This document shows positions 1 to 64,000 of a DNA stretch of 64,000 nt, piece by piece; positions within the stretch are counted from its first letter, which is position 1, and each line of letters opens with the position of its first letter. Made by a program: the position numbers and the translations under genes. This stretch comes from Flavobacteriaceae bacterium (GTDB lineage: Bacteria; Bacteroidota; Bacteroidia; Flavobacteriales; Flavobacteriaceae): positions 62,001-126,000 of the forward strand of contig JANQSO010000001.1 in NCBI GenBank assembly GCA_028284005.1. Direction: 5' to 3'. Under the pieces are notes generated by a model. That model had not been told where the DNA came from, searched no databases, and saw only the letters and a program-made list of their open reading frames with translations.

Positions 1-168
1 CTCTATTTTGTTGTTCCGAAACGTTCTATATCCGTTTCCAATCACAAAGGCCAACTCAAACCGACCGTCTCCAACAAGCATGCCTGTATTTCGTTTAAAT
101 ATTGAAGAAGAATTCTCCAATATCCAAATTTTCTTAATAAATGAATGATTTATGTTTGTTGCCCCCAT
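1..168 (-). CDS. N-terminus of a probable AraC-type regulator (partial)
   Basis: The window edge cuts this gene after its first 56 codons; it is read leftward from an ATG at 168. Residues 31-43 (MLVGDGRFELAFV) resemble the DGxxELxF stretch at the start of the sensor half of many Bacteroidota AraC regulators. The DNA-binding half would lie outside the window, so this call is an inference from one motif. Upstream, at 186-193 and 213-220, there is a loose inverted repeat (AACGTGTT / AACACGTG, 19 bases apart) that could be an operator. Confidence 0.45.
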   Translation of the reverse strand, partial: MGATNINHSFIKKIWILENSSSIFKRNTGMLVGDGRFELAFVIGNGYRTFRNNKIE

Positions 169-443
169 ATTGTATACTTAAAGAGAACGTGTTTGTGTAT
201 GGTTCATTGTGGAACACGTGCAACGGGTTTTTTCCGCTGTGACTAGAAAGATAGCAAATTGTAATGAATCTCAATTAGGGGTGCGGCTACTAAAAAGTAG
301 TAGGCCAAATAGATAAGGAAGGTCAGATAGGCAGGGATTTTACTTTGTATCAAAGGGGGGTAATGAAGTTGCAAAACCCCAACCTATTCTATTTATATGT
401 TATAGATCATTATTGAATGATAGTATGCTCAGTACAGTATCAA

Positions 444-1097
444 TTAGTTATTATGTGCCGCTTCCATTTCGTAGGCGATCCATCTTCCTCCTCCCAGGTT
501 TTCGTCGGCAGTATACACTAAACTGATCGAACCTTTTCCTGCTTTGGTCTTATTGGCACTTGTTTTTACACGGATCCTGTTCTGAGGCGAAGAATTGGCC
601 TTCTCATTATAGATCCTTAGTTTTTTATTGCTGGTCATGTTCACCAGTACGATCCTTCTTCCTTCGGTACCTCCGGAAATACCAGTTATTTTAATGTCAT
701 GAAGGTTGTCCAGGAAAAAGATCACAACACCTTTCTCGTCTGCATCGATCCCTAGGTCCAGATTGTGTTGTTCTCCTTGTGTCTTCAAATTAATATACTT
801 GGATTGCACATGCCTTCCGGTATTTAATTTTACCTTATTGTCTTCTATCGTGAAATCTGAAGAAGCATCAATTCCAACTACTATATTGTTGTTGTTAGCA
901 TCGGCAACCATTAATTGAAGTCCGTCAGACCTGTTCAATGAAGCAGCTCCGGAAACATCTCCGATCCTCATCTTCCCGTTCACATCTAATGCGGTATCTG
1001 TATTGGGTGTAGTGGTGTTTATTCCTACCTGTGCACTTGCAAGGCATGGAACTATTAGCAGTATAAGTAGGTACTTAAATTTATTTATAGTATTCAT
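444..1097 (-). CDS. secreted surface protein of unknown function
   Basis: This 217-residue protein begins with a clear signal peptide (residues 1-22, cleavage near ASA-Q). The mature N-terminus VGINTTTPNTDTALDVNG is the opening typical of Bacteroidota exported proteins that resemble phage tail-fibre or collagen-like surface proteins. The rest is probably beta-rich, with alternating polar and hydrophobic residues and no catalytic motif that I can see. There is no type IX sorting tail. It stands alone, followed by the cut AraC-like gene. The function is unknown. Confidence 0.7.
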   Translation of the reverse strand: MNTINKFKYLLILLIVPCLASAQVGINTTTPNTDTALDVNGKMRIGDVSGAASLNRSDGLQLMVADANNNNIVVGIDASSDFTIEDNKVKLNTGRHVQSKYINLKTQGEQHNLDLGIDADEKGVVIFFLDNLHDIKITGISGGTEGRRIVLVNMTSNKKLRIYNEKANSSPQNRIRVKTSANKTKAGKGSISLVYTADENLGGGRWIAYEMEAAHNN

Positions 1098-1263
1098 GGG
1101 GCGAACTATTTTAAATTTTACGAGGCGAAACTATAGTAAAGAAAATTCCTACAAAAATCTTTTCGATTAGTTGCTCAAATACTCGATTATCGTAATAAAC
1201 ATGGATCAAAAATCGACAAAAGGTTCTTTTTATCGATTAAAACACATTGTGAATCACATAGTT

Positions 1264-1293
1264 ATAAAAAAGAGCCACAAATTGTGACTCTTT
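1264..1293 (-). terminator. intrinsic terminator of the CAP-domain gene
   Basis: Read leftward, an AAGAG-CACAA / TTGTG-CTCTT stem with one mismatch and a short loop is followed by a run of T (the A run at about 1265-1271 on the plus strand). It lies about 25 bases beyond the stop of the CAP lipoprotein gene. Confidence 0.65.
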
Positions 1294-1318
1294 CCATATA
1301 ATTAAGATATAGGAGCTA

Positions 1319-1963
1319 TTAGAGTTCGTCGTAATAGTTCACCACGATAACATGATGATCCCGGTCTATAGCATAGTACCCAACAGCAACACCTCTGCTT
1401 CGATCTGTCATCATTGCCTGGTAGTGGCCTCCATTGGGCCCTTCTTCATAAAAAAGTTTTGGGACCCACCATACCGATTTTTCAACCGTACCCTCTGAAT
1501 CGTCTCCACCTCTTCCTCCTCCGGCTGCTCCCTGTGATCTCCATCCACAATCGTCACTCCAGTGTACGGTTCCGTTTTCAAGTGCCAGCCTTGCTTCACG
1601 GGCTGCACAAAGTTCATACTCTACTGCCCTTACAAAAGGAGGTAGTTTATGCAGGGTACGAAATTCATTAATTCGGTTGGTGGCATATTCGCCTACGTCT
1701 ACATAGCCGCAATAGGGGTCGTCTGCCATTAGCAGCATAGCTCCGTCATTACATATATTCTGGGGATTGCCATCACCATCCGGTAACTGTCCTACAAGCG
1801 AAGTGGTAAGTCTAGCTTCTACTTCAGCATTATCAATTCCAAGGTCAATGAGTGGCCCATGGGCTTGTTTGGATACTTCTTTCGAGCAGGATAGTTGTAA
1901 AAATACGCAAGAGATTAAAATAAAATAGGAAAGGGCCCGGGGATAACATAGCAAATTCTTCAT
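1319..1963 (-). CDS. CAP (SCP/PR1-like) domain lipoprotein
   Basis: This 214-residue protein has a lipoprotein signal (hydrophobic stretch then LQLSCSK), so it is probably anchored in the outer membrane or cell surface. Residues 88-214 look like a CAP domain: an N-terminal helix with RINEFRTLHKLPPF, an HWSDDCGW segment holding the His-Ser core, a GG-rich loop, an EGPNGGHYQAMM segment with the second conserved His, and a final VVNYYDEL strand. Bacterial CAP proteins are mostly of unknown role. The gene is alone and ends at its own terminator. Confidence 0.75.
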   Translation of the reverse strand: MKNLLCYPRALSYFILISCVFLQLSCSKEVSKQAHGPLIDLGIDNAEVEARLTTSLVGQLPDGDGNPQNICNDGAMLLMADDPYCGYVDVGEYATNRINEFRTLHKLPPFVRAVEYELCAAREARLALENGTVHWSDDCGWRSQGAAGGGRGGDDSEGTVEKSVWWVPKLFYEEGPNGGHYQAMMTDRSRGVAVGYYAIDRDHHVIVVNYYDEL

Positions 1964-2108
1964 TCTTCTTACTTTAAGCAGGTTGTTAATATATCCGGGG
2001 GCTTAGGTATTTACCATACCGTATAGTTAGTAACGCAGATATGTAAAATAAAGTGTTATGTTTCTTTATTTTAACATAGCCTTCAGATACCTTTTATAAA
2101 ACAGAAAT

Positions 2109-2142
2109 AAAAAAGGAACCCCATTGCTGCGATTCCTTTTGT
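2109..2142 (-). terminator. intrinsic terminator of lysS
   Basis: AAAAGGAA and TTCCTTTT form an 8-bp stem around a roughly 14-base loop. On the minus strand it is followed by T-rich sequence. It sits about 30 bases past the lysS stop. Confidence 0.65.
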
Positions 2143-2172
2143 TTAAAAGTCTGTAAATACAGGTAAATAGCT

Positions 2173-3864
2173 TTATTCCAACCAAACCTCCAAAGTACCG
2201 TCTTCCAATTTATTTACACTTGCCAAAGCGTTCTTGGTTAACTCTTTGATAGATTTATCCCATTTTTTGTTACTTAGGCCGGACTCACCTTTAAGCCAGT
2301 TCAATTCGGCTTTTTTGTATTTGCTTATCAATTTGAAAACGTCTTTAGCTTCATCACTTAAAGCTACCTGCTTTTTCTCCGGTTTCATTTGCGGGAAGAA
2401 GAGCACTTCCTGTATGGATTCATTATTGGTCATAAACATGGCCAATCTGTCTATTCCAATACCAATACCACTTGTTGGCGGCATTCCGTATTCCAGGGCA
2501 CGTAAAAAGTCATGATCTATGAACATAGCTTCGTCATCTCCTTTTTCAGATAGTTTCAATTGGTCCTCAAAACGTTCACGTTGCTCAATAGGGTCGTTCA
2601 ATTCACTATAGGCATTTGCCAGTTCTTTACCGTTGACCATAAGCTCAAACCGCTCTGTTAGTCCTTCCTTACTGCGGTGCTTTTTAGTGAGCGGACTCAT
2701 CTCTACCGGGTAATCAATGATAAACGTGGGCTGAATGTAATGATGCTCACATTTCTCGCCAAAGATCTCATCGATCATTTTCCCGATTCCGAAACTTTCA
2801 TCCACTTCAACACCTAAAGCTTTACAAGCTTCACGAACTTCTTCCTCACTTTTTTGGTATAGGTCGTAGCCGGTATGTTCCCTGATCGCATCCAGGATCC
2901 CAATACGTTGATAAGGAGCTTTATAATCGATCAGATTATCGCCAAATTGAGCTGTTGTGGTACCATGGAGCTCTAATGCTACTTTTTCCAGTAATTTTTC
3001 AGTAGTATCCATCATCCAATGGTAATCTTTATAAGCGGCATACATTTCCATCACGGTAAATTCCGGATTATGTGTGCGATCCATTCCTTCATTTCTGAAA
3101 TCTTTCGAAAACTCGTACACCCCGTCAAAACCACCAACGATCAGCCTTTTTAAGTATAATTCGTTAGCGATCCTCAAATACAATGGAATATTCAACGCAT
3201 TGTGGTGCGTCACGAACGGGCGTGCAGCAGCACCTCCCGGGATAGGTTGCAGAATAGGGGTCTCTACTTCAAGAAATCCCATTTCATTATAAAAATCCCG
3301 AATGGTATTCACAATTTTGGTACGCTTGATAAAGGTATCCTTCACCTTGGGGTTCACTACCAGGTCTGCATATCGCTGGCGATACCGTAGCTCCGGGTCA
3401 TTGAACTCGTCATAAGTATTTCCTTCGCTGTCGGTCTTAGGAAGCGGAAGTGGTTTCAGTGATTTTGAAAGCAATGTAAATGCTTTTACCATCACCGTTT
3501 TTTCACCAACCTGCGTTGTAAATAATTCACCTTCGATCCCAATATAATCGCCAATGTCCAATAGCTTTTTGTAGACCTCGTTGTATTGGGTCTTATCTTC
3601 ACTAGGACAAATTTCATCACGATTAAAATATACTTGTATACGGCCTTCAGCATCCTGCAATTCGGCAAAAGATGCTTTACCCTGAATACGCCGGGACATT
3701 AAGCGGCCGGCTATAATTACTTTTTTTCCTTCAGCAAAATTCTGTTTTATATCCTTAGATAAATGATCTACAGGGTATAAGGCAGCCGGATATGGCTCAA
3801 TACCTAAATTTCGTAATTGATTGAGTTTTTCTCTACGTATGATTTCCAGTTCAGAAAGTTGCAT
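2173..3864 (-). CDS. lysS: lysyl-tRNA synthetase, class II
   Basis: This protein charges tRNA-Lys with lysine in the cytoplasm. It is 563 residues from the ATG at 3864; a TTG seven codons upstream also fits the open frame, but the ATG gives the usual [17 protein letters not shown] start. An N-terminal OB fold (about residues 50-150) is followed by the class II core. Motif 2 is visible as [15 protein letters not shown] and motif 3 as [13 protein letters not shown]. After the core there is a C-terminal extension of about 60 residues, rich in Lys, of the kind seen in flavobacterial LysS. A -7 element (TAATTTTG) lies at 3883-3890 on the minus strand, implying a very short leader. Confidence 0.96.
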
Positions 3865-3882
3865 GCTTAAATATTTAAGCTG

Positions 3883-3890
3883 CAAAATTA
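3883..3890 (-). promoter_or_regulatory. Bacteroidota -7 element of lysS
   Basis: TAATTTTG matches the TAnnTTTG -7 consensus of the Bacteroidota housekeeping sigma factor and lies 18 bases before the lysS ATG. A clear -33 TTTG was not seen. Confidence 0.5.
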
Positions 3891-3936
3891 GCCTATTTGT
3901 TAAATTTATTTCCTAAATCCATCAAAAAATACATAC

Positions 3937-4833
3937 CTATTGCGCATCTTTTCCTCTTATCTCTGCAATTTTATCTTTTAATTGTTTGTTTTCGGGGTCC
4001 AATTCCAACGCTTTTTCATAATGTGTCAATGCTTCAGAGACTTTTTCTACTTGAAATAATTTGTTGGCCAACCCGTTATAGGCCCTGGATTCTTCCGGGA
4101 AAAGTTTTAAGTTCAAGCGGGCCACTGCAATGGCCTCATCTTTTTTTCCGGCAAAGAAAAGTACATTGGCATAGGTATTCAATTCGTACATGCTCGTAGC
4201 TTTTTCTTTTAGCTTCGGAAGTAATTTCTTTCCCTTTTTTTCAAATTTGTGAAGAGGTACATTCTGTAACAGGGCATGTACCATATCCACCGCCCGGTAG
4301 TTTGGGGTGTATGCACCATTTAGAACAGCATAAATGTCTGCTTCCAGTGTAGTAACAGGAGATTCTACAATTCTATTGACCTCTTTTCCGTCTTTGTAAA
4401 AAATAAAAGTGGGAACCCTGTGGATCATTAGCCCTTCTTCTTCACCCCCGGGACTTTGCTTATAGGTATCCCTTTCTCTGCTTACTGCTATAAGCGTAAG
4501 GCGTTCCAGTGGGAAATCCGCAGTTTCAAGGATTTTATAGAACCGGGGAACTTCCCGTTTGCTGTCACCACACCAGGTTCCCATAAAGGCTTTGATCGTG
4601 TACCCTTTCAATTGGGTTCTAAATTGATCGATAAGAACAGGATTGGGCTGATACTCATCATAGTTCTTTGCGAACCATTCGGAATACCCTTCAGAAGAAA
4701 GGCCTTCCTTATTTATCTTCCCTAAAAGTACGGGCGATTTTCCTTCTGTAGTGATCTCATAATTAAAAGATTGTGCTGAAACATAAAAAGAAGCCACCAG
4801 TAAAAGTATGGCAGTTAGTTGTGTGTTTTTCAT
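3937..4833 (-). CDS. secreted thioredoxin-fold protein with C-terminal TPR
   Basis: This 298-residue protein begins with a signal peptide (MKNTQLTAILLLVASFYVSA). A thioredoxin-like domain follows at about residues 70-170, with AFMGTWCGDSKREVPRF. The usual CxxC is replaced by CGDS, leaving a single cysteine, so disulfide exchange by a standard two-cysteine mechanism is unlikely. Residues 225-298 hold two TPR-like repeats (YNGLANKLFQVEKVSEALTHYEKALELDP). The protein is probably periplasmic. The start is well supported by the signal peptide. A role in periplasmic redox or scaffold function is inference. Confidence 0.75.
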   Translation of the reverse strand: MKNTQLTAILLLVASFYVSAQSFNYEITTEGKSPVLLGKINKEGLSSEGYSEWFAKNYDEYQPNPVLIDQFRTQLKGYTIKAFMGTWCGDSKREVPRFYKILETADFPLERLTLIAVSRERDTYKQSPGGEEEGLMIHRVPTFIFYKDGKEVNRIVESPVTTLEADIYAVLNGAYTPNYRAVDMVHALLQNVPLHKFEKKGKKLLPKLKEKATSMYELNTYANVLFFAGKKDEAIAVARLNLKLFPEESRAYNGLANKLFQVEKVSEALTHYEKALELDPENKQLKDKIAEIRGKDAQ

Positions 4834-4938
4834 GGTTTTGTTTTTTTAATTGTGGTACCGAAGATTCAAAAAACAGAAAGGAAAACAGAGGAGTATGGGG
4901 TTGAAATGAGGACTAGACCCTAGTTGAAATTTTTGTAA

Positions 4939-6000
4939 CTACTTAGAAAAAAGCGCTTTCACTTCTTCCCTGGAAGCAACGTTCAATTTCTTATACAAGT
5001 TATTAATATGTGTTTTGATGGTACTTACGCTTAAAAATAATTCGGAAGCGATCTCCTTATTGGTCTTATCCTTTAAAATAAGGTCCAGCACTTTTTGTTC
5101 CTGCTGAGAAAGTGAATTCTCTAGAGAAGGCAGTTGTTGCTGTACTTTTTTTAGTTTTCCGAAGAAATACAGATTTCCCAAAATGGAGAGCAATGCAACT
5201 ACTCCCAGTACATATACCCACCACGGAAAGGTTTCTCCTTCTGCTGCGTTGATCAAATATCTATCTGAAGTAAGCTCTGCCCGGTATTGTTTTTCGTAGG
5301 CCGAATTAGGGTATCGGCTTGTGAGACGTTCCAGCAGGTCCGTATAATACGAATTGGTCTTAAGGTCTTCCAGGTAATAGGAATGCAGGTCGTTGGTCCT
5401 GTCAGAAAGAAAGGCATAGCTGTACAATTCGGCCAGAGGTTCCTGTAATTGTTCTCCGTATTGCTGAAAAATACCAAACCATTTTTCAGAATTGATCTTA
5501 CGGTTGGCTTCGCTTCTGTAGGTTCCAAATGCAAAACGCATGTCATTTTTTAAGGAATCTATCTTTAAAAAAGCGTTGGCCTTCTCATTCCCGGAAATTA
5601 CACTGCAAAACATCTCATTGTCAAAAGAAAAGGGGAGAGAGATCGTATCTTTATTATTGGCGATAAAAACTATTTCGCTGCTTTCCGGGCAATGTCCGTT
5701 AAAATGAGCAGTAGCCTGGTCTTCTTCGGTACAATTATCCACATGGATACGGTAGATCTTGTTCTCTTCCGGTAAATTATTTCCGGAGAATGAAAAATAA
5801 CCGGTTGAATCCGGAATTGTTTTGGTGATGATCTGTTCGGGGTGCACTCCGGATATTTTCCGGTAGTCCTCTACTACCGAAAGATACACTTCACCGGTCC
5901 AGCTGTCTTTATCGACATAGCCCGAAAAAGAATACTGCCCTTTACATATAAAGGATAACAGCCCAATGGAAATGCATAGAAAGAGATGGTATTTTTTCAT
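4939..6000 (-). CDS. membrane-anchored LuxR-type transcription regulator
   Basis: The 353-residue protein (ATG at 6000, chosen because it opens directly into a signal-like segment; the open frame continues 20 codons upstream) has an exported N-terminal sensor domain of about 230 residues. A membrane helix follows at about 259-283 (WWVYVLGVVALLSILGNLYFFG), then a short coiled linker (KKVQQQLPSLENSLSQQEQK) and a LuxR-type HTH at about 290-350 (EIASELFLSVSTIKTHINNLYKKL). It is therefore a one-component transmembrane regulator. It is divergent from the YqaE-like gene at 6106. Ligand and targets are unknown. Confidence 0.8.
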   Translation of the reverse strand: MKKYHLFLCISIGLLSFICKGQYSFSGYVDKDSWTGEVYLSVVEDYRKISGVHPEQIITKTIPDSTGYFSFSGNNLPEENKIYRIHVDNCTEEDQATAHFNGHCPESSEIVFIANNKDTISLPFSFDNEMFCSVISGNEKANAFLKIDSLKNDMRFAFGTYRSEANRKINSEKWFGIFQQYGEQLQEPLAELYSYAFLSDRTNDLHSYYLEDLKTNSYYTDLLERLTSRYPNSAYEKQYRAELTSDRYLINAAEGETFPWWVYVLGVVALLSILGNLYFFGKLKKVQQQLPSLENSLSQQEQKVLDLILKDKTNKEIASELFLSVSTIKTHINNLYKKLNVASREEVKALFSK

Positions 6001-6092
6001 AAAACAGAATGCTAATATAAAGACAATGATTTTGGAAACCAACACTTGTAACAAAAGCAAAAAGCAAAGACCTATAAGTAAACTATTAATCG

Positions 6093-6100
6093 TAAATTTG
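6093..6100 (+). promoter_or_regulatory. -7 promoter element of the YqaE-like operon
   Basis: TAAATTTG matches TAnnTTTG. Only five bases separate it from the ATG at 6106, so transcription would begin at or next to the start codon (a leaderless or near-leaderless mRNA). No convincing -33 TTTG is visible. Confidence 0.45.
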
Positions 6101-6105
6101 CATCT

Positions 6106-6264
6106 ATGAGTATTTGGAGAGTATTGCTTTCTATTTTGTTTCCACCACTGGCAGTAATTGATAAAGGCTGTGGTTCTATCTTAATTGTATTGATATTAAC
6201 TATTTGCGGGTGGATCCCAGGCGTTATCGCAGCGTTGATAATTCTTAATAATCCGGAGAAATAA
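6106..6264 (+). CDS. YqaE/Pmp3 family small membrane protein
   Basis: This 52-residue protein has the signature of the UPF0057/Pmp3 family: a first hydrophobic helix ending in PPLAVIDKGCG and a second (ILIVLILTICGWIPGVIAALIIL) with the family's WIPG turn. Family members are small plasma-membrane proteolipids linked to salt and membrane-potential stress. The stop overlaps the next ATG by one base (TAATG), so it is translationally coupled to the lipoprotein gene that follows. Confidence 0.85.
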   Translation: MSIWRVLLSILFPPLAVIDKGCGSILIVLILTICGWIPGVIAALIILNNPEK

Positions 6265-7004
6265 TGATATTAAAAAAAGCTTTTTTTGGCATTTTCCTGG
6301 CGATCTTTTTAACAAGCTGCCAGTTTACCGAGACATTGGTCCTTAATGAAGATGGTAGCGGAAAGATGTCACTGGAAATGGATATGAATGAAATGATGGC
6401 ATTTGGTGCCGGAATGGGAGATTCAATTGCTACAAAGATCGATACCATTATTTCAATGAAACAATTTCTTATCGAAAAAAAGGATAGTATTTCACAATTA
6501 CCTGAAAAGCAGCAAGAGAAGCTCAAAAAATTAGAGAATTTCAATATTCATACTGTTATGAATACCGAATCCGGTGAAATGTTATTCAATGTTTTTACAG
6601 ATTTTAAGAAAGTTGATGAAGCAAATGAACTTTTCAACGGGTTTAGTGAAACGTCCAAACTTATGCCCCGAATGGGGAACGATATGAAGATCGAAAAAGA
6701 CGAGTCCTCTGATGATATCATAGGGGTTTCTTATAGCTTCAAAAAAGGAAAATTTAAAAGGGACGCCTATATTAAAGATAAAGAAAAACACCTGCAACAG
6801 GTAGACAGCCTGAAAGGTTCTGAGGCTTTTATGGGTAGTATGATGTATACCTTGAAATACACGTTCCCAAAAAGGATCGTAAAATCCTCAATAGAAGATG
6901 CCCGGTATTCCCTGGACGGAAGAACGATCGAAGTTGAAAGAAGTTTTATAGAATATTTTAAGAACCCTGATGTATTGGACCTTCAGGTAGAAATAGAAAA
7001 ATAA
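6264..7004 (+). CDS. lipoprotein of unknown function
   Basis: The 246-residue product has a lipoprotein signal (FFGIFLAIFLTSCQ, Cys about residue 19). The mature part starts with a beta hairpin (TETLVLNEDGSGKMSLEMD), a pattern common in Bacteroidota lipoproteins of unknown function, and continues as a charged, mostly helical then beta protein with no catalytic motif. Its start overlaps the YqaE-like stop, and lipB follows after three bases, so the four genes 6106-8309 are probably one transcript. Confidence 0.7.
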   Translation: MILKKAFFGIFLAIFLTSCQFTETLVLNEDGSGKMSLEMDMNEMMAFGAGMGDSIATKIDTIISMKQFLIEKKDSISQLPEKQQEKLKKLENFNIHTVMNTESGEMLFNVFTDFKKVDEANELFNGFSETSKLMPRMGNDMKIEKDESSDDIIGVSYSFKKGKFKRDAYIKDKEKHLQQVDSLKGSEAFMGSMMYTLKYTFPKRIVKSSIEDARYSLDGRTIEVERSFIEYFKNPDVLDLQVEIEK

Positions 7005-7007
7005 CAA

Positions 7008-7730
7008 TTGAATAAAACTGTCGAAATACAAGATCTGGGCCTTAAGGACTATAAAGAGACCTGGGACTACCAGGAAGAACTTTTTAAAGAGATCCTGGAT
7101 ATTAAGATCAGGAACAGGAGGGAAGAAAGCCACCTTGAAACTCCAAATTACTTCTTATTTGTAGAGCACCCTCATGTATATACACTAGGTAAAAGCGGGG
7201 ATGTTTCCAATCTTTTGATCTCTGAAGATAAACTTGCAGAGATCGATGCCACTTTCTACAAAATAAACAGGGGAGGCGATATCACTTACCATGGCCCGGG
7301 GCAGATCGTTGGCTATCCTATTGTCGATCTAGAAAACTACTTCACCGATATCCATAAGTACCTTCGGTTCCTTGAAGAAATGGTGATCCTTACTTTAGCC
7401 GAATATGGCTTAAAAGCGGAGCGCTCAAAAGGAGAAACAGGAGTCTGGCTGGATGTAGGGACTCCCTTTGCCAGAAAGATATGTGCTATGGGTGTACGTG
7501 CCAGTCGCTGGGTAACCATGCACGGCTTTGCATTGAATGTAAATGCAAATCTGGGTTATTTTGACCATATGATCCCTTGCGGTATTAAAGGGAAGGCAGT
7601 TACTTCTTTAAATGTAGAAATGGGAAAGGCTGAAGTTTCCGTAGAAGAAGTAAAAGAAAAATTGCTAAAACATTTTGCACAGCTTTTTGAAGCCGAATTG
7701 AAATTAAATGATACACTAACCCTAAAATAG
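7008..7730 (+). CDS. lipB: lipoyl(octanoyl) transferase
   Basis: LipB moves octanoate from acyl carrier protein onto lipoyl domains such as those of the E2 gene at the right end of this window. The 240-residue protein shows the LipB hallmarks: NRGGDITYHGPGQIVGYPI (substrate pocket), KICAMGVRASRWVTMHGFALNVN with the catalytic Lys, and the catalytic Cys in IPCGI. The only plausible start is TTG at 7008, three bases after the previous stop; from it the family's N-terminal DLGLKDYKETWDYQEELF is complete. Confidence 0.95.
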   Translation: MNKTVEIQDLGLKDYKETWDYQEELFKEILDIKIRNRREESHLETPNYFLFVEHPHVYTLGKSGDVSNLLISEDKLAEIDATFYKINRGGDITYHGPGQIVGYPIVDLENYFTDIHKYLRFLEEMVILTLAEYGLKAERSKGETGVWLDVGTPFARKICAMGVRASRWVTMHGFALNVNANLGYFDHMIPCGIKGKAVTSLNVEMGKAEVSVEEVKEKLLKHFAQLFEAELKLNDTLTLK

Positions 7731-7736
7731 ATCTAA

Positions 7737-8309
7737 ATGAAGATTAAAACCACACTTATTTTCTTTTTGTGTTTTACTACTTTGATGGTTGCTCAAAAGA
7801 AGCAGTTCACTATAGAGACAAAAACGGGAGAAACCTATGTTGTAAAAAAATATACTTCCAAAAAAGATAAGATATCGTTTAAAGGCAAAGAAGGCAAGAA
7901 AACCATTTCCTATCAGGATATAGATAAGATACTGGCTACCGGTAAAAAAGAGAAAGATAATTATACACTTAAGTATATTAAGTTCTCAGATGATAACGGC
8001 GATTTAATGACAGAACTGGTAACCGGGGAAGTGTCCCTGTATTTGCGTACGGTCATGGTTGTTACCGGTTCCGGAATGTACGGCCCCACCACATCTACTG
8101 CCAGAAATTATTATACATTAAGAAAAGGCGAACCTGTAGCAACAGAAATAAAATCGAATAACATCTTTAAGAACTTTAAAAAAGATGCCAGTTATTTCTT
8201 TTCAGATTGTAAAGGCCTGGTATCCAAGATCGAAAATAAAGAGTTCCGTCGTAAAGATATTGCAGAAATAGTGACCTATTACAACACAAGTTGTACAGGT
8301 GCAAAATAG
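7737..8309 (+). CDS. exported protein of unknown function
   Basis: This 190-residue protein has a signal peptide (FFLCFTTLMVAQ) and a Lys-rich mature part that opens as a short beta barrel-like fold (FTIETKTGETYVVKKYTSKKDKISFKGKEGKKTISYQDIDKI). I do not recognise a family. It lies seven bases after lipB and is closed by the strong terminator at 8331, so it is the last gene of the 6106-8309 unit. Confidence 0.65.
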   Translation: MKIKTTLIFFLCFTTLMVAQKKQFTIETKTGETYVVKKYTSKKDKISFKGKEGKKTISYQDIDKILATGKKEKDNYTLKYIKFSDDNGDLMTELVTGEVSLYLRTVMVVTGSGMYGPTTSTARNYYTLRKGEPVATEIKSNNIFKNFKKDASYFFSDCKGLVSKIENKEFRRKDIAEIVTYYNTSCTGAK

Positions 8310-8330
8310 CCGGAGTGTTTTACAAATAAA

Positions 8331-8365
8331 AAACCGCCCTTACGAATTCGTAAGGGCGGTTTTGT
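8331..8365. terminator. bidirectional intrinsic terminator
   Basis: AAACCGCCCTTACGAA and TTCGTAAGGGCGGTTT make a 16-bp perfect stem flanked by A and T runs. It separates two convergent genes (stop at 8309 on the plus strand, stop at 8381 on the minus strand) and can serve both. Confidence 0.9.
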
Positions 8366-8380
8366 TGACAGTCTATCGTA

Positions 8381-9070
8381 CTATTTGCTAAAATTGGAGA
8401 GGACGCTACTTCCCGTTAGCTTTCCCCTTTTATTATAATCCTCACTTTTAACAACACCAACACCTTCTGCGATCCATTGTTTTGAACTTCTGCTGTGAGT
8501 ACCCATGGTTTTCATGACCATGGTCTGACTGATCACATAACAGTTAAAAGTTCCGGCAGGAGTGGTAAGGGTTTCTGTTCCAATTACTTTTCTATCTATA
8601 ATGGAGGTGTTCATATTCAAATTCATACCCTCGATGCTTATCTTTATATTCATCGTAGCATTGGGTAAACTCTGGCCTACCGAGAGGTTATTGGGTAAAT
8701 TCAGGTTGGTTCCGGTGACTTCCCGCTTCATACCTTTGTATTGTTCTAACATTTGCGGACGCATTAGAGACCTGAAGTCCATGGATACAATTCCATCTTG
8801 ACATGTAACTTCATATTCAGATCCGGAAAGCGTATTCCCCTTGTCGTCTATTAACTTATATGCCATTGTAGCCTTATCTGTATCTCCGGAAGAACTCACA
8901 TTTTTAATATGATATTCTACCATGCCACTTTTGTTCCCTTTGCCGTCATAAAGAGATAGTTGAGATGTGGCACCTTCCGAAAAAGGATAAAATTTACTGC
9001 AATTGTATTGTCCCATGACCGGGCCGGCAAATAGACAGAATGTAATTAAGCTAAGAGCAATTTTTTTCAT
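8381..9070 (-). CDS. exported DUF3108-like protein
   Basis: The 229-residue product has a signal peptide (residues 1-20) and a predicted beta-rich body. The segment VIGTETLTTPAGTFNCYVIS, followed by a QWIAEGVGVVKSEDY strand, is characteristic of DUF3108/TapB-like exported Bacteroidota proteins, where ET-TPAG-F-C-I recurs. These are thought to bind lipid-like ligands in an open barrel, but the function is not established. The small gene at 9102 lies just upstream on the same strand, 31 bases away. Confidence 0.65.
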   Translation of the reverse strand: MKKIALSLITFCLFAGPVMGQYNCSKFYPFSEGATSQLSLYDGKGNKSGMVEYHIKNVSSSGDTDKATMAYKLIDDKGNTLSGSEYEVTCQDGIVSMDFRSLMRPQMLEQYKGMKREVTGTNLNLPNNLSVGQSLPNATMNIKISIEGMNLNMNTSIIDRKVIGTETLTTPAGTFNCYVISQTMVMKTMGTHSRSSKQWIAEGVGVVKSEDYNKRGKLTGSSVLSNFSK

Positions 9071-9101
9071 GATACGTTATTTTTAGATTTGTTACTACTG
9101 T

Positions 9102-9254
9102 TCATTTCTTAAAGGTTGTTTGCTTGATGACCTTATTTTTATGCGTTATCTTTAAAGTGTACACTCCTTTGGACAAATGGTTTATATTAAGATAGATCTG
9201 CTTAAACGGTTCTATCTCAAGAGCCCCGGAATACACTTTACGTTTTTTTTTCAT
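9102..9254 (-). CDS. 50-residue protein resembling a free-standing type IX sorting tail
   Basis: A complete small reading frame (ATG at 9254, TGA at 9102). Residues 20-50 (IYLNINHLSKGVYTLKITHK and the KVIKQTTFKK ending) look like the last two strands of the type A type IX sorting domain, which usually read DLS-LSKGVYFVKI-DG-K-T-KKIIK. There is no signal peptide and no passenger, so it is either a stand-alone family of cytoplasmic look-alikes or a fragment. The frame is intact, which argues for a gene. Confidence 0.6.
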   Translation of the reverse strand: MKKKRKVYSGALEIEPFKQIYLNINHLSKGVYTLKITHKNKVIKQTTFKK

Positions 9255-9392
9255 GATTGGGGAATCAATTTTGCTGAGGTAAAAGTAAGCTCACGTAAAG
9301 TGGAAGGCTGGTAGTATTGTAACCAATAGTATAATATATGTAACACCCTTTATTTTAAGGTTTTTATGAAGAAAATATATGGATGGGTTGTA

Positions 9393-12332
9393 TTACGAAT
9401 TGTATTCTGTGGGAGTGCAGCCAAACTCTTGTTTAAAACATTTGGCAAAATAGGAAGGGTCATTAAATCCGGCCATATATCCAATTTCTGAAATAGGTGC
9501 TTTGTTTTTTTTGAGAAGGTTTGCAGCAAATTTTAAACGTTGTGACCTGAGGAACTCACTTGCGGTTTGTCCTGTAATAGCCTTTAATTTTCTATGGAGC
9601 TGCATACGGCTAACCCCCATTTCTATACTAAAGCTATCTGCTGAAAAATTTGGCTCTACCAGGTGTTCGTCTATCACTTTTTGAAGGCGTTCCAGGAATT
9701 TCTCATCAGCAGATGAAATAGCAATATCCTTGGGTAATAAAACAACTTCCTGAGAGAAACGTTGCTGAATTTTCCTCCTGTTCTCTAGTAAGTTGTTGAT
9801 AGTAGCTTTTAGAAATTGCGAGCCAAAAGGCTTTGTAATGTACACGTCTGCACCGGTATGTATTCCTTGTAGCTTGTCTTTGTCTTCGGTCTTTGCTGTT
9901 AACAGTGCAACCGGAATGTGCGAAGTAAGCTCGTTGTCTTTTAGCTTTTTAGTGAGGGAAAAACCATCTTCATAAGGCATCATGACATCACTGATAATAA
10001 TATCCGGAATAGACTCTAATGCCTTCTCAAGCCCCTCTTTTCCGTCTTCAGCTGTGTGTATCTTATATTCAGTTTCAAAGATAGAGGTGATATAGTCCCT
10101 AATATCTGCATTGTCATCTATAATTAAAAGAACAGGTGCATCTTCTTCGGTAGTAATTATAGTACTTTCAGTATTTTCTTCGGAAAAAGAAGTAGCGGGA
10201 CCTTCATCTTCCTGAAGTGAAGCAGAAAGTACTTCCGAAGCATCAAAATCTTCTTCGGTAATTGGAATTCTAACGGTAAAGCTTGTATTTCCTTCTTTTT
10301 CACTCTCAACATCGATACTGCCTTTGTGCAATTCAACCAATTCCTTGGTGAGTGCCAATCCAATACCCGTACCTACATTTTGAGCCCCGGTCTGATAAAA
10401 ACGAGTAAAGATATTCTGGCGTTCCACCGGGTTGAGGTAGGCTCCCGAATTAATAACGATGAACTGGTAATCTGTTCCATCCCGTTCCCCTACAAGTTCA
10501 ATGGTTCCATGTTCGGGAGTAAATTTAACGGCATTTCCTATTAAATTGAATAGTATCTTTTCCATTGCGTCACGGTCAAACCACTCTTTGGTATCCTTGT
10601 CTTTAAGGTGTATGGTATAATCAATTTGTTTTTCCTGGCTGCTAAAAGAAAATGCTTCGGCCTGGCTTGCGATAAACCTGGAAAGATTACCCGGCTGTAC
10701 CTGAAGTTTAAAATTTCCACTTTCCAGTTTTGAAAGTGCCAGTAATTGTTCTACAAGATATTCTAAGCGCTTTGTGTTACGCTGTGCATATAAAAGGTTT
10801 TTGCGCTGGCTCCTGGAAAGACTGTCTGTAGCCAGTTGATCTTCAAGAGGTCCTTTTATAAGGGTCAACGGGGTTCTGAATTCATGGGATATATTGGCGA
10901 AGAAGGTAGATTTTGCTTTGTCAACCTCTTTAAGTTTTTGATTTATTTTTTGACGATTTCTATACTGAAAAAAGAAAAATAACCCTATCAGGCCTGTTAA
11001 TATAAGTACACCCAACAGAATGTTCTTTTGGTTTTTCTTTTGTTCCCGTACCAACTCATTTTGTGACGTAAGCAATTCTATCTCCCTGTCCCTGCTTTCC
11101 GTTTGGTAAATAGCTTCTATTTCCTTTATTTTTTCGGCGCTTTGTATTTTTTGAAGGGAATCTTTAATATGAGTAGCCTTTTCACTATACGAAAATGCCT
11201 CCTTGAAGTCTCCCTTTAAAGCATAGCTTTTTGCAAGCAGACTATTGGTTTCCTGTGTTACCAGGCTATTTTGACTATCGGTATTTAAACTTTCAGCCTC
11301 CTGAAGATATGCAATTGCAATGTCGGGCTCTTCTTTTTTTATGGATAGCCTGGCCAGTTCCAGAGCATTTAAGGAAGCTTCATAGTTTCTTTGATATTTC
11401 TTGTGGATGGATAAGCCTTCTTTAAAATAGGCTTCACCTTCCAAAAGTTGATTGTTTTTTACCTTGACCTGCCCTAAATAGGTGCTGATCTCTGCGACAT
11501 TTCGCTCATCTTGAATGCCGGAAAAGAAATTATAACTTAAGGTAAGCAGGCTATCGGCTTTTTCCAGGTCGTTCTTATAAAAATAAACACGCCCCAGATT
11601 TATGTGAGTTGTGTTAAGGTAATAAGATACATCTCCCGGAATTTTTTTGAATTCATCATTTGCCTTAATATAATAATCTTCGGAAGCATCATAATTCTCT
11701 AAATCCAGGTAGATACTTCCAAGATTCTGATATGAAGCGGCAATAACATCGGGACGCAAAGGTTCTGCTTTGTGAACAGAGTCTACAACCAAAAGCATTC
11801 TAATGGCCTCCTGGAGCTTATTCTGTCTTGAATAGGCAGTGGATAAAGCAATATGAGAATCTGCAAATACCAGGTTATTGGGGTCGTCAAAGCTGTACGT
11901 ACTTTCAATTGCTTTCTCACAGGCATCTATGGAAGCTTCCATTTCACCCATCAAATAATACGTTCTGCACAGGCTGTTATAGGCTCTTGCCATTCCAATT
12001 CTATGATCTATGGTCCTGGAAAGTGTAAGCGCTTCTTTAAAGTAATATATGGCAGAGTCATTTTGCTGTACTCGCTTATGGCATTGTCCAATAAGATAGT
12101 CTGCATCTGCGATCCCTATTCCATACATCCTTTGAACGGTTAATGCCTTTATTTTTCTGGAATAGTAAAAAGCACTATCCGGATAGGGATTAATATGCTG
12201 CGCCAGTTTAATTCGGTAGGAAGCAATGACAAGAGAATCTTCTTTAGAAATTGTTGAAACATATTCACCATTTTCTTGAGCATAGAAAAATGGCGATAGT
12301 AACAAGGCTAAAAGGAATATTACTCTTTTCAT
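9393..12332 (-). CDS. hybrid two-component sensor with TPR, kinase, receiver and AraC domains
   Basis: This 979-residue protein combines a whole two-component pathway. The ATG at 12332 opens into a signal peptide (MKRVIFLLALLLSPFFYAQ). Periplasmic TPR repeats fill about residues 30-400, a membrane helix lies at about 432-453, and a HisKA domain carries the phospho-acceptor His483 in NISHEFRTP. An HATPase domain follows (NLIGNAVKFTP, GTGIGLALT), then a receiver with Asp782 in IIISDVMMP and a final Lys in ITKPF. A C-terminal AraC HTH (about 880-979) ends with GFNDPSYFAKCFKQEFG. TPR input instead of Reg_prop propellers suggests a stress or peptide signal rather than a polysaccharide. Targets are unknown. 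Confidence 0.92.
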   Translation of the reverse strand: MKRVIFLLALLLSPFFYAQENGEYVSTISKEDSLVIASYRIKLAQHINPYPDSAFYYSRKIKALTVQRMYGIGIADADYLIGQCHKRVQQNDSAIYYFKEALTLSRTIDHRIGMARAYNSLCRTYYLMGEMEASIDACEKAIESTYSFDDPNNLVFADSHIALSTAYSRQNKLQEAIRMLLVVDSVHKAEPLRPDVIAASYQNLGSIYLDLENYDASEDYYIKANDEFKKIPGDVSYYLNTTHINLGRVYFYKNDLEKADSLLTLSYNFFSGIQDERNVAEISTYLGQVKVKNNQLLEGEAYFKEGLSIHKKYQRNYEASLNALELARLSIKKEEPDIAIAYLQEAESLNTDSQNSLVTQETNSLLAKSYALKGDFKEAFSYSEKATHIKDSLQKIQSAEKIKEIEAIYQTESRDREIELLTSQNELVREQKKNQKNILLGVLILTGLIGLFFFFQYRNRQKINQKLKEVDKAKSTFFANISHEFRTPLTLIKGPLEDQLATDSLSRSQRKNLLYAQRNTKRLEYLVEQLLALSKLESGNFKLQVQPGNLSRFIASQAEAFSFSSQEKQIDYTIHLKDKDTKEWFDRDAMEKILFNLIGNAVKFTPEHGTIELVGERDGTDYQFIVINSGAYLNPVERQNIFTRFYQTGAQNVGTGIGLALTKELVELHKGSIDVESEKEGNTSFTVRIPITEEDFDASEVLSASLQEDEGPATSFSEENTESTIITTEEDAPVLLIIDDNADIRDYITSIFETEYKIHTAEDGKEGLEKALESIPDIIISDVMMPYEDGFSLTKKLKDNELTSHIPVALLTAKTEDKDKLQGIHTGADVYITKPFGSQFLKATINNLLENRRKIQQRFSQEVVLLPKDIAISSADEKFLERLQKVIDEHLVEPNFSADSFSIEMGVSRMQLHRKLKAITGQTASEFLRSQRLKFAANLLKKNKAPISEIGYMAGFNDPSYFAKCFKQEFGCTPTEYNS

Positions 12333-12421
12333 TACAAGATATTGCAGATGATTAAAGATAATCAATTATATGCAAATCAGCTTGTTACTAAATTTGTAGG
12401 AAAAAACTACGTTATAATGAT

Positions 12422-14869
12422 TTATTGGATCTGGTACAGCAATACTTCTTTTTCCGAACCTTTTACAACCAGGTTCACTCTTTTTTTATTGGAAGCGTTT
12501 CCTATATCGACTGAAGAAGTTCCATATACCGGAAACCCCTGTAATAAAGCTCCGGAAGCATTAAATATATAGACCTTATTCTCCTGGATTTCCGTTACTG
12601 AAATGTATGTGTTTCTATTAACGTTAAATACCTTTGGAGAGGTATAGATCCCATAAGGGAGCTCCGTGAGCTTCCCATTGATGCGTAGTAAATTATCATC
12701 TAATGTGGCTTTGGTATTTCCTTTAATTGTAAAATAATAACTATTGGAAACATTTAATTTCTGCGAGGCTATTTTTCCGTTTTGAGAGATACTTTTTTTA
12801 ATATGATCTTTTGTGATCACCACAAATTGATTGGATTCTTCAGCAACAGGAATCTCAGAGAACTGAAAAGATTCCGACACGTTTACACGTGTTTTCCCTA
12901 CTCTGCTCAAGATATTCAATGTACCGTCACTTTCGGCAATTAACAGATAATCTTTGTTCTCCATACGTAAGTGTTGTGGCGGCAGTACAATATCAGATCT
13001 TGTTTTTTTGAAAGTAAATCCGGTTACAATCTTTCCTTTGCTGTTATACATAAAAACTTCTTTGCCCTGAGTTATTACAAATCTATATTTACGATTGTTG
13101 TCATAATCAAAAACCGAAAGGGGCTGTGTGATATCATCTCTAAACTTTAGAGGAAAAGGAGCTACCGGTTTTCCGTTGCGATCCAGGATATGAAAGGTGT
13201 TCTTTGTAGTGAATGCCAATTGTTTTTTACCGTTACGCAGCAGGTCCACGGCATGGACCTTTCCTAAGATAGGACTCTCCAGGTTCTTGGTCCAAAGCAC
13301 TTTTCCACTTTCGGAAATTAAATATAATTTATTGGTGATGTCCTGTACCACAATATCTTTGCCTCCGGTGCGGTGATTGCTAAATAGTTGTGGGTCTCCC
13401 AACATTTCATTGTCCAAATTCAAGCTGAATCGCTGTGAAATTCCTCCGGGGCTTAAGATACCTTTTGAAGCTTCTTTACAGACCATGTTCACATGCGCAA
13501 AATCGCGGTCGTGACTAAATTGAAGCGCGGCAAACGGATATTTTTTTAAAGAAACATTTTCCAGCTGAGAAACGGTTTCAGAAGTAAAAAAGTTTGAAAT
13601 TCCCTTTAAAATAGCATCATTCATCTTATAGATCAATAAAGACGAAGAAGTACTTAATTGAGAAGAAGCATCTTCAAAATACAAAGCTTTAGATAAACAA
13701 CTATTATTTTTGTAAGCCGTAATTATTTGTTCGGCACTTGAAATGGTTTCTGTGAAAACAAAGAAATCATCCAGCTGGAATGTATACTCCGGGGCCGTTG
13801 AAGGAACCAATGGAGAAAATACTTCAGTGAATAAACCGGATGCATTGAATGTACTAATGGTAACTTCCCTGAAAGCGTTGTTTTCAGATACATATTTTAA
13901 TAAGCTTTCTTTGGTAAGCATGGGGTCAATACTTTTTAAAATAATGACATTTCCTTCTTTTAACTGAATGGAACCAACCTCATTGACAGATTCAAACAAA
14001 GGATCAAAAACACTATCTGACACTTCATCTTTTCGAAAATCCTGAAGGTTCTTTTGAAGCTTTTCAGGATTATTGAATGTAAATGATACGGCTCCTAGTG
14101 CCTCATTGGGTATCACTCGGGCAATTTCATTTTTTTGAGGGATCTGTCCTTCAAACACAGATAGTAATTGAGGAACACTATCCCTTGCCAGTACTACACC
14201 GGTGGCAGTAATGGCATCCGGAAGGATCTCGGTCTCCAGGGCCATCCAGGAGGCAAAATTTGTAGTGATCGAGTCGGAAAAGGTTACCGCAGTATTTTTT
14301 AGGATGGTTGTAAGGTCGCTTTCATTGTTAATAGTTGCAATTTTTTTAAATGTCGGGTCTTTTTCGGTCTTGCCTTCTAAGATCTGCTGTAAGACCAATT
14401 GTGAAGAGGACAGGATAAAGACACTGTCCTTTACCGCGGTAAAAGCGATCTGTTTGTCCGTGATGATACGCTGAAGCGATATTTTATCGTAGGCAAGCGT
14501 CTCGATGGTTTTATCCTTTATGGAATCTGTTTCAAACAGATTTGAAGATTCTCTCGTAATAAATGTGTATGCTGTGGTACTATCTGTTGGAGTATTCACA
14601 CAAAGAATACCGGGCGAAGAAGGCTTTAGGTGCTTTAGGATAGCTGCTTTTTCTGAAAAAAAAGAATAGGGTTTTGTCTTATCGAAAGCCGATAAGAAAC
14701 TATTGGTTTTTGTATCTCTCTGTAGGGTCTCAAAATTTGAAATTTTTAAAACCACCGAAGGGTTTTCAGGAATAAAATCTATTAACTCCCCCTTTTTTGA
14801 AGTAGCATTCTCACAAGCCCAAAACAGAATTATGACTGCAAACCCAACAATTTTTTTTAGCAGTGTCAT
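12422..14869 (-). CDS. large lipoprotein with C-terminal propeller-like domain
   Basis: The 815-residue protein starts with a lipoprotein signal ending in FWAC. The N-terminal half (about 25-450) resembles DUF3352-type exported proteins (FIPENPSVVLKISNFETL and a long hydrophobic alpha/beta pattern). The C-terminal half, from about residue 480, has PQQ/WD-like repeats (KLYLISESGKVLWTKNL, TFHILDRNGKPVAPFP, VFMYNSKGKIVTGF), which suggest a beta propeller. It is upstream neighbour to nothing on its strand but lies 75 bases after rnhB in the direction of reading, so rnhB and this gene may be cotranscribed. Role unknown. Confidence 0.7.
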   Translation of the reverse strand: MTLLKKIVGFAVIILFWACENATSKKGELIDFIPENPSVVLKISNFETLQRDTKTNSFLSAFDKTKPYSFFSEKAAILKHLKPSSPGILCVNTPTDSTTAYTFITRESSNLFETDSIKDKTIETLAYDKISLQRIITDKQIAFTAVKDSVFILSSSQLVLQQILEGKTEKDPTFKKIATINNESDLTTILKNTAVTFSDSITTNFASWMALETEILPDAITATGVVLARDSVPQLLSVFEGQIPQKNEIARVIPNEALGAVSFTFNNPEKLQKNLQDFRKDEVSDSVFDPLFESVNEVGSIQLKEGNVIILKSIDPMLTKESLLKYVSENNAFREVTISTFNASGLFTEVFSPLVPSTAPEYTFQLDDFFVFTETISSAEQIITAYKNNSCLSKALYFEDASSQLSTSSSLLIYKMNDAILKGISNFFTSETVSQLENVSLKKYPFAALQFSHDRDFAHVNMVCKEASKGILSPGGISQRFSLNLDNEMLGDPQLFSNHRTGGKDIVVQDITNKLYLISESGKVLWTKNLESPILGKVHAVDLLRNGKKQLAFTTKNTFHILDRNGKPVAPFPLKFRDDITQPLSVFDYDNNRKYRFVITQGKEVFMYNSKGKIVTGFTFKKTRSDIVLPPQHLRMENKDYLLIAESDGTLNILSRVGKTRVNVSESFQFSEIPVAEESNQFVVITKDHIKKSISQNGKIASQKLNVSNSYYFTIKGNTKATLDDNLLRINGKLTELPYGIYTSPKVFNVNRNTYISVTEIQENKVYIFNASGALLQGFPVYGTSSVDIGNASNKKRVNLVVKGSEKEVLLYQIQ

Positions 14870-14944
14870 AGATACAAAAATAGGAAGGAATTATCCCAAT
14901 TTTGGCTTCATTAAAGATTGTTTATTGACGTGTTTTCAACAAGG

Positions 14945-15544
14945 TCATAAATCGAGTTTCAACTGTTCCGGAAGCAGTCTGAAACTTTTTCGATGATAGG
15001 GCGTAGGGCCATATTTTTTTATGGCTTCACGATGTTCGGCTGTGGGATAGCCTTTGTTTTGTTTCCAGTTATAGGCAGGAAACTCTTCGTGTAAACTGGC
15101 CATAAAAGCATCGCGATATGTTTTTGCCAGAACAGATGCCGCAGCAATATGTAAATACTTACCATCACCCTTTACAACACATTCATAAGGAATTTTGGCA
15201 TAAGGCTTAAACCTATTTCCATCGATCGCGATAAATTGTGGCTGTTTGGAAAGCTGGTCTATGGAACGATGCATTCCCAATATGGAAGCATTGAGAATAT
15301 TAATTTGATCGATCTCATCCATCATTACATGCGCTACCCCAAAAGAAAGGGCTTCGGCTTCTATAATTTCTTTTAATGCCAGGCGTTTTTTTTCTGAAAG
15401 CTGCTTAGAATCTGTTAAAAAAGGATGGCTAAAATCATCCGGGAGGATCACTGCAGCAGCAGTGACAGGGCCTGCAAGACAACCGCGCCCGGCTTCATCT
15501 GTTCCGCATTCTACCAGATCTGAATGAATTTTTAGTTGTAACAT
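14945..15544 (-). CDS. rnhB: ribonuclease HII
   Basis: RNase HII removes ribonucleotides and RNA primers from DNA-RNA hybrids. The 199-residue protein has the motifs of the family: [15 protein letters not shown] with the catalytic Asp-Glu pair near residue 15, the [10 protein letters not shown] loop, the FIAIDGNRF strand with a third acidic residue, and [22 protein letters not shown]. The length is normal for bacteria. It diverges from the porin gene at 15607. Confidence 0.95.
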
Positions 15545-15579
15545 GGAAAATTAAAAATAAGGAATTCCGTTTAAAAATA

Positions 15580-15587
15580 TACCTTTG
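15580..15587 (+). promoter_or_regulatory. -7 element of the porin gene
   Basis: TACCTTTG fits TAnnTTTG and lies 20 bases before the ATG at 15607, giving a short leader. The -33 box is not clear. Confidence 0.5.
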
Positions 15588-15606
15588 CGGTGTAAGATCA
15601 TAACAA

Positions 15607-17493
15607 ATGAAAAAAACACTTTTGCTACTTCTTTTTTTGTGTGCTACGGCATTGGTGTTTTCACAAAATGATCCTTCTAAAAAAGTAAAAAAACCTCCTA
15701 TTGATCTATACAAGATCATTTCGGCAGATAATGATACTACGTATGTAGATACGACGCTTTCCATACAAAAGGAATATAAGTTCAATTATTTACGCAAGGA
15801 TGCCTTTGAGCTACTTCCTTTTTCAAATGTGGGTCAAACCTATAATTCATTAGTATACAGTTTTGATAAGTTAAACCTTCTGCCGCTTTTTGCCGCACAA
15901 TCACACCATTTCAATTATCTCGATACCGAAGATATGAAATATTACCGGGTGCCAACCCCGTGGACGGATATCTATTTTAAAACAGCCTTCGAGCAAGGAC
16001 AGCAACTGGATGCTTTTTTTACGGTAAACACTTCGGAACAATTTAATTTTTCGTTGGCCTATAAAGGAATTCGCTCTTTAGGGAATTACCAGAATATCTT
16101 AACAAGTACAGGAAACTTCCGATTTACCACCAACTACCACACAAAGAACAAACGATATAAGATCAAGGCTCACGTAGCTGCACAGGATATTTTAAATGAA
16201 GAAAATGGGGGGCTGACAACAAATTCTATTGAATTATTTACAAATGACGACCCTGAATTTGAAGACAGGGGAACATTGGACGTAAACTTTGAAGACGGAG
16301 AGAACAAACTGGAAGGCCTTCGGTTTTATGGAGATCACGAATACGAATTGATCAGTAAGAAGGATAGTTTGAACTATGCGGTTGTGACAATAGGAAACAG
16401 TCTTAGCTACGAAGATAAATTCTACCAGTACAAGCAAAGTTCTGCTTATACCGGTTTTGGTGATTCGTATGAATCTTCAGACCTGAAAACAAAAACCAAA
16501 CTGGAAGACTTTCGGGCCAAGGCATATGCCAGATTCGATAATTCAATTTTAGGGAGTATTACAGGTTTTGTAGGGTATACGGATTATAACTATGGTTACA
16601 ATTCGGTTTTAATTCTGGATAACGGGAGGATTACCAACAGGATACAGGGAAATATGGTGCAGGCAGGAGCAGCTTACAAAAAGAAGTATCGTGGGTTTGA
16701 GCTTTCGGGAAAAGGAGCGATCAATGTCTCCGGGGATCTGGATGGAAACTTTTTGAACGCGGCGGCATCTTTTACACTGGATGAAGATAATAAGGCAAAA
16801 GCTTCTGTTACGGTACATTCTGTAGCACCTAATTTCAATTTTTTACTGAACCAGAGTGATTATGTGAATTACAATTGGGAAAACAGTTTTGAGAATGTAA
16901 AGACGCAAGAACTTAAGTTTGAACTCAGGTCGAAGAAGTTATTGGATGCTACAGTGAGTTACACAGGGATCGATGATTATACGTATTTCACTATTAAAGA
17001 AAATGATTCAACACCTACACCGCACCAATATGGAGACCGTGTGGACTATTTAAAAGTAAAGGTCGAAAAAGAGATCCGCTACGGGAAGTTTGCCTTAATG
17101 AACACTGTGTTGTTTCAGCAAGCGGTAAGTGGCGAAGAAGTATTCAATGTCCCTCAAATAGTGACACGGAACTCTTTATACTATCAGGACCATTGGTTTA
17201 AAAGGGCCCTTTATTTGCAGACCGGGGTGAATTTTAAATATTTCACTTCTTATAATATGAATGCATACGACCCGGTATTGGCAGAGTTTTATGTGCAAAA
17301 CGACCAGGAGCTGGGTGGCTTCCCTTTAATAGATATCTTCTTTAATGCGAAGATCAGGCAAACGCGGATCTATTTTAAGTACGAACACATCAATTCACTG
17401 TTTGCCTCTAAGAACGAATATTTTTCAGCGCCCGGATATCCTTACCGGGACGCGGTGATCCGTTTTGGATTGGTGTGGGATTTCTTCTTATAA
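15607..17493 (+). CDS. putative outer-membrane porin (Porin_10 type)
   Basis: The 628-residue protein has a signal peptide (LLLLLFLCATALVFSQ) and a long beta-barrel body of alternating residues ending in an aromatic C-terminus (RFGLVWDFFL), the expected outer-membrane insertion signal. The N-terminal segment with FNYLRKDAFELLPFSNVGQT and FNYLDTEDMKYYRVPTPWTDIYFKTAFEQGQQLDAFF is typical of the Bacteroidota putative porin family. Substrate is unknown. It is a single gene facing the convergent acyl-CoA dehydrogenase. Confidence 0.8.
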   Translation: MKKTLLLLLFLCATALVFSQNDPSKKVKKPPIDLYKIISADNDTTYVDTTLSIQKEYKFNYLRKDAFELLPFSNVGQTYNSLVYSFDKLNLLPLFAAQSHHFNYLDTEDMKYYRVPTPWTDIYFKTAFEQGQQLDAFFTVNTSEQFNFSLAYKGIRSLGNYQNILTSTGNFRFTTNYHTKNKRYKIKAHVAAQDILNEENGGLTTNSIELFTNDDPEFEDRGTLDVNFEDGENKLEGLRFYGDHEYELISKKDSLNYAVVTIGNSLSYEDKFYQYKQSSAYTGFGDSYESSDLKTKTKLEDFRAKAYARFDNSILGSITGFVGYTDYNYGYNSVLILDNGRITNRIQGNMVQAGAAYKKKYRGFELSGKGAINVSGDLDGNFLNAAASFTLDEDNKAKASVTVHSVAPNFNFLLNQSDYVNYNWENSFENVKTQELKFELRSKKLLDATVSYTGIDDYTYFTIKENDSTPTPHQYGDRVDYLKVKVEKEIRYGKFALMNTVLFQQAVSGEEVFNVPQIVTRNSLYYQDHWFKRALYLQTGVNFKYFTSYNMNAYDPVLAEFYVQNDQELGGFPLIDIFFNAKIRQTRIYFKYEHINSLFASKNEYFSAPGYPYRDAVIRFGLVWDFFL

Positions 17494-17516
17494 AAAAACC
17501 CGGTACTTGGCCGGGT
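17494..17516 (-). terminator. intrinsic terminator of the acyl-CoA dehydrogenase gene
   Basis: ACCCGG and CCGGGT form a short GC-rich stem with a 7-base loop. Only the minus-strand reading has a T run after it, so it should stop the leftward gene ending at 17582 rather than the porin. Confidence 0.6.
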
Positions 17517-17581
17517 CAATATGTGGTTAACGAAGTCTAAACCTAAAAAGATTCCTCATCTTCACTCGGAACGACAAAATG

Positions 17582-18724
17582 CTAATCTCTCAATAAGCCT
17601 CTGGAAATAACGATCTTTTGGATCTCGCTGGTTCCTTCGTAGATCTGTGTGATCTTTGCATCGCGCATTAGGCGTTCCACATGGTATTCTTTTACATAAC
17701 CGTTTCCACCATGCACCTGCACAGCTTCCACAGTTACATCCATAGCAACCTGTGATGCATATAATTTTGCCATCGCACCGCTCATGTCATAATTATTCCC
17801 GTTGTCTTTATCCCAGGCAGCTTTCATGATCAAATGTCTTGCTGCAGTGATGGAAGTATGCATGTCGGCTAGTTTAAAAGCAATAGCCTGATGGTTACAA
17901 ATTTCGGTTCCAAAAGCTTTACGTACCTTAGAGTATTCACGTGCCAGTTCATAGGCACCGGATGCAATTCCCAAAGCCTGGGCAGCAATACCAATACGTC
18001 CGCCACTTAATGTTTTCATGGCAAATTTAAATCCGAAGCCATCTTCACCAATTCTATTTTCTTTAGGAACCTTCACGTCATTAAAGATCAATGAATGCGT
18101 ATCACTTCCACGGATTCCCAGCTTATCTTCTTTAGGTCCAATTTCAAACCCATCCCAGCCTTTTTCTACAATTAAGGCATTAATACCTTTATGGCCTTTT
18201 TCTTTATCTGTCTGTGCTATGACCAGGTAATAATCTGCAGTTCCTCCATTGGTGATCCAGTTTTTAGTACCGTTCAACACATAATGGTCCCCCTTATCAA
18301 TAGCAGTGGTCCTTTGTGAAGTGGCATCACTTCCTGCTTCCGGTTCACTTAAACAGAAAGCACCGATACTTGCTCCGGTTGCAAGCCTGGTCAAATATTT
18401 TTGTTTTTGTTCTTCAGTCCCATATGCTTGTAGACCATAGCATACCAAAGAGTTGTTCACAGACATTACAACAGAAGCAGAAGCGTCTATTTTGCTTATC
18501 TCTTCCATAGCCAGTACATACGAAGTGGTATCCATACCGCCACCGCCGTATTGTGGGTCTACCATCATTCCCAGAAAACCTAATTCCCCCATTTTTTTAA
18601 CCTGCTCATGTGGGAATTTTTGATGTGTATCGCGCTCGATCACACCGGGTAATAACTCTGTTTTTGCAAAATCACGCGCTGCATCGCGTATCATTAAATG
18701 TTCTTCGGAAAGACTGAAATCCAT
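17582..18724 (-). CDS. short/branched-chain acyl-CoA dehydrogenase
   Basis: This FAD enzyme introduces the alpha-beta double bond of acyl-CoA in fatty-acid or branched amino-acid breakdown. The 380 residues match the family length. Visible motifs are AFCLSEPEAGSDATS (FAD and substrate loop), KNWITNGG, VRKAFGTEICNHQAIAFKLADM, and IYEGTSEIQKIVISRGLL with the catalytic Glu of the butyryl-CoA-type enzymes near residue 364. Chain-length preference cannot be read with certainty. A single gene, diverging from anmK. Confidence 0.92.
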   Translation of the reverse strand: MDFSLSEEHLMIRDAARDFAKTELLPGVIERDTHQKFPHEQVKKMGELGFLGMMVDPQYGGGGMDTTSYVLAMEEISKIDASASVVMSVNNSLVCYGLQAYGTEEQKQKYLTRLATGASIGAFCLSEPEAGSDATSQRTTAIDKGDHYVLNGTKNWITNGGTADYYLVIAQTDKEKGHKGINALIVEKGWDGFEIGPKEDKLGIRGSDTHSLIFNDVKVPKENRIGEDGFGFKFAMKTLSGGRIGIAAQALGIASGAYELAREYSKVRKAFGTEICNHQAIAFKLADMHTSITAARHLIMKAAWDKDNGNNYDMSGAMAKLYASQVAMDVTVEAVQVHGGNGYVKEYHVERLMRDAKITQIYEGTSEIQKIVISRGLLRD

Positions 18725-18816
18725 AGTATTAAACGAATTATTGATTGTTCAAAAAAGTGATGCAAAGATACTTGATTACTACCATATTTTCAATAAATCG
18801 TGTTAATTTTACGAAA

Positions 18817-19881
18817 ATGAAAAAGAAACAATATCATGTGATAGGAGTAATGAGTGGTACCTCACTTGATGGTATCGATATAGCTGAACTTAATTTTATA
18901 GTTTCCGAAGCAGGCGAATGGGAATTCAGGATCTTACAGGCAGAAACAATTCCGTATTCCAAAGACTGGAAGACAACTTTGCAAGAAGCCATTTCTTTTT
19001 CGGAAGATGCATTGCAAGACCTTAACGAACGATACACGGACTACCTTTCAGAAGTTATTTCGACCTATATTACCAGGTATGATATTAAAAACCTCGATGC
19101 GGTCTGTAGTCACGGACATACCATTTTGCACCAACCGGAAAAGGGGATCACGTTACAGATCGGTAACCTTCCGAAGCTTGCTCATCTAGTACAACAAACG
19201 GTAGTATGTGATTTTAGGGTACAGGACGTAGCTCTTGGTGGACAGGGAGCGCCACTTGTTCCTATTGGTGACAGACTTCTTTTTAGCGAATATGACTATT
19301 GTTTGAACCTGGGAGGTTTTGCAAATTGCTCTTTTGAAAAGAACGGTAACAGAATTGCATACGATATCTGTCCGGTTAATATTGTACTTAACAAATATGC
19401 GGAACAGTTGGGAAAGCCCTTTGACAAAGGCGGTAATTTGGCAAAGAAGGGAACGCTAAACGTATCCTTACTGGACCAATTGAACGATTTGGAATTTTAT
19501 AAAGAAAAAGCTCCAAAATCATTGGGATTGGAGTGGGTACAGCAATACATCTTTACACTATTGGATGCATTCAAGATCTCTCCGGAAGATAAATTACGGA
19601 CCTTCACCGAGCATATTGCCATGCAAATTGGAAGACAGTTTCAAAACGGAGCCTCTGTTCTGGTAACAGGAGGAGGTACATATAACGATCATATGATCTC
19701 GCGAATACGATCTTATAGAGAAGCAGACCTGGTAATTCCTTCGCATGAGATCATTGAATATAAAGAAGCATTGATCTTCGGATTGTTAGGTGTTTTAAAA
19801 CTCCGAAATGAAGTGAATTGCCTGGCGAGTGTGACGGGTGCTAAAAAAGATCATTCGGGAGGAGTACTGTTCCATAATTAA
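18817..19881 (+). CDS. anmK: anhydro-N-acetylmuramic acid kinase
   Basis: AnmK phosphorylates and opens 1,6-anhydro-MurNAc during recycling of the cell wall. The start at 18817 (354 residues) gives the usual MKKKQYHVIGVMSGTSLDGID opening; an upstream in-frame extension of 24 codons has no support. Also visible are HGHTILHQPEKGITLQIGN, FRVQDVALGGQGAPLVPIGD with the catalytic Asp, NLGGFANCSF and a final VLVTGGGTYND ATP-binding loop. It ends in a terminator shared with the convergent gene. Confidence 0.94.
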   Translation: MKKKQYHVIGVMSGTSLDGIDIAELNFIVSEAGEWEFRILQAETIPYSKDWKTTLQEAISFSEDALQDLNERYTDYLSEVISTYITRYDIKNLDAVCSHGHTILHQPEKGITLQIGNLPKLAHLVQQTVVCDFRVQDVALGGQGAPLVPIGDRLLFSEYDYCLNLGGFANCSFEKNGNRIAYDICPVNIVLNKYAEQLGKPFDKGGNLAKKGTLNVSLLDQLNDLEFYKEKAPKSLGLEWVQQYIFTLLDAFKISPEDKLRTFTEHIAMQIGRQFQNGASVLVTGGGTYNDHMISRIRSYREADLVIPSHEIIEYKEALIFGLLGVLKLRNEVNCLASVTGAKKDHSGGVLFHN

Positions 19882-19912
19882 AAAAGCGTACCTGACAAAG
19901 TACGCTTTTTTA
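19881..19912. terminator. bidirectional terminator after anmK
   Basis: AAAAAGCGTAC and GTACGCTTTTT form an 11-bp perfect stem with an 8-base loop between convergent genes, with A and T tracts on the two sides. Confidence 0.88.
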
Positions 19913-19934
19913 ACTTAAGGCTTATAGCGATCTG

Positions 19935-20927
19935 TTATTGAACCACGATCTTTTCTGTGTGATCATTTCCAAAACTATCCGTTAACCTCAAAAAGTAAAT
20001 ACCAGCAGGCTGATGTATATCCAAATAGATCCGGTTGCTGATATTTGGCAATACGGTTTTTAAAACCTGCTGCCCTGATATTGTAATGAGTTCGTATTCT
20101 CGGATCATTGTTTTACCACTGTTTATGTTGATACTGTTTTGAGCCGGATTTGGATAAATTGAAATAGCAACATCTGTAAACTGATCAACTCCCAATGTAG
20201 CATCATAAGCATCCTGCAATGCATCAATGGGTTCAAAAACATCTGTTGTGATCCAAACGTTGAGGTCCAGGGACAGGTTTCCATAAGAACTATCGGTATC
20301 TGTTGGATCTGCTACTCTAATGAATGCAGATGCAGAACTTACCCCATCAGAAAGACAACGGGAATCTGCGCCGGGCCTTTTTGCTCCCTGTAGTGCACCC
20401 ATGAGCTTGTCAGCCAGGGTTCCTGTCGTATTTAGAAAGCCTGTTTCCATATCATTTACAACATCTTCCGAGATCAGGATGTTTCCGGCTATAGCATAAT
20501 TGGGGCCCGTAATATGAATGAATTCCGCAAAACAACTTGGGCCTGTGAATGCGGCACTTCGTGGAGAACCACCATTAAGGTCCACTATGTTGTATTGGCG
20601 GGCAGAAGGATCCCCGTTTACATCATTCGCCTGTAACCAATCGATGATCTCTTGCGGAGAATCTCCGGCCTCCATACGGGTCCTAGCATTTGCCTGGTTG
20701 GTAGGGCTCCAGAAAGATTGCGTGTGTATGGCACCTACACCTAATACGATATCACTGATCGCCAAAGCTCCGTCTTCAGCTGCAATACAGGTGGCTCCCG
20801 CACTACCTATTTCACCGGTGGCAGGATCTACTGCAACTATCGAAAATGTGTGTTGCGCAAATAGAATGGAACAGTTAAAGAATACTATGGAAAATAATAG
20901 TATTTGTAGGTTTAGTTTTACTTTCAT
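19935..20927 (-). CDS. DUF1028 protein with type IX sorting domain
   Basis: The 330-residue protein has a signal peptide and a DUF1028 body (FSIVAVDPATGEIGSAGATCIAAEDGA, an Ntn-hydrolase-like fold of unknown activity) up to about residue 235. The last 75 residues are a type A type IX sorting domain (ISIYPNPAQNSININSG, then AGIYFLRLTDSFG-D-TEKIVVQ). It is therefore exported by the Por system, whose PorU and PorV genes are near the right end of this window, and probably attached to the cell surface. Confidence 0.85.
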   Translation of the reverse strand: MKVKLNLQILLFSIVFFNCSILFAQHTFSIVAVDPATGEIGSAGATCIAAEDGALAISDIVLGVGAIHTQSFWSPTNQANARTRMEAGDSPQEIIDWLQANDVNGDPSARQYNIVDLNGGSPRSAAFTGPSCFAEFIHITGPNYAIAGNILISEDVVNDMETGFLNTTGTLADKLMGALQGAKRPGADSRCLSDGVSSASAFIRVADPTDTDSSYGNLSLDLNVWITTDVFEPIDALQDAYDATLGVDQFTDVAISIYPNPAQNSININSGKTMIREYELITISGQQVLKTVLPNISNRIYLDIHQPAGIYFLRLTDSFGNDHTEKIVVQ

Positions 20928-21098
20928 GATCTGGGTTTTAGATATTTTTTTGTTTATGGTATAACAATTAACTTGTGGTAAACCCTACTTACTTAAGTAA
21001 ATTATTGATGACAGCTTTTTAGAAGAGAAAGTGGGCTTGGTTAATTTTAAACTTGAATTAATAGGGTCTTTTTACGAAACCCGAAAGTCATTTAATAT

Positions 21099-22253
21099 CT
21101 ATTTGGTGACAATTTTTCCAAGGAAAAAGCTCTTGGAATTGTTTAACAGAAAGGCAAAGAAAACTCCCTGAGCCACTCCTAGTTCCTTTTTGCTTAAAAC
21201 AATTTTGTCGTTTCCACTTAATAGATTAATCTTTAACAAGACTTTCCCACTCGAGTCTGTTACCAGTAAACTTGAATGGCGGTTAATGTTATTTTTAAAC
21301 TCTATTGTTGTATAGTCTGTGAATGGATTAGGGTAAATAGCAGCATTGGCTTTGTCAAATTCATCTATCCCTGCCGTAGGCGAGATATTCTCAAAGTAAA
21401 TAAGGTCCCCCGATGCATTGCCAACCAGCAGGTCATGATCACTATCACTGTCAAGATCTCCGAAGTAAGGCTTGGCATCTTGTGCGACACTTTCAAGATT
21501 GAATGGATTTGTGCCTACATAATTGAAAGCAGGGATTTCCAATGTTCCGGTATTTTCAAAATAGCTCAGGTTACCAGGTTGCTGATTTCCAACAAGAACA
21601 TCAAGGTCATTGTCATTGTCCAGATCTATCAATGCCGGAGCAGACCGCTCGCCTACATCCTGTAAACCAAAGGGATTAACAACAGCAGCAGCAAATGCAG
21701 GAGCATTACTATTCCCGGTGTTTTCATAAAAATAAATATTACCGTCTGATGCCCCTACAAACAAGTCCATATCATCGTCATTATCGATATCGGCCATATA
21801 AGGTTTAACAATGCCGATCGGACTGATAATCAAAAAAGGATTTACGACCGCCGGGCCGTATGATGCATTAGTAGCATTTCCGGTGTTTTCGAAATACCTG
21901 AGTCCACTGTCACTTCCTGCTAAAATATCAAAATCATCATCGCCGTCAAGATCTACAAGAAAAGGAGTTGAATTACCACTCAGGCTACTAATACCAAAAG
22001 GATTTGCTTGATATACTCCATAGGATGGAGCCACTACAGAGCCATTATTCGGGTAGAAACCAAAGGCTCCGTTTTCCTGCCCGGTAAATAGGTCAAGGTC
22101 ACCATCCATATCTATATCTGCAAAAGCTGGGCTTACCCGGGCCCCTTGCTGGGATAAGGAAAAAGGGTTGGTAAGGGGAGATGCAAAATCTTGTGCCGGA
22201 AGAAATGAAACCCCATAAACTAAGCACAGGATAAAGCAGCAAACTGATTTCAT
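21099..22253 (-). CDS. FG-GAP/VCBS repeat surface protein with type IX sorting tail
   Basis: From the ATG at 22253 (chosen because it opens into the signal peptide; 23 upstream codons are unlikely) the protein is 384 residues. It holds about five FG-GAP-like repeats with the calcium-binding pattern DxDxDxDxD (DIDMDGDLDLFTG, DLDGDDDFDILAG, DIDNDDDMDLFVG, DLDNDNDLDVLVG, DLDSDSDHDLLVG), which make a beta propeller. The tail (AAIYPNPFTDYTTIEF ... GKIVTK) is a type IX sorting domain. Probable secreted or surface-bound adhesin or binding protein. Confidence 0.85.
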   Translation of the reverse strand: MKSVCCFILCLVYGVSFLPAQDFASPLTNPFSLSQQGARVSPAFADIDMDGDLDLFTGQENGAFGFYPNNGSVVAPSYGVYQANPFGISSLSGNSTPFLVDLDGDDDFDILAGSDSGLRYFENTGNATNASYGPAVVNPFLIISPIGIVKPYMADIDNDDDMDLFVGASDGNIYFYENTGNSNAPAFAAAVVNPFGLQDVGERSAPALIDLDNDNDLDVLVGNQQPGNLSYFENTGTLEIPAFNYVGTNPFNLESVAQDAKPYFGDLDSDSDHDLLVGNASGDLIYFENISPTAGIDEFDKANAAIYPNPFTDYTTIEFKNNINRHSSLLVTDSSGKVLLKINLLSGNDKIVLSKKELGVAQGVFFAFLLNNSKSFFLGKIVTK

Positions 22254-22373
22254 AATGTATTGCTTTAAATCGTAACCTGTTGATACTAAGGTACAAAAAA
22301 TATAATTAGAAATATTCACCATTATAATAATGTAAAATTTCCCAAAACTAGTTACTACCCTTTTCCATTTTTT

Positions 22374-22381
22374 TATATTTG
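22374..22381 (+). promoter_or_regulatory. -7 element of the dehydrogenase gene
   Basis: TATATTTG matches the Bacteroidota -7 consensus and ends 20 bases before the ATG at 22402. Confidence 0.55.
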
Positions 22382-22401
22382 TTGCTTTAACTTACCAATT
22401 A

Positions 22402-23628
22402 ATGAAGGAACTACTTACCAAGTACGAAAACAAAGATCCCGAAATAGTTTTTCATTGGAATGACCCCGAAACAGAAGCCGAAGGCTGGACGGTCATCAAT
22501 TCACTTCGCGGCGGTGCCGCAGGAGGGGGTACGCGTATGCGTAAGGGATTGGATATGAATGAAGTATTATCACTCGCCAAAACCATGGAAGTGAAATTTA
22601 CCATTTCCGGCCCTGCTATCGGAGGCGCCAAATCCGGAATTAATTTCGACCCGCTCGATCCCCGTAAAAAAGGGGTACTCGAACGCTGGTACAAAGCTGT
22701 TTCTCCATTGTTAAAAGCGTATTATGGTACCGGAGGCGATCTAAATGTAGATGAAATTCACGAAGTGATTCCCATTACCGAACAAAGTGGCGTCTGGCAT
22801 CCGCAGGAAGGAGTGTTCAACGGACATTTTTCACCTACCGAAGCAGATAAGATCAATCGCATTGGTCAACTGCGTCATGGAGTGATCAAGGTATTGGAGA
22901 ATGCTAAGTACTCTCCGGATATTACCCGAAAAATAACGGTTGCCGATATGATCACCGGGTATGGTGTTGCCGAGGCGGTACGCCATTATTATGATATTTA
23001 TGGCGGGAATGTAGAAGGAAAGCGTACGGTAGTACAAGGTTTTGGGAATGTAGGAGCTGCCGCAGCCTATTATCTGGCACAGATGGGAGCAAGGATCATA
23101 GGAATTATCGACAGGACCGGAGGGATCATTAACGAAGAAGGTTTCTCGTTCGAAGAGATGAAACAATTATTTCTTCAAAAAGATGGAAATAAACTAAAGG
23201 CAGATAATATGCTGTCTTTTGAAGTGATCAACGAAAAGATCTGGACCATGCAGTGTGAGATCTTTGCGCCATGTGCCGCATCAAGGTTGATCACCAAAGA
23301 ACAAATAACCTCTATGATCGATACCGGGCTGGAAGTAATAAGCTGTGGTGCAAATGTACCCTTTGCCGATAAGGAAATATTTTTTGGGCCTATCATGGAA
23401 TATACAGACGATCGTGTAAGTCTTATTCCCGACTTTATAAGTAATTGCGGAATGGCGAGGGTGTTTGCTTATTTTATGGAACGCAAAGTACAGATGACAG
23501 ATGATGCCATCTTTAGTGATACGTCCATGACCATTAAGAATGCCATTAGAAATACCTTTGATAATAACAGTACAAAAACAAACATTAGTAGGACCGCTTT
23601 TGAAATTGCACTAAATGAGCTAATTTAG
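22402..23628 (+). CDS. Glu/Leu/Phe/Val dehydrogenase
   Basis: This 408-residue enzyme reversibly deaminates an amino acid with NAD(P). The N-terminal domain has SLRGGAAGGGTRMRKGLDMNEVLSLAKTMEVK and PAIGGAKSGINFDP with the catalytic Lys; the dinucleotide domain has VVQGFGNVGAAAAYYLAQMGARIIGIID. The ending ISNCGMARVFAYFMERK is unlike classical hexameric glutamate dehydrogenases and fits the flavobacterial Glu/Leu group, so substrate (leucine, valine or glutamate) is not settled. nhaD follows after 28 bases and may be cotranscribed. Confidence 0.85.
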   Translation: MKELLTKYENKDPEIVFHWNDPETEAEGWTVINSLRGGAAGGGTRMRKGLDMNEVLSLAKTMEVKFTISGPAIGGAKSGINFDPLDPRKKGVLERWYKAVSPLLKAYYGTGGDLNVDEIHEVIPITEQSGVWHPQEGVFNGHFSPTEADKINRIGQLRHGVIKVLENAKYSPDITRKITVADMITGYGVAEAVRHYYDIYGGNVEGKRTVVQGFGNVGAAAAYYLAQMGARIIGIIDRTGGIINEEGFSFEEMKQLFLQKDGNKLKADNMLSFEVINEKIWTMQCEIFAPCAASRLITKEQITSMIDTGLEVISCGANVPFADKEIFFGPIMEYTDDRVSLIPDFISNCGMARVFAYFMERKVQMTDDAIFSDTSMTIKNAIRNTFDNNSTKTNISRTAFEIALNELI

Positions 23629-23656
23629 AAGCTTCGACTAAAGAATCTCTCAATAT

Positions 23657-25033
23657 ATGGAATCAATCATTATTTTAATTTTTATTATCGGATATCTCTC
23701 CATTACGTTGGAGCACCCCTTAAAATTAGACAAGACCGTACCCGCTTTGATTATGGCAGCCTTAATATGGGCGGTACTGGCGGTAGGGTTTTATAGTGGT
23801 TGGTTTGATGTGATCAATACCGAAGAGCAAGCATTCAATTTTCTGAAAGGAGGAGAACATGCCGAAGAAGGCTTCAATGGGACCTTACTGCATCATTTAG
23901 GGAAAACAGCAGAGATTCTCATTTTTCTTATTGGTGCCATGACCATTGTAGAGATCATAGACCTGCATCGCGGTTTCGAAGTACTTAAAGGAGTAGTTAA
24001 AACCCGTAGTAAACGTAAATTGCTGTGGATCATAGGAATACTTGCATTTATACTTTCTGCAATCATCGATAATCTTACCGCAACTATTGTATTGGTGACG
24101 CTGTTGCGTAAACTAATTCATAAAAAAGGAGATCGTTTGTGGTATGCCGCAATGGTAGTAATTGCAGCCAATGCAGGGGGTGCCTGGTCTCCAATTGGAG
24201 ACGTGACCACAACAATGCTTTGGATCGCAAACAAAGTGACTGCTTTGGGCCTCATAGAATTTGTAGTGCTTCCTTCTATTGTATGTTTTGTAATTCCGTT
24301 CTTTGTAGCAAGTTATTTAAAACCTTTTAGAGGGCAGATTGAGGTAGATGCTACGGAAGATATGGAAGCGGAGCGGCTGTTAAGTAGCAGGACGATGCTT
24401 TTTTTAGGACTGGGAATGATCGTTTCGGTACCTGTTTTTAAAACACTAACACATTTACCGCCCTATATGGGGATGATGCTGGCCCTGGGGGTAGTTTGGC
24501 TGGTCTCGGAATATATACACCCCGAAGAGGACTTCAGTAAAGAACGCCGTCATCTGTATTCGGCACATAAGGCCCTGTCACGTATCGAAATATCCAGTAT
24601 TCTCTTTTTCCTCGGAATATTAATGGCGGTAGCCGGATTGGAAAGTCTGGTATACGGAGTAGTACACGGAGAAGAAGTGGGAACGCTTCGATATCTCGCT
24701 GAAGTATTACAGGCCGCAATTCCAAATCAGGATATTGTTGTGATGCTCTTAGGGGTACTATCTGCAATTATCGATAATGTACCGTTGGTTGCTGCATCCA
24801 TTGGGATGTATGAATCACCAACAGATTCTGTTCTATGGCATTTTATAGCATATTCTGCCGGAACCGGAGGAAGTATGTTGATCATCGGCTCTGCTGCAGG
24901 AGTAGCTGCTATGGGAATGGAAAGAATCGACTTTATCTGGTACCTAAAAAAGGTAGCTTGGTTGGCTTTCATTGGCTTTGCAGCTGGAGCAGCGGTATTT
25001 CTCTTGTTCGAAAGAGTTTTATTTGCCCATTAA
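23657..25033 (+). CDS. nhaD: Na+/H+ antiporter, NhaD type
   Basis: The 458-residue integral membrane protein has about 11-12 hydrophobic helices. Motifs of NhaD are visible: EIIDLHRGFEVL, the IIDNLTATIVLVTLLRKLI helix, AANAGGAWSPIGDVTTTMLWI and a second SAIIDNVPLVAASIGMY helix, the last two matching the inverted-repeat core with Asn-Asp and Thr residues for ion binding. It exports sodium in exchange for protons at alkaline pH, consistent with a marine host. Confidence 0.92.
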   Translation: MESIIILIFIIGYLSITLEHPLKLDKTVPALIMAALIWAVLAVGFYSGWFDVINTEEQAFNFLKGGEHAEEGFNGTLLHHLGKTAEILIFLIGAMTIVEIIDLHRGFEVLKGVVKTRSKRKLLWIIGILAFILSAIIDNLTATIVLVTLLRKLIHKKGDRLWYAAMVVIAANAGGAWSPIGDVTTTMLWIANKVTALGLIEFVVLPSIVCFVIPFFVASYLKPFRGQIEVDATEDMEAERLLSSRTMLFLGLGMIVSVPVFKTLTHLPPYMGMMLALGVVWLVSEYIHPEEDFSKERRHLYSAHKALSRIEISSILFFLGILMAVAGLESLVYGVVHGEEVGTLRYLAEVLQAAIPNQDIVVMLLGVLSAIIDNVPLVAASIGMYESPTDSVLWHFIAYSAGTGGSMLIIGSAAGVAAMGMERIDFIWYLKKVAWLAFIGFAAGAAVFLLFERVLFAH

Positions 25034-25081
25034 CAATTTCTGGTAACGAATCTCGTTATTCATGTAAATCAAAAATAATCT

Positions 25082-25783
25082 ATGCTTAACTTCTTAATTC
25101 AAGAAGGTGTTGATCCGGCATTACAGGACCTGGAACCTGAAACGACCGAAAAGACACTTTCGATCATGGAATTACTAATGAACGGTGGCCTGGGAGGTCA
25201 AATCATTATTGGTGTTCTTTTCGTACTTCTGTTTGTAGCTGTCTATATCTATTTTGAAAGGCTATTTGCAATTAAAGCGGCCTCCAAAATGGACAGAAAT
25301 TTTATGAATCAGATCCGGGACAATGTGGCCGGTGGGAACATTCAGGCTGCAAGAGTGCTGTGTGCGCAGCAGAACAGCCCGGTTTCCCGCCTCACCGAAA
25401 AAGGAATTTCCCGTATTGGAAGTCCGTTAGAGGACATTAATACGGCAATTGAAAATGCCGGCCGCCTGGAAGTATATAAACTGGAGAAAAATGTAAGCAT
25501 TTTGGCTACCATTGCCGGGGCTGCTCCCATGATCGGTTTCCTGGGAACCGTAATTGGTATGGTTTTGGCATTCCATCAATTGGCTACCAGTAGCGGACAG
25601 GCAGAAATGGGAAGTCTGGCAGAAGGTATCTATACAGCAATGACAACCACAGTTGCAGGTTTAATTGTAGGTATTATTGCATATATGGGGTACAACCATT
25701 TAGTAGTAAGAACAGATAAGGTTGTGCATCAAATGGAAGCTACGGCAGTAGACTTTTTGGACCTTTTAAATGAACCGGCGTAA
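25082..25783 (+). CDS. exbB: ExbB/TolQ-type proton channel subunit
   Basis: This 233-residue protein is the large inner-membrane subunit of a TonB motor. Three membrane helices are visible (about 44-65, 140-165, 185-210). The third and second carry the family signature ATIAGAAPMIGFLGTVIGMVLAFHQLA and AMTTTVAGLIVGIIAYMGYNHLV. The stop overlaps exbD by one base (TAATG), and tonB follows, so the three genes form one operon powering outer-membrane TonB-dependent uptake. Confidence 0.93.
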   Translation: MLNFLIQEGVDPALQDLEPETTEKTLSIMELLMNGGLGGQIIIGVLFVLLFVAVYIYFERLFAIKAASKMDRNFMNQIRDNVAGGNIQAARVLCAQQNSPVSRLTEKGISRIGSPLEDINTAIENAGRLEVYKLEKNVSILATIAGAAPMIGFLGTVIGMVLAFHQLATSSGQAEMGSLAEGIYTAMTTTVAGLIVGIIAYMGYNHLVVRTDKVVHQMEATAVDFLDLLNEPA

Positions 25784-26175
25784 TGAATTTACGAGGAAGA
25801 AATAAAATAAGCCCGGAGTTTAGTATGAGCTCCATGACAGATATTGTATTCCTGTTGTTGGTGTTCTTCCTGCTCACCTCTCCGGCGATCACACCGGATG
25901 CTTTGGACCTTATTTTGCCAAAAGCAAAGGGAAAAAGTACGAATGTTCAAAAAGCATCCGTTAGTATTACAAAGGACGGAGCCTATTATGTAAATAAGGA
26001 AAGGGTTTCAGAATATACAATAGAAAAGGAATTGAAGACCGCATTATCCGGACAGGAAGAACCCACGATCATTTTACGGGCAGAAGAAGGAGTACCTATT
26101 GAAGATGCGGTTTTTGTCATGGACATAGCCAATAAAAACGATTATAAGGTAGTCCTGGCAGTACGGCCCAATTAG
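25783..26175 (+). CDS. exbD: ExbD/TolR-type motor subunit
   Basis: A 130-residue single-span protein. The N-terminal segment SPEFSMSSMTDIVFLLLVFFLLTSPAI carries the conserved membrane Asp (SMTDIVF, about residue 21) that takes protons. The periplasmic part (VSITKDGAYYVNKERVSEYTIEKEL ... TIILRAEEGVPIEDAVFVMDIA) has the usual ExbD fold. Coupled to exbB by stop-start overlap and followed by an extragenic repeat and tonB. Confidence 0.93.
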   Translation: MNLRGRNKISPEFSMSSMTDIVFLLLVFFLLTSPAITPDALDLILPKAKGKSTNVQKASVSITKDGAYYVNKERVSEYTIEKELKTALSGQEEPTIILRAEEGVPIEDAVFVMDIANKNDYKVVLAVRPN

Positions 26176-26256
26176 GATCCGGGCGTTCCCTTTTCCTAAC
26201 TGGAAAAGGTCAGGCTTTCGTTGCTACATGGTAGCTTAACTCGATCCTTAACGCAA
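26176..26256 (+). repeat. extragenic palindromic element between exbD and tonB
   Basis: The gap holds GATCCGGGCGTTCCC, a perfect 8-bp hairpin (CCTTTTCC at 26189-26196 and GGAAAAGG at 26202-26209, loop TAACT), GGTCAGGCTTTCG, a GCTACATGGTAGC dyad at about 26223-26235 and GATCCTTAACGC. The GGGCGTTCCC ... GGTC-GGCTTTC order resembles an extragenic repeat I remember from many Bacteroidota genomes. Only one copy is in the window, so it cannot be proven repetitive here. Confidence 0.55.
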
Positions 26257-26262
26257 AAGAAG

Positions 26263-27084
26263 ATGAGTCTTTTAGATACCAAACATAAAAAAAAGAGTAT
26301 GACCATCACGGTAATTTTACACGTGATCATACTCATTTTGTTGTTTTATGTAGGGATGACCTATTTGGACCCGCCACCCGAAAGCGGTATCGCCGTTAAT
26401 TTTGGTACTACAGATACGGGCTCCGGGAATATTCAGCCCACAGAAGCCATTAAATCGGCACCCAAACAATCCGAACCCGAACCGGTAACTCAACCCAAGT
26501 CCGAGATCAAAGAAGAAGTGGTTACCCAGGATAGTGAGGACGCCCCGGTGATCAAAAAAGAAGAGACCAAAAAAGAACAGAAAGAAACCCCTGTAAAGGA
26601 AAAACCCAAAAAGGACCCTCCTAAAAAACCGGACCCCAAACCCGATAAGTCTACCAGCGATGCACTTTCCAGTCTTATCAACGGACCCAAAAGTGATGGT
26701 GTTGCCAAGGGCGGAGAAGGAAATGACGATACCCCCGGAGATAAAGGAAATCCAAACGGGGACCCTAATGCGCAAAGCTATTACGGCACCGGAAAAGGCC
26801 TTGACGGGGACGGTAACTATTTGTTAGGCGGACGAAAAGCACTTAACAAAGAGAAATTCGTTCAGGATTGTAATGAAGCCGGGACCGTAGTGGTTAGTAT
26901 AGAAGTGGACCGCAATGGTAAAGTGATAAGTGCAACCGCAGGGGTACGTGGTACTACCAATAATTCAAGATGCCTTTTAGAGCCGGCAAAGCGTGCCGCA
27001 CTGGCAACCCGTTTTAACAGCGATGATAAAGCTCCTGCAAAACAGATTGGGAAGATCATCTACCGCTTCAGACTTTCCGAATAG
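26263..27084 (+). CDS. tonB: TonB-like energy transducer
   Basis: The 273-residue protein (ATG at 26263, preceded by AAGAAG) has one N-terminal membrane helix (MTITVILHVIILILLFYVGM), a long Pro/Lys/Glu-rich periplasmic rod (about residues 60-150, rich in KPKKDPPKKPDPKPDK-type repeats) and a C-terminal domain (about 195-273, VVVSIEVDRNGKVISATAGVRGTT and IGKIIYRFRLSE) of the TonB_C type. It transmits the ExbB-ExbD motor force to outer-membrane receptors. An upstream in-frame TTG at 26221 lies inside the extragenic element and is unlikely. Confidence 0.88.
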   Translation: MSLLDTKHKKKSMTITVILHVIILILLFYVGMTYLDPPPESGIAVNFGTTDTGSGNIQPTEAIKSAPKQSEPEPVTQPKSEIKEEVVTQDSEDAPVIKKEETKKEQKETPVKEKPKKDPPKKPDPKPDKSTSDALSSLINGPKSDGVAKGGEGNDDTPGDKGNPNGDPNAQSYYGTGKGLDGDGNYLLGGRKALNKEKFVQDCNEAGTVVVSIEVDRNGKVISATAGVRGTTNNSRCLLEPAKRAALATRFNSDDKAPAKQIGKIIYRFRLSE

Positions 27085-27145
27085 TATTTCGTGATATTTC
27101 CAACCTAATTTTTCAGTATCTTTAGCTCCCAAAAAAACAGATGCT

Positions 27146-29635
27146 ATGATACGCTATATTATCCTTTGCCTGTTCGTTCTTTCAGTAACAGGCTGCAACC
27201 ACCCTTCAGAAAAAGAAATACCTCAAAATTCCGAAGAGAAAATTGAAAAACGTCCCCACGACCTTATGTTCATGCAACGTGCCTATCCAACCGGTGAACT
27301 AAAGACCGATGCTTACGCGAAAGCAATTCAGTGGAAAAAGAACGAAGCAAAACGTAACAATGTCGCGGTCTGGGAATTTTCGGGCCCAACCAATGTTGGC
27401 GGTAGGATTAGCGATATCGAAATTCCATCCACCCAGGGGCAAACCTATTATGTAGGTGCCGCTTCGGGAGGGATCTTCAAGACCATAGATGCGGGAGCCA
27501 GTTGGACCCCGATCTTTGACAGTGAGGAAGTACTGTCTATTGGAGATATCGAGATCTCAAAGAACAATAATGACCTTATCTGGGTTGGAACCGGAGAAGT
27601 AAACGCCGGTGGCGGCTCTCTGGCCTATGACGGAAACGGAATGTATAAAAGTACAGATGCCGGACTTACCTGGGAAAGTAAAGGACTGCCGGATGTGGGA
27701 AGCATTGGGAAGGTACTGGTCGATCCTAATGATGACAATACTGTTTTTGTAGGTGCGATGGGCCCCCTTTTCAGAAATGACAGCAATAGGGGAGTATACC
27801 GGTCTACGGACGGAGGTGATACCTGGGAGCAAAAACTGTTTGTAAGTGACTCTACCGGAGTGATCGATATGGTGATCCATCCAAACAATAGCGATATAGT
27901 ATACGCGGCGAGTTGGGAGCGTATCCGCAGGCCCAACAGAAGGCAATACGGAGGCGAAACCTCACGGATCTACCGTTCTACGGATGGTGGTGATAACTGG
28001 GCAGAACTAACCGTTGGTTTGCCAAGTGCCCCTTCGGAAAAAGGACGTATAAGTATTGATATTGCTCAATCCAATCCGGATGTATTGTATGCAAGATATG
28101 CAGATGCAAACGGAAGCATCCAGGGAGTGTACCGTACGGCTAACGGAGGTGATTCCTGGACACAGGTGAATTCAAGTCAGTTGACCAATGTAGGATTTCA
28201 CTGGTGGTTTGGAGGTGTCTTTGTGGACCCAACCGATGAGAACACCCTTTACAATGTAGACTTTGTAGTAGAGAAATCTACAGATGGCGGAAACAACTGG
28301 TTCACTGCCTTTCCGAATGTACATGTAGATCAGCATGCAATGGCCTTTAATGCCATGGTTCCCGGAGGTGTGCTTCTTGGGAATGACGGCGGACTTTATA
28401 AAAGTACCAACGACGGAGTTTCTTCTACCAAAGATGTTTCTTTACCGATCACACAATTCTATGAAGTGCATGTAGATGCTCAAAATGCCAATAAATTCTA
28501 TGGCGGGTCACAAGACAACAGTATCATCCGTACTACCACAGGAGGCTTAGCTGATTGGTCCTATGTATATGGAGGAGATGGCTTCCAGGCTATCGTGGAC
28601 CCTACAGATACCAATGTTATTTACGGAATGTCACAAAATGGGAATATGGGTAAATCCATTAACAATGGTGCAAGCTTTGACCAGGTGGCCGGTGGATTTG
28701 GCCGTAATAACTGGAACACACCTATCGCTTTGGATCCGTTCAATCCGCAGACCGTATATTATTCGGGGCACCAGTTGTACCGTTCTACAGACGGAGCTGC
28801 AAACTGGAATTCCATAAGTCCGGACCTGACAAATGGCTCGGGAGGAGGAAACCTAACCTTTGGAACCATCACCTGTATTAGTGTATCTCCTATACATACG
28901 GATACTATCTATGTGGGAACAGACGACGGGAACGTTTGGGTGACACAGGATGGAGGAACCAACTGGACAAAGATATCAGATTCCCTGCCTAACCGTTGGG
29001 TAACCGGAGTACTGGCATCACGGGACGATATCAATGGGGTATATGTGACCTTCTCCGGGTACCGTTATGGTACAGACGACGGGCATGTGTACAGAAGTTT
29101 GAACAACGGTACTTCCTGGACCAATATATCCAATAACCTTCCGGATATTCCCATCAATGATATTGAAAAGGATGTGAATGGAAACCTGTACCTGGCAACC
29201 GATATTGGAGTGATGGCTTCCGGTAACGAAGGCTTTTCATGGGAAGTGATGGGAGACAATATGCCTGCCGTGGTGGTGACCGATCTGCATATCCATGAAG
29301 GAACACAATTCATCTATGCGGGAACCTACGGACGTTCCAGTTATAAACTGAATTTAAATGATGTACTACTGGGAACCGAAGAAACTGCATTTAACGCTGA
29401 GGTTGTACTGCATCCTAATCCGGCTTCGGAATATGTAAAAATAGCATTGCCGGAAACTTCAGTAAACACAACGATTGCAATCTATGACCAATTGGGAAGA
29501 CAGGTCCTTCAGCAACATTTTTCAGAAACAAGAGGAGAGCTTCAGATCGCTGTGGATGCGATTCCGCAGGGCGTGTATTTTGTAAAAGTGAAGCAGGGAA
29601 ATAAACAAACCACTAAAAAGTTACTTGTAAGGTAA
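27146..29635 (+). CDS. VPS10/BNR-repeat lipoprotein with type IX sorting tail
   Basis: The 829-residue protein has a lipoprotein-like start (LFVLSVTGCN). Residues 70-740 are made of repeated YRSTDGGDTWEQ-type BNR/Asp-box motifs (ASGGIFKTIDAGASWTPI, MYKSTDAGLTWESKGLP, VYRSTDGGDTWEQKLF, IYRSTDGGDNWAELTVGLP and others), which form the propellers of sortilin-like and glycosidase-related proteins. The end (VLHPNPASEYVKIALPE, IPQGVYFVKVKQGNKQTTKKLLVR) is a type IX sorting domain. Having both a lipobox and a sorting tail is unusual. Surface location likely, activity unknown. Confidence 0.85.
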   Translation: MIRYIILCLFVLSVTGCNHPSEKEIPQNSEEKIEKRPHDLMFMQRAYPTGELKTDAYAKAIQWKKNEAKRNNVAVWEFSGPTNVGGRISDIEIPSTQGQTYYVGAASGGIFKTIDAGASWTPIFDSEEVLSIGDIEISKNNNDLIWVGTGEVNAGGGSLAYDGNGMYKSTDAGLTWESKGLPDVGSIGKVLVDPNDDNTVFVGAMGPLFRNDSNRGVYRSTDGGDTWEQKLFVSDSTGVIDMVIHPNNSDIVYAASWERIRRPNRRQYGGETSRIYRSTDGGDNWAELTVGLPSAPSEKGRISIDIAQSNPDVLYARYADANGSIQGVYRTANGGDSWTQVNSSQLTNVGFHWWFGGVFVDPTDENTLYNVDFVVEKSTDGGNNWFTAFPNVHVDQHAMAFNAMVPGGVLLGNDGGLYKSTNDGVSSTKDVSLPITQFYEVHVDAQNANKFYGGSQDNSIIRTTTGGLADWSYVYGGDGFQAIVDPTDTNVIYGMSQNGNMGKSINNGASFDQVAGGFGRNNWNTPIALDPFNPQTVYYSGHQLYRSTDGAANWNSISPDLTNGSGGGNLTFGTITCISVSPIHTDTIYVGTDDGNVWVTQDGGTNWTKISDSLPNRWVTGVLASRDDINGVYVTFSGYRYGTDDGHVYRSLNNGTSWTNISNNLPDIPINDIEKDVNGNLYLATDIGVMASGNEGFSWEVMGDNMPAVVVTDLHIHEGTQFIYAGTYGRSSYKLNLNDVLLGTEETAFNAEVVLHPNPASEYVKIALPETSVNTTIAIYDQLGRQVLQQHFSETRGELQIAVDAIPQGVYFVKVKQGNKQTTKKLLVR

Positions 29636-29653
29636 ACAAATAAATTTTCAGGT

Positions 29654-30871
29654 ATCAACTATTCAGAAACCATAACATGGTTGTTTGCGCAACTACCCAT
29701 GTACCAGCGTGTGGGGAAGCAAGCGTATAAGGCCAACCTGGACAATACCATAAAGCTTGCCGGCTATTTGGGGAACCCCGAAGAGCATTTTAAAAGCATC
29801 CATGTGGCAGGGACCAATGGGAAAGGATCCTGCAGCCATATGCTGGCTTCGGTTTTGCAGGAAGCAGGCTATAAGGTTGGGTTGTATACCTCGCCCCATT
29901 TAAAGGATTTCAGGGAACGCATCAGGATCAACGGAAAGCCCATTTCCAAACGAAGTGTTTCCGGTTTTGTATCCAGACACAAAGCTTTTTTCGAAGCCAA
30001 TGAACTGTCTTTTTTTGAAATGACCGTGGGACTGGCCTTTGATCATTTTAAGAAAGAAAAGGTAGATATCGCTGTTGTGGAAGTAGGGCTGGGAGGCAGG
30101 CTGGACAGTACCAATATCATTAGTCCGGAAGTGGGGGTCATTACCAATATCGGACTCGACCACACGCAATTCTTAGGAACCACTTTAACCGAAATTGCTA
30201 TAGAAAAAGCCGGAATCATAAAACCGGGTATTCCGGTGGTAATAGGGGAGACCCAAGCTGAAACCCGATCTATATTTGAGAAGATCGCTAAAGAAAGGGG
30301 AGCGCCCATTTATTTTGCTGAAGCGGAAATAGTTGCGGAGTATAAAACAGATCTGTTGGGAAGTTACCAGCAGAAGAATAAGAGAACCGTTTTGGCTGCT
30401 TTACAGGTCTTGAAAAAGATAGGCTGGAAGCTACCGGAAGCTGCCATTGAGAACGGATTGCAAAAAGTAGTTGCAAATACGGGGCTGTTGGGACGTTGGC
30501 AGGTATTGGGTGAGAAACCGAAGATAATCTGTGATACGGCACATAACCGTGAAGGGTTGACGATGGTACTGGAGCAATTACAAAACGAACCCTTTGAGAA
30601 ATTGCATGTGGTCTTAGGCATGGTGAACGATAAGGAAGTAAGCAATATACTATCGTTATTTCCCAAAGAAGCCACCTATTATTTTTGCAGGCCGGATGTA
30701 CCCAGGGGACTTTCGGAAGGAATTTTAGCAGAAAAAGCAGCCTTGTCCGGACTAAAAGGAGAGGTGTACAAAACAGTTAAATTGGCGTACCGGGCAGCGG
30801 TAAAAAATGCGTCGAAGAACGACTTAATTTACGTGGGAGGAAGCACGTTTGTAGTGGCTGAAGTTTTATAA
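29654..30871 (+). CDS. folC: folylpolyglutamate/dihydrofolate synthase
   Basis: FolC adds glutamate to folates (and to dihydropteroate). Core motifs are HVAGTNGKGSCSHMLASVLQ (P-loop), LYTSPHLKDFRERIRING, VVEVGLGGRLDSTNII and VITNIGLDHTQFLG. The usual flavobacterial N-terminus MNYxETLxWLFxQLPMYQR is present here as INYSETITWLFAQLPMYQR, but the codon at the Met position (29654) is ATC. In-frame alternatives are TTG at 29681 and ATG at 29699, which drop nine or fifteen conserved residues. I set the start at the ATC by homology and flag it as uncertain. Confidence 0.9.
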   Translation: MNYSETITWLFAQLPMYQRVGKQAYKANLDNTIKLAGYLGNPEEHFKSIHVAGTNGKGSCSHMLASVLQEAGYKVGLYTSPHLKDFRERIRINGKPISKRSVSGFVSRHKAFFEANELSFFEMTVGLAFDHFKKEKVDIAVVEVGLGGRLDSTNIISPEVGVITNIGLDHTQFLGTTLTEIAIEKAGIIKPGIPVVIGETQAETRSIFEKIAKERGAPIYFAEAEIVAEYKTDLLGSYQQKNKRTVLAALQVLKKIGWKLPEAAIENGLQKVVANTGLLGRWQVLGEKPKIICDTAHNREGLTMVLEQLQNEPFEKLHVVLGMVNDKEVSNILSLFPKEATYYFCRPDVPRGLSEGILAEKAALSGLKGEVYKTVKLAYRAAVKNASKNDLIYVGGSTFVVAEVL

Positions 30872-30889
30872 CATTTTTTGAATTATTTG

Positions 30890-30920
30890 TTTGTGTTATA
30901 TAAAAACTAGCTTATATTTG
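30890..30920 (+). promoter_or_regulatory. tRNA promoter
   Basis: TTTG at 30890-30893 and TATATTTG at 30913-30920, separated by 19 bases, match the Bacteroidota -33/-7 consensus closely. The tRNA starts 17 bases after the -7 box. Confidence 0.8.
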
Positions 30921-30936
30921 CATCCGCTAACTGCAA

Positions 30937-31011
30937 GGGCGCGTAGCTCAGTTGGTTCAGAGCACTTGGTTTACACCCAAGGGGTCAGGGGTTCGAATCC
31001 CTTCGCGCCCA
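30937..31011 (+). tRNA. tRNA-Val (anticodon TAC)
   Basis: Acceptor GGGCGCG pairs with CGCGCCC, followed by discriminator A. The D arm is TAGCTCAGTTGGTTCAGAGC-like, the anticodon loop is CTTGG-TTTACAC-CCAAG with TAC, and the T arm has GGTTCGAATCC. The CCA end is not encoded. It shares a region with a second tRNA-Val. Confidence 0.96.
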
Positions 31012-31012
31012 C

Positions 31013-31043
31013 AAAAAATCCCGAAAGTACTTTCGGGATTTTT
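31013..31043 (+). terminator. intrinsic terminator between the two tRNA genes
   Basis: AAAATCCCGAAAG and CTTTCGGGATTTTTT form a stem with a tiny loop (TAC shared) followed by T6. It implies that the second tRNA needs its own promoter or read-through. Confidence 0.85.
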
Positions 31044-31072
31044 TATTTTGTATATATTTATTCGGGAATTTA

Positions 31073-31147
31073 GGGTCATTAACTCAGTTGGTTCAGAGTG
31101 TTACCTTGACAGGGTAGAAGTCACTGGTTCGAATCCAGTATGACCCA
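31073..31147 (+). tRNA. tRNA-Val (anticodon GAC)
   Basis: Acceptor GGGTCAT pairs with ATGACCC, then discriminator A. The anticodon arm is TTACC-TTGACAG-GGTAG with GAC, and the T arm has CTGGTTCGAATCCAG. Together with the TAC isoacceptor it covers valine codons. CCA is not encoded. Confidence 0.93.
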
Positions 31148-31158
31148 CATCAAGCACC

Positions 31159-31187
31159 ATCCCGGCGCAATTGCGCCGGGATTTTTA
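31159..31187 (+). terminator. intrinsic terminator after the second tRNA
   Basis: A perfect 24-base palindrome centred on CAATTG (half-site ATCCCGGCGCAA) followed by TTTTTATTTT. It closes the tRNA unit just before the tandem repeat array. Confidence 0.92.
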
Positions 31188-31262
31188 TTTTGCATAACCC
31201 CAAGCGTTGCTTGAGGGTTAAAGGAAAATAAAAATACTGTAATACGCATAGGCGTATTAGGG

Positions 31263-31325
31263 ATGGTATTTGCAGTAGCGGGTTTACTCTGGATCACGCG
31301 AGTAATCCAGTACAGAGAGTTTTAA
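31263..31325 (+). CDS. repeat unit 1: 20-residue hydrophobic reading frame
   Basis: ATG to TAA frame of 20 codons: MVFAVAGLLWIT then RVIQYREF, a single membrane-helix-like peptide with a charged tail. A 7-bp hairpin (31241-31258) ends four bases before the ATG and could hide the ribosome site. Small hydrophobic tandem peptides behind hairpins recall type I toxin families (Ibs, Ldr), but no antisense RNA was shown, so translation is not proven. Confidence 0.35.
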   Translation: MVFAVAGLLWITRVIQYREF

Positions 31326-31365
31326 AGGAAAATAAAATATTGTAATACGCATAGGCGTATTAGGG

Positions 31366-31428
31366 ATGGTATTTGCAGTAGCGGGTTTATTCTGGATCAC
31401 GGCAGTAATCCAGTGCAGAGAGATTTAA
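31366..31428 (+). CDS. repeat unit 2: 20-residue hydrophobic reading frame
   Basis: Same layout as unit 1 (hairpin of the AATACGC type, four-base gap, ATG), with sequence MVFAVAGLFWIT then AVIQCREI. Relative to unit 1 an indel occurs upstream of the hairpin, but none between ATG and stop. Possible minigene. Confidence 0.35.
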   Translation: MVFAVAGLFWITAVIQCREI

Positions 31429-31466
31429 AGAAAAATAAAAATCCTTATGAGCGGAAGCTCATTGGG

Positions 31467-31646
31467 ATGGTATTTGCAGTAGCGGGTTTGTTCTGGATCA
31501 CGGCAGTAATCCAGTGCAGAGAGTTTTTAAAGGAAAATAAAAATACTGTAATACGCATAGGCGTATTAGGGATGGTATTTGCAGTAGTGGGTTTACTCTG
31601 GATCACGCCAGTAATTCAGTACAAAGAGTTTTTAAAGGAAAATTAA
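31467..31646 (+). CDS. repeat units 3-4: fused 59-residue reading frame
   Basis: In unit 3 the stop codon of the shorter units is lost (TTTTTA for TTTTAA), so the frame runs through the A-rich lead and the next hairpin into unit 4. The product would have two membrane helices (MVFAVAGLFWITAVIQ and GMVFAVVGLLWITPVIQ) joined by a Lys/Asn-rich linker, repeating every 35 codons. It uses the GGAA-loop hairpin (31447-31462) before its ATG. An upstream GTG at 31413 would lengthen it but is unlikely. Confidence 0.4.
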   Translation: MVFAVAGLFWITAVIQCREFLKENKNTVIRIGVLGMVFAVVGLLWITPVIQYKEFLKEN

Positions 31647-31748
31647 AACCCTTATGAGCAAAAGCTCATTGGGATGGTATTTGCAGGGGTAATTTTTGAA
31701 ATCATGAATCCACCAAACTCATACCACTCAAAAGCTCCACAACTTAAT

Positions 31749-31946
31749 TCACTTTTTCCTCCTTTGGGCGACAGGATACAATTTTACTTTTACATCTTGC
31801 AGTTCACTTTTTAATTTCTTGTTGGCTTGCTCTATAAGCTCGTTTTGTAGTTTTATGATCCTTAGCAGGTCGTGTATGGCCTCCAGGTTTGCCAGTTGTG
31901 CGTACACCAATTCTTGTAGATCGGCTTTGGTATATCTTTTGCTCAT
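31749..31946 (-). CDS. small coiled-coil protein
   Basis: A 65-residue protein from the ATG at 31946 (a longer frame begins 12 codons upstream). It is predicted to be one long amphipathic helix (LQELVYAQLANLEAIHDLLRII ... LIEQANKKLKSELQDVKVKL) with a basic end (RRKK). No family recognised. It diverges from the xre gene; the AT-rich gap between them holds a hairpin AAGCAT/ATGCTT at 32042-32059. Confidence 0.55.
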   Translation of the reverse strand: MSKRYTKADLQELVYAQLANLEAIHDLLRIIKLQNELIEQANKKLKSELQDVKVKLYPVAQRRKK

Positions 31947-32041
31947 GAATGTGTTGTTAAGTTCAAAAAAGGTCTTTATCAATTAAAAATATGCTATAAA
32001 AGCACTACAAGTTACTAAAAAATTATAAAAAGAATATTAAA

Positions 32042-32059
32042 AAGCATAAAATAATGCTT
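32042..32059. promoter_or_regulatory. inverted repeat upstream of the xre gene
   Basis: AAGCAT and ATGCTT separated by AAAATA, in the AT-rich gap 31947-32108 between divergent genes. A candidate operator for the XRE regulator; not tested. Confidence 0.3.
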
Positions 32060-32108
32060 AATAATACTTTATTGTTTTAATATCTTAGTGTGTCTCATAA
32101 CTCCCCGT

Positions 32109-32315
32109 ATGAAAAAAAGAATGTATAACAGGATCAAAGCGGTTCTTGCTGAAAAGGACAGAACCAATAATTGGCTCGCTGAAAAACTTAGTATGAATCG
32201 GACAACGGTTTCCAAATGGTGCAGGAACGAAATGCAACCGAGAATAGAAACGCTTTTTCAAATTGCCGAAACCTTAGAGGTAGATGTAAGGGAGTTGCTT
32301 GTATCTACTCAATAG
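32109..32315 (+). CDS. XRE-family HTH regulator
   Basis: A 68-residue protein (ATG at 32109, second Met of the open frame) that is almost entirely a Cro/cI-type HTH domain: NWLAEKLSMNRTTVSKWCRNEMQPRIETLFQIAETLEVDVRELL. Similar stand-alone regulators occur with restriction-modification, toxin or mobile elements. Its last codons and the following 100 bases are repeated, in decayed form, at 46365-46508, and the cassette array begins about 125 bases downstream. Confidence 0.85.
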   Translation: MKKRMYNRIKAVLAEKDRTNNWLAEKLSMNRTTVSKWCRNEMQPRIETLFQIAETLEVDVRELLVSTQ

Positions 32316-32412
32316 ATCAATTGCTTTATTGGTCCTTTAAAAATAATTACATTGGATAAGGATGCAAAAGTTTAATGAAAACCATCACCAGTATACTTAT
32401 TTAGTGGCATAA
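32271..32412 (+). repeat. array leader repeat, copy A (xre 3' end plus downstream)
   Basis: Includes the last codons of xre (ELLVSTQ-stop) and the run GATCAATTGCTTTATTGGT, TAATTAC, AAAAGTTTA and TATTTAGTG. Copy B, 14.1 kb to the right, matches these features in the same order at roughly three bases in four by eye. Copies A and B bracket most of the cassette array. Confidence 0.7.
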
Positions 32413-32449
32413 TGATGTATAATACATCAGTATATCCTAGTTGTGTGCA
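32411..32449 (+). repeat. site S0: array-start half-site
   Basis: Only the right half of the site family is recognisable (ATCAGTATATCCTA then GTTGTGTGCA at 32440-32449). The last ten bases are the exact reverse complement of TGCACACAAC at 35856-35865. It could be a degenerate attC or an attI-like entry point. Confidence 0.5.
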
Positions 32450-32477
32450 ATTATGAAAAACTAACAAACTTTAAAAA

Positions 32478-33707
32478 ATGAACGTAACAGATTTACTAAA
32501 AAAAGCAACAAAAAATATTACAATTATTGGAGTTTGTGGAATTTCAGACGAAATTGTCAAATTCTTGAATGAAAAAGATGAGCAATTATCTATCACAATT
32601 CTATGCGAATCTGATAACTACATTTTTAATAAAGCTATTCTTTCCGATAATAATCATTCACAGCAAAGAATATCATTCTCAGATTATAGATTTGAGCTTA
32701 ATAGAATCACGAGTGAGTTAGCTGATAAATATTCTAATGACGATAGTGTTGAAATCAAAATATCATATGTCGAAATACCTAAAAGAACTATAATTGTTGA
32801 CTCTCAATTCTACACAAGTGAATGGGTAATTGTGCCTGATACAGAATATAAGCTTGTGGATAAAAATTCTGAACTAGAATTAAGTATTAACAACTATGTC
32901 ACATTATTAAACGAAAAAGAAGTTGGACAAAAATTTTTAGCACCTTATAAAAACGAAAAAGGAAAAATTATTGAAACAATTGAACTTTTTGATGAAGATA
33001 GGATTAGACGTGGAGTTTTTCCAAGAAGTGCTTTTTATGATACAGACTTTATTAAACTTGTTGTTTGGGTTTATATTTTCGACAGAAAAGGACGACTATT
33101 AATTCACAAGCGAGCCGACAATGCAAAAGACAACAGAAGTATGTGGGACAAATCTGTTGGAGGACACGCTGATTACTTAAATGATATTGATACTTCTAAA
33201 ACTGTACCTAGAGAGGTAATAGAGGAATTAGTGACTGATGAAAATGTTGGTTCAACTTTTATTAAAACAAATGATGATGATGTTATATTTCTTGGAGAAT
33301 GGCGTCCTGATAAAAGAATATCAAATCCATTCAAAGAGATAGAAAATTATAAAAATAATTGGGTTTATTTTCGTATGCCTAAGTATGAACGAACATCTTC
33401 CCCAAGAATACTTCCTGATGGTACACAAAAAAATAATGAGGTTATTGCAGATACATATCTCTTTTTGTTATCTGATGATATAGATTCTGACAAAATCTCT
33501 GAGTTTAAAAATTCCAGTTACAAACTTCTTTATCCTAGAGAAGTTAAAAATGCAATAGAAAATAGTAAATCTGGAAAAGAAGATTTGAATTTTGATGGTC
33601 TCGAAGATTTAAAATTTTCACCCGACTTAAACTATACTTTTAATAGTAAGCTTCGTTATGAATTGGAACAATTCTCAAATTATATAAAGGCTTACTTTAA
33701 TGGGTAG
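32478..33707 (+). CDS. Nudix-domain protein heading a four-gene operon
   Basis: A 409-residue protein. Residues about 180-330 form a Nudix fold (FIKLVVWVYIFDRKGRLLIHKRA, then a Nudix box beginning GGHADY at about residue 228 and ending PREVIEELV). The box has the REVIEEL half but a non-standard first half. The first 170 residues are a separate alpha/beta domain (NITIIGVCGISDEIVKFLNE) with no family that I recognise. Nudix enzymes hydrolyse nucleoside diphosphate-linked compounds. The end overlaps the next gene by eight bases, so coupling with the three kinase-like genes is likely. Strongly AT-rich. Confidence 0.75.
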   Translation: MNVTDLLKKATKNITIIGVCGISDEIVKFLNEKDEQLSITILCESDNYIFNKAILSDNNHSQQRISFSDYRFELNRITSELADKYSNDDSVEIKISYVEIPKRTIIVDSQFYTSEWVIVPDTEYKLVDKNSELELSINNYVTLLNEKEVGQKFLAPYKNEKGKIIETIELFDEDRIRRGVFPRSAFYDTDFIKLVVWVYIFDRKGRLLIHKRADNAKDNRSMWDKSVGGHADYLNDIDTSKTVPREVIEELVTDENVGSTFIKTNDDDVIFLGEWRPDKRISNPFKEIENYKNNWVYFRMPKYERTSSPRILPDGTQKNNEVIADTYLFLLSDDIDSDKISEFKNSSYKLLYPREVKNAIENSKSGKEDLNFDGLEDLKFSPDLNYTFNSKLRYELEQFSNYIKAYFNG

Positions 33708-34305
33708 AATAATTACACTAACAGGTCCTTCTCAATCAGGCAAAAGCACAGCAAAAGATTTCTTCCTTAAACACAGTCATAAAGAGGGAGAAGAAGATGG
33801 ATGGTACTACCCTATATCGATTCCTAAATATAATACTAGAAAACCAAGAAAAGACGACAAGCCCGATGAAGTAATTAGTAGAAAGGTATTACCGAAAAAA
33901 TGCGATTTAGTATATCAACAATATGATGTTCGCTATGGTTTTTCATCAAAAGATTTATTAAAAAAATTACAAGAAGGTTTTATCTGTCTTATCGTAATCA
34001 ACGATGTCAGAACGATTAGTGAAGTGAAAAGAATTTTTGGTAAACTATGCAAGTCTATCTATCTACATCGACAAGCTATATCAAAAGCTGACTTCATTGC
34101 AGAAGCAAAAAAAAGAGGGAACAACGATGATAAAATGATTGAAAAGCGCATAAAGAAGGCAGAAGCTATTTATCGTATTTATATTGAAAATATAGACTTA
34201 TTTGATAATGTGCTTTTAAATTCTAGTAATGAAGAGAACTTAGAGGCACAAATAATTAAAGTTATTGAATCTCTTAACATTAAAAATCAACACTATTTCA
34301 AGTGA
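33700..34305 (+). CDS. guanylate-kinase-like P-loop protein 1
   Basis: A 201-residue protein with the layout of guanylate kinases: a Walker A GPSQSGKST at about residues 9-17, a YNTRKPR segment matching the GMP-binding TTRxPR loop near 45, and YGFSSK matching the YGTS-type loop near 85. The last third is a helical C-terminus. It overlaps the Nudix gene by eight bases. The Walker A is standard, unlike the two paralogues that follow. Substrate unknown; an unusual nucleotide or a non-nucleotide target is possible. Confidence 0.75.
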   Translation: MGRIITLTGPSQSGKSTAKDFFLKHSHKEGEEDGWYYPISIPKYNTRKPRKDDKPDEVISRKVLPKKCDLVYQQYDVRYGFSSKDLLKKLQEGFICLIVINDVRTISEVKRIFGKLCKSIYLHRQAISKADFIAEAKKRGNNDDKMIEKRIKKAEAIYRIYIENIDLFDNVLLNSSNEENLEAQIIKVIESLNIKNQHYFK

Positions 34306-34871
34306 AAAGCAAATCAAAAATAGTTATTGTGGTTGGAACGCCTGGTTCTGGTAAAGACATCTTAATACAAGCTGTTAATGATATGGGTTCTTTTCACGCT
34401 GTTATAGTACCTAAACACACATCAAGAAAAAGAGAAAGTGATGATGGGAATGAAATGATTTGCTGTGATGATAAAGATTACGATTTAAAAAATTGTGATA
34501 TCATTTATGACAATTATGGGACAAAATATGGAGTAAAGTCTAAAAAGTTGTGGGAAGGTGTGAAAAATGAAACTATACAAGTTGTAGTCATTAGTAATAT
34601 AAAAGCTATAAATCAAATTATTTCAATTTTTCAAAAAAATGTAATTGTTGTCTTCGTTCATTCAGATATGAATAAGGAAGAATATAGAAAAGAACAATTG
34701 GCTTTAGGTAAATCAGAAGAGTACATAAACAGTAGATTTGGAAAGTTTGAAAAGGCTTATGGAATTTATAGAGAAAACTTTAATCTTTTTAATCACGTTT
34801 TAATTTTCTCTAATTCACCAGAAGATTTATTTGACCAATTATTTAGATTATTTAATTATTATCAAAACTAA
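34302..34871 (+). CDS. guanylate-kinase-like P-loop protein 2
   Basis: The GTG at 34302 overlaps the previous stop (GTGA), giving 189 residues. The P-loop is GTPGSGKD: the Ser/Thr that normally binds magnesium is an Asp and no Thr follows it. HTSRKRE near residue 43 and YGTKYGV near 75 keep the guanylate-kinase pattern. This may be a kinase with altered metal use or a nucleotide-binding regulator. It is the second of three paralogues. Confidence 0.72.
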   Translation: MKSKSKIVIVVGTPGSGKDILIQAVNDMGSFHAVIVPKHTSRKRESDDGNEMICCDDKDYDLKNCDIIYDNYGTKYGVKSKKLWEGVKNETIQVVVISNIKAINQIISIFQKNVIVVFVHSDMNKEEYRKEQLALGKSEEYINSRFGKFEKAYGIYRENFNLFNHVLIFSNSPEDLFDQLFRLFNYYQN

Positions 34872-34873
34872 AA

Positions 34874-35854
34874 ATGGAAAAATTTCAAAACATAAAAAGG
34901 TTATTTGAAAAAATAAGAAGTTCACCAGAATTGACTGCTATTGCAGAAGATAAAAGGATACCAATTCTTTTAAATATTATGGAACCAACTTTTGGGCCAA
35001 TATTTGATTCTCTGGTTTTGGGAAACGTAAGAGACAAAAGTTTAGCGGACAAATTCCAAGCAATAGAAGAAAATCTTGAAAGCAATCTTTCCGAGGATGA
35101 TGGAATTCAACTTTTAGATATAATTGCTGATAATAGAGAAATTTTATTTACTTCGATTGCCAATGTAGAATCATTGATGGATGAACATAATGAACTAAAG
35201 AAATTAGTTTCTACTTATCTTGCAATTCCTAGTGACCAAGAAGAAACATTTATACCTTCGTCATCATTTAAATTTGTAGTAATAGCTGGTGCTTCGGGAA
35301 CTGGTAAAGATGTACAGTTAGAATTATTGCACAAACATCAATTTAAAAATTACAGGCACAACGATATACTCACCAAATTTTCAACTCGAAAACCGAGAAA
35401 TCAAGACTCAGATTATTATGAATTTATAAAAAAAGCTGAGTTTTTGAAAATGAAAGAGAATGGCGATATACTATTTCCATACGACAAGCGAAATTATTTT
35501 TACGGTTTTGATAAAGTCCAATTTGTGGATGAGGCGACTGGGAGCAATCTTTTATTTTCAATATTCACAGAATTTGAGATGGCACAAACGGCAAAAGCTT
35601 TCTTAACTGAATTAGGTATAAATAATCAATTTATTCTATTCAATGCATCAGAAAACGTGCTAAGGAGAAGAGCTTGGCATAGGAACTTTAGTGTTGCAGA
35701 AGTAAAGAGGAGAATAACATCAATTCAAAAAGATATTCAGTTTATTGAACAGAACAAAGCATCATTAGAATCAATATACGATTTTGTAGAGGTTGGAGAT
35801 GATAAGTCTATAAACGAAATTCATAAAACTCTAATTGAAATAATCGATAAATAA
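34874..35854 (+). CDS. guanylate-kinase-like P-loop protein 3 with N-terminal extension
   Basis: A 326-residue protein. About 130 helical residues precede a kinase domain with a GASGTGKD Walker A (Gly139-Asp146), FSTRKPR near 170 and a C-terminal helical half (VLRRRAWHRNFSVAEVKRRI) of the LID/CORE type. The last Walker A residue is again Asp. The gene begins three bases after the second kinase-like gene. The block ends two bases later in site S1, so all four genes form one large cassette. Confidence 0.75.
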   Translation: MEKFQNIKRLFEKIRSSPELTAIAEDKRIPILLNIMEPTFGPIFDSLVLGNVRDKSLADKFQAIEENLESNLSEDDGIQLLDIIADNREILFTSIANVESLMDEHNELKKLVSTYLAIPSDQEETFIPSSSFKFVVIAGASGTGKDVQLELLHKHQFKNYRHNDILTKFSTRKPRNQDSDYYEFIKKAEFLKMKENGDILFPYDKRNYFYGFDKVQFVDEATGSNLLFSIFTEFEMAQTAKAFLTELGINNQFILFNASENVLRRRAWHRNFSVAEVKRRITSIQKDIQFIEQNKASLESIYDFVEVGDDKSINEIHKTLIEIIDK

Positions 35855-35855
35855 C

Positions 35856-35990
35856 TGCACACAACAATGTGTATAAGTAATAGCGGTTTAAGTGATAAAA
35901 CGGAAGTATAAACATAAAACAAGGGTAAATAGTAATCTGTATAGTTAGTGTGTAGAAATTTACTACTACACATAGCTGGGATCTTTGTGA
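35856..35990 (+). repeat. site S1 (attC-like)
   Basis: Opens TGCACACAAC-AATGTGTATAAGTAAT one base after the stop codon; the first ten bases are complementary to the start of the same block at 32440. The right half (ACTACTACACATAGCTGGGATCTTTGTG) is divergent: the final GTTR is not exact. Confidence 0.6.
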
Positions 35991-36021
35991 AACATTAAAA
36001 CTCAAACTCACGAATTAAAGA

Positions 36022-37116
36022 ATGGACTTAAAAAAAACTCGAATTGAGGGGATGAAAATCTTCAAAGTAAGTCCTGAAGTTATGAATAGCGAAAGTGAGG
36101 AAACGAAAAATATTGTAAAACAGGCATTAAAAGAGAAACCTCTAAAAATTTGGGAAAGAGAATTAAAGCAACATAAATCAAATCTGTTTATGTCAAATGA
36201 AGAAGGTGATGTTTTTCAAGCAACTACCTTTGTTCATAAAAAGAAAATATTCGCTGGGATTGCTCCAAACTTGATTCAAGCATATTTTGATATGGCTTAT
36301 GAGCAAATTCAATGGACTAATAAATATGCTGATACATTCCATTACATTGCATCCGAAAAATTTGACCGAATAAAGTTTATTGACACGCCAATATTCAACA
36401 GATTCATTCAATATAGAATTAGCTCAATAATATTTTTACACTTATCAGTCGAGGCTTTTATAAATTATATCATTCCTGACAATTTTATCTACTGCAAAAC
36501 TGAAAAATCAAACTCGAATAAATTCCAAGAACAGATAACAAAACTCAATAAAGAAAATATTGAGCGTTGGGTTAGTTTCAAAGAAAAAATAGAAGAAGTA
36601 ATTCCGCAACTACCCAACAATGCCTTTGACATAAAAAAGAATAGTGATATAATTGGACGAATTCTTGAGATTGAAAACATACGGAATGAAATTATTCATT
36701 TAAAGAGCAAAGATTCAAATTCAAATATGCACTATGAAAAGGTGTTTAATTTTGTTGCATCTAAAGACTTAAGCAAATATTTATTTTCAGTAAAAAAGCT
36801 TATAAATATTTTACAAAAGGATTATATAAAAATTGATAAGATTCAAGAAGACAATAACACAAAAGAAATATATATTGAAAAGGCTGAACATCTTCACATT
36901 GGAGTATATTTTGAGGTCATTAAACAAAAAGAAAAACGAATTACAATTTTTATTGACAAATGGAGAGGACTTACTAAAGAAAGTGAGTATTTAAAGGTTG
37001 TATTATCTTATCTGAAATTAATGGAAGATATGAATTTGATAATGGACTATTTGATAAGTGAAGAAAAAAAGAAATTCAAAATAGAGATATTTAAGAATGA
37101 TGAACAAATAAAGTAA
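36022..37116 (+). CDS. HEPN-like protein of unknown function
   Basis: A 364-residue, predominantly helical protein. The middle contains ENIRNEIIHLKSK, with Arg221-(4)-His226, the RxxxxH signature of HEPN ribonucleases, preceded by a helix with SVEAFINYIIP. HEPN proteins cut RNA in toxin-antitoxin and phage-defence systems. The C-terminal 100 residues have a helix-strand pattern and no membrane segment. No antitoxin neighbour is in the same block. The assignment rests on one motif. It lies alone between sites S1 and S2. Confidence 0.5.
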   Translation: MDLKKTRIEGMKIFKVSPEVMNSESEETKNIVKQALKEKPLKIWERELKQHKSNLFMSNEEGDVFQATTFVHKKKIFAGIAPNLIQAYFDMAYEQIQWTNKYADTFHYIASEKFDRIKFIDTPIFNRFIQYRISSIIFLHLSVEAFINYIIPDNFIYCKTEKSNSNKFQEQITKLNKENIERWVSFKEKIEEVIPQLPNNAFDIKKNSDIIGRILEIENIRNEIIHLKSKDSNSNMHYEKVFNFVASKDLSKYLFSVKKLINILQKDYIKIDKIQEDNNTKEIYIEKAEHLHIGVYFEVIKQKEKRITIFIDKWRGLTKESEYLKVVLSYLKLMEDMNLIMDYLISEEKKKFKIEIFKNDEQIK

Positions 37117-37237
37117 CTACCTCAACAACGTGTATAAGTAATCAGCCCGACAGAGTTGTTCTGGCGGTTTTGGTTTGTATTTGCTAAATTAGTTATTGAA
37201 ACACGCAACGAAATTATATACTAGACCGTTATACTTA
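37117..37237 (+). repeat. site S2 (attC-like)
   Basis: Begins CTACCTCAACAACGTGTATAAGTAA, one base after the stop, then a central TTTGCTAAATTAGTTATTG, then GCAACGAAATTATATACTAGACC and GTTATACTTA (37228-37237). The last ten bases pair exactly with TAAGTATAAC at 37903. Confidence 0.75.
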
Positions 37238-37247
37238 ATTTACCAAA

Positions 37248-37526
37248 ATGCGAATAATCGAGATAAACGGAAATAAATTTTCAAATATGAAAGGTTTTTA
37301 TCGAGAAATAGAATCGAAAATGACCTTTGGGCTGAATTGGAAAATTGAACGGAATCTCAATGCATTTAATGATGTTTTTTATGGGGGATTTGGTGTTCAC
37401 GATGTTGACGAAAAATATATTTTAAAATGGCATCAAAGTGAAAAAAGTAAATATGAACTAAAATATTATGACCAAATAATTGAAATAATTAAAGAACACG
37501 AGAATATAGAATTACAATTGACATAA
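37248..37526 (+). CDS. orphan barstar-like protein
   Basis: A 92-residue protein with the barstar layout: an opening strand (IIEINGNKFSNMKGF), a helix (YREIESKMTFG), the NLNAFNDVFYGG loop in the place of NLDALWDCLTGW, a strand with ILKWHQSEKSK like LVLEWRQFEQSK, and a final ELQLT strand. Barstars inhibit barnase-type RNases. No barnase-like gene is next to it, so it may protect against an incoming toxin. It is followed with no gap by the gene at 37527. Confidence 0.7.
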   Translation: MRIIEINGNKFSNMKGFYREIESKMTFGLNWKIERNLNAFNDVFYGGFGVHDVDEKYILKWHQSEKSKYELKYYDQIIEIIKEHENIELQLT

Positions 37527-37898
37527 ATGCTCTTCTGGAAAATTGAAAATAGAATTGAACCCAAACGGGATTTTTACTCAAAAATTAAAGAGTATTACAT
37601 TGGAATTTCTGACAATCAGATTCCGACTGAATTACTTAATGAAATAATTTCAAAAGTAACAGACGAAATATATTGTAATTATAAACGATTTTGGAAGCAA
37701 TATCCAAAATCACGAAAAAGATATTCGACTTTAAAAATTGAGGATATTGAACATACTTTTATTCATTATTTGATAACTGACTTTTTTGAAAAAAGGAAAT
37801 TAGCAGAATCTCGGAATTTTTCAAAGATTCTGTTTAAAATGAATGACAAGGAATTTGACAAGTATTTAGATCAAAAAGATTGGTATGAAACGAAATAA
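37527..37898 (+). CDS. protein of unknown function, coupled to the barstar-like gene
   Basis: A 123-residue protein that begins right after the previous TAA. It is charged and rich in Lys, Glu and aromatic residues (FWKQYPKSRKRYSTLKIEDIEHTFIHYLITDFFEKRKL), probably a small helical bundle. I do not recognise a family. It shares the cassette with the barstar-like gene, so the two may act as a pair. Confidence 0.55.
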   Translation: MLFWKIENRIEPKRDFYSKIKEYYIGISDNQIPTELLNEIISKVTDEIYCNYKRFWKQYPKSRKRYSTLKIEDIEHTFIHYLITDFFEKRKLAESRNFSKILFKMNDKEFDKYLDQKDWYETK

Positions 37899-37902
37899 AA
37901 AC

Positions 37903-38038
37903 TAAGTATAACAATGGCCTTAAGTAACCAACCCTACAGAGCCGTTCTAGCGGGTTGCAGGATTCCTTTTAGTTCGTTTTCTTTTGCTAAATTAGTCCTA
38001 GTCAATGCTACTAACCATATACGAACATGTTGTGGTGC
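37903..38038 (+). repeat. site S3 (attC-like)
   Basis: Opens TAAGTATAAC-AATGGCCTTAAGTAACC, contains GTTTTCTTTTGCTAAATTAG and ends CTAACCATATACGAACAT-GTTGTGGTGC (38029-38038). The first ten bases complement the previous block start at 37228 exactly; the last ten complement GCACCACAAC at 38723 exactly. Confidence 0.82.
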
Positions 38039-38095
38039 ATTTTGACAAACCGCTCGAATAAAACAAATTTCTCTTTCAAATTCTAAAAAAATTAT

Positions 38096-38118
38096 TACTT
38101 TTGTATCTAAATGGATAC
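38096..38118 (+). promoter_or_regulatory. promoter and candidate operator of the toxin-antitoxin pair
   Basis: TACTTTTG at 38096-38103 fits the -7 consensus. It is followed by GTATC-TAAATG-GATAC, an inverted repeat of 5 bp overlapping the transcription start and eight bases upstream of the toxin ATG, a natural place for HigA-type autorepression. Confidence 0.5.
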
Positions 38119-38126
38119 ACTTTTAA

Positions 38127-38429
38127 ATGATTATTACCGAAAAAACATCTGAGTTTGATAAGTGGATTAGAAAGCTAAAAGATATTCGGGCAAAATCTAA
38201 AATTCTTTTCCGAATTCAGAAACTTGAAACGGATGAACATTTCGGAGATTGTAAACCTATAGGAGACGGAATAAGTGAAATGCGAATTAATTATGCTAAA
38301 GGCTACCGGGTATATTTTAAGGAAAAAGACAATAAAATTGTTATTCTTCTAATTGGTGGAGATAAATCAACTCAACAAAAAGATATCGAGAAAGCGAAGA
38401 AAATTTGGGACAGAATAAAAAATGATTGA
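38127..38429 (+). CDS. RelE/HigB-type toxin
   Basis: A 100-residue protein of the phage-derived Gp49/HigB (addiction-module killer) group: FDKWIRKLKDIRAKSKILFRIQKLE, then FGDCKPIGDGISEMRINYAKGYRVYF and IVILLIGGDKSTQQKDIEKAKKI, the conserved final segment. These toxins cut mRNA at the ribosome. The gene overlaps the antitoxin by eight bases and has the toxin-first order of HigBA modules. Confidence 0.88.
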   Translation: MIITEKTSEFDKWIRKLKDIRAKSKILFRIQKLETDEHFGDCKPIGDGISEMRINYAKGYRVYFKEKDNKIVILLIGGDKSTQQKDIEKAKKIWDRIKND

Positions 38430-38715
38430 TATGACAACAACAAAATTTGACATAGCAGACTATTTGGACAACGAAGAAATGATAGCTGAATATCTAAATA
38501 CTGTTCTCGAAGATGGAGACAGCTCTGATTTGATAATTGCAATCGGACATATAGCAAAATCTATCGGAATGACTAAAATTGCCGAAAAAACTGGAATGAG
38601 CAGAACAAGTCTTTATAAAGCATTATCCGACGGAGCAAAACCACAATTTGGAACAATAATAAAAGTGCTGAAAGCTATTGGCGGACAAATCAACGTGAAA
38701 CCAATGTCAGCATAA
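38422..38715 (+). CDS. HigA-type antitoxin (XRE-like)
   Basis: A 97-residue protein (ATG at 38422; another ATG three codons in). After DIADYLDNEEMIAEYLNTVLEDGD there is an XRE HTH (GMTKIAEKTGMSRTSLYKALSDGAKPQFGTIIKVLKAIG). This layout marks the antidote of HigBA-like addiction modules that neutralises the toxin and represses the operon, likely through the inverted repeat at 38103-38118. TA pairs are frequent cassettes that stabilise large arrays. Confidence 0.88.
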   Translation: MIDMTTTKFDIADYLDNEEMIAEYLNTVLEDGDSSDLIIAIGHIAKSIGMTKIAEKTGMSRTSLYKALSDGAKPQFGTIIKVLKAIGGQINVKPMSA

Positions 38716-38722
38716 AAAAACG

Positions 38723-38794
38723 GCACCACAACAATGGCAATAATTCATTACGGCTTTGTGCCATACCAAAATCATAGCCGGAACCGTTGGTAGT
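38723..38794 (+). repeat. site S4 (attC-like)
   Basis: A compact member, about 70 bp: GCACCACAAC-AATGGCAATAATTCATTACGGC, then ATCATAGCCGGAACC and GTTGGTAGT (38786-38794). GGC(A)ATAAT can pair with ATCATAGCC as an L-box-like stem. The first ten bases complement the start of its block at 38029 exactly. Confidence 0.8.
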
Positions 38795-38804
38795 ACAGAA
38801 AAGA

Positions 38805-39443
38805 ATGAATAGATCAGTTGACAATTATTTTATTGAAGGCTGTGGACGTTGCCCACTTGGAGGCACTCCTGGCTGTAAAGTTCATAATTGGACCTCAGAA
38901 TTAGAACTATTAAGAAAAATAGTTCTTGAATGCGGGTTGACAGAGGAATCTAAATGGGGTGCGCCCTGCTATACTTTTCAGAATAAAAATATACTTATGG
39001 TGAGCGCTTTAAAAGAATATTGCTGTATCAGCTTTTTTAAAGGTTCCTTGTTAAGTGATGATAAAGACCTTTTGGTGAAACCCGGACCGAATTCACAAGC
39101 AGCAAGGCTTTTTAAGTTTATAAATAGTAATGAAATAATAAAGATCGAAAGTGATATAAAAGCATACATCTTTGAATCTATTGAGGTAGAAAAAGCGGGT
39201 TTAAATGTCACATTTAAGAAGAACCCAGAACCCATTCCTGAGGAACTGGAAACGAAATTTGAAGAAGACCCTGTTTTGAAAAACGCTTTTGAGGCCTTAA
39301 CTCCCGGAAGGCAGAGAGGTTACATTCTTCATTTTTCTCAACCCAAACAAGCAAAGACAAGGGTCTCGAGGATTGAAAAGTGTATGCCTATGATCTTATC
39401 CGGGATAGGATTGCATGATAAGTACAGATCCATGAAAAAATAA
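38805..39443 (+). CDS. DUF1801/YdeI-family protein
   Basis: A 212-residue protein (ATG at 38805; the frame is open from 38787). The N-terminal half has DUF1801 features (LRKIVLECGLTEESKWGAPCYTFQNKNILMVSALKEYCCISFFKG) and the C-terminal part LTPGRQRGYILHFSQPKQAKTRVSRIEKCMPMIL is the YdeI/OmdA signature. Such proteins are stress-linked and common, but their activity is not known. The small cassette ends in site S5. Confidence 0.8.
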   Translation: MNRSVDNYFIEGCGRCPLGGTPGCKVHNWTSELELLRKIVLECGLTEESKWGAPCYTFQNKNILMVSALKEYCCISFFKGSLLSDDKDLLVKPGPNSQAARLFKFINSNEIIKIESDIKAYIFESIEVEKAGLNVTFKKNPEPIPEELETKFEEDPVLKNAFEALTPGRQRGYILHFSQPKQAKTRVSRIEKCMPMILSGIGLHDKYRSMKK

Positions 39444-39446
39444 ACT

Positions 39447-39520
39447 GCCGCCAACACTATATATAAAAAACACTCAAGATTTGTCTATCTTTGAGTTCTC
39501 CCTGCTTTTATAGTGTGGTA
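39447..39520 (+). repeat. site S5 (attC-like, divergent)
   Basis: GCCGCCAAC-ACTATATATAAAA pairs with TTTTATAGTGT in an inverted repeat. Inside is a second hairpin, ACTCAAGAT/ATCTTTGAGT (39471-39497). The first nine bases differ from the complement of its block start by three transitions, two of them G:T pairs. The right core is GTGTGGTA, not GTTR. Confidence 0.5.
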
Positions 39521-39577
39521 CATTTTACCAGAATGAACCGAAACCGAAAAACTAACTAAAACTGAATTAAAATTTTA

Positions 39578-40099
39578 ATGGATTTAGCAAGACACTGTGA
39601 TTTGTGCGACCATCAAAAGATTAGCTTAAAATTAGGAACGACTTGCGGATTAACTGATCGAAAACCTGAATTTAATAGAACTTGTGCGAAAATTGAACTT
39701 AACGAAAAGTTTGAACATAAGCTGAAGTCTGTCAATATAGAATACCAAAATATTAAACGAAAAAAAATATTGACCTACACTTACTTTGCTGTTTTTCTTG
39801 CTATTGGAATTGCTGTAATTGTAGGCGGTTATTTACTGGGAAAATATGCTTTAGATAGTGGAGTGATCTCAACTGTACCTATAATAATTATGGGTGTTGG
39901 ACTTGTGCCTCTCGGAATGGCATTTGGGACTTTAAATAAACACAGACAGGAAATTGAAGTCGCCAAAAGTAAAAAAGATAAAGTTGACGAAGTATTGAAT
40001 GAATACAGAATTGAATATGTTATTAACATTGTGTTTGGAAAAGAAATTCATGGAACTCAAGAAGTTTATGCTGAATTAAAAACTAAAGGAATTAGTTAA
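39578..40099 (+). CDS. small membrane protein with cysteine-rich N-terminus
   Basis: A 173-residue protein. The first 40 residues hold four Cys in the spacing C-x2-C-x13-C-x13-C (CDLCDH ... CGLTDRKPEFNRTC), possibly a zinc site. Two membrane helices follow (about 68-92 and 100-120), then a charged cytoplasmic tail with a coiled coil. No family recognised. Low-GC and AT-rich. It lies between sites S5 and S6. Confidence 0.6.
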   Translation: MDLARHCDLCDHQKISLKLGTTCGLTDRKPEFNRTCAKIELNEKFEHKLKSVNIEYQNIKRKKILTYTYFAVFLAIGIAVIVGGYLLGKYALDSGVISTVPIIIMGVGLVPLGMAFGTLNKHRQEIEVAKSKKDKVDEVLNEYRIEYVINIVFGKEIHGTQEVYAELKTKGIS

Positions 40100-40102
40100 A
40101 AA

Positions 40103-40175
40103 AAACCATAACAATGGCTATAAGTAATTGCTTCCTGTGAGACGCTACTGCTCATAACCGAGACTGTTAGGTGTT
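40103..40175 (+). repeat. site S6 (attC-like)
   Basis: Canonical layout: AACCATAAC-AATGGCTATAAGTAATTGC ... GCTCATAACCGAGACT-GTTAGGTGTT (40166-40175). The last ten bases complement AACACCTAGC at 40703-40712 at nine of ten positions, with the exception a G:T pair. Confidence 0.75.
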
Positions 40176-40189
40176 ATTTTGATATAATT

Positions 40190-40711
40190 ATGGAAAACAA
40201 TAAATATTACGAAACAGCAAGTTCTCATTTCGTATCTAGATTCCAAATGAGAGATAATGTTTTACTGTTATACTTAGCTGCTGTCGGAGCAATATTCGGT
40301 GTAGCATTTGGATCTAAGAATAATTTCGAAGTGCTACTTACAATTCCGTATATTGCATTGGGGTGCTCTTATCTTATAGCGCATCATAATGTCATGCTCG
40401 GTGCTTTATTAAGCTATTTGAATAAAGTCAGTTCAATTGATAATAACAATGAAAGTTTTGAAAGGTCACAAGCACTTGATTCACGATTTAACAATGCTCT
40501 AAACTTACGTACATGGGGACAGATGATTATTCTATTATTACCAGCTTTAACAAGTCTATTACTTAATTATAAAATAATTCTTTGTGTACTATTTCCGGAA
40601 ATCTTATTATTGGGTTTTGGATTAATATGTTTTATACTTGCTATTATTCTACTTTGGAGAATTCATAAAAAGCAGAAAAAATTGAAGCCGAGTTTGTTAA
40701 GCAACACCTAG
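40190..40711 (+). CDS. small multi-span membrane protein
   Basis: A 173-residue protein with four hydrophobic segments in two hairpins (about residues 20-60 and 105-150) and a basic C-terminus. No motif recognised. Its last codons (SNT-stop) are part of the opening arm of site S7, so the coding end and the recombination-site arm overlap. Confidence 0.6.
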   Translation: MENNKYYETASSHFVSRFQMRDNVLLLYLAAVGAIFGVAFGSKNNFEVLLTIPYIALGCSYLIAHHNVMLGALLSYLNKVSSIDNNNESFERSQALDSRFNNALNLRTWGQMIILLLPALTSLLLNYKIILCVLFPEILLLGFGLICFILAIILLWRIHKKQKKLKPSLLSNT

Positions 40712-40744
40712 CAACGGATATAACCCATTGTCAAATTTTGGCTA
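40703..40744 (+). repeat. site S7 (attC-like, truncated)
   Basis: Opening AACACCTAGC overlaps the stop codon of the previous gene and matches its block start (40166) at nine of ten bases. It continues CAACGGATATAACCCATTG but the right half is lost before the next gene. Confidence 0.5.
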
Positions 40745-40800
40745 ACTTTAAAATCTCCCCATTCAATAAAACTCACTCAAAACAGAAGAAACACTATTTA

Positions 40801-41184
40801 ATGAAAACGAGACTTCCCTTTTTTATTTTTATTTTAGTAATACTTACTAGTTGTGACCCTGAAAATGATTTCTATATAAGTGGAAAAATATCTGACGGAG
40901 AGCTTAAAACCAAAATCATCAATGCGGATATTGAATTTATATGCTATACTAATAATATGGAATGGAATTTTGAAAAGTACATAACACAAACTAATAAAGA
41001 CGGAATATTCAATGATACCATAGTCTCATTAAGGAGTTTTGATAGCATAAAAATCAAGATCAGCAAAAAAGGCTATTTGACAAAAGAAATAAAAACAGAA
41101 AGAAATGAATGGGAAATCACCCGTGGATTTATGAAAACGGAGTTCCATATTAATTATGAAAATATTGAACTGATAAAAAAATAA
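40801..41184 (+). CDS. small lipoprotein
   Basis: A 127-residue lipoprotein (ATG at 40801; the frame begins 21 codons earlier but the lipoprotein signal MKTRLPFFIFILVILTSC starts here). The mature part (DFYISGKISDGELKTKIINADIEFIC ... KISKKGYLTKEIKTERNEW) looks like a carboxypeptidase-regulatory/CNA-B-type beta sandwich. Role unknown. Confidence 0.65.
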   Translation: MKTRLPFFIFILVILTSCDPENDFYISGKISDGELKTKIINADIEFICYTNNMEWNFEKYITQTNKDGIFNDTIVSLRSFDSIKIKISKKGYLTKEIKTERNEWEITRGFMKTEFHINYENIELIKK

Positions 41185-41222
41185 CTATTGCTAACAACAA
41201 CTATAGTAACTAGCCTTACAGA
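41185..41222 (+). repeat. site S8 (attC-like, left half only)
   Basis: ATTGCTAACAACAACTATAGTAACTAGCC resembles the opening of the site family but runs straight into the next gene without a right half. Confidence 0.35.
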
Positions 41223-41804
41223 ATGAAATCGAAACTAAATATTCATAATCTTTCAGTATTGTTTATAATAGTATTGGGATTGACTTCCTCAAACTGTAAT
41301 TCTAGTAAAGAGATTACAAGTTTTGAAGAAGTTAAAGCTGGAAAGGAACTTGACCGAGCGATAGAAATCAATTTAACGGATTTTTTTCAGATTTGGATGT
41401 CTAATAATCCTCACTCTAAACTAGACCAAAATTGCTATGAATTATTTAAAGACGAATACTTTACATATTTTGGAGAAAATGAACTTAGAGGGTTAAATAT
41501 TAAGAAAAAGCTATATAAGATAAAGAATGAAATTCTATCAAATGATTTTCGAAATTATAAAAAAGTGGATAGAATATTAATCAGACAAAAATTTTTAAAT
41601 GAGATAGTACCTGAAAGTGACAGTTCTATTTACAAGGAATCTGAATGCTCATCAAGTTCAAGTAGCCCCAAATTTTCTTATAAATTAATAAGCAACAAGA
41701 TAGAAACTACTTTAAAATGGAAATTCCGGTGCGATGGAAAAAAACTATTTGAGAATACCTATAAAGGTGTTTTTGACTTAAATAAAATGGAATTTGAAAA
41801 ATAA
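41223..41804 (+). CDS. lipoprotein of unknown function
   Basis: A 193-residue protein with a lipoprotein signal (SVLFIIVLGLTSSNC) and a charged body (LDRAIEINLTDFFQIWMSNNPHSKLDQNCYELFKDEYFTYF). Four further Cys are spread over it. No family recognised. AT-rich, typical of the array. Confidence 0.6.
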   Translation: MKSKLNIHNLSVLFIIVLGLTSSNCNSSKEITSFEEVKAGKELDRAIEINLTDFFQIWMSNNPHSKLDQNCYELFKDEYFTYFGENELRGLNIKKKLYKIKNEILSNDFRNYKKVDRILIRQKFLNEIVPESDSSIYKESECSSSSSSPKFSYKLISNKIETTLKWKFRCDGKKLFENTYKGVFDLNKMEFEK

Positions 41805-41806
41805 AA

Positions 41807-41970
41807 CTACAGGCAACAAAAGCTATAAGTAACCAGCTTGAAAGAGTCGTTCTGACAGGTTACTTGTTCTTACCCACTTCTGAAAATCCGTAAAGATTTT
41901 CATCTGATCTTTATTTGCTACCTTAGTTACTGAAACATGCAATGAGCTATACACGAATATGTTGGCAGGC
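41807..41970 (+). repeat. site S9 (attC-like)
   Basis: One of the longest members: ACAGGCAAC-AAAAGCTATAAGTAACC ... TTTGCTACCTTAGTTACTG ... GAGCTATACACGAATAT-GTTGGCAGGC (41961-41970). AGCTATAAG and GAGCTATAC face each other as the inner stem. Its last ten bases do not match the next site closely. Confidence 0.65.
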
Positions 41971-42011
41971 ATTGCAAAAAAGACTACGGATATTAAAAAA
42001 TAATTATTTAA

Positions 42012-42446
42012 ATGGCAAAAAATAAAACAACCGAAACGGAAGTCGATGTCTTTGATTTTATAGAATCATACGTAGAGAATGACCAAAAGAAGGCAGATAG
42101 CCATAAATTAATAGAATTAATGAGTGAATGGTCAGGTTTTGGTCCAAAAATGTGGGGACCAACAATTATTGGTTTTGGAAGCTATCACTATAAGTATGCC
42201 AGTGGTCATGAAGGAGATGCTCCTTTGCTAGGTTTTTCACCACGAAAAGCGCAGTTTTCGTTATACGTATACTCACAAACTGATACTAGTAAACGTATCC
42301 TGGAAGATTTTGGCAAATACAAAATGGGAAAGGCTTGCATTTATATTAAGAAGCTTTCTGATATAAATATTACAAAATTGGAAGAACTATGTTCAGAAAC
42401 CATCGCATATCTCAATGAACACCATGAATGCGCTTGTAGAAATTAG
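42012..42446 (+). CDS. DUF1801-domain protein
   Basis: A 144-residue single-domain protein with the DUF1801 pattern: VFDFIESYVENDQKKADSHKLIELMSEWSG, WGPTIIGFGSYHYKYASGHEGDAPLLGFSPRKAQFSLYVY, then YKMGKACIYIKKLSDINITKLEELC. The family is widespread in soil and marine bacteria and of unknown activity. It is the second DUF1801-type gene in the array. Confidence 0.82.
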   Translation: MAKNKTTETEVDVFDFIESYVENDQKKADSHKLIELMSEWSGFGPKMWGPTIIGFGSYHYKYASGHEGDAPLLGFSPRKAQFSLYVYSQTDTSKRILEDFGKYKMGKACIYIKKLSDINITKLEELCSETIAYLNEHHECACRN

Positions 42447-42450
42447 CAAC

Positions 42451-42556
42451 GACCCGCAACCACATATATAGTACATTGCTTGCTCTGTGCGTACTCGTTT
42501 TCTTTTATTAACTTACCTCCTGGCCAACGCAACTAACCATACACAAAACGTCATAG
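42451..42556 (+). repeat. site S10 (attC-like)
   Basis: GACCCGCAAC-CACATATATAGTACATTGC ... TTTTCTTTTATTAACTTACC ... CAACGCAACTAACCATACACAAAACGTC. The final GTTR is GTCATA here. Central and right parts closely resemble S3, S11 and S13. Confidence 0.6.
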
Positions 42557-42564
42557 ACAATACA

Positions 42565-43101
42565 ATGAAAACGTTGATAGAAACAGAAAGGTTATTGTTA
42601 AGGGAAATTACCCTGGATGATAAAGAAGGAATGTTTAAGATGTATTCCGATCCGGCCGTACAAAAGTATACGGGGGAACCTCTGGTTGAATCTATAGAAG
42701 AAATGGAACGGGCAATAAAGTCAAGAATTAACAATTATGCGAAGTATGGATACGGAAGATGGGCCGCCTTTCTAAAAAAAGAGATGCAGTTTATTGGCTG
42801 GGCCGGTTTGGCATATCTCCCTGAATTTGATGAAATCGATCTGGGGTATAGATTCTTACCCAAATATTGGGGGATGGGTTTTGCAACAGAAGCATCTCAT
42901 GCAGTTTTGAGATATGGATTTGATGTACTCAAATTGAAAAAGATCATTGCAATTGCAATGAAAGAAAATAAAGCATCGATAAGAGTGATGGAAAAAGTTG
43001 GGATGGAATTCGACAAATTTGCGCCTTACGACCCTGGAGGTGAAGATGTTGTCTGGTATTGGTGTGACCAAAAGCTTATAGCAAAAAATAAAGTACATTA
43101 A
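42565..43101 (+). CDS. GNAT acetyltransferase (RimJ/RimL-like)
   Basis: A 178-residue protein from the ATG at 42565 (26 upstream codons lie in site S10). It opens LIETERLLLREITLDDKEGMFKMYSDP, with LGYRFLPKYWGMGFATEASHAVLRYGFDVL holding the acetyl-CoA-binding helix and IRVMEKVGME near the end. These features match the RimJ/RimL group, which acetylates protein N-termini or small amines. It has no site between it and the next two genes, so all three may share one block. Confidence 0.85.
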   Translation: MKTLIETERLLLREITLDDKEGMFKMYSDPAVQKYTGEPLVESIEEMERAIKSRINNYAKYGYGRWAAFLKKEMQFIGWAGLAYLPEFDEIDLGYRFLPKYWGMGFATEASHAVLRYGFDVLKLKKIIAIAMKENKASIRVMEKVGMEFDKFAPYDPGGEDVVWYWCDQKLIAKNKVH

Positions 43102-43138
43102 CATGCTTTCTAAAAACGATCATTACATAAAATTAGAT

Positions 43139-44371
43139 ATGAAATATTTGTTCAATATAAGTATTACGGTATGGGTTCTTATCTGTATAACTTCTTGTAA
43201 GGATAATGACGATAAATCAATAGTATTAAAAGAACCAACAATAATCAATGTACTGAATGGACAATTGTCGACCAGCTCCATATTAATTGAAAATGGCTTT
43301 ATAAAAGGAATAGGGGCTTACGACGAACTTGCTAAAAAAAGTTCGATAAGGGTAATAGATTGTAAGGGAAAATATGTGATCCCCGGCTTATTTGATATGC
43401 ACATGCATATTGCAGAAGAAGAAAATATGGTTCCCGAGCTTGACAGATTGTTAAAGAATGGAATCACCGGAATCCGGGATATGGGCGGTATTGCAGACAC
43501 AATTGCTCGTGCAAAAAAAATGATTCGCAACGGGAATATGCAAGGACCGGATATTTATTTTGCCGGTGTTACACTAGATGGCCCGCAAACCCAAGATCCG
43601 TTCCATTTTAAAGTGTATGATACTACCAACATAAAGACCCTGGCTGCCAACTTAAAAAGCCTGGGAGTGGACTTTTTCAAAGTGCACAATTACTTCCCAA
43701 CTGATAAGTTAACTGAACTGAAGAAAGCCGGTAACGAATCAGGCCTAAAAATTGCAGGACATATTCCCGTGGGTATCGGACCAATGGAACTGGATTCTGT
43801 TGGAATCAAAAGTGTTGAACACATAAACTCTTTACTTAGCGGTATCGTCTTAAAGGAATCTAATGGTGTAAATAATCTTACAGAAGCATTAATAGCTTTA
43901 GATTCTACTTATATTTCCAAATTATCTGCATATTTCAGAAAAAATGATATTGCCCTGACACCAACATTGTATGCTATGGATGATATGTATTCTAATTTGG
44001 AAAACGAAGCTTCAAGAGCTGTGGGACTTCGTTTGATGACCCATTTTCATAACATTATTAAATGGATGGGTCAAAATGATGTGTTGTTATTGGCAGGGAC
44101 CGATAGAGGCACATTCAACGACACCAATATTGATGAACTACAAGATGAATTGGTCATGATGGTTACATCTGGCCTGTCACCATTGGAAGCCTTAAGAACT
44201 GCAACTATAAATCCGGCAAAGTTTCTCGAAATTGATAAAGAATACGGTTCTGTAGAAAAAAATAAAAAGGCGAATCTCGTAATTTTGAATAGCAATCCTT
44301 TAAGTGATATATCCAATACGAAAGATATCAACTTTGTACTAAAAGATGGTGAGTTATTCAAAGAATCATAA
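43139..44371 (+). CDS. amidohydrolase-family lipoprotein
   Basis: A 410-residue protein with a lipoprotein-like start (VWVLICITSC; ATG at 43139, frame open 12 codons upstream). The amidohydrolase fold is clear: KYVIPGLFDMHMHIAEE (metal-binding HxH), GITGIRDMGG, IAGHIPVGIG and VEHINSLLSG, LLLAGTDRGTF (metal Asp) and NPLSDISNTKDINFVLKDG as the usual end. Substrate cannot be read; imidazolonepropionase- or prolidase-like enzymes share this pattern. It is exported, so a peptide or cyclic amide is plausible. Confidence 0.85.
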   Translation: MKYLFNISITVWVLICITSCKDNDDKSIVLKEPTIINVLNGQLSTSSILIENGFIKGIGAYDELAKKSSIRVIDCKGKYVIPGLFDMHMHIAEEENMVPELDRLLKNGITGIRDMGGIADTIARAKKMIRNGNMQGPDIYFAGVTLDGPQTQDPFHFKVYDTTNIKTLAANLKSLGVDFFKVHNYFPTDKLTELKKAGNESGLKIAGHIPVGIGPMELDSVGIKSVEHINSLLSGIVLKESNGVNNLTEALIALDSTYISKLSAYFRKNDIALTPTLYAMDDMYSNLENEASRAVGLRLMTHFHNIIKWMGQNDVLLLAGTDRGTFNDTNIDELQDELVMMVTSGLSPLEALRTATINPAKFLEIDKEYGSVEKNKKANLVILNSNPLSDISNTKDINFVLKDGELFKES

Positions 44372-44385
44372 TAACTATAATCAAA

Positions 44386-44838
44386 TTGAACAAAAAAAAT
44401 AACTTATCGAATTATTACATCCTGAAAAGAGCTTTAGCCGGACTTTTGGATTATATATTATATTTCACTCTTTTTTATATTTCATGTGTCCTTTTTGGAG
44501 AAAAGCTACCTGGTGGAGGATTTACAGGGAACCATCTTTTCATTTTCTTTTTTGGTTTTTGGATTCTTTTAATGGTAGTTTCTGAAATGCTATTTGAAAG
44601 CACAATTGGAAATTTTTTGTTCGGATTAAAAGCTGTGAAGAAAAACGGAGAAAAAATGAATTTCTGGCAACCTTTGATTAGACATTGTGCCGACTTAATT
44701 GATATGTGGCCATTTGGTTTGGTTGGAATTCTGACAATTAAATTTACTAAAGACAATCAGCGTTTAGGAGATATGATAGCAGGAACAATAGTTGTTGAAA
44801 GGAATAAAGATGAAAAAGTTGCTTACAACAATATATAA
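44386..44838 (+). CDS. RDD-family membrane protein
   Basis: A 150-residue protein starting at TTG 44386. Three hydrophobic segments and the motif YILKRALAGLLDYILYFTLFYIS (RDD-type Arg ... Asp), plus LIRHCADLIDMWPFGLVG and DNQRLGDMIAGTIVVER near the end, mark the RDD family of small membrane proteins of unclear function (some are Na+/H+ exchange linked). The last codons lie in the opening arm of site S11. Confidence 0.85.
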   Translation: MNKKNNLSNYYILKRALAGLLDYILYFTLFYISCVLFGEKLPGGGFTGNHLFIFFFGFWILLMVVSEMLFESTIGNFLFGLKAVKKNGEKMNFWQPLIRHCADLIDMWPFGLVGILTIKFTKDNQRLGDMIAGTIVVERNKDEKVAYNNI

Positions 44839-44932
44839 CGCTCGTTACTGCTAAGTTTCCTATGGTTCATTTTCTTTTATTACTTTAGTTGCCGGCAAAC
44901 GTAACTACTTATAGCCGGGGCTGTTGTACATA
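44821..44932 (+). repeat. site S11 (attC-like)
   Basis: Opens GCTTACAAC-AATATATAACGC inside the end of the RDD gene, contains TTTTCTTTTATTACTTTAG and ends GTAACTACTTATAGCCGGGGCT-GTTGTACATA (44923-44932). No matching arm for the last ten bases was found at the next sites. Confidence 0.65.
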
Positions 44933-44947
44933 CTCAAAAATAAAAAC

Positions 44948-45913
44948 ATGAGAAAAGACCTTATTGTACTGTTAGTACTTCTTAGCTGTAATCTATCCTA
45001 TAGCCAGGGGACGGTAGAAGCCGAATTTGATACCATATATAATTATGCGTTTGACGCATTAAAGGGAACACATACTAAAAAGATAGTGATAGATGAATCG
45101 CATAATACGATCTACTCACTGTCCTATGGTAAACAGACCGCCCGTGAAATGCTGCGAATTATGGAGGAAGACGGTTTTACGGTTCAATTCACCGACCGGA
45201 AACTTGATTCTACCAACCTTGCAAAAGCCAATCCCGATCTGTTAATTCTCCACGGCATGCCCAACGACAAGATCGAATTGACGAATGCAGGCAAAAAGGA
45301 AGTTATGTATAAGTCTCCACTGCTCGATGAAGAAGTAATGGGCATCACAAAATATGTGTATAATGGAGGGAGCCTGTTCTTATTTTTAAGTCACTTTCCG
45401 GGAGGGAGCGGTGCGTTACCGCTTTTGGAAGCTTTTAGTATTAAGTTTAGAGACGGCTATGCGTATCATCCAAATTTCCCCGGGCACAATTGCGGCCAGT
45501 GCAGCCACTTTATAATGACAGAAAAGAATAAGATGATCAATACGGATCATCCTGTATTAGCTACCAGGCTTTCTGAAGAAACGCTTCCCGGTACTATAAA
45601 GTTCTTATGTGGTGCAGCTATATTCAGAAATCCGGAGGACAATATCCTTTCCTTTCCGAACAATACAATTAATTTCACACCAACTACAGATGGAAGCATA
45701 GATGTTGAAGAAGATTCAGATTCGTACGCGGGTATGATCGGGTTTAACTTTGGTGACGGAAGGGTAATTGTTTGCACGGATCAGGGTATCTTCAGAAGTT
45801 TGGACCTGCTTATTGACGGTGAGAAGATCCCGGTGACCATACATGATCCCGAATGTGATAATGCAGGCCTGTTTTTGAACTCCATTAGATGGTTATCCAA
45901 ATTGCAAAAATAA
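44948..45913 (+). CDS. exported protein with GATase/IFT52-like fold
   Basis: A 321-residue protein with a signal peptide (MRKDLIVLLVLLSCNLSYSQ, ATG at 44948). KIVIDESHNTIYSLSYGKQTAREMLRIMEEDGF, PDLLILHGMP and ITKYVYNGGSLFLFLSHFPGG suggest a Rossmann-type GATase/DUF4350/IFT52-like domain, used in Bacteroidota for sugar- or ligand-binding. NCGQCSHF holds a Cys pair. Function unknown. The next gene follows within 20 bases. Confidence 0.6.
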   Translation: MRKDLIVLLVLLSCNLSYSQGTVEAEFDTIYNYAFDALKGTHTKKIVIDESHNTIYSLSYGKQTAREMLRIMEEDGFTVQFTDRKLDSTNLAKANPDLLILHGMPNDKIELTNAGKKEVMYKSPLLDEEVMGITKYVYNGGSLFLFLSHFPGGSGALPLLEAFSIKFRDGYAYHPNFPGHNCGQCSHFIMTEKNKMINTDHPVLATRLSEETLPGTIKFLCGAAIFRNPEDNILSFPNNTINFTPTTDGSIDVEEDSDSYAGMIGFNFGDGRVIVCTDQGIFRSLDLLIDGEKIPVTIHDPECDNAGLFLNSIRWLSKLQK

Positions 45914-45933
45914 CACTCATAATAAAGTAAAAT

Positions 45934-46305
45934 ATGGCAAATTATATAGATGGATTCGTACTTCCCATTCCGAGAGATGGCCTGATCGAGTACAAACGTG
46001 CAGCCGAAGTGGTTGCAGAGATCTGGAAGGAACATGGCGCACTTGCGTACCATGAGTATGTTGGTGATGATCTAAAATTGGAAGGCACGCGTTCTTTTTC
46101 TGAACTTGTAGATGCAGAAAAGGACGAAGCCATTGTATTTGGATGGGTTGTATTCGATTCGCGTGAGGCTCGTGACCTGGCTAATAAGAAGGTCGCAGCC
46201 GACCCAAGAATGGCAGGCTTAATTGATCCACTGACGGACCCTTCAAGGATGATTTTTGATGCCAAACGAATGTTTTATGGTGGATTCCAACAGCTTGTCC
46301 AATAA
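45934..46305 (+). CDS. DUF1428-family protein
   Basis: A 123-residue protein that closely fits the DUF1428 (YbaA-like) family: YIDGFVLPIPRDGLIEYKRAAEVVAEIWKEHGALAYHEYVGDD, VFGWVVFDSREARDLANKKV and MPD-like ending FDAKRMFYGGFQQLV. This is a dimeric alpha/beta-barrel of unknown role. Its base composition is less AT-rich than the surrounding array, which may mean a separate origin. No attC-like site follows. Confidence 0.88.
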   Translation: MANYIDGFVLPIPRDGLIEYKRAAEVVAEIWKEHGALAYHEYVGDDLKLEGTRSFSELVDAEKDEAIVFGWVVFDSREARDLANKKVAADPRMAGLIDPLTDPSRMIFDAKRMFYGGFQQLVQ

Positions 46306-46364
46306 ATAAATTTTCCTGCAATTGCCTTTAATCCCAACTGAGTGTATAGGTTTTATGAGGCATT

Positions 46365-46508
46365 ACTGAAGTTTTAAATGTAATGAAGCTGCTTGTTTCT
46401 ACTAAATAGATCAAATGCTTTATTGGTACTGTGTAAAAAATAATTACTTTCGGCATCGAAATAAAAGTTTAGTAAAGAAAATTCTTAGCAAGCCTATTTA
46501 GTGCAAAA
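46365..46508 (+). repeat. array leader repeat, copy B (decayed xre 3' end plus downstream)
   Basis: A fragment of an xre C-terminus (TEVLNVMKLLVSTK-stop, stop at 46407-46409) is followed by GATCAAATGCTTTATTGGTACT, TAATTACTTTC, AAAAGTTTAGTAAAG and TATTTAGTG, in the same order as copy A at 32271-32412. No ATG or HTH remains here, so it is a relic. It suggests that a leader segment was duplicated or that the array was inserted into it. Confidence 0.7.
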
Positions 46509-46515
46509 TCTTAAA

Positions 46516-47118
46516 ATGAAATTTAACTATAGTACATACGTGTTATTCATATTGGTTTTAATAAGTTGCCAAAAGCAAGAAACAGAAATTAGGAATTATG
46601 GTTTTTCTAAAAAGGAAAATTCGAATCTAAATGTATCTGTTAAATTATTGGAATTTGAAAACTATGGAATGCTGATGGACCGAATTCGAGAAATTACTTG
46701 TAATGATAGTATTCCAAAAATCGCTATTGTAGAAAAAGACCTCAAGCGGAATATGTATCCAATTTCACATTGCGAACCAATGATCTTTGACCCGGATGAA
46801 AAACACTATGTTTCTTTTCATAAAGGTAAATTTTATAAAGATGACTTAGGTAAAGAAATTGGTACAGACTCTTTAAGTTGGATTTTAAAAAACGACTTTG
46901 AAGATTTTAAGGTAATTGACAAATCTGACGCTATTAAAAGCTATTTTATCATCATTCAATCTAATAGAAATGAAAAAGTTGACGGAATTGGAGAATTCTT
47001 AACCGACTTAACTCAAGAATTTGATAAATTAAAAACTGAATTGGAATTGAATATATCATTTTGGGAGATTGTGCCATATATACCACCAGAAATAAAAAAT
47101 GAAATACAAACTGAATAA
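46516..47118 (+). CDS. lipoprotein of unknown function
   Basis: A 200-residue protein (ATG at 46516, five codons inside the open frame) with a lipoprotein signal (YSTYVLFILVLISC). The body is charged (NSNLNVSVKLLEFENYGMLMDRIREITC) with two Cys, mostly helical, and no known family. It is followed by site S12. Confidence 0.6.
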   Translation: MKFNYSTYVLFILVLISCQKQETEIRNYGFSKKENSNLNVSVKLLEFENYGMLMDRIREITCNDSIPKIAIVEKDLKRNMYPISHCEPMIFDPDEKHYVSFHKGKFYKDDLGKEIGTDSLSWILKNDFEDFKVIDKSDAIKSYFIIIQSNRNEKVDGIGEFLTDLTQEFDKLKTELELNISFWEIVPYIPPEIKNEIQTE

Positions 47119-47122
47119 AAAT

Positions 47123-47233
47123 AATGGTTAACAATGTGATAGTTCATTATTTCTGAATTTCTCCTGACATGCTTTCTTTTACTATTTCGGTTTCTAACCA
47201 TTATAACTATTCATTACCGAACCGTTAGCCACA
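47123..47233 (+). repeat. site S12 (attC-like)
   Basis: AATGGTTAAC-AATGTGATAGTTCATTATT, TTCTCCTGACATGCTTTC and TTTCTAACCATTATAACTATTCATTACCGAACC-GTTAGCCAC (47225-47233). Its centre is nearly identical to that of S13. Confidence 0.65.
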
Positions 47234-47312
47234 AGATCGGCTTCAGTAATTTCTATACAAATATTGGTAAAATGTATACATCTAAAAAATAGGTGGTTAC
47301 TAATTTTACCAC

Positions 47313-47726
47313 ATGAAAATTATATCAAAACTTTATATGGCCCTATTGCTCTTTGGAGCGATAGTCATGCTAATTTGGGGTCTGGCCGGTTTCTTTGAAT
47401 ACTTCACAGGAATTACCCTTCTTATTGAACTACAGAACGCTGCTTACCCGGGGAGTGTGCAGTTTGTACATTGGTTGCTAATAACATTGACCGGGACATT
47501 TTTTTCCATAGGTTATTTTACAAAGTGGAAATGGACGCCATTTGTCGCAGTCTTGTTATTTTCTAACCTTGCTGTTTTATGCACTATTGAGACCTTTGAC
47601 TTTATGTCGGATCAATGGGGTTTTACACCTTATGTAATGGAGATGTTGTCTTATGTTGTGCATTCAGTATTTCTTTTGTTGTCACCTTTGTCCAGATCAC
47701 GTTTTAAACATTTTCAATACGTATGA
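47313..47726 (+). CDS. four-helix membrane protein
   Basis: A 137-residue protein with four hydrophobic helices (about 10-30, 48-68, 76-92, 105-125). The ORF overlaps the next by four bases (ATGA), so it belongs to the five-gene unit ending at 50789. I do not recognise a family. Confidence 0.6.
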   Translation: MKIISKLYMALLLFGAIVMLIWGLAGFFEYFTGITLLIELQNAAYPGSVQFVHWLLITLTGTFFSIGYFTKWKWTPFVAVLLFSNLAVLCTIETFDFMSDQWGFTPYVMEMLSYVVHSVFLLLSPLSRSRFKHFQYV

Positions 47727-48379
47727 AAAGAGTACTTATAGCCGGAGCATCAGGAATGACAGGCAGCTTGATATTGGAGAGATGTTTGTCTTCATCAGAG
47801 GTTTACGAAGTTATTTCGTTAGCGAGAAAACGATCTTCTCAAACGCATCCAAAACTAAAAGAGGTCATAGTTTCCGACTTCAGGAATTACGAAGAAATTG
47901 GTAGCATGTTTGAGAATATCGATGCTGCCTTTTTTTGCATTGGTGTTTATACCGGGCAAGTTCCTGCCTCTAAATTCAAAGAGATTACAGTGGATTATGC
48001 AGTAAGTTTTGCTCAGGCTTTAAAGAAGAAAAGTCCGAATGCCAAATTATGCTTATTAAGCGGAGCCGGAGCTGACAGAACGGAAAAAAGCCGGGCAGCT
48101 TTTGCAAGATATAAAGGGATTGCTGAAAACAGAATCTCTGAACTGGGCTTAGAGTTCTATGCGTTTAGGCCTGGTTATATTTATCCGGTATCGCCACGGA
48201 AAGAACCTAATATCATGTATAAGATCTTACGAATAGCGTATCCGTTAATGAAACTCATGGGCCCGGATAGTAGCATTAGATCAACAGAGCTGGCACAAGG
48301 GATGTTTAATGTTGGATTAGAAGGTGCAGAGCTTGAAATTCTTGAGAATAAGGATATTTTGAACTATACATCCCATTAG
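47723..48379 (+). CDS. NAD(P)-binding epimerase-like protein
   Basis: A 218-residue Rossmann protein: MKRVLIAGASGMTGSLILERCL at the start, FRNYEEIGSMFENIDAAFFCIGVYTG and LCLLSGAGADRTEKSR, then YAFRPGYIYPV. It belongs to the atypical SDR/HTATIP2-like family that binds NAD(P)H without the full catalytic triad. Starts within the previous gene's end (overlap 47723-47726). Confidence 0.82.
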   Translation: MKRVLIAGASGMTGSLILERCLSSSEVYEVISLARKRSSQTHPKLKEVIVSDFRNYEEIGSMFENIDAAFFCIGVYTGQVPASKFKEITVDYAVSFAQALKKKSPNAKLCLLSGAGADRTEKSRAAFARYKGIAENRISELGLEFYAFRPGYIYPVSPRKEPNIMYKILRIAYPLMKLMGPDSSIRSTELAQGMFNVGLEGAELEILENKDILNYTSH

Positions 48380-48413
48380 GTGTTGGCCCTGTTAATTACT
48401 AAAAAAACAAACA

Positions 48414-48905
48414 ATGAATAACAAGATCAATGAAAATGTGGAGGTGGAAAAAATCAAAGCCTCACATAGAGCAATTTACACAGATATTGAAATTAATGCT
48501 ACGGCAGAACAGGTTTGGTCCGTTTTGACCGACACGGAATCGTATAAGGATTGGGCTACTTTTTTAGTGGATATTCAGGGAGAGATCAAAGATGGTAATA
48601 AGATCACTGTGGTCTTTCAGATCAACCCGGAGAAAGAAAAGCGCACGACGATCGACCATACCATTTCCGTAGTTGAAGGAACAGTATTTTACTGGGCAGA
48701 AAAAGGGCCCGGAGGCATTACGGATAATCATCACTTCAAAGTTGAACCTTTAAGTAACGGCAAAACCCGATTTATTCAATCTGATGAATTGAAGGGTGGC
48801 TTGACCTGGCTAATGGGCGGAAATTTATCAAAAATGTATGGTAAAGGCTATCAGGCCTTTAATCGTAAGCTGAAAACAGAGGTAGAGCAAAGATTTAAAC
48901 AATAA
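48414..48905 (+). CDS. SRPBCC/polyketide-cyclase-like protein
   Basis: A 163-residue protein with the START-like pattern IYTDIEINATAEQVWSVLTDTESYKDWATFLVDIQGEI and HHFKVEPLSNGKTRFIQSDELKGGL. SRPBCC proteins form a pocket for hydrophobic ligands. It lies between two oxidoreductases, so it may handle the same lipid-like metabolite. Confidence 0.8.
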   Translation: MNNKINENVEVEKIKASHRAIYTDIEINATAEQVWSVLTDTESYKDWATFLVDIQGEIKDGNKITVVFQINPEKEKRTTIDHTISVVEGTVFYWAEKGPGGITDNHHFKVEPLSNGKTRFIQSDELKGGLTWLMGGNLSKMYGKGYQAFNRKLKTEVEQRFKQ

Positions 48906-48926
48906 CGAATTAAAGATCTAAGTACG

Positions 48927-49832
48927 ATGAACTTCAATTTAAAGGATATTCCTTCTCAAAAAGGGCGCATAGCAATTGTAACAGGAGCAAATAACGGTAT
49001 TGGTTTTGAAACCGCTTTGGCAATGGCCGGCTATGGATTTAAAGTGGTTATGGCGTGTCGGAATTTAGAAAAGGCCCAAAAGGCCAAATCGGATATTTTG
49101 CAAAAAGCACCTCATGCAGATCTGGATATTATTCAGTTGGACTTGAGTGATCTGGACAGCGTTAGGACATTTGCCAAAAATTTCAAGGACAACTATACGA
49201 AACTGGATGTACTCATCAACAATGCAGGTGTATTGGTCTATTCGGGAAAAAAGAACAAAGCTGGAACAGAATTGCAATTTGCCACGAATCATTTGGGTCA
49301 TTTTCTGCTAACCAATTTACTGTTTGAATTGATCCCGGATACTTCTGTCTCCCGAATTGTAGCTCTAAGTAGTTTGGCACATTTAGAAGCAAAAATTCAT
49401 TTTGATGATATAAATTGTGAAAGAACAGACGACAAAGATGCTGCTTACGGGCAGTCAAAACTAGCCAATCTATTTTTTGCCAATGAATTGGATCGCCGTT
49501 TAAAAAAAGCGAATAAAAAAATAGTTGCACTGGCTGTGCATCCTGGTGGTTCAGATTCAGGACTTTTTGATGAAATGTCCAGAGTGAAATATTATACCTT
49601 TAAGATCTTATCGCCATTTATTCTTAACTCTAATGTTTCTGCTGCCAAGCCTTCCCTTTTTGCCGCATTAAGCCCGGAGGTAAAAGGAGGTGAATATTTT
49701 GGGCCACAAGGTTTTAGAGAGTTCAAAGGAAAGGTAGGAGTGGCCAAACGCAGTAAATATTCGGAAAGCGAAGGTGTTGCGACAAGACTTTGGGAACTGT
49801 CAGAAGAAATGACAGGTCAGTTATTTTTATAG
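48927..49832 (+). CDS. short-chain dehydrogenase (retinol dehydrogenase-like)
   Basis: A 301-residue SDR: IAIVTGANNGIGFETALAMAGYGFKVVMACRN (NAD(P) site), DVLINNAGVLV, the ATNHLGHFLLTNLL helix, active-site Ser in VALSSLAH and YGQSKLANLF (Tyr-x3-Lys). The long C-terminal loop is like that of eukaryotic-type retinol dehydrogenase/protochlorophyllide-reductase relatives. Part of the 47313-50789 unit. Confidence 0.88.
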   Translation: MNFNLKDIPSQKGRIAIVTGANNGIGFETALAMAGYGFKVVMACRNLEKAQKAKSDILQKAPHADLDIIQLDLSDLDSVRTFAKNFKDNYTKLDVLINNAGVLVYSGKKNKAGTELQFATNHLGHFLLTNLLFELIPDTSVSRIVALSSLAHLEAKIHFDDINCERTDDKDAAYGQSKLANLFFANELDRRLKKANKKIVALAVHPGGSDSGLFDEMSRVKYYTFKILSPFILNSNVSAAKPSLFAALSPEVKGGEYFGPQGFREFKGKVGVAKRSKYSESEGVATRLWELSEEMTGQLFL

Positions 49833-49853
49833 TGAATACCGTAAAAAATTAGT

Positions 49854-50789
49854 ATGTTTATTCCTAACAACTTTAAACCAATGAATGACATAGTTCATAT
49901 TGAAAGCATTTCAGATATGCATGATGTTTTTGGGTTGCCAAAACCCAGGCATCCATTGGTTTCCATAATTCGGTTTAAGAATACTCAAATTCAACCCGAA
50001 TATCATCATGTTCGCTGTTCTTTTGGGATGTACGGTATTGCGCATAAAAACGAAACGAAAGGCAGTATGAAATACGGACGTAATTCGTATGATTTTCAGG
50101 AAGGTTCCATGTTGTTCATAAAACCCGGTCAAGTGCTTAGTTATGACGGCCATCAATCTTCAGCAGAAGATCCGGGCTGGATTCTATTATTTCATCCTGA
50201 TCTTATTAGAAAATCTGAATTAGGTATGGCAATTGATGAGTATTCGTTTTTCTCATATGATATAACCGAAGCCTTACATATTTCCGAAGAGGAAAAACTT
50301 TCACTTTATGAAATTCTTACCAAAATAGAAAATGAATACCATCAAAACATTGATCGTCATAGTCAGAAGCTAATTGTTTCAAATATTGAATTACTACTGA
50401 ATTACTGTACTCGATACTATGACAGGCAGTTTTACACACGAAGTAATTTAAATAAAGATGTTTTGGTGAAATTTGAACATCTTTTGAAAGACTATTACAA
50501 TAACGATGATCAATATCAAAACGGAGTTCCCACTGTATCTTATTGTGGCAACGCGTTAAACATGTCTTCTAAATATTTAAGTGATCTATTAAAAAGAGAA
50601 ACAGGAAAAAACGCCAAAGCTCATATAGATGATTTCTTAATGAATAAGGCAAAATCTCATTTATTGAGTACTACTGCGCCAATTAGCGAAATAGCATATG
50701 GCCTGGGGTTTGAATATTCTCAACATTTTTCTAAGTTGTTCAAGGCCAAATCAGGTATGACCCCCAGCGAATATAGGAGTTTGAACTGA
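49854..50789 (+). CDS. AraC-family transcription regulator
   Basis: A 311-residue protein with a cupin-like sensor half (FGMYGIAHKNETKGSMKYGRNSYDFQEGSMLFIKPGQVLSYDG) and an AraC HTH half at about 210-311 (YLSDLLKRETGKNAKAHIDDFLMNKAKSHLLSTT, IAYGLGFEYSQHFSKLFKAKSGMTPSEYRSL). It probably controls the four genes in front of it, especially the two dehydrogenases. It ends two bases before the S13 region. Confidence 0.9.
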   Translation: MFIPNNFKPMNDIVHIESISDMHDVFGLPKPRHPLVSIIRFKNTQIQPEYHHVRCSFGMYGIAHKNETKGSMKYGRNSYDFQEGSMLFIKPGQVLSYDGHQSSAEDPGWILLFHPDLIRKSELGMAIDEYSFFSYDITEALHISEEEKLSLYEILTKIENEYHQNIDRHSQKLIVSNIELLLNYCTRYYDRQFYTRSNLNKDVLVKFEHLLKDYYNNDDQYQNGVPTVSYCGNALNMSSKYLSDLLKRETGKNAKAHIDDFLMNKAKSHLLSTTAPISEIAYGLGFEYSQHFSKLFKAKSGMTPSEYRSLN

Positions 50790-50800
50790 GCATAAAAGCC

Positions 50801-50910
50801 TGTGTCTTACAAAGTATATAGCTCATTGTTTCTGAATTTCTCCTGACTCGTTTTCTTTCACTAATTTAGGTCTGTCCAATGCAACTACCATACACCTAAT
50901 ATTGGTGGTC
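50801..50910 (+). repeat. site S13 (attC-like)
   Basis: TCTTAC-AAAGTATATAGCTCATTG, TTTCTGAATTTCTCCTGAC, TCGTTTTCTTTCACTAATTTAGG and CAATGCAACTACCATACACCTAATATTGGTGG. It matches S12 in its left and central part and S3/S10 in its right part. The final GTT is replaced by ATTGG, and the first AAC by TAC. Confidence 0.55.
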
Positions 50911-50925
50911 ATTTAACCTTCATTT

Positions 50926-51408
50926 ATGGAAAGAACAATAGAAATAGAGCTAAGGCGCACCACTTCAAGTGATCTCGAAACCCTGTTCACTTTTCAAATT
51001 GACGATGAAGCTAATTATTTAGCAGCATTTAACTCAAAGAACCCGTCTGATAAAAAAGCTTATATCAAAAAATGGACGAGATTGTTATCCGACAAAAAAG
51101 TTAACATTAGAACCATACTCTTTAAAAAAGAGATTGTAGGCAGTATAGCAAAATTTGAAATGGAAGGTAATGCGGAGATCACTTATTGGATCGCAAAAGC
51201 ATTTTGGGGAAAAGGAGTGGCAAGCAATGCTCTTGGAAATTTTCTTGAAATTGAAAAAACCAGACCTGTTTTTGGTCGTGTTGCATTTGATAATTTAGGC
51301 TCAATAAAAGTATTGGAGAATTGTGGGTTTTCTAAGATTGGTACTGAAAAAGGATTTTCCAATGCTCGTGGGAAAGAGATTGAAGAATTTATATATGAAT
51401 TAAAATAA
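50926..51408 (+). CDS. GNAT acetyltransferase
   Basis: A 160-residue protein of the RimJ/RimL group: IELRRTTSSDLETLFTFQIDDEANYLAAF, EITYWIAKAFWGKGVASNALGNFLEI (CoA loop) and RVAFDNLGSIKVLENCGFSKIG. It lies right after S13 and is the last array-type gene. Substrate unknown. Confidence 0.85.
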   Translation: MERTIEIELRRTTSSDLETLFTFQIDDEANYLAAFNSKNPSDKKAYIKKWTRLLSDKKVNIRTILFKKEIVGSIAKFEMEGNAEITYWIAKAFWGKGVASNALGNFLEIEKTRPVFGRVAFDNLGSIKVLENCGFSKIGTEKGFSNARGKEIEEFIYELK

Positions 51409-51514
51409 AATCGAACTGCCATTAACAGCAAAGTTCTTTTCTTTCTGTTAATTTTACACAAGCTCAACAAAACACTCGCAAAGACAATGTACGTCCTATG
51501 AAAAAAATACTTTT

Positions 51515-53002
51515 ATGAAACTTAAATTATTATTTATTCTTGTTTTTACGGGAACTATTTTAAGCTGTAATACCAAGCCAGATAAAAATAATAACTACCG
51601 TAACCGAATGGAGAGATCGATCGATTCCATTTTTAATCAACTGGCAATTGATGAAATTTTTAACGGTGAAATTCTTGTAGCTCAAGAAAATGAAGTGATC
51701 ATTCATAAGTATTATGGTCATGCAGACTTAATTTCTAATGAAAGCTTTACAGAAGGATCTGTTTTTGAACTGGCTTCGGTAAGTAAACCTTTTACTGCTT
51801 TGGTAATTGCAAAACTGGTTTCAGAAAATAAATTAAGCTATGACGATCCTATTACAAAATTCTTACCTGAACTACCATATGATAATATCAAGATCAGGCA
51901 CTTAGTTACCCATACTTCAGGATTGCCAGATTATAATAGAATTCTATATCCGGCGTGGGATCCCACAAAGGTCGCTAATAATGAAGATTTGCTTGCTATT
52001 TTGACGGAAGACCCGCCTGAACTGGTATCAGAGACCGGTGCCGAATGGAAGTATAGTAATATTGGATATACCCTTTTGGCAATTATCATAGAAAGAGTAC
52101 AGGGCCGGACCTTCCCCGAATATTGCAACGATTTTATATTTAAGCCTTTAGGGATGGATCACACCATGATTCCAACTTATGAAGAAACAAAGACGAATGC
52201 CAAATATGTGGACGATTATATATTTAGTTATGGAAAGGCAGCCTATATCGACCCAAATGTATATCCGTCATTTGATAATGCAACTTTTACAGGTGATATG
52301 TATGGAGCCCAGGGTATTTGTTCCAATGCAACGGATCTTTATAATTTCACCAAAATATTTTCATCGCAGAATATTTTGCCGGAAGCATCATTTAAACTGT
52401 ATACACAGGGGCAAGGGATCCAAACAGCAATGAGTAAGGATTTTACATTGGGCTGGTTTTCTGAGACCGATTCAATAATGGGAAGATCTTTGTTCTATGT
52501 GGGTGGTTTTACCGGGCATCGTTCTTTGCTTCAGTATAATTACAGTAAAGAAACAGTAATTATTATTCTTGGAAATACTTCGACACCAATATGGTCGCTT
52601 AGAAAAATAGTAAATGATCGTCTATCTGAGCAAAGCATAGAATATCCCAAAAGATCGTATATAAAAATGTTGAGTTATCAGCTTCAGGAAATTAAAAAAG
52701 ATAGGATCACTAAAGAAGAAATAGTTGCTTTTAACAGCAATGATTATGAATTTAGGGATTATGAGTATGAAGAACTAATTGAAGAATTAAAAGCTGACGA
52801 TCAATATGACCTGGCGATCATCGCTTCTGAAAAGATTTCTGAAATTGATTCGGAAAACTACAAACCTTTTTTTCATTTAGGTACTTTAAAATACAAAACT
52901 GGAAAGATCGAAGAATCGCTAAACTATTTCAATAAAGCCCTGGAAATTAACCCGAATGATACTTTAATAATTAATAGGATTAAGGAAATAAAGAGTGAAT
53001 AA
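51515..53002 (+). CDS. beta-lactamase-fold serine hydrolase lipoprotein with TPR
   Basis: A 495-residue lipoprotein (FTGTILSC) of the class C beta-lactamase/AmpH/esterase fold: SVFELASVSKPFTALVIAKL with SVSK (Ser-x2-Lys), WKYSNIGYTLLAIIIE with YSN (Tyr-x-Asn) and a later GGFTGHRS (HTG-type). The last 130 residues are TPR-like (SENYKPFFHLGTLKYKTGKIEESLNYFNKALEINP). Such proteins act as peptidases or esterases more often than as beta-lactamases. A 12-base gap separates its stop from the convergent murF stop. Confidence 0.85.
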   Translation: MKLKLLFILVFTGTILSCNTKPDKNNNYRNRMERSIDSIFNQLAIDEIFNGEILVAQENEVIIHKYYGHADLISNESFTEGSVFELASVSKPFTALVIAKLVSENKLSYDDPITKFLPELPYDNIKIRHLVTHTSGLPDYNRILYPAWDPTKVANNEDLLAILTEDPPELVSETGAEWKYSNIGYTLLAIIIERVQGRTFPEYCNDFIFKPLGMDHTMIPTYEETKTNAKYVDDYIFSYGKAAYIDPNVYPSFDNATFTGDMYGAQGICSNATDLYNFTKIFSSQNILPEASFKLYTQGQGIQTAMSKDFTLGWFSETDSIMGRSLFYVGGFTGHRSLLQYNYSKETVIIILGNTSTPIWSLRKIVNDRLSEQSIEYPKRSYIKMLSYQLQEIKKDRITKEEIVAFNSNDYEFRDYEYEELIEELKADDQYDLAIIASEKISEIDSENYKPFFHLGTLKYKTGKIEESLNYFNKALEINPNDTLIINRIKEIKSE

Positions 53003-53013
53003 AGGGATCTTTG

Positions 53014-54297
53014 CTATTCCATAAGCTCCAAAATCCTTTCCAAAGCCATTCCCCGGGATGCTTTTATAAGTATAAAACTTTTTTTGAGAGGATCTTGTTC
53101 CAAATGCTTTTGGAGGGCTTCAAAGGTTTCAAATTTATAAATGTGAGAAGCTTTTGTTTTCGTCTTATAAAAATTACTGCCAATTAAATAGGTTTCACCT
53201 ATGGGTTCTTTTTCCAGGTAGGTAGCAATATACTGGTGTTCGGCTTCGGCTTCGGCACCTAATTCGAACATATCCCCTAAAAACAACATTTTGTTCTCTC
53301 CTTCAGCTTGCTTAAAATTTTCTAAAGCTGCCATCATACTGGTTGGATTGGCATTATAGGCATCCAATATGATACTGTGGCCTTCCTTTTCAATAAGTTG
53401 CGAACGGTTGTTGGTAGGAATATAGCCTTCTATGGCAGTTTTGATCTTTTCGGCAGGGACATCAAAATGATCCCCAATAGCAATGGCCGCAGCGATATTA
53501 TGAAAGTTATACAGGCCAATTAGCCGGCTTTGGATAGAAAGTCCCTTATATTGCACTAAAAGCTGATTTGAAGCATCTTTTAGCTGAATATGACAATTTT
53601 GATGCTCATCACCGAAGGTGATGCGTTGTAAGCTTTTAGAATGTAGCATCTGGGTAGCGTCGTTAGCATTGACAAATACTGTTTTATCATGCTCTTTCAA
53701 GTGCTTGTACAATTCGGTTTTGCCTTGTATCACACCTTGTACACTTCCGAAGCCTTCCAAATGTGCCTTTCCAAAGTTGGTAATATAGCCGTGATCCGGG
53801 AATGCGATGTTACAGAGTTGTTGTATCTCTTTTAAATGATTGGCCCCCATTTCCACGATACCTATTTCGGTTTCAGAAGTCATCGAGAGCAGGGTGAGGG
53901 GAACGCCTATGTGGTTGTTTAAGTTTCCTTTGGTAGCAGTTACCTTGAATTTTTGTAATAATACCGCATTGATAAGCTCTTTGGTGGTAGTTTTACCGTT
54001 ACTTCCGGTGAGTGCTATAATGGGAAGTCCCAGTTGTTTTCTATGAAATGCAGCCAGCTTTTGTAATAATTTAAGGGAATTGCCACATAATACGGTCTCT
54101 CCCGTATTTTTATGATACTGTATTTCGTCTATAATTACTTTGTATGCCCCTTTGTCGAGTGCTTCCTGCGCAAATGTATTCCCATTAAAGTTCTCACCCT
54201 TTAAACAGAAGAAAAGACATCCTTTTGTAATGTTTCGCGTGTCGGTGCAAATACCGGTACTTTCAGTAAAATAACGATGGAGAATTTCAATTTTCAT
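53014..54297 (-). CDS. murF: UDP-N-acetylmuramoyl-tripeptide--D-alanyl-D-alanine ligase
   Basis: MurF adds D-Ala-D-Ala to the UDP-MurNAc-tripeptide in peptidoglycan assembly. From the ATG at 54297 it has 427 residues; a TTG two codons earlier is also in frame. IIALTGSNGKTTTKELINAVL is the P-loop, TKGNLNNHIGVPLTLL and EMGANHLKEIQQLC are conserved ligase motifs, and ILDAYNANPTSMMAALENF marks the ADP/tripeptide site. The gene is downstream of gldJ and separated by a terminator. Confidence 0.95.
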   Translation of the reverse strand: MKIEILHRYFTESTGICTDTRNITKGCLFFCLKGENFNGNTFAQEALDKGAYKVIIDEIQYHKNTGETVLCGNSLKLLQKLAAFHRKQLGLPIIALTGSNGKTTTKELINAVLLQKFKVTATKGNLNNHIGVPLTLLSMTSETEIGIVEMGANHLKEIQQLCNIAFPDHGYITNFGKAHLEGFGSVQGVIQGKTELYKHLKEHDKTVFVNANDATQMLHSKSLQRITFGDEHQNCHIQLKDASNQLLVQYKGLSIQSRLIGLYNFHNIAAAIAIGDHFDVPAEKIKTAIEGYIPTNNRSQLIEKEGHSIILDAYNANPTSMMAALENFKQAEGENKMLFLGDMFELGAEAEAEHQYIATYLEKEPIGETYLIGSNFYKTKTKASHIYKFETFEALQKHLEQDPLKKSFILIKASRGMALERILELME

Positions 54298-54314
54298 CTG
54301 CAAATAAAAATACT

Positions 54315-54352
54315 AAAAAAGCCCTCCTGAACAATGTTCAAAAGGGCTTTTT
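54315..54352 (-). terminator. terminator between gldJ and murF
   Basis: AAAAAGCCC and GGGCTTTTT pair around a loop with its own TGAAC/GTTCA stem; the leftward reading is followed by T runs. It lies just after the gldJ stop. Confidence 0.8.
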
Positions 54353-54372
54353 GTATTTGAAACTATATATTT

Positions 54373-56049
54373 TTAATTTCTAGGGCGTTTTCCTTTTTTA
54401 GATTTAGAACCTACTCGCGACATAGCACATCTAAAACCAATATAGTCTGTTGCCATATCTTGTGGGAAATAGCGCCTTTGAGCAGGATCTAACCAGTAAT
54501 CCCTGTCTCTCCAGGAACCTCCTTTATAAACTCTCACCTGATTGTCTATAAGCGTTGTTCTGCTGGCAGATTTGTCGTATTGACGTTCTAGATTTCCGGT
54601 ACTGTCTGCATATACCTGATGCTTAGGAGAGTTATACATTCTTTTCTTATCATCAATTTCACTCTCTTCATCATCGCTAAACGAAGAATAGTATCGTGTA
54701 GAACGCTTGTCACCATCACGATAATCACGGTTGTCACTATCGGAGAAGTTGGTTCTTAAGTAGGTTTCGCTTTCGTCTACAGGAATTTGCAGGATCTCTC
54801 CCGGTAAGTTTCTGGCTACTATTTTTCCGTTACTCAAGGTGTCATACACGATTGAGTCTGCAGTTACCACTTTTACTTTACCGTCTTCACCTATAGCATT
54901 TTTAGTATAGACATTACCACGGTAGTAGTTAAAGTCATTAAATTCATCATCAACGATCGGACGGTATACATCTGCAACCCATTCGGCTACATTTCCGGCC
55001 ATATCGTACAGACCATAGTCATTAGGCTCATAAGATTTCACCTGGGCGGTGATATCTGCACCATCATCACTCCATCCGGCAATACCTCCGTAGTCACCAT
55101 CACCTTGTTTGAAGTTTGCCAATTGGTCACCTCTGGACCTTCTTTTTCCGGAACGGGTATATTGACCATCCCAAGGATATTTTTTTCTACCTCTGTATAC
55201 ATTATAGTTACGCAATCCTATAAGGCCAAGAGCGGCATATTCCCACTCGGCTTCGGTTGGAAGGCGGTAATCCGGCATTAAAAGGCCGTCTTTTCTTTGT
55301 ACAAACAGGTTGGTACTGTCTTTGCTCTTTTTGGCCAATGATTCGGATCTTTTACCACCACGGGTAATAGAATCATTACCTCCATAGGTAAGCGTTGGAG
55401 AATTAAGGTATGTCTCGGTACTGAATGTTTGCCCTGGTTCTACATCATAACGGGCATTTCTTACTGTAATACCTTCTTCTTCAAGGATCAATTCGTTAAC
55501 CCTGTCGGTTCTCCAGTTACTGAATTCTACCGCCTGTACCCAGCTTACACCCACTACAGGGTATTCAGCGTAGGCAGGGTGACGTAAATAATTGTTGGTC
55601 ATTACCTCGTTGTATCCTAAACGGTTTCTCCAAACCAAGGTGTCCGGAACGGCTCCGTCATAGATACGACGATAATTTTCATCGGAAGGAGGAAAAACTT
55701 GTTTGATCCAATCCAGGTATTCCAGATACATAAGATTGGTAACTTCAGTCTCATCCATATAAAAGGACTGAATATGCTGTTGGTTGGGGGAATTGTTCCA
55801 GTCATGCATAGGGTCATCCTGTACTCTACCCATGGTATAGGTACCACCTTCTATAAAGACCAGACCGGGACCGGTTTCCTGCTCTTTTGCCTTAGGGTTG
55901 TACTGAAAACCACCTTCTTTGGAGTTCATTTTCCACCCGGTAGCTCTGGAGCTGTCCTTATAGTCTCTAGTCTTGTTACAACTTGCTAATAAAGAAGTTA
56001 CAACTACTGCAATAAATAGCTGTAACGCTAGGTTTTTTCTAATGTTCAT
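54373..56049 (-). CDS. gldJ: gliding motility lipoprotein GldJ
   Basis: A 558-residue lipoprotein (signal to LLASC; ATG at 56049 chosen over a start 13 codons upstream) with an FGE-sulfatase/SUMF1 fold: GPGLVFIEGGTYTMGRVQDDP near the N-terminus, MDETEVTNLMYLEYLDWI, GVSWVQAVEFSNWRTDRVNE and a C-terminal RVYKGGSWRDRDYWLDPAQRRYFP. GldJ stabilises other gliding-motor proteins and is part of the type IX secretion/gliding machinery. It faces away from porU, with 211 bases between them. Confidence 0.95.
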   Translation of the reverse strand: MNIRKNLALQLFIAVVVTSLLASCNKTRDYKDSSRATGWKMNSKEGGFQYNPKAKEQETGPGLVFIEGGTYTMGRVQDDPMHDWNNSPNQQHIQSFYMDETEVTNLMYLEYLDWIKQVFPPSDENYRRIYDGAVPDTLVWRNRLGYNEVMTNNYLRHPAYAEYPVVGVSWVQAVEFSNWRTDRVNELILEEEGITVRNARYDVEPGQTFSTETYLNSPTLTYGGNDSITRGGKRSESLAKKSKDSTNLFVQRKDGLLMPDYRLPTEAEWEYAALGLIGLRNYNVYRGRKKYPWDGQYTRSGKRRSRGDQLANFKQGDGDYGGIAGWSDDGADITAQVKSYEPNDYGLYDMAGNVAEWVADVYRPIVDDEFNDFNYYRGNVYTKNAIGEDGKVKVVTADSIVYDTLSNGKIVARNLPGEILQIPVDESETYLRTNFSDSDNRDYRDGDKRSTRYYSSFSDDEESEIDDKKRMYNSPKHQVYADSTGNLERQYDKSASRTTLIDNQVRVYKGGSWRDRDYWLDPAQRRYFPQDMATDYIGFRCAMSRVGSKSKKGKRPRN

Positions 56050-56238
56050 AGTTTCAAATATGAAAAAATTGGGTTCGCAATATAACAATTAACGATAAAA
56101 GTGCAATAATATTTTAAATATTAATGCACTGTAAGGTTCGGTGATTCATTACCGACCCCATTATTAACGTATTACTTTTTTAATTATTATGTAAAAATGA
56201 TAATATAAAAAACTTTAAAAAAACAGCTATACTAAGTG

Positions 56239-56246
56239 TATATTTG
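56239..56246 (+). promoter_or_regulatory. -7 element of porU
   Basis: TATATTTG ends 14 bases before the first ATG. The region 56100-56230 is very AT-rich and lacks a clear -33 TTTG. Confidence 0.5.
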
Positions 56247-56260
56247 AAGCGTTATTTGTT

Positions 56261-59200
56261 ATGATGAAAAGAATACTACTTTTACTGGGTATTATTGTAT
56301 TGCCTCTTGGTTTATTAGCGCAAAATAAAAATATATCGATCGATTGGGAAATCTTGGAAAATACAATCTCTAAGAATACCAAAAATAAGGACAAGAAGTC
56401 CTTTAGTATAGAGAAGAGCCTCACCTATGTGAACCTGAAACTTTCCGGTACGGAGCTTAGCTACCGGCATCAATGGAAAGATAATGGCTATGCCAATGAG
56501 AACTCTATAAAGATCACCAATGTCAGGTATGGTTCCCTTACTTCGGAAGAATTAAAAAAGATCGATAAGAATCTGGTTCCCGAGACCCTTTCTTACAGTA
56601 TTGGAAGCTCCGAGGCCAGAGAGGTCATTTATACGATGTTGACCATTTCCCCGGTGGTTAAAACCGGTAGCGGTTACCAAAAAGTACTTTCTTTTTCGGT
56701 TTCTTATACCTATAGAGCCCAAAGGAACGCAGGAACGCGAATGGCAATCACCAATTCGGTACTTGCCTCAGGGAACTGGTATAAATTTAAAGTTGAAAAA
56801 ACAGGTGTTTATCGAGTTGATAAAAGCTTCTTATCGGACCTGGGAATGAATACCGATGGGATCGACCCCAGAAACCTTAAGATCTATGGGCATGGAGGTA
56901 AGCCGTTATCTCTTTTGAACAAGGAAAATACCTCTTTTGACCTCCCGCAAAACGCTATACAGGTCATTGGAGAAGAAGACGGCTCTTTTGACAATGGAGA
57001 TTATATCTTGTTCTACGGAATTGGCGTATTGGGATATGATCCGCAAAGTGATACCAATGAAAATCCTTATGCGGACGAATCTTTTTATTATGTGACTGCA
57101 GACGGAGACCCGGGAATACGTGTACAGGAAATGAATGAACCTACACAGGCAGCTACCAGGACCATAGACAGGTTTAATGATTACCAGTTCCATGAGGTCA
57201 ATGAGTTTAGTCCCGGTAAGGTTGGAAGAAGATGGTTTGGAAACAGGTTTGATATAGAAAGTGAACAAAGCTTTGAGTTTAATTTCCCGAATATCATTTC
57301 CGGAGAACCTCTGGCTATTAAGGTAAAGGTAGCTTCGGCTTCTGAAACAGCTACTTCCATGGCAATTTCAATTAATGAAACTTCAGTGACCCCTATTCAG
57401 TTTTCAACAATTGGCGGCACAAATATATTTAGTACGGAAGAATTTGAAACATCTGCACCTGGAGGTGTTGAAATTCCTGCTTCCGGTGAAACGGTAACTG
57501 TGGACCTGGCTTATATAAATGGAGGAAACCCTTCAAGTATCGGGTATTTGGATTATATAAGTGTAGAGGCCCTGCGCCAGCTTTCGGGGACTACAGGGCA
57601 ACTATCATTTCAATTTAACGAAGCTGCAACACTTTTGGGAGTAGCAGAGTACCAGATCGCCAATGCATCTCAATTTACACAAGTTTGGGATGTCACAAAT
57701 ACGGCTTCCATTTCAGCAAAACAAAATCAGGGTAGTGCTTCATTGTTACCCTTTAAAGCAAATTTAGGCGAGCTCCGTAAGTATGTTGCAGTAAACCCCA
57801 ACGATTATTTTGAACCTGTAAAAGGTAATCAAACGGTAGTAAGTAATCAAAATTTAAAGGGAACAATATTTAATGACGAATCCGGAAACTTTAAAGATAT
57901 AGACTACATTATAGTAGCACCTTCCTTTTTGATCCAGCCGGCGCTTCGGCTTGCCAGTCTTCATAAGAGCTTAAACGGATTTAATGTAAAAGTAGTTACT
58001 ACAGACAAGATCTATGAGGAATTCAGTTCGGGCAAACAGGATATTAGTGCTATTAGAAACTTTGTGAGGTATGTATATGAGAACGCATCCTCTCCCGATA
58101 AACGCATAAAATATCTTTGCCTTTTCGGGGATACCTCTGTAGATTATAAGGACCGGCTTTCTAACAATAATAATACGGTGCCTACCTTCCATGCACTTAT
58201 TAGTACAAATAGCCTTCATTCATTCATGTCTGATGATTTCTTTGGAAATATGGGCCCTGAAGAAGGTGCTATCGGGGGAGAAACACTAGATGCGGCCGGA
58301 GAGATTCAGAGAGACCAGGATAAACTGGATATAGCTGTTGGAAGAATTGTAGCGGACAATGTTCTATTGGCAAACCAAATGGTAGATAAGATCGAAAATT
58401 ATTTTTCCAAGGTGTCGTATGGCAACTGGCGAAATAATTTTGTTTTGGTCTCAGACGATGTAGATGAAGAATGGGAGTATGATTCCCTGGAAGTTAGTTT
58501 GGATGACCTGGGTAATGAGATCTCCTTTCAGAAACCGTTTGTGAATGTAAAGAAAATACATTCGGATGCATTTCAGCAACAAACATCTGCAGGAGGAAAC
58601 CGATACCCTGGGGTTGAAGAAGCTATTAAAAATGCCACGGAAGTAGGTGCTTTGATCATTAATTATTTTGGGCATGGGGGAGAAGACGGGCTTGCAAAGG
58701 AGTTCATTTATACAAAGGATATTGCCAACGACCTAAAGAATAAAAATAAATATCCCTGTATTATTACCGTCACTTGTGAATTTACAAAATTTGATAATCC
58801 TTTACGTATCACAGCAGGGGAACTTACCTACTGGAACAAGGAGGGAGGTGCAATTTCTTTGGTAACTACCACCAGATCTATCGGAGCACCATTAGGTGTC
58901 ACTTTTAATCAAATATTAGCTTCCGAATTGTTTGGGTTTGGAGTAAATATTCCTAATACACCCGCCGAAGCATTACGGCTTTCTAAAAATCAGATTAGTG
59001 ATTCGACAAGACGAGTGATCTTCTATGTGGGTGATCCGGCAATGAAACTGGCGTTTCCAAGACAGAGCATTCGCTTAACAACCTTAAACGGAGTGCCTAT
59101 TGCACAGGCTACAGATACCTTAAAGGCATTGAGCAGGGTAAGAATGGGGGGAGAAGTAGTAGATGAATTTGGAAACTTGCTAAGCGACTACAATGGTGTT

Positions 59201-60163
59201 TTGGAAGCCAAGGTGTTTGATAAAGATGTACAAAGACAGACTTTAGGAAATGACGGGATTCGGGATGGTAATGGTAATCTATTGATCTTAGACTTCATTA
59301 CATTAGGCGAAGGCCTTTTTAATGGCCAGGCAACGGTCACTAACGGTACCTTTGAGTTTGAATTTGTTGTTCCCCGAGATGCGCAAATTCCTGTTGGGAA
59401 CGGAAGGGTTAGTTTCTATGCCCAAAAAGATAATGAGTTGATCGACCAGACAGGTTTCAATCTGGATATAAAGGTTGGAGGGCTTAACGAAAATGCGCCT
59501 GAGGACAATCAGGGCCCGTTGATATCCCTTTTTATGAATGATGAGAGTTTTGTGTCGGGAGGGATAACAAACGATTCACCTATACTCATTGCCAAATTAG
59601 AAGATGAGAACGGCATCAATACCGCCAGCGGTATTGGCCATGATATGATCGCTATTTTAGACGGTGATGAATCCAATCCATTTATATTGAATGAATATTA
59701 TCAGGCAGAAGTAGATGATTTCACAAAAGGAAAGACCACATACAGGCTAAGGGACCTCGAAGAGGGCTTACATACACTTACGGTAAAGGCATGGGATGTC
59801 TATAACAATTCTTCTACAGCCGAGATCCAGTTTATTGTCGCAGGAGATGATACCCTGGAGATCACCCGCGTTTTAAATTATCCCAATCCTTTTGTTAATT
59901 ATACCGAATTTTGGTTTAATCATAACCGCCCGTTTGAGCCTTTAGAGGTACAGGTACAAGTATTTACAGTCACCGGAAAAGTGGTTTGGACCCAAAACCA
60001 AATTATAAATACCGATGGCTTTCTTTCCCGGGACATTGTTTGGAACGGACAAGATGATTTTGGAGATAAAATAGGAAAAGGGGTATATGTATACAAGATA
60101 ACTGTTAAATCTACGTTAACCAACCAGCGAGTTGAAAAATTTGAAAAACTGGTTATCCTTTAA
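56261..60163 (+). CDS. porU: type IX secretion system sortase PorU
   Basis: PorU is the outer-membrane protease that cuts the C-terminal sorting domain from type IX cargo and attaches it to the cell surface. The 1300-residue protein has a signal peptide, a long beta-rich N-terminal region and a gingipain-type (C25) domain. Catalytic His805 lies in YFGHGGEDGLA and Cys839 in TVTCEFTKFDNP. The end carries a sorting-domain-like fold (VLNYPNPFVNYTEFWF ... GKGVYVYKI). porV follows after 35 bases. Two ATGs in a row begin the gene. Confidence 0.95.
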   Translation: MMKRILLLLGIIVLPLGLLAQNKNISIDWEILENTISKNTKNKDKKSFSIEKSLTYVNLKLSGTELSYRHQWKDNGYANENSIKITNVRYGSLTSEELKKIDKNLVPETLSYSIGSSEAREVIYTMLTISPVVKTGSGYQKVLSFSVSYTYRAQRNAGTRMAITNSVLASGNWYKFKVEKTGVYRVDKSFLSDLGMNTDGIDPRNLKIYGHGGKPLSLLNKENTSFDLPQNAIQVIGEEDGSFDNGDYILFYGIGVLGYDPQSDTNENPYADESFYYVTADGDPGIRVQEMNEPTQAATRTIDRFNDYQFHEVNEFSPGKVGRRWFGNRFDIESEQSFEFNFPNIISGEPLAIKVKVASASETATSMAISINETSVTPIQFSTIGGTNIFSTEEFETSAPGGVEIPASGETVTVDLAYINGGNPSSIGYLDYISVEALRQLSGTTGQLSFQFNEAATLLGVAEYQIANASQFTQVWDVTNTASISAKQNQGSASLLPFKANLGELRKYVAVNPNDYFEPVKGNQTVVSNQNLKGTIFNDESGNFKDIDYIIVAPSFLIQPALRLASLHKSLNGFNVKVVTTDKIYEEFSSGKQDISAIRNFVRYVYENASSPDKRIKYLCLFGDTSVDYKDRLSNNNNTVPTFHALISTNSLHSFMSDDFFGNMGPEEGAIGGETLDAAGEIQRDQDKLDIAVGRIVADNVLLANQMVDKIENYFSKVSYGNWRNNFVLVSDDVDEEWEYDSLEVSLDDLGNEISFQKPFVNVKKIHSDAFQQQTSAGGNRYPGVEEAIKNATEVGALIINYFGHGGEDGLAKEFIYTKDIANDLKNKNKYPCIITVTCEFTKFDNPLRITAGELTYWNKEGGAISLVTTTRSIGAPLGVTFNQILASELFGFGVNIPNTPAEALRLSKNQISDSTRRVIFYVGDPAMKLAFPRQSIRLTTLNGVPIAQATDTLKALSRVRMGGEVVDEFGNLLSDYNGVLEAKVFDKDVQRQTLGNDGIRDGNGNLLILDFITLGEGLFNGQATVTNGTFEFEFVVPRDAQIPVGNGRVSFYAQKDNELIDQTGFNLDIKVGGLNENAPEDNQGPLISLFMNDESFVSGGITNDSPILIAKLEDENGINTASGIGHDMIAILDGDESNPFILNEYYQAEVDDFTKGKTTYRLRDLEEGLHTLTVKAWDVYNNSSTAEIQFIVAGDDTLEITRVLNYPNPFVNYTEFWFNHNRPFEPLEVQVQVFTVTGKVVWTQNQIINTDGFLSRDIVWNGQDDFGDKIGKGVYVYKITVKSTLTNQRVEKFEKLVIL

Positions 60164-60174
60164 AATTTAAAAAT

Positions 60175-60182
60175 TATATTTG
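60175..60182 (+). promoter_or_regulatory. -7 element of porV
   Basis: TATATTTG ends 16 bases before the porV ATG, in the 35-base gap after porU. It could let porV be made in excess of porU. Confidence 0.55.
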
Positions 60183-60198
60183 TCAAAATTTATACCTC

Positions 60199-61359
60199 AT
60201 GAAGAAAATTCTTATACCAATATTAGTTGGTCTATTAACTTTTAACGTTTCAGCACAAGATGATCCTACAGAAAATCAAAGAGTTATCACAACAGCTGTA
60301 CCTTTTGTATTAATCGCAGCCGATGCACGTGCTGCCGGTATGGGTGATATAGGAGTAACAACTTCTGCTGATGCCTTTTCTCAACAATGGAATCCGGCAA
60401 AATATGCTTTTGCTATTTCGAAACAAGGAATAGGGGTTACTTATACACCTTACTTGAGTCAATTAGTAAATGATATATTTCTGGGAAATATAACGTATTA
60501 CAATAGAATTAACGAACGAAGTGCCATAGGGACCAGTTTGCGTTATTTCAGTTTGGGTGATATTGAGCTTAGGGATACCGCAGAACAGGATCCTTTAATA
60601 CAAAGTCCAAACGAACTTACGTTCGATGTGTCCTATGCGTTGCGTTTAAGTGAGCGGTTTTCAATGTCTGTAGCAGGTAGGTATTTACGATCTGACCTTA
60701 AGATACAGGCTTCAAATGAAGATGCTTCTGCTGCAAGTTCTTTTGCTGTAGATGTTGCGGGATTCTACCAGAGTGAAGAAATTGCTTATAATGATTTTGA
60801 CGGTCGTTGGAGAGCTGGTTTCAATATTTCCAATATTGGTCCTAAAATTAAATATGATGAAGTAGGGCAAGAAAATAACTTACCTACGAACCTTGCTTTA
60901 GGTGGTGGGTTTGATTTTATCCTGGACGCATACAACAAAGTTGGTGTTTCGGTAGAAGTAAATAAATTATTGGTTCCAACACCACAGGATTTTGATGGTG
61001 ATGGTGATATAGATGCAGAGGATGATGAAGAATACGAAAATATCAGCTTCTTTTCCGGAATGTTCAAATCTTTCAACGATGCACCGGGTGGCTTTAGTGA
61101 AGAATTAAAGGAGTTTACATGGGCATTGGGAGCAGAGTACTGGTACCAGGATGTATTTGCATTCCGTACGGGGTATTTTAACGAAAGCGAGCTTAAAGGT
61201 TCCAGAAAATTCCTTGCATTAGGTGCCGGATTTAAATACACGGCAATTAACATAGATATATCTTATTTGTTCTCTACATCAAAAGTGACGAGTCCATTGG
61301 AAGGAACACTTCGTTTTGGTTTAACGTTTAACTTTGGAGACGAGTACGACGAATATTAA
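60199..61359 (+). CDS. porV: type IX secretion outer-membrane shuttle PorV
   Basis: PorV (LptO) is a FadL-like barrel that brings type IX cargo from the translocon to PorU. The 386-residue protein has a signal peptide, the hallmark TAVPFVLIAADARAAGMGDIGVTTSADAFSQQWNPAKYAF, a calcium-like loop (DFDGDGDIDAEDDEEYEN) and a final GTLRFGLTFNFGDEYDEY. cdd starts five bases after its stop. Confidence 0.95.
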   Translation: MKKILIPILVGLLTFNVSAQDDPTENQRVITTAVPFVLIAADARAAGMGDIGVTTSADAFSQQWNPAKYAFAISKQGIGVTYTPYLSQLVNDIFLGNITYYNRINERSAIGTSLRYFSLGDIELRDTAEQDPLIQSPNELTFDVSYALRLSERFSMSVAGRYLRSDLKIQASNEDASAASSFAVDVAGFYQSEEIAYNDFDGRWRAGFNISNIGPKIKYDEVGQENNLPTNLALGGGFDFILDAYNKVGVSVEVNKLLVPTPQDFDGDGDIDAEDDEEYENISFFSGMFKSFNDAPGGFSEELKEFTWALGAEYWYQDVFAFRTGYFNESELKGSRKFLALGAGFKYTAINIDISYLFSTSKVTSPLEGTLRFGLTFNFGDEYDEY

Positions 61360-61363
61360 CAGT

Positions 61364-61849
61364 GTGAAAAAAATTAAGATTGAAACTCATTTGGAGGTTT
61401 TCGATACAGTTTCGGAACTTCCTCAGGAAATACAAGATCTAATGAATAAGGCGCAACAGGCACGTGAAAATGCTTATGCGCCTTATTCGCATTTTAGGGT
61501 AGGTGCGGCCCTTCAGCTGTCCACGGGAGAAATTATTACTGGCAATAACCAGGAGAATGCTGCATTTCCATCCGGGTTATGTGCGGAACGTGTTGCTGTC
61601 TTTCATACCGGGGCAAATTTCCCGGAAGCCATTATTTCTACAATGGTGGTCACCGCACGTTCACTCGATCATCCGGTTACTACACCCACACCTCCCTGCG
61701 GCGCTTGCCGTCAGGCCTTAGCCGAATATGAAGTAAAACAGAAAGCACCTATTGGCATCTATTTTACGGGCGAAACAGGTAAAGTAGTAAAGGCAAATTC
61801 TGTAAAAGATTTATTGCCTCTTATCTTTGATAACTCTTATCTAAAATAA
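61364..61849 (+). CDS. cdd: cytidine deaminase
   Basis: Deaminates cytidine and deoxycytidine to uridines in pyrimidine salvage. The GTG at 61364 gives 161 residues and starts just after porV; a TTG inside porV (61334) is less likely. Zinc motifs CAERVA and PCGACRQAL (the C-x-E and PCxxC pattern) and substrate-binding NAYAPYSHFRVGAAL and ENAAFPSGLCAER are clear. The porV-cdd pair looks translationally close. Confidence 0.94.
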   Translation: MKKIKIETHLEVFDTVSELPQEIQDLMNKAQQARENAYAPYSHFRVGAALQLSTGEIITGNNQENAAFPSGLCAERVAVFHTGANFPEAIISTMVVTARSLDHPVTTPTPPCGACRQALAEYEVKQKAPIGIYFTGETGKVVKANSVKDLLPLIFDNSYLK

Positions 61850-61940
61850 TTTACCAGTCTGCTGTTTTGTAGTCCTGCAGAATATAGTATTTTTGTTATT
61901 CGTGCAATAAATTTCCAATGGGAATTATTACAATTAGTAC

Positions 61941-62939
61941 ATGAAAAGAATTACAAAGCAAACATATTTGGATTGGTATGAAAATATGCTCTTTTGGCGC
62001 AAGTTTGAAGACAAATTGGCGCAGGTATATATCAATCAAAAAGTAAGAGGATTTCTTCACTTATACAATGGACAGGAAGCTGTTCTGGCAGGTTCGCTAC
62101 ACGCTATGGACCTTACCAAGGACAGAATGATCACAGCGTATCGCAACCACGTACAGCCTATAGGAATGGGTGTGGACCCAAAACGGGTAATGGCAGAATT
62201 GTATGGAAAGGCTACCGGGACATCACAAGGTTTGGGAGGATCTATGCATATTTTCTCCAAGGAACACCGTTTTTATGGCGGTCATGGTATTGTGGGAGGT
62301 CAGATCCCTTTGGGTGCCGGAATTGCTTTTGGAGATAAATACTATGAGAGGGATTCTGTAACACTCACTTTTATGGGAGATGGTGCAACACGGCAAGGAT
62401 CATTGCATGAGGCATTTAACCTGGCAATGTTATGGAAACTACCGGTTGTATTTTGTGTTGAGAACAATGGATATGCAATGGGAACGTCTGTAGAACGAAC
62501 AGCAAATCATACAGATATTTGGAAACTGGGATTGGGCTACGAAATGCCTTGCAAGCCTGTTGATGGCATGAAACCCGAAACGGTTGCCAAAGAAATGGAC
62601 GAAGCTATTGAAAGAGCACGTAGGGGAGACGGCCCAACATTCTTGGAGATACGTACCTACCGTTACCGTGGGCATTCGATGAGTGATGCGCAACACTACC
62701 GAACGAAAGAGGAAGTTGCAAAAAAACAGGAGGAAGACCCGATCTCTTATGTATTGCATCACATTTACCAAAAGAAATGGGCTACCGAAGCCGAAATAAA
62801 AAAAATTGATAAAAGGGTGAAGGATCTAGTGGCCGAGTGCGAAAAATTTGCAGAAGATTCTCCATATCCGGAAAAGAATGTAATGTATGATACGGTTTAT
62901 GAACAGGAAGATTATCCATTTTTACCTCACAAATTATAG
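61941..62939 (+). CDS. pdhA: pyruvate dehydrogenase E1 component subunit alpha
   Basis: The E1 alpha subunit holds thiamine diphosphate and starts oxidative decarboxylation of pyruvate. The 332-residue protein has GFLHLYNGQEAVLAGSLHAM, MGDGATRQGSLHEAFNLAMLWKLPVVFCVENNGYAMG (thiamine-diphosphate motif GDG...NN) and RTYRYRGHSMSDAQHYRTKEEV (phosphorylation-loop region). The E1 beta subunit is not in the window and should be elsewhere. The E2 gene follows after three bases. Confidence 0.95.
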   Translation: MKRITKQTYLDWYENMLFWRKFEDKLAQVYINQKVRGFLHLYNGQEAVLAGSLHAMDLTKDRMITAYRNHVQPIGMGVDPKRVMAELYGKATGTSQGLGGSMHIFSKEHRFYGGHGIVGGQIPLGAGIAFGDKYYERDSVTLTFMGDGATRQGSLHEAFNLAMLWKLPVVFCVENNGYAMGTSVERTANHTDIWKLGLGYEMPCKPVDGMKPETVAKEMDEAIERARRGDGPTFLEIRTYRYRGHSMSDAQHYRTKEEVAKKQEEDPISYVLHHIYQKKWATEAEIKKIDKRVKDLVAECEKFAEDSPYPEKNVMYDTVYEQEDYPFLPHKL

Positions 62940-62942
62940 ACT

Positions 62943-64000
62943 ATGGCAGAAGTAATTAACATGCCTCGATTGAGCGACACCATGGAAGAAGGAACGGTGG
63001 CAACCTGGCTTAAAAAAGTTGGCGATAAGGTAGAAGAAGGAGATATTCTGGCCGAAATTGAAACTGATAAGGCCACTATGGAGTTTGAGTCCTTTTATGA
63101 AGGAACATTGCTTCATATTGGGATACCCGAAGGTGAAACCGCAAAAGTAGATACATTGCTTGCTATAATTGGCGATAAAGGAGAAGATATATCAGGTTTG
63201 ATCAATGGGGAGGAAAAAGCTGCGGCAAAAGAAGAGGAAAAAGCTGAAAAAGGAGAAGAACCTACAACAGATGCTTCTGAAAATACGGTACAGATTCCTG
63301 ATGATGTTTCCATAATCACAATGCCTCGTCTAAGTGATACTATGGAAGAGGGTACTGTTGCGAGTTGGTTAAAGAAAGAAGGCGATACAGTGGAAGAAGG
63401 AGATATTCTGGCCGAAATTGAAACAGATAAGGCCACTATGGAGTTTGAATCTTTCTATTCGGGGACTTTACTCAAAATAGGTATTTCTGAAGGTGAAACT
63501 GCAAAAGTTGATGCTTTACTTGCAGTAATAGGGCCAAAGGGTACCGATGTTTCAAGTGTGTTTGAAAATTTCAAAAATACTGGTGGAAAAAAAGAAACAG
63601 CAAAGCCTTCTCCGGAAAAGAAAACTGAAACTGACCCTGAGCTCAAGAAAGAAACCTTACAAGTCGAAGAAAAGAATACGACAGTTGCTTCACAACCTGC
63701 TACTACAAATGATGGGGGGCGTATTTTTGCTTCTCCTTTAGCAAAAAGAATGGCGGCAGAAAAAGGGATTAACCTGAGTGATGTACGTGGTAGTGGAGAG
63801 AATGGACGTATAGTAAAAAGCGATATTGAAAACTACCAGCCTGTTAGAGCGGGGGTTGCTGCTTATACTCCTGTTGGAGAAGAAAGTTTTGAAGAGATCA
63901 AAAATTCGCAAATGCGAAAAACCATTGCGAAACGCTTAGGAGAATCTAAGTTTTCGGCTCCACATTACTATTTGACCGTAGAGCTGGATATGGATCACGC
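62943..64000 (+). CDS. pdhC: pyruvate dehydrogenase E2, dihydrolipoamide acetyltransferase (partial)
   Basis: The window ends inside this gene after about 352 codons. Two lipoyl domains (about residues 1-80 and 121-200) each have the ETDKATMEFE motif with the Lys that is lipoylated, probably by LipB (7008). Linkers rich in Ala, Lys and Glu follow, then a peripheral subunit-binding domain (FASPLAKRMAAEKGINLSDVRGSGENGRIVKSDIE) and the start of the catalytic domain (MRKTIAKRLGESKFSAPHYYLTVELD). The two lipoyl domains are almost identical at the DNA level around the lipoylation site. Confidence 0.95.
   Translation, partial: MAEVINMPRLSDTMEEGTVATWLKKVGDKVEEGDILAEIETDKATMEFESFYEGTLLHIGIPEGETAKVDTLLAIIGDKGEDISGLINGEEKAAAKEEEKAEKGEEPTTDASENTVQIPDDVSIITMPRLSDTMEEGTVASWLKKEGDTVEEGDILAEIETDKATMEFESFYSGTLLKIGISEGETAKVDALLAVIGPKGTDVSSVFENFKNTGGKKETAKPSPEKKTETDPELKKETLQVEEKNTTVASQPATTNDGGRIFASPLAKRMAAEKGINLSDVRGSGENGRIVKSDIENYQPVRAGVAAYTPVGEESFEEIKNSQMRKTIAKRLGESKFSAPHYYLTVELDMDH

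Follow-up and report, generated by a model that had tools for sequence, protein, structure and literature searches.

The window analysed here, a stretch of 64,000 nucleotides from a Flavobacteriaceae bacterium, contains a run of rightward genes separated by a single family of palindromic sites (Table 1). Thirteen left half-sites (AAC-N6-TATA) occur at 35863-50808 and nine right ends (CATA-N9-GTT) at 32440-47224, all between rightward genes. Eight sites (S2, S3, S4, S6, S9, S10, S11 and S12) possess both halves and measure 56-146 bp from AAC to GTT; the right half is degraded or undefined in S1, S5, S7, S8 and S13. No integrase gene is present in the window, as the first-pass annotation had stated. 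The site at the head of the array, S0, matches in place and form the attI sites found behind the clade A integrases of related genomes, and has a homologue elsewhere in the same genome (locus L019), between a recombinase remnant and a first cassette.

Table 1. Features of the array; cassette termini are given as start ... finish.
Feature	Position	Strand	Description	Support
Array	32404-50905	+	Interpreted as an integron-type cassette array; no integrase	
S0	32404-32442	+	attI-like, array head; imperfect palindrome ATAATGATGTATAATACATCAGTATAT, then GTT	
Cassette 1	32440-35865	+	NUDIX protein, three guanylate-kinase-like proteins; GTTGTGTGCA ... TGCACACAAC	Pfam; ends pair 10/10 nt
S1	35863-35995	+	Left half clear (AACAATGTGTATAAGTAA), right half degraded	13.8 bits, E 1.3
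Cassette 2 gene	36022-37116	+	364 aa	No Pfam match
S2	37124-37230	+	attC-like	E 9.4e-7, training site
Cassette 3	37228-37912	+	Barstar-family protein (92 aa), 123-aa protein; GTTATACTTA ... TAAGTATAAC	Pfam Barstar 1.8e-7; ends pair 10/10 nt
S3	37910-38031	+	attC-like	Training site, yet only 13.4 bits as model match
Cassette 4	38029-38732	+	Toxin-antitoxin pair, Gp49/HigB-like (100 aa) and HTH antidote (97 aa); GTTGTGGTGC ... GCACCACAAC	Pfam; ends pair 10/10 nt
S4	38730-38788	+	attC-like	E 2e-7, training site
Cassette 5	38786-39455	+	DUF1801/OmdA protein, 218 aa	Pfam; ends pair 4/9
S5	39453-39530	+	Degraded	By eye; folding z -1.96
Cassette 6 gene	39578-40099	+	173 aa	No Pfam match
S6	40110-40168	+	attC-like	E 9.9e-10, training site
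Cassette 7	40166-40712	+	173-aa protein; GTTAGGTGTT ... AACACCTAGC	Ends pair 9/10, including 7/7 beyond GTT
S7	40710-40800	+	Left half only	By eye
Cassette 8 gene	40801-41184	+	127 aa	No Pfam match
S8	41196-41222	+	Left half only	By eye
Cassette 9 gene	41223-41804	+	193 aa	No Pfam match
S9	41815-41963	+	attC-like, longest (146 bp)	Training site, not recovered by own model
Cassette 10	41961-42460	+	DUF1801 protein, 144 aa	Pfam; ends pair 4/9
S10	42458-42552	+	attC-like, right end GTC	E 9e-6, training site
Cassette 11	42550-44829	+	GNAT acetyltransferase, amidohydrolase, RDD protein	Pfam; ends pair 5/9
S11	44827-44925	+	attC-like	E 3.3e-6, training site
Segment 12	44923-47132	+	321-aa protein, DUF1428 protein, 200-aa protein	Pfam; ends pair 4/9
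S12	47130-47226	+	attC-like	E 1.5e-6, training site
Segment 13	47224-50810	+	137-aa protein; NAD-binding, polyketide-cyclase, SDR and AraC-family genes	Pfam; ends pair 7/9
S13	50808-50905	+	Degraded; recognisable array stops here	By eye

Several of the genes recur elsewhere. The cassette 2 gene is present in two of 60 genomes, its own included. A site of the window kind follows the homologue of cassette 5 (52%) that L124 carries downstream of its clade A integrase, and such sites also follow the homologues of the segment 13 AraC gene in L123 and L068. In the clade A array L107 a homologue of cassette 6 (41%) forms a cassette whose ends match. Cassette 11 possibly represents fused cassettes. 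Within segment 12, near 46375-46560, lies another relic of the head region (82% over 67 nt), and segment 13 may be one long cassette, several fused ones, or partly non-cassette DNA.

A covariance model (R1) was trained on the eight complete sites. It recovers six of the eight with E <= 1e-5, each of them on the + strand. S1 and S3 score merely 13-14 bits, and S5, S7, S8, S9 and S13 give no match, so that S5, S7, S8 and S13 rest on reading by eye. Neighbours among the six sites that the model finds are separated by less than 4 kb, so that with R1 standing in for IntegronFinder's attC model they satisfy the spacing rule for a CALIN (two or more attC within 4 kb of each other and no intI). A search of the window against Rfam gave two tRNAs only and no attC-like family.

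The pairing of cassette ends is informative. Cassettes 1, 3 and 4 each begin with a 10-nt sequence whose reverse complement closes that cassette without a mismatch, and in cassette 7 nine of ten letters are complementary, as expected if the units were once circles. Over the window such own-cassette pairing amounts to 54/81, against a shuffled mean of 29.7 and a best of 52 in 20,000 shuffles. This is optimistic because the ends were chosen visually, in part with the matches already in view. When ends are placed by the model there are 161 matches in 252 over 42 consecutive site pairs (two of 44 were left out as duplicates), compared with a mean of 82.8 and a maximum of 119 in 10,000 shuffles. 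Cassettes 5, 10, 11 and 12 have poorly paired ends (4-5 of 9); within one and the same site in the window pairing is just 2-5 of 9. On this evidence, and with the model matches, the array of cassettes in one orientation with one site family that had been proposed is confirmed, and the stretch is very likely to be a genuine array of mobile gene cassettes.

Folding gives a divided answer on the common R/L hairpin, whose absence would have counted against the first-pass annotation. In array form ten window sites (S9 not included) fold no better than shuffled sequences, with z from -1.96 to +1.36, and the hairpin is not supported there. In the form of predicted excised circles most sites do fold as required: the R stem forms in 21 of 22 cassettes and the mean z improves to -5.4, compared with -3.4 for the array form of the same 22. 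The poor array-form folding is largely explained by the pairing belonging to the circle, with the caution that the 22 cassettes were picked for matching ends, so R stems are expected, and that z is no better than -1.5 and -3.0 for the two window cassettes that could be folded in this form. The L stem shows covariation, 149 double-changed cells against 41.7 (sd 4.8) when shuffled and no more than 29 when slid, in an alignment that had been fitted to the site model. The spacers are 6/3, as in canonical Bacteroidota attC sites. With these spacers, the covarying L stem and the circle-form R stem, the R''-L''-L'-R' structure demanded of attC is present. An outer stem is absent or short in 38 of 101 sites; this stem survey left out 33 of 134 sites in which AAC or GTT was misplaced, or which were too short or duplicates.

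Sites of the window type are not confined to this genome. They flank unrelated genes in other genomes, at least 29 of 99 with 54 candidates scored per genome, and the absence of homologues elsewhere, which would have refuted the first-pass reading, did not occur. The window-trained model finds at least one site (E <= 1) in 26 of 30 stretches behind clade A genes and sites in five of ten stretches behind more distant recombinases. All 83 sites tallied in these 40 loci and in L051 and L069 share the strand of the recombinase; outside the tally, sites are on the same strand in L066 and the opposite strand in L062. With the window-trained model 13 canonical-integron loci yield one weak match, and a strict inverted-repeat scan detects attC-like sites in five of 12. 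Three of those five loci (L194, L195 and L202) carry repeated sites upstream of intI.

Elsewhere in the genome that contains the window there is one further site, C8:425544 (E 0.004), with weaker matches at E 0.9-9, and a second array at C7:273000-290000. Beside this array and a second attI, all on one strand, is a 50-codon 3' remnant of a recombinase gene, 57-62% identical to L062, L066, L051 and L069 and too short to place. The three full-length recombinases of the genome are all of Xer type. With no clade A gene found in this genome and only the remnant of a related recombinase, the cassette system looks inert at present.

The clade A gene, present in 66 of 397 Flavobacteriaceae genomes, encodes a tyrosine recombinase of approximately 376 residues. 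Its attI is a palindrome after the stop codon, ending in GTT. In 41 of the 57 clade A loci the stop is followed by such a palindrome within 190 nt, compared with 28 of about 3000 random segments; a harsher first scan, now superseded, gave 29 of 57. Among the 16 loci that fail the strict test an imperfect palindrome is seen by eye in 14, and none is seen before GTT in L103 and L089. The first cassette behind clade A genes has a matching end in 17 of 24 loci, compared with 32 of 552 other-locus trials. Related integrase/attI platforms were also superposed. The closest pair is identical at 85/85 positions until GTT, then at 17/60; other near-identical platforms give 83/85, 84/85 and 84/85, then 18-20/60, and three more distant pairs 74/85, 74/85 and 78/88, then 19-23/60. 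Identity ending at GTT is read as the crossover point of cassette insertion, and first cassettes differ between platforms with 96-98% gene identity. Two integron criteria, an attI beside the integrase that receives cassettes, and unrelated cassettes in one orientation that vary between close relatives, are met. The attI-like head site, the remnant and this non-canonical matching integrase of relatives go beyond the first-pass annotation.

A third criterion, an IntI-family integrase with the I2 helix, is not met. Alignment with IntI1 reveals that clade A lacks the IntI-specific block of approximately 40 residues that includes I2, and has an additional N-terminal domain of approximately 90 residues. 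TIGR02249 matches P0001 and P0002 in two pieces, with 210.6 and 207 bits, under the cut-off of 265 bits; the first piece stops at model position 179 and in P0003 the second begins at 239. Residues 182-241 of VchIntIA (2a3v) have no counterpart in P0001. The closest named profile classes are XerA_Arch (218-231 bits) and TIGR02249 (207-211 bits). In a tree calculated without L157, L134 and L172, IntI forms one clade (99) and clade A another (97), with SH-aLRT support only and their mutual relation unresolved.

An AlphaFold2 model of the whole integrase from 15 close sequences (pLDDT 57, pTM 0.36) was discarded. The N-terminal domain alone was predicted with pLDDT 80. Foldseek with this domain returned nothing at E <= 0.001; weak fold likeness was noted to domains that recognise forks, in XPB (Z 6.6, best by VIA) and the SMARCAL1 HARP domain (Z 4.2), a range that unrelated folds also reach. 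Pfam was blank for two of three N-terminal domains and gave a sub-threshold Deltex match for P0003. The idea of fork recognition is therefore just a hint. IMG/VR contains eight integrase relatives (25-48% identity), none spanning the N-terminal domain, and no relatives of the one cassette protein searched.

We consider it highly likely that the window holds an integron cassette array without an integrase, and that a recombinase of clade A type joins such cassettes to attI between the G and the TT of GTT. Each unit would consist of one gene, or a small operon, with an attC-like site behind it. In the circle, the R'' end (YAAC) would pair with the first ten bases of the same cassette (GTTR...), and the bottom strand would form a hairpin of R stem, unpaired 6/3-nt spacer, L stem and variable loop, as in classical attC. 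The clade A enzyme of the relatives would then join the circle to the attI behind its own gene, each new insertion shifting older cassettes downstream. The sites, cassette-end pairing, attI, divergence at GTT, linkage and orientation can be read directly from the DNA. That clade A is the recombinase of these cassettes, acting on a folded single strand without an I2 helix, is inferred, as is the supposition that the window array once had an integrase of this type upstream or was fed in trans.

Might a different tyrosine recombinase, a distant 'clade B' enzyme or a Xer protein, move the cassettes, with clade A a mere passenger? Recombinases outside clade A also adjoin arrays (the distant enzymes of L132, L133, L134, L139 and L062, and that of L066), so more than one may act, and the genome under study has arrays and no clade A gene. 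Against this stand the attI that immediately follows the clade A stop codon in most loci, the matching first-cassette ends and the platform breaks at that same GTT, and we judge the proposal improbable. Still less credible is that a canonical IntI acts in trans, with clade A unrelated to cassette capture. Donors exist, since 105 of 395 genomes in a phylum sample contain a canonical IntI that scores above the family cut-off, but the same query (E <= 1e-70) matched none of 397 Flavobacteriaceae genomes, where the search controls were likewise unmatched, and the site model hardly responds to canonical loci. The sites themselves also differ. All six canonical Bacteroidota sites that folded, of seven examined from three similar loci, have two bulged bases in the L stem, whereas among 63 sites of the present family whose stem reaches 9 bp or more, 47 have none, 16 have one and none has two; the integron criterion of extrahelical L-stem bases is not met. 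Small transposon-like elements served by a transposase in trans would account for the 10-nt inverted repeats that flank several units, but these vary among units yet match inside each, and the shared R/L geometry, covarying stems and single orientation behind attI leave this notion very little room. Terminators or REP-like repeats without a recombination role, suggested by the location at gene 3' ends and the weak array-form folding, can be set aside as far as sequence allows: they would pair inside one site and not across a gene to the start of the unit, and the platform breaks at GTT also speak against them.

Returning to clade A as the recombinase, the system appears to work like an integron, a recombination activity deduced from sequence, while failing the defining protein feature. 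We favour, with some reserve, a Flavobacteriaceae integron lineage whose cassette-capturing integrase has no I2 and whose attC hairpins lack paired extrahelical bases. Such a lineage would be either an independent invention or a survivor from a pre-I2 stage of integron evolution, and the N-terminal domain perhaps reads the folded site. According to PMC7790495 the I2 helix is necessary for cassette capture and unique to IntI among proteins. Is I2 required for single-strand recombination, or can a hairpin be read in another way that avoids a lethal second exchange? If true, an integron that functions without I2 opens the origin of integrons to testing, and it suggests that a large bacterial family exchanges cassettes in a way that searches based on the IntI domain would miss. 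According to PMC9668308 the integrase step of IntegronFinder requires a profile of that domain, which clade A lacks; for Bacteroidetes proper, the passages of PMC9024848 consulted give Salinibacter ruber M1 as the one complete integron listed by IntegronFinder 2.0. No description of such a system was found in the literature searched, outside which lay most subscription journals and preprints.

In common with integrons, chromosomal ones included, there is an integrase gene beside attI, tandem same-strand cassettes, conservation ending at GTT, and attC with R and L boxes, 6/3 spacers and a variable loop. The differences are an integrase without the block of approximately 40 residues, with approximately 90 extra at the N-terminus and outside the IntI clade; an attI palindrome behind the stop codon, with the integrase gene co-directional with the cassettes; R pairing over 10 nt as opposed to the 7 nt of canonical GTTRRRY; and sites never with two bulged L-stem bases. 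Inverted integrons, with an example in Treponema, employ canonical IntIs. They share with clade A an integrase pointing in the direction of the cassettes, and 'inverted IntIs' are so named in PMC8352920. For the integron-like group of simple tyrosine recombinases (PMC8138268, 2021), to which clade A may belong, the likeness lies in the closest profile classes, XerA_Arch and TIGR02249; the sections of that paper at hand call the insertion essential for integron function and do not describe arrays of insertion-less members. Like a CALIN, IntegronFinder's name for an attC cluster that lacks an integrase, the window array is integrase-less, with less than 4 kb between neighbours among the six sites that the model finds, and it differs in having kept an attI-like site at its head.

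Between the rightward genes of the array in C7:62001-126000, part of a 3.13 Mb genome, there are 13 left half-sites, AAC-N6-TATAAGTAA, and nine right ends, CATA-N9-GTT, with eight sites complete. Pfam assigns the cargo to NUDIX and guanylate-kinase-like proteins, a Barstar-family protein, a toxin-antitoxin pair, two DUF1801 proteins, and GNAT, amidohydrolase, RDD, DUF1428, SDR and AraC-family proteins; for several cassette proteins the Pfam search gave no family.

The key property of these units is the relationship between their two ends. In a unit circularised at G|TT, the R'' end (..AAC) would find its pairing partner in the unit's own R' start (GTT..) instead of in the GTT at the same site of the array. 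End and start match at 10/10 positions in three window cassettes (GTTGTGTGCA/TGCACACAAC, GTTATACTTA/TAAGTATAAC, GTTGTGGTGC/GCACCACAAC) and at 9/10 in a fourth (GTTAGGTGTT/AACACCTAGC). Beyond the GTT, nine window cassettes match their own ends at 54 of 81 letters (shuffled mean 29.7, maximum 52 in 20,000), and pairing within window sites amounts to 2-5/9. Cassettes 5, 10, 11 and 12 display poor end pairing, 4-5/9. The window ends were placed by eye with the matches partly in view, a choice from which a test on 42 different consecutive site pairs is free. Here the own-cassette match is 161/252 (shuffled mean 82.8, maximum 119 of 10,000), with 11 perfect matches as opposed to a shuffled mean of 0.84. 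Past the ten paired bases, the arrays examined mostly carry AT after the cassette start and ACT or ACG before the end, a conserved mismatch that bounds the R stem.

As they stand between two cassettes, the window sites fold no differently from shuffles. For 22 cassettes, selected for matching ends, the mean folding z is -5.4 in the predicted circle form against -3.4 in the array form, and the R stem forms in 21 of the predicted circles; two window cassettes in this set reach circle-form values of only -1.5 and -3.0. We infer a bias towards insertion of fresh circles and away from excision.

A covariance model built from the eight complete window sites has matches at E ≤ 0.1 in at least 29 of 99 genomes, the source genome included, and identifies 134 sites in 62 sources at E ≤ 1. 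L-stem covariation far exceeds shuffled and slid controls, with the caveat that the alignment was fitted to the model. Relatives of cassette 5 (locus L124), cassette 6 (L107, with matching ends) and the AraC gene (L123 and L068) occur in other genera, and sites of the window type follow them. A 49% relative of cassette 5 is also present in L195, a canonical-IntI locus. Cassette 2 is present in 2/60 genomes.

In relatives, a tyrosine recombinase of about 376 amino acids, the proposed integrase (clade A), precedes the arrays. Where the source is named, close copies come from Maribacter, Psychroserpens burtonensis, Winogradskyella, Lacinutrix algicola, Formosa and Algibacter lectus; since these are Flavobacteriaceae we take the 397-genome family sample as such. 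The gene is found at E ≤ 8.5e-113 in 66 of the 397, a few copies being broken or cut, and in 3/296 genomes of a phylum sample, all three from this family. Full-length members share at least 52% identity, the next full-length group at most 46%. The R, K, H, R, H and Y residues of tyrosine recombinases do not vary among 15 sequences compared.

The clade A stop codon is followed by a palindrome and, after a few bases, by GTT, an order that satisfies a strict rule at 41/57 loci; among about 3000 random segments, 28 satisfy it. Of the clade A stretches, 26/30 contain one or more sites at E ≤ 1, as do 5/10 behind more distant recombinases. The first-cassette end was found in 17/24 clade A loci versus 32/552 cross-locus trials. 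All 83 sites counted (30 clade A and 10 more distant loci, plus L051 and L069) are on the recombinase strand; at L062, outside this count, the recombinase is on the opposite strand. Recombinases with 37-44% identity to clade A also adjoin such arrays (L132, L133, L134, L139, L062), and at L130-L133 a motif close to ATCGTTATC replaces the palindrome behind the stop codon. The IMG/VR viral contigs L183-L186 encode recombinases whose catalytic part is 45-48% identical to that of clade A.

Seven platform pairs were compared from stop codon to GTT and beyond. Two integrase copies in one P. burtonensis genome share 85/85 nt, then 17/60; three Winogradskyella platforms have 83, 84 and 84 of 85 nt in common, then 18-20/60; three more distant pairs 74/85, 74/85 and 78/88, then 19-23/60. 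Conservation between platforms ends at GTT, the known crossover of integrons.

A gene search of family genomes did not find clade A in the source genome. A recombinase remnant there, 57-62% identical to the L062, L066, L051 and L069 enzymes, comes after an ORF that we take to be coaD and is followed by an attI, by a cassette whose ends read GTTAGCTGCC...GGCAGCTAAC, and by additional sites. The window array head is homologous to this attI region and so, judged on sequence, the window array is most simply one that lost its integrase. The doubled head repeat looks as if two array heads joined.

Coordinates of features in the window and at related loci
Feature	Location	Strand	Observation
Sites of window array	32440-50808		Between rightward genes
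Four-gene cassette	32478-35854		One NUDIX, three different guanylate-kinase-like proteins; not recognised as a known system
Tandem repeat	31500-31686		Two copies about 105 nt apart, adjoining the tRNA genes
Two tRNA genes	30937-31147
Head repeat	32281-32347 and 46375-46441		82% repeat; HTH gene 3' end and attI-side region
Second relic of array head	near 46375-46560
Recombinase remnant	C7:287273	minus	50 codons
Second array (L019, C7:273000-290000)	L019: ~14420-9777	minus	attI behind 5'-truncated recombinase; cargo, by reading, includes putative serine-hydrolase-like and permease-like proteins
Recombinase gene	L066:1500-2492		In-frame stop; immediately upstream of rich array

Openly accessible literature reports integrons at the level of the phylum Bacteroidota (PMC8618304, PMC9668308), along with a single complete integron from Salinibacter (PMC9024848); no description of integrons of Flavobacteriaceae was found in it. 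Canonical IntI exceeds the cut-off in 105/395 genomes of a phylum sample, and a search for it gave a match in 0/397 of the Flavobacteriaceae sample. Other families of the GTDB phylum thus commonly carry it, though the sample may include Chlorobi-type members. The TIGR02249 profile matches clade A in two pieces, below cut-off. Comparison with VchIntIA reveals no counterpart of its residues 182-241 in clade A, and alignment with IntI1 that the IntI-specific block is missing. Canonical IntIs form one clade (99) and clade A another (97) in a quick recombinase tree, which flags long branches and leaves their relation unresolved.

As far as recombination can be inferred from sequence, the flavobacterial system behaves as an integron would, but a test for the IntI domain found it absent. 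That domain's profile is what IntegronFinder depends on, according to PMC9668308. Escudero et al. (PMC7790495) describe the IntI-specific helix I2 as necessary for cassette capture and present in no other protein. Canonical Bacteroidota attC and the flavobacterial sites have the same 6/3 spacers. The former carry two bulged L-stem bases in 6/6 folded sites (seven examined, three similar loci), whereas the 63 flavobacterial sites with stems of at least 9 bp have none in 47, one in 16 and two in no case; 38 further sites, with no stem or a short one, fall outside this count. In the flavobacterial system enzyme and site are thus both without the partners of the I2 contact.

Follow-up and report, generated by a model that had tools for sequence, protein, structure and literature searches.

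A candidate nucleotide-handling conflict system of Nudix and guanylate-kinase-like proteins in an apparent integron-type cassette of a Flavobacteriaceae bacterium

What would a bacterium do with a Nudix protein and three divergent relatives of guanylate kinase encoded back to back? Such a four-gene block lies in the 64,000-nucleotide stretch of Flavobacteriaceae DNA analysed here (the window), where a first-pass annotation had read it as a cassette for anti-phage defence or nucleotide signalling. Our preferred reading, to which we give a rough probability of 0.42, is that the block is a horizontally moved cassette for a conflict system that handles nucleotides, has not been described before, is most likely directed against phages and would work by the mechanism proposed below.

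ORF calls and Pfam matches confirmed a Nudix gene and three guanylate-kinase-like genes (GK1, GK2 and GK3) at 32478-35854, adjoining or overlapping one another. The features of the block are:

32440 to 32449, forward strand: left core site R', GTTGTGTGCA, reverse-complementary at every position to the site at 35856
32478 to 33707, forward strand: Nudix protein gene, an ORF of 409 aa with a PF00293 match above cut-off and relatives in Ignavibacteriales, Melioribacteraceae and Shimia MAGs
32478 to 32915, forward strand: predicted PLD-like N-terminal domain of the Nudix protein (residues 1-146), HKD motif lost
33057 to 33365, forward strand: Nudix domain (residues 194-296), a Pfam match with the REx2EE core retained
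33700 to 34305, forward strand: GK1 gene, a guanylate-kinase-like ORF of 201 aa with a Guanylate_kin match
34302 to 34871, forward strand: GK2 gene, a guanylate-kinase-like ORF of 189 aa with a GTG start
34874 to 35854, forward strand: GK3 gene, 326 aa, an N-terminal region without family match followed by a GK domain
34874 to 35266, forward strand: N-terminal region of GK3, about 131 aa, no family match
35856 to 35865, forward strand: right core site R'', TGCACACAAC, opening an attC-like stretch with its end near 35955

The stop codon of the Nudix gene overlaps the start of GK1 (ATGGGTAG), as the stop of GK1 does the start of GK2 (GTGA), and a 2-nt gap without overlap separates GK2 from GK3. 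The four ORFs are not products of chance, since all show coding-type composition by codon position and each protein has homologues elsewhere or among the other three. The GC content of the cassette is 29.7%; the core genome on either side has 40-42%.

The two core sites are the only ones of their kind in the window, are complementary at 10 of 10 positions and enclose exactly the four genes. Two neighbouring blocks are likewise enclosed by perfect 10-nt pairs of their own (37228/37903 and 38029/38723), and in both of them the downstream core site is followed by AACAATG and then by an attC-like stretch. Matching ends are the signature of an integron cassette, and the four genes together read as one integron-type gene cassette; the paired sites at 32440 and 35856 thereby sharpen the cassette claim of the first-pass annotation. 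Raw 10-nt inverted pairs are not in excess over the array (4 vs 4.4 expected by chance), and the evidence for cassettes lies in where the pairs sit, at the borders of gene blocks, combined with the AACAAT box. Single-strand folding of the attC-like stretch in the window is weak (z -0.5). For an integron cassette, 3.4 kb and four genes is long. With integron cassettes and the integrase-less attC clusters called CALIN (PMC9024848) it shares paired core sites at its ends, attC-like stretches and the lack of an integrase over cut-off. An integron integrase search (TIGR02249) gave no match over cut-off in the bacterium's own genome, which makes this cluster an integrase-less one. From the Bacteroidetes, the CALIN survey had earlier recorded only In0 elements, to which it added one complete integron, from Salinibacter (PMC9024848).

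The array as a whole (32440-51500) is integron-type and integrase-less, with 33.5% GC and perfect 10-nt core pairs in three cassettes. An HTH gene at 32088-32315 falls outside the four-gene cassette. Its 3' end and about 100 nt downstream (32292-32415) are repeated at about 46386-46510, with an alignment score of 82 compared with at most 28 in 200 shuffles, and the repeat is possibly an old array start or a regulatory element. Direct repeats of about 103 nt lie beside two tRNA-Val genes (window 31218-31673), and the Rfam search returned nothing above thresholds except two tRNAs.

The toxin-antitoxin neighbourhood that had been noted around the block is real. A HigBA-like pair (Gp49 and dnstrm_HI1420 families; 38127-38715) occupies a cassette of its own, and a Barstar-like gene (Pfam E 2e-7) shares one cassette (37248-37898) with a gene for a 123-aa protein without assignment, with which it could be an inhibitor-toxin pair. 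The supposed HEPN-like neighbour fared less well: this 364-aa protein (36022-37116) carries RNEIIH, an Rx4H motif of the kind seen in HEPN domains, has no family match and is encoded in a separate cassette.

All four proteins score at or a little above the Pfam cut-offs: 30.7, 26.8 and 25.2 bits for GK1, GK2 and GK3 against Guanylate_kin (PF00625, gathering cut-off 25.2), and 22.3 bits for the 409-aa protein against NUDIX (PF00293, cut-off 21.1). This marks the sequences as highly diverged. Identity between GK1 and GK2 is 27-29%, and GK3 matches the guanylate kinase family phrog_1815 (E 8e-17). In a search of the genome with TIGR03263 (cut-off 160.45 bits), the three proteins reached 39.1, 35.4 and 16.7 bits, whereas a complete gmk on contig 3, away from the window on contig 7, scored 212.7, above the cut-off. 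By these scores the cassette proteins are not the housekeeping guanylate kinase, the kind of identity that the first-pass annotation had named as counting against its proposal. They resemble gmk (TIGR03263, PF00625) in fold, P-loop and phosphate-binding arginine, and differ from it in scoring 39 bits at best where the cut-off is 160, in their changed guanine-contact positions and in coexisting with a separate gmk.

Alignment with ordinary gmk proteins shows an intact P-loop in GK1, GK2 and GK3. The first arginine of TRxPR is retained in all three, and both arginines are present in GK1 and GK3. GK1 also retains the LID arginines, whereas GK2 has lost the second TRxPR arginine and has one LID arginine position changed; without these residues that GK1 keeps, GK2 may be inactive. 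The Glu preceding YG[ST], which contacts guanine, is replaced in all three proteins and in the alignable relatives, as is the Ser/Thr of YG[ST] itself (YGF in GK1, YGV in GK2 and YGF in GK3). The roles of the guanine-contact residues in guanylate kinase are established, and since they are replaced here, the phosphate acceptor is probably something other than GMP. The N-terminal stretch of GK3 (~130 aa) showed no family match and no likeness to known effectors.

These substitutions could also be read as the loss of catalysis altogether, the GK domains serving for binding as in MAGUK proteins: they would tether the Nudix protein to an effector and recognise a nucleotide or a protein of the phage. 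Such a scaffold would fit the loss of guanine-contact residues in every GK, the absence from GK2 of one LID arginine and the second TRxPR arginine, and a GK fusion partner that varies among relatives. A pure scaffold would, however, need neither the intact P-loops of GK1-GK3 nor the LID arginines of GK1, and we consider this explanation distinctly unlikely.

The Nudix domain retains its REx2EE metal-binding core, in which RE..EE is invariant in three members, and the canonical Gx5E part of the motif is not kept. Over this core, isopentenyl-diphosphate isomerase-type Nudix proteins are among the closest named relatives; the window protein differs from them in its score of 26.9 bits (cut-off 127), its extra PLD-like domain and the lack of isoprenoid context. 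For the N-terminal domain, residues 1-146 were modelled alone with AF2 from four input sequences, giving a model of moderate confidence (pLDDT 69, pTM 0.67); the full-length model was poor (pLDDT 47) and was left unused. Among solved structures, nearly all of the closest belong to the PLD type (Zucchini, FAM83, the TrmB sugar-binding domain, NucT, SauUSI and a polyphosphate kinase domain). A Foldseek search with this moderate-confidence model gave a best E of 1.5e-3, with none below 1e-3, and a VIA comparison gave a best Z of 9.0 for 4gen (110 residues, rmsd 2.9). In the alignment, none of the four members has an intact HxKxxxxD (HKD) motif: the Asp is kept, the His and Lys are not. We therefore describe the domain as a predicted PLD-like fold whose catalytic motif has been lost. 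In predicted fold and loss of the catalytic HKD it resembles the binding domains of TrmB and FAM83, differing in that identity to such domains is 8-17%. PLD-like domains of these two proteins bind rather than cut, and by this likeness a role as sensor or scaffold is suggested.

Are the four genes found together elsewhere? Only three relatives were identified, all on MAG contigs: Melioribacteraceae BQMY01000014.1 (locus L019), Ignavibacteriales PWTU01000292.1 (locus L018) and a contig of a Shimia MAG. The first two are the genomes with a strong Nudix relative in a profile search of one class; the third, found by a scan of a genome collection, ends within the Nudix gene, and the Ignavibacteriales contig is cut just after the GK1 start. 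The Melioribacteraceae operon encodes a GK-NDT fusion, a TM protein (N-terminal membrane helices, no family match), a Nudix protein with 32% identity (BLAST) to that of the window, and a tandem GK-GK protein whose second half is the best relative of GK2. Its NDT-like domain matches the PADLOC 'Effector, TIR' model (E 6e-10) and, weakly, Pfam Nuc_deoxyrib_tr. The operon is enclosed by a core-site pair complementary over 11 of 11 nt (locus positions 259 and 5725) and followed by three attC-like imperfect palindromes ~530 nt apart, with moderate folding (z -1.8 to -2.8), so that it too appears to be an integron cassette. In the Ignavibacteriales locus, a GT4-conflict glycosyltransferase gene (PF20706, E 2e-37) comes before a Nudix gene whose product is 39% identical to the window protein, and behind the latter the contig breaks off in the first part of a GK1 orthologue. 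Counting the window itself, linkage of Nudix with GK is thus present in 3 of the 3 loci long enough to show a GK, with differing partners, and the linkage for which the first-pass annotation had suggested looking recurs in both the Melioribacteraceae and the Ignavibacteriales MAGs.

Across 395 genomes of the class, GK1/GK2-type proteins occurred only beside the Nudix gene, the weak GK-type matches inspected being ordinary gmk, and the profile search yielded no further member. A GK1 query of 299 genomes of the bacterium's own family recovered none besides its own genome, and profiles run on 198 genomes of the Shimia family found no member besides the Shimia MAG, on whose other contigs no GK genes were found. 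No relative came from viral contigs, scanned with patterns of single proteins, or from phages and plasmids, searched by tblastn. The system is rare. Some weaker candidates were set aside: Paraclostridium Nudix and Vibrio guanylate-kinase matches have unrelated neighbourhoods, low-scoring Nudix matches in other genomes have no GK-like neighbours where these were inspected, and the PLD-like domain, suspected also in the Melioribacteraceae TM protein and at the C-terminus of the GT4 protein, gave sequence scores no higher than shuffles. Plasmid relatives of GT4-conflict have no Nudix or GK neighbours in the annotation shown. A Rhizobium plasmid protein of ~1300 aa (L064:6542-10483), annotated as cobalamin-dependent, contains a GT4-conflict-like stretch and has integrases on both sides.

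This distribution bears on the possibility that the genes are an accessory metabolic operon for house-cleaning or salvage, which would recycle or remove damaged or modified nucleotides and have no part in conflict. Every recognisable catalytic domain of the window operon handles nucleotides or diphosphates, and accessory metabolic genes are common cargo of integron cassettes; both speak for such a role. It sits poorly, though, with a rare, patchy and mobile distribution, with effector-like or conflict-type partners in the relatives and with a complete gmk elsewhere in the genome, and we regard it as unlikely.

The partners bring in a further alternative, in which the enzymes build a chain-terminating or otherwise modified nucleotide as an antiviral analogue: the kinases would raise an unusual NMP to the di- or triphosphate, the NDT-like or glycosyltransferase partners would alter base or sugar, and the Nudix protein would protect the host or clear side products. 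In this it would be comparable to prokaryotic viperins, which have nucleotide kinases as companions. Several kinases of the same fold with a changed base pocket, and partner enzymes in the relatives with the capacity to act on nucleosides or to transfer sugars, agree with this route. Yet the window operon encodes neither a radical-SAM enzyme nor any other evident maker of analogues, the NDT-like domain is closer to effector versions than to metabolic ones, and the GT4-conflict family is named after conflict systems and not after nucleotide synthesis; we judge this route improbable.

A conflict system of the preferred kind would have known company. Nucleotide-centred conflict systems with exchangeable effectors are already described as a general kind (PMC7159879), and they share with the present loci a conserved core with swapped partners and such components as Nudix, glycosyltransferase and TIR-related (DRHyd, SLOG) domains; all three kinds are among the effectors listed there. 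The cassette differs in that no STAND, vWA/MoxR or CD-NTase component was recognised in it, and guanylate is nowhere mentioned in that work. NDT-like genes form part of retron operons (PMC12548924). No defence model of PADLOC-DB 2.0 matches any of the four window proteins, and the family libraries and the papers searched showed no described system of Nudix and guanylate-kinase composition, in line with the first-pass annotation, which knew of none.

Because the Nudix and GK core is conserved while conflict-type partners change around it, a role in defence or conflict gains support. Of the original defence or nucleotide-signal proposal, the conserved linked unit and its effector-like or conflict-type partners are thus borne out, and anti-phage action and the making and removal of a signal are what we infer. 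In the proposed mechanism, GK1, and perhaps GK2, having kept the ATP loop and a phosphate-binding arginine, would phosphorylate or bind a nucleotide other than GMP, which perhaps marks infection. The Nudix protein, with its catalytically dead PLD-like domain as the sensor of a ligand, would hydrolyse the unusual nucleotide, so that the system stays quiet. As the nucleotide builds up, a fused GK (GK3 here, GK-NDT in Melioribacteraceae) would read it and switch the attached module such that the infected cell is harmed. Sequence alone decides neither among the rival explanations nor the direction of the chemistry, that is, which component is maker and which remover. The fuller possibility of a categorically new immune pathway, with duplicated and repurposed guanylate kinases as makers or readers of a novel signal or antiviral nucleotide, control by a Nudix protein with a pseudo-PLD sensor, exchangeable effectors and spread among distant bacteria on multi-gene integron cassettes, is one we hold to be doubtful.

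If the proposal is true, proteins of the guanylate-kinase fold would join the known components of bacterial conflict systems based on nucleotides, in a small operon whose chemistry is directly assayable. It would also mean that integron cassettes can transfer an entire system of several genes among distant bacteria, and that cassette transfer reaches a Flavobacteriaceae-like genome, in a group where cassette arrays have hardly been described.
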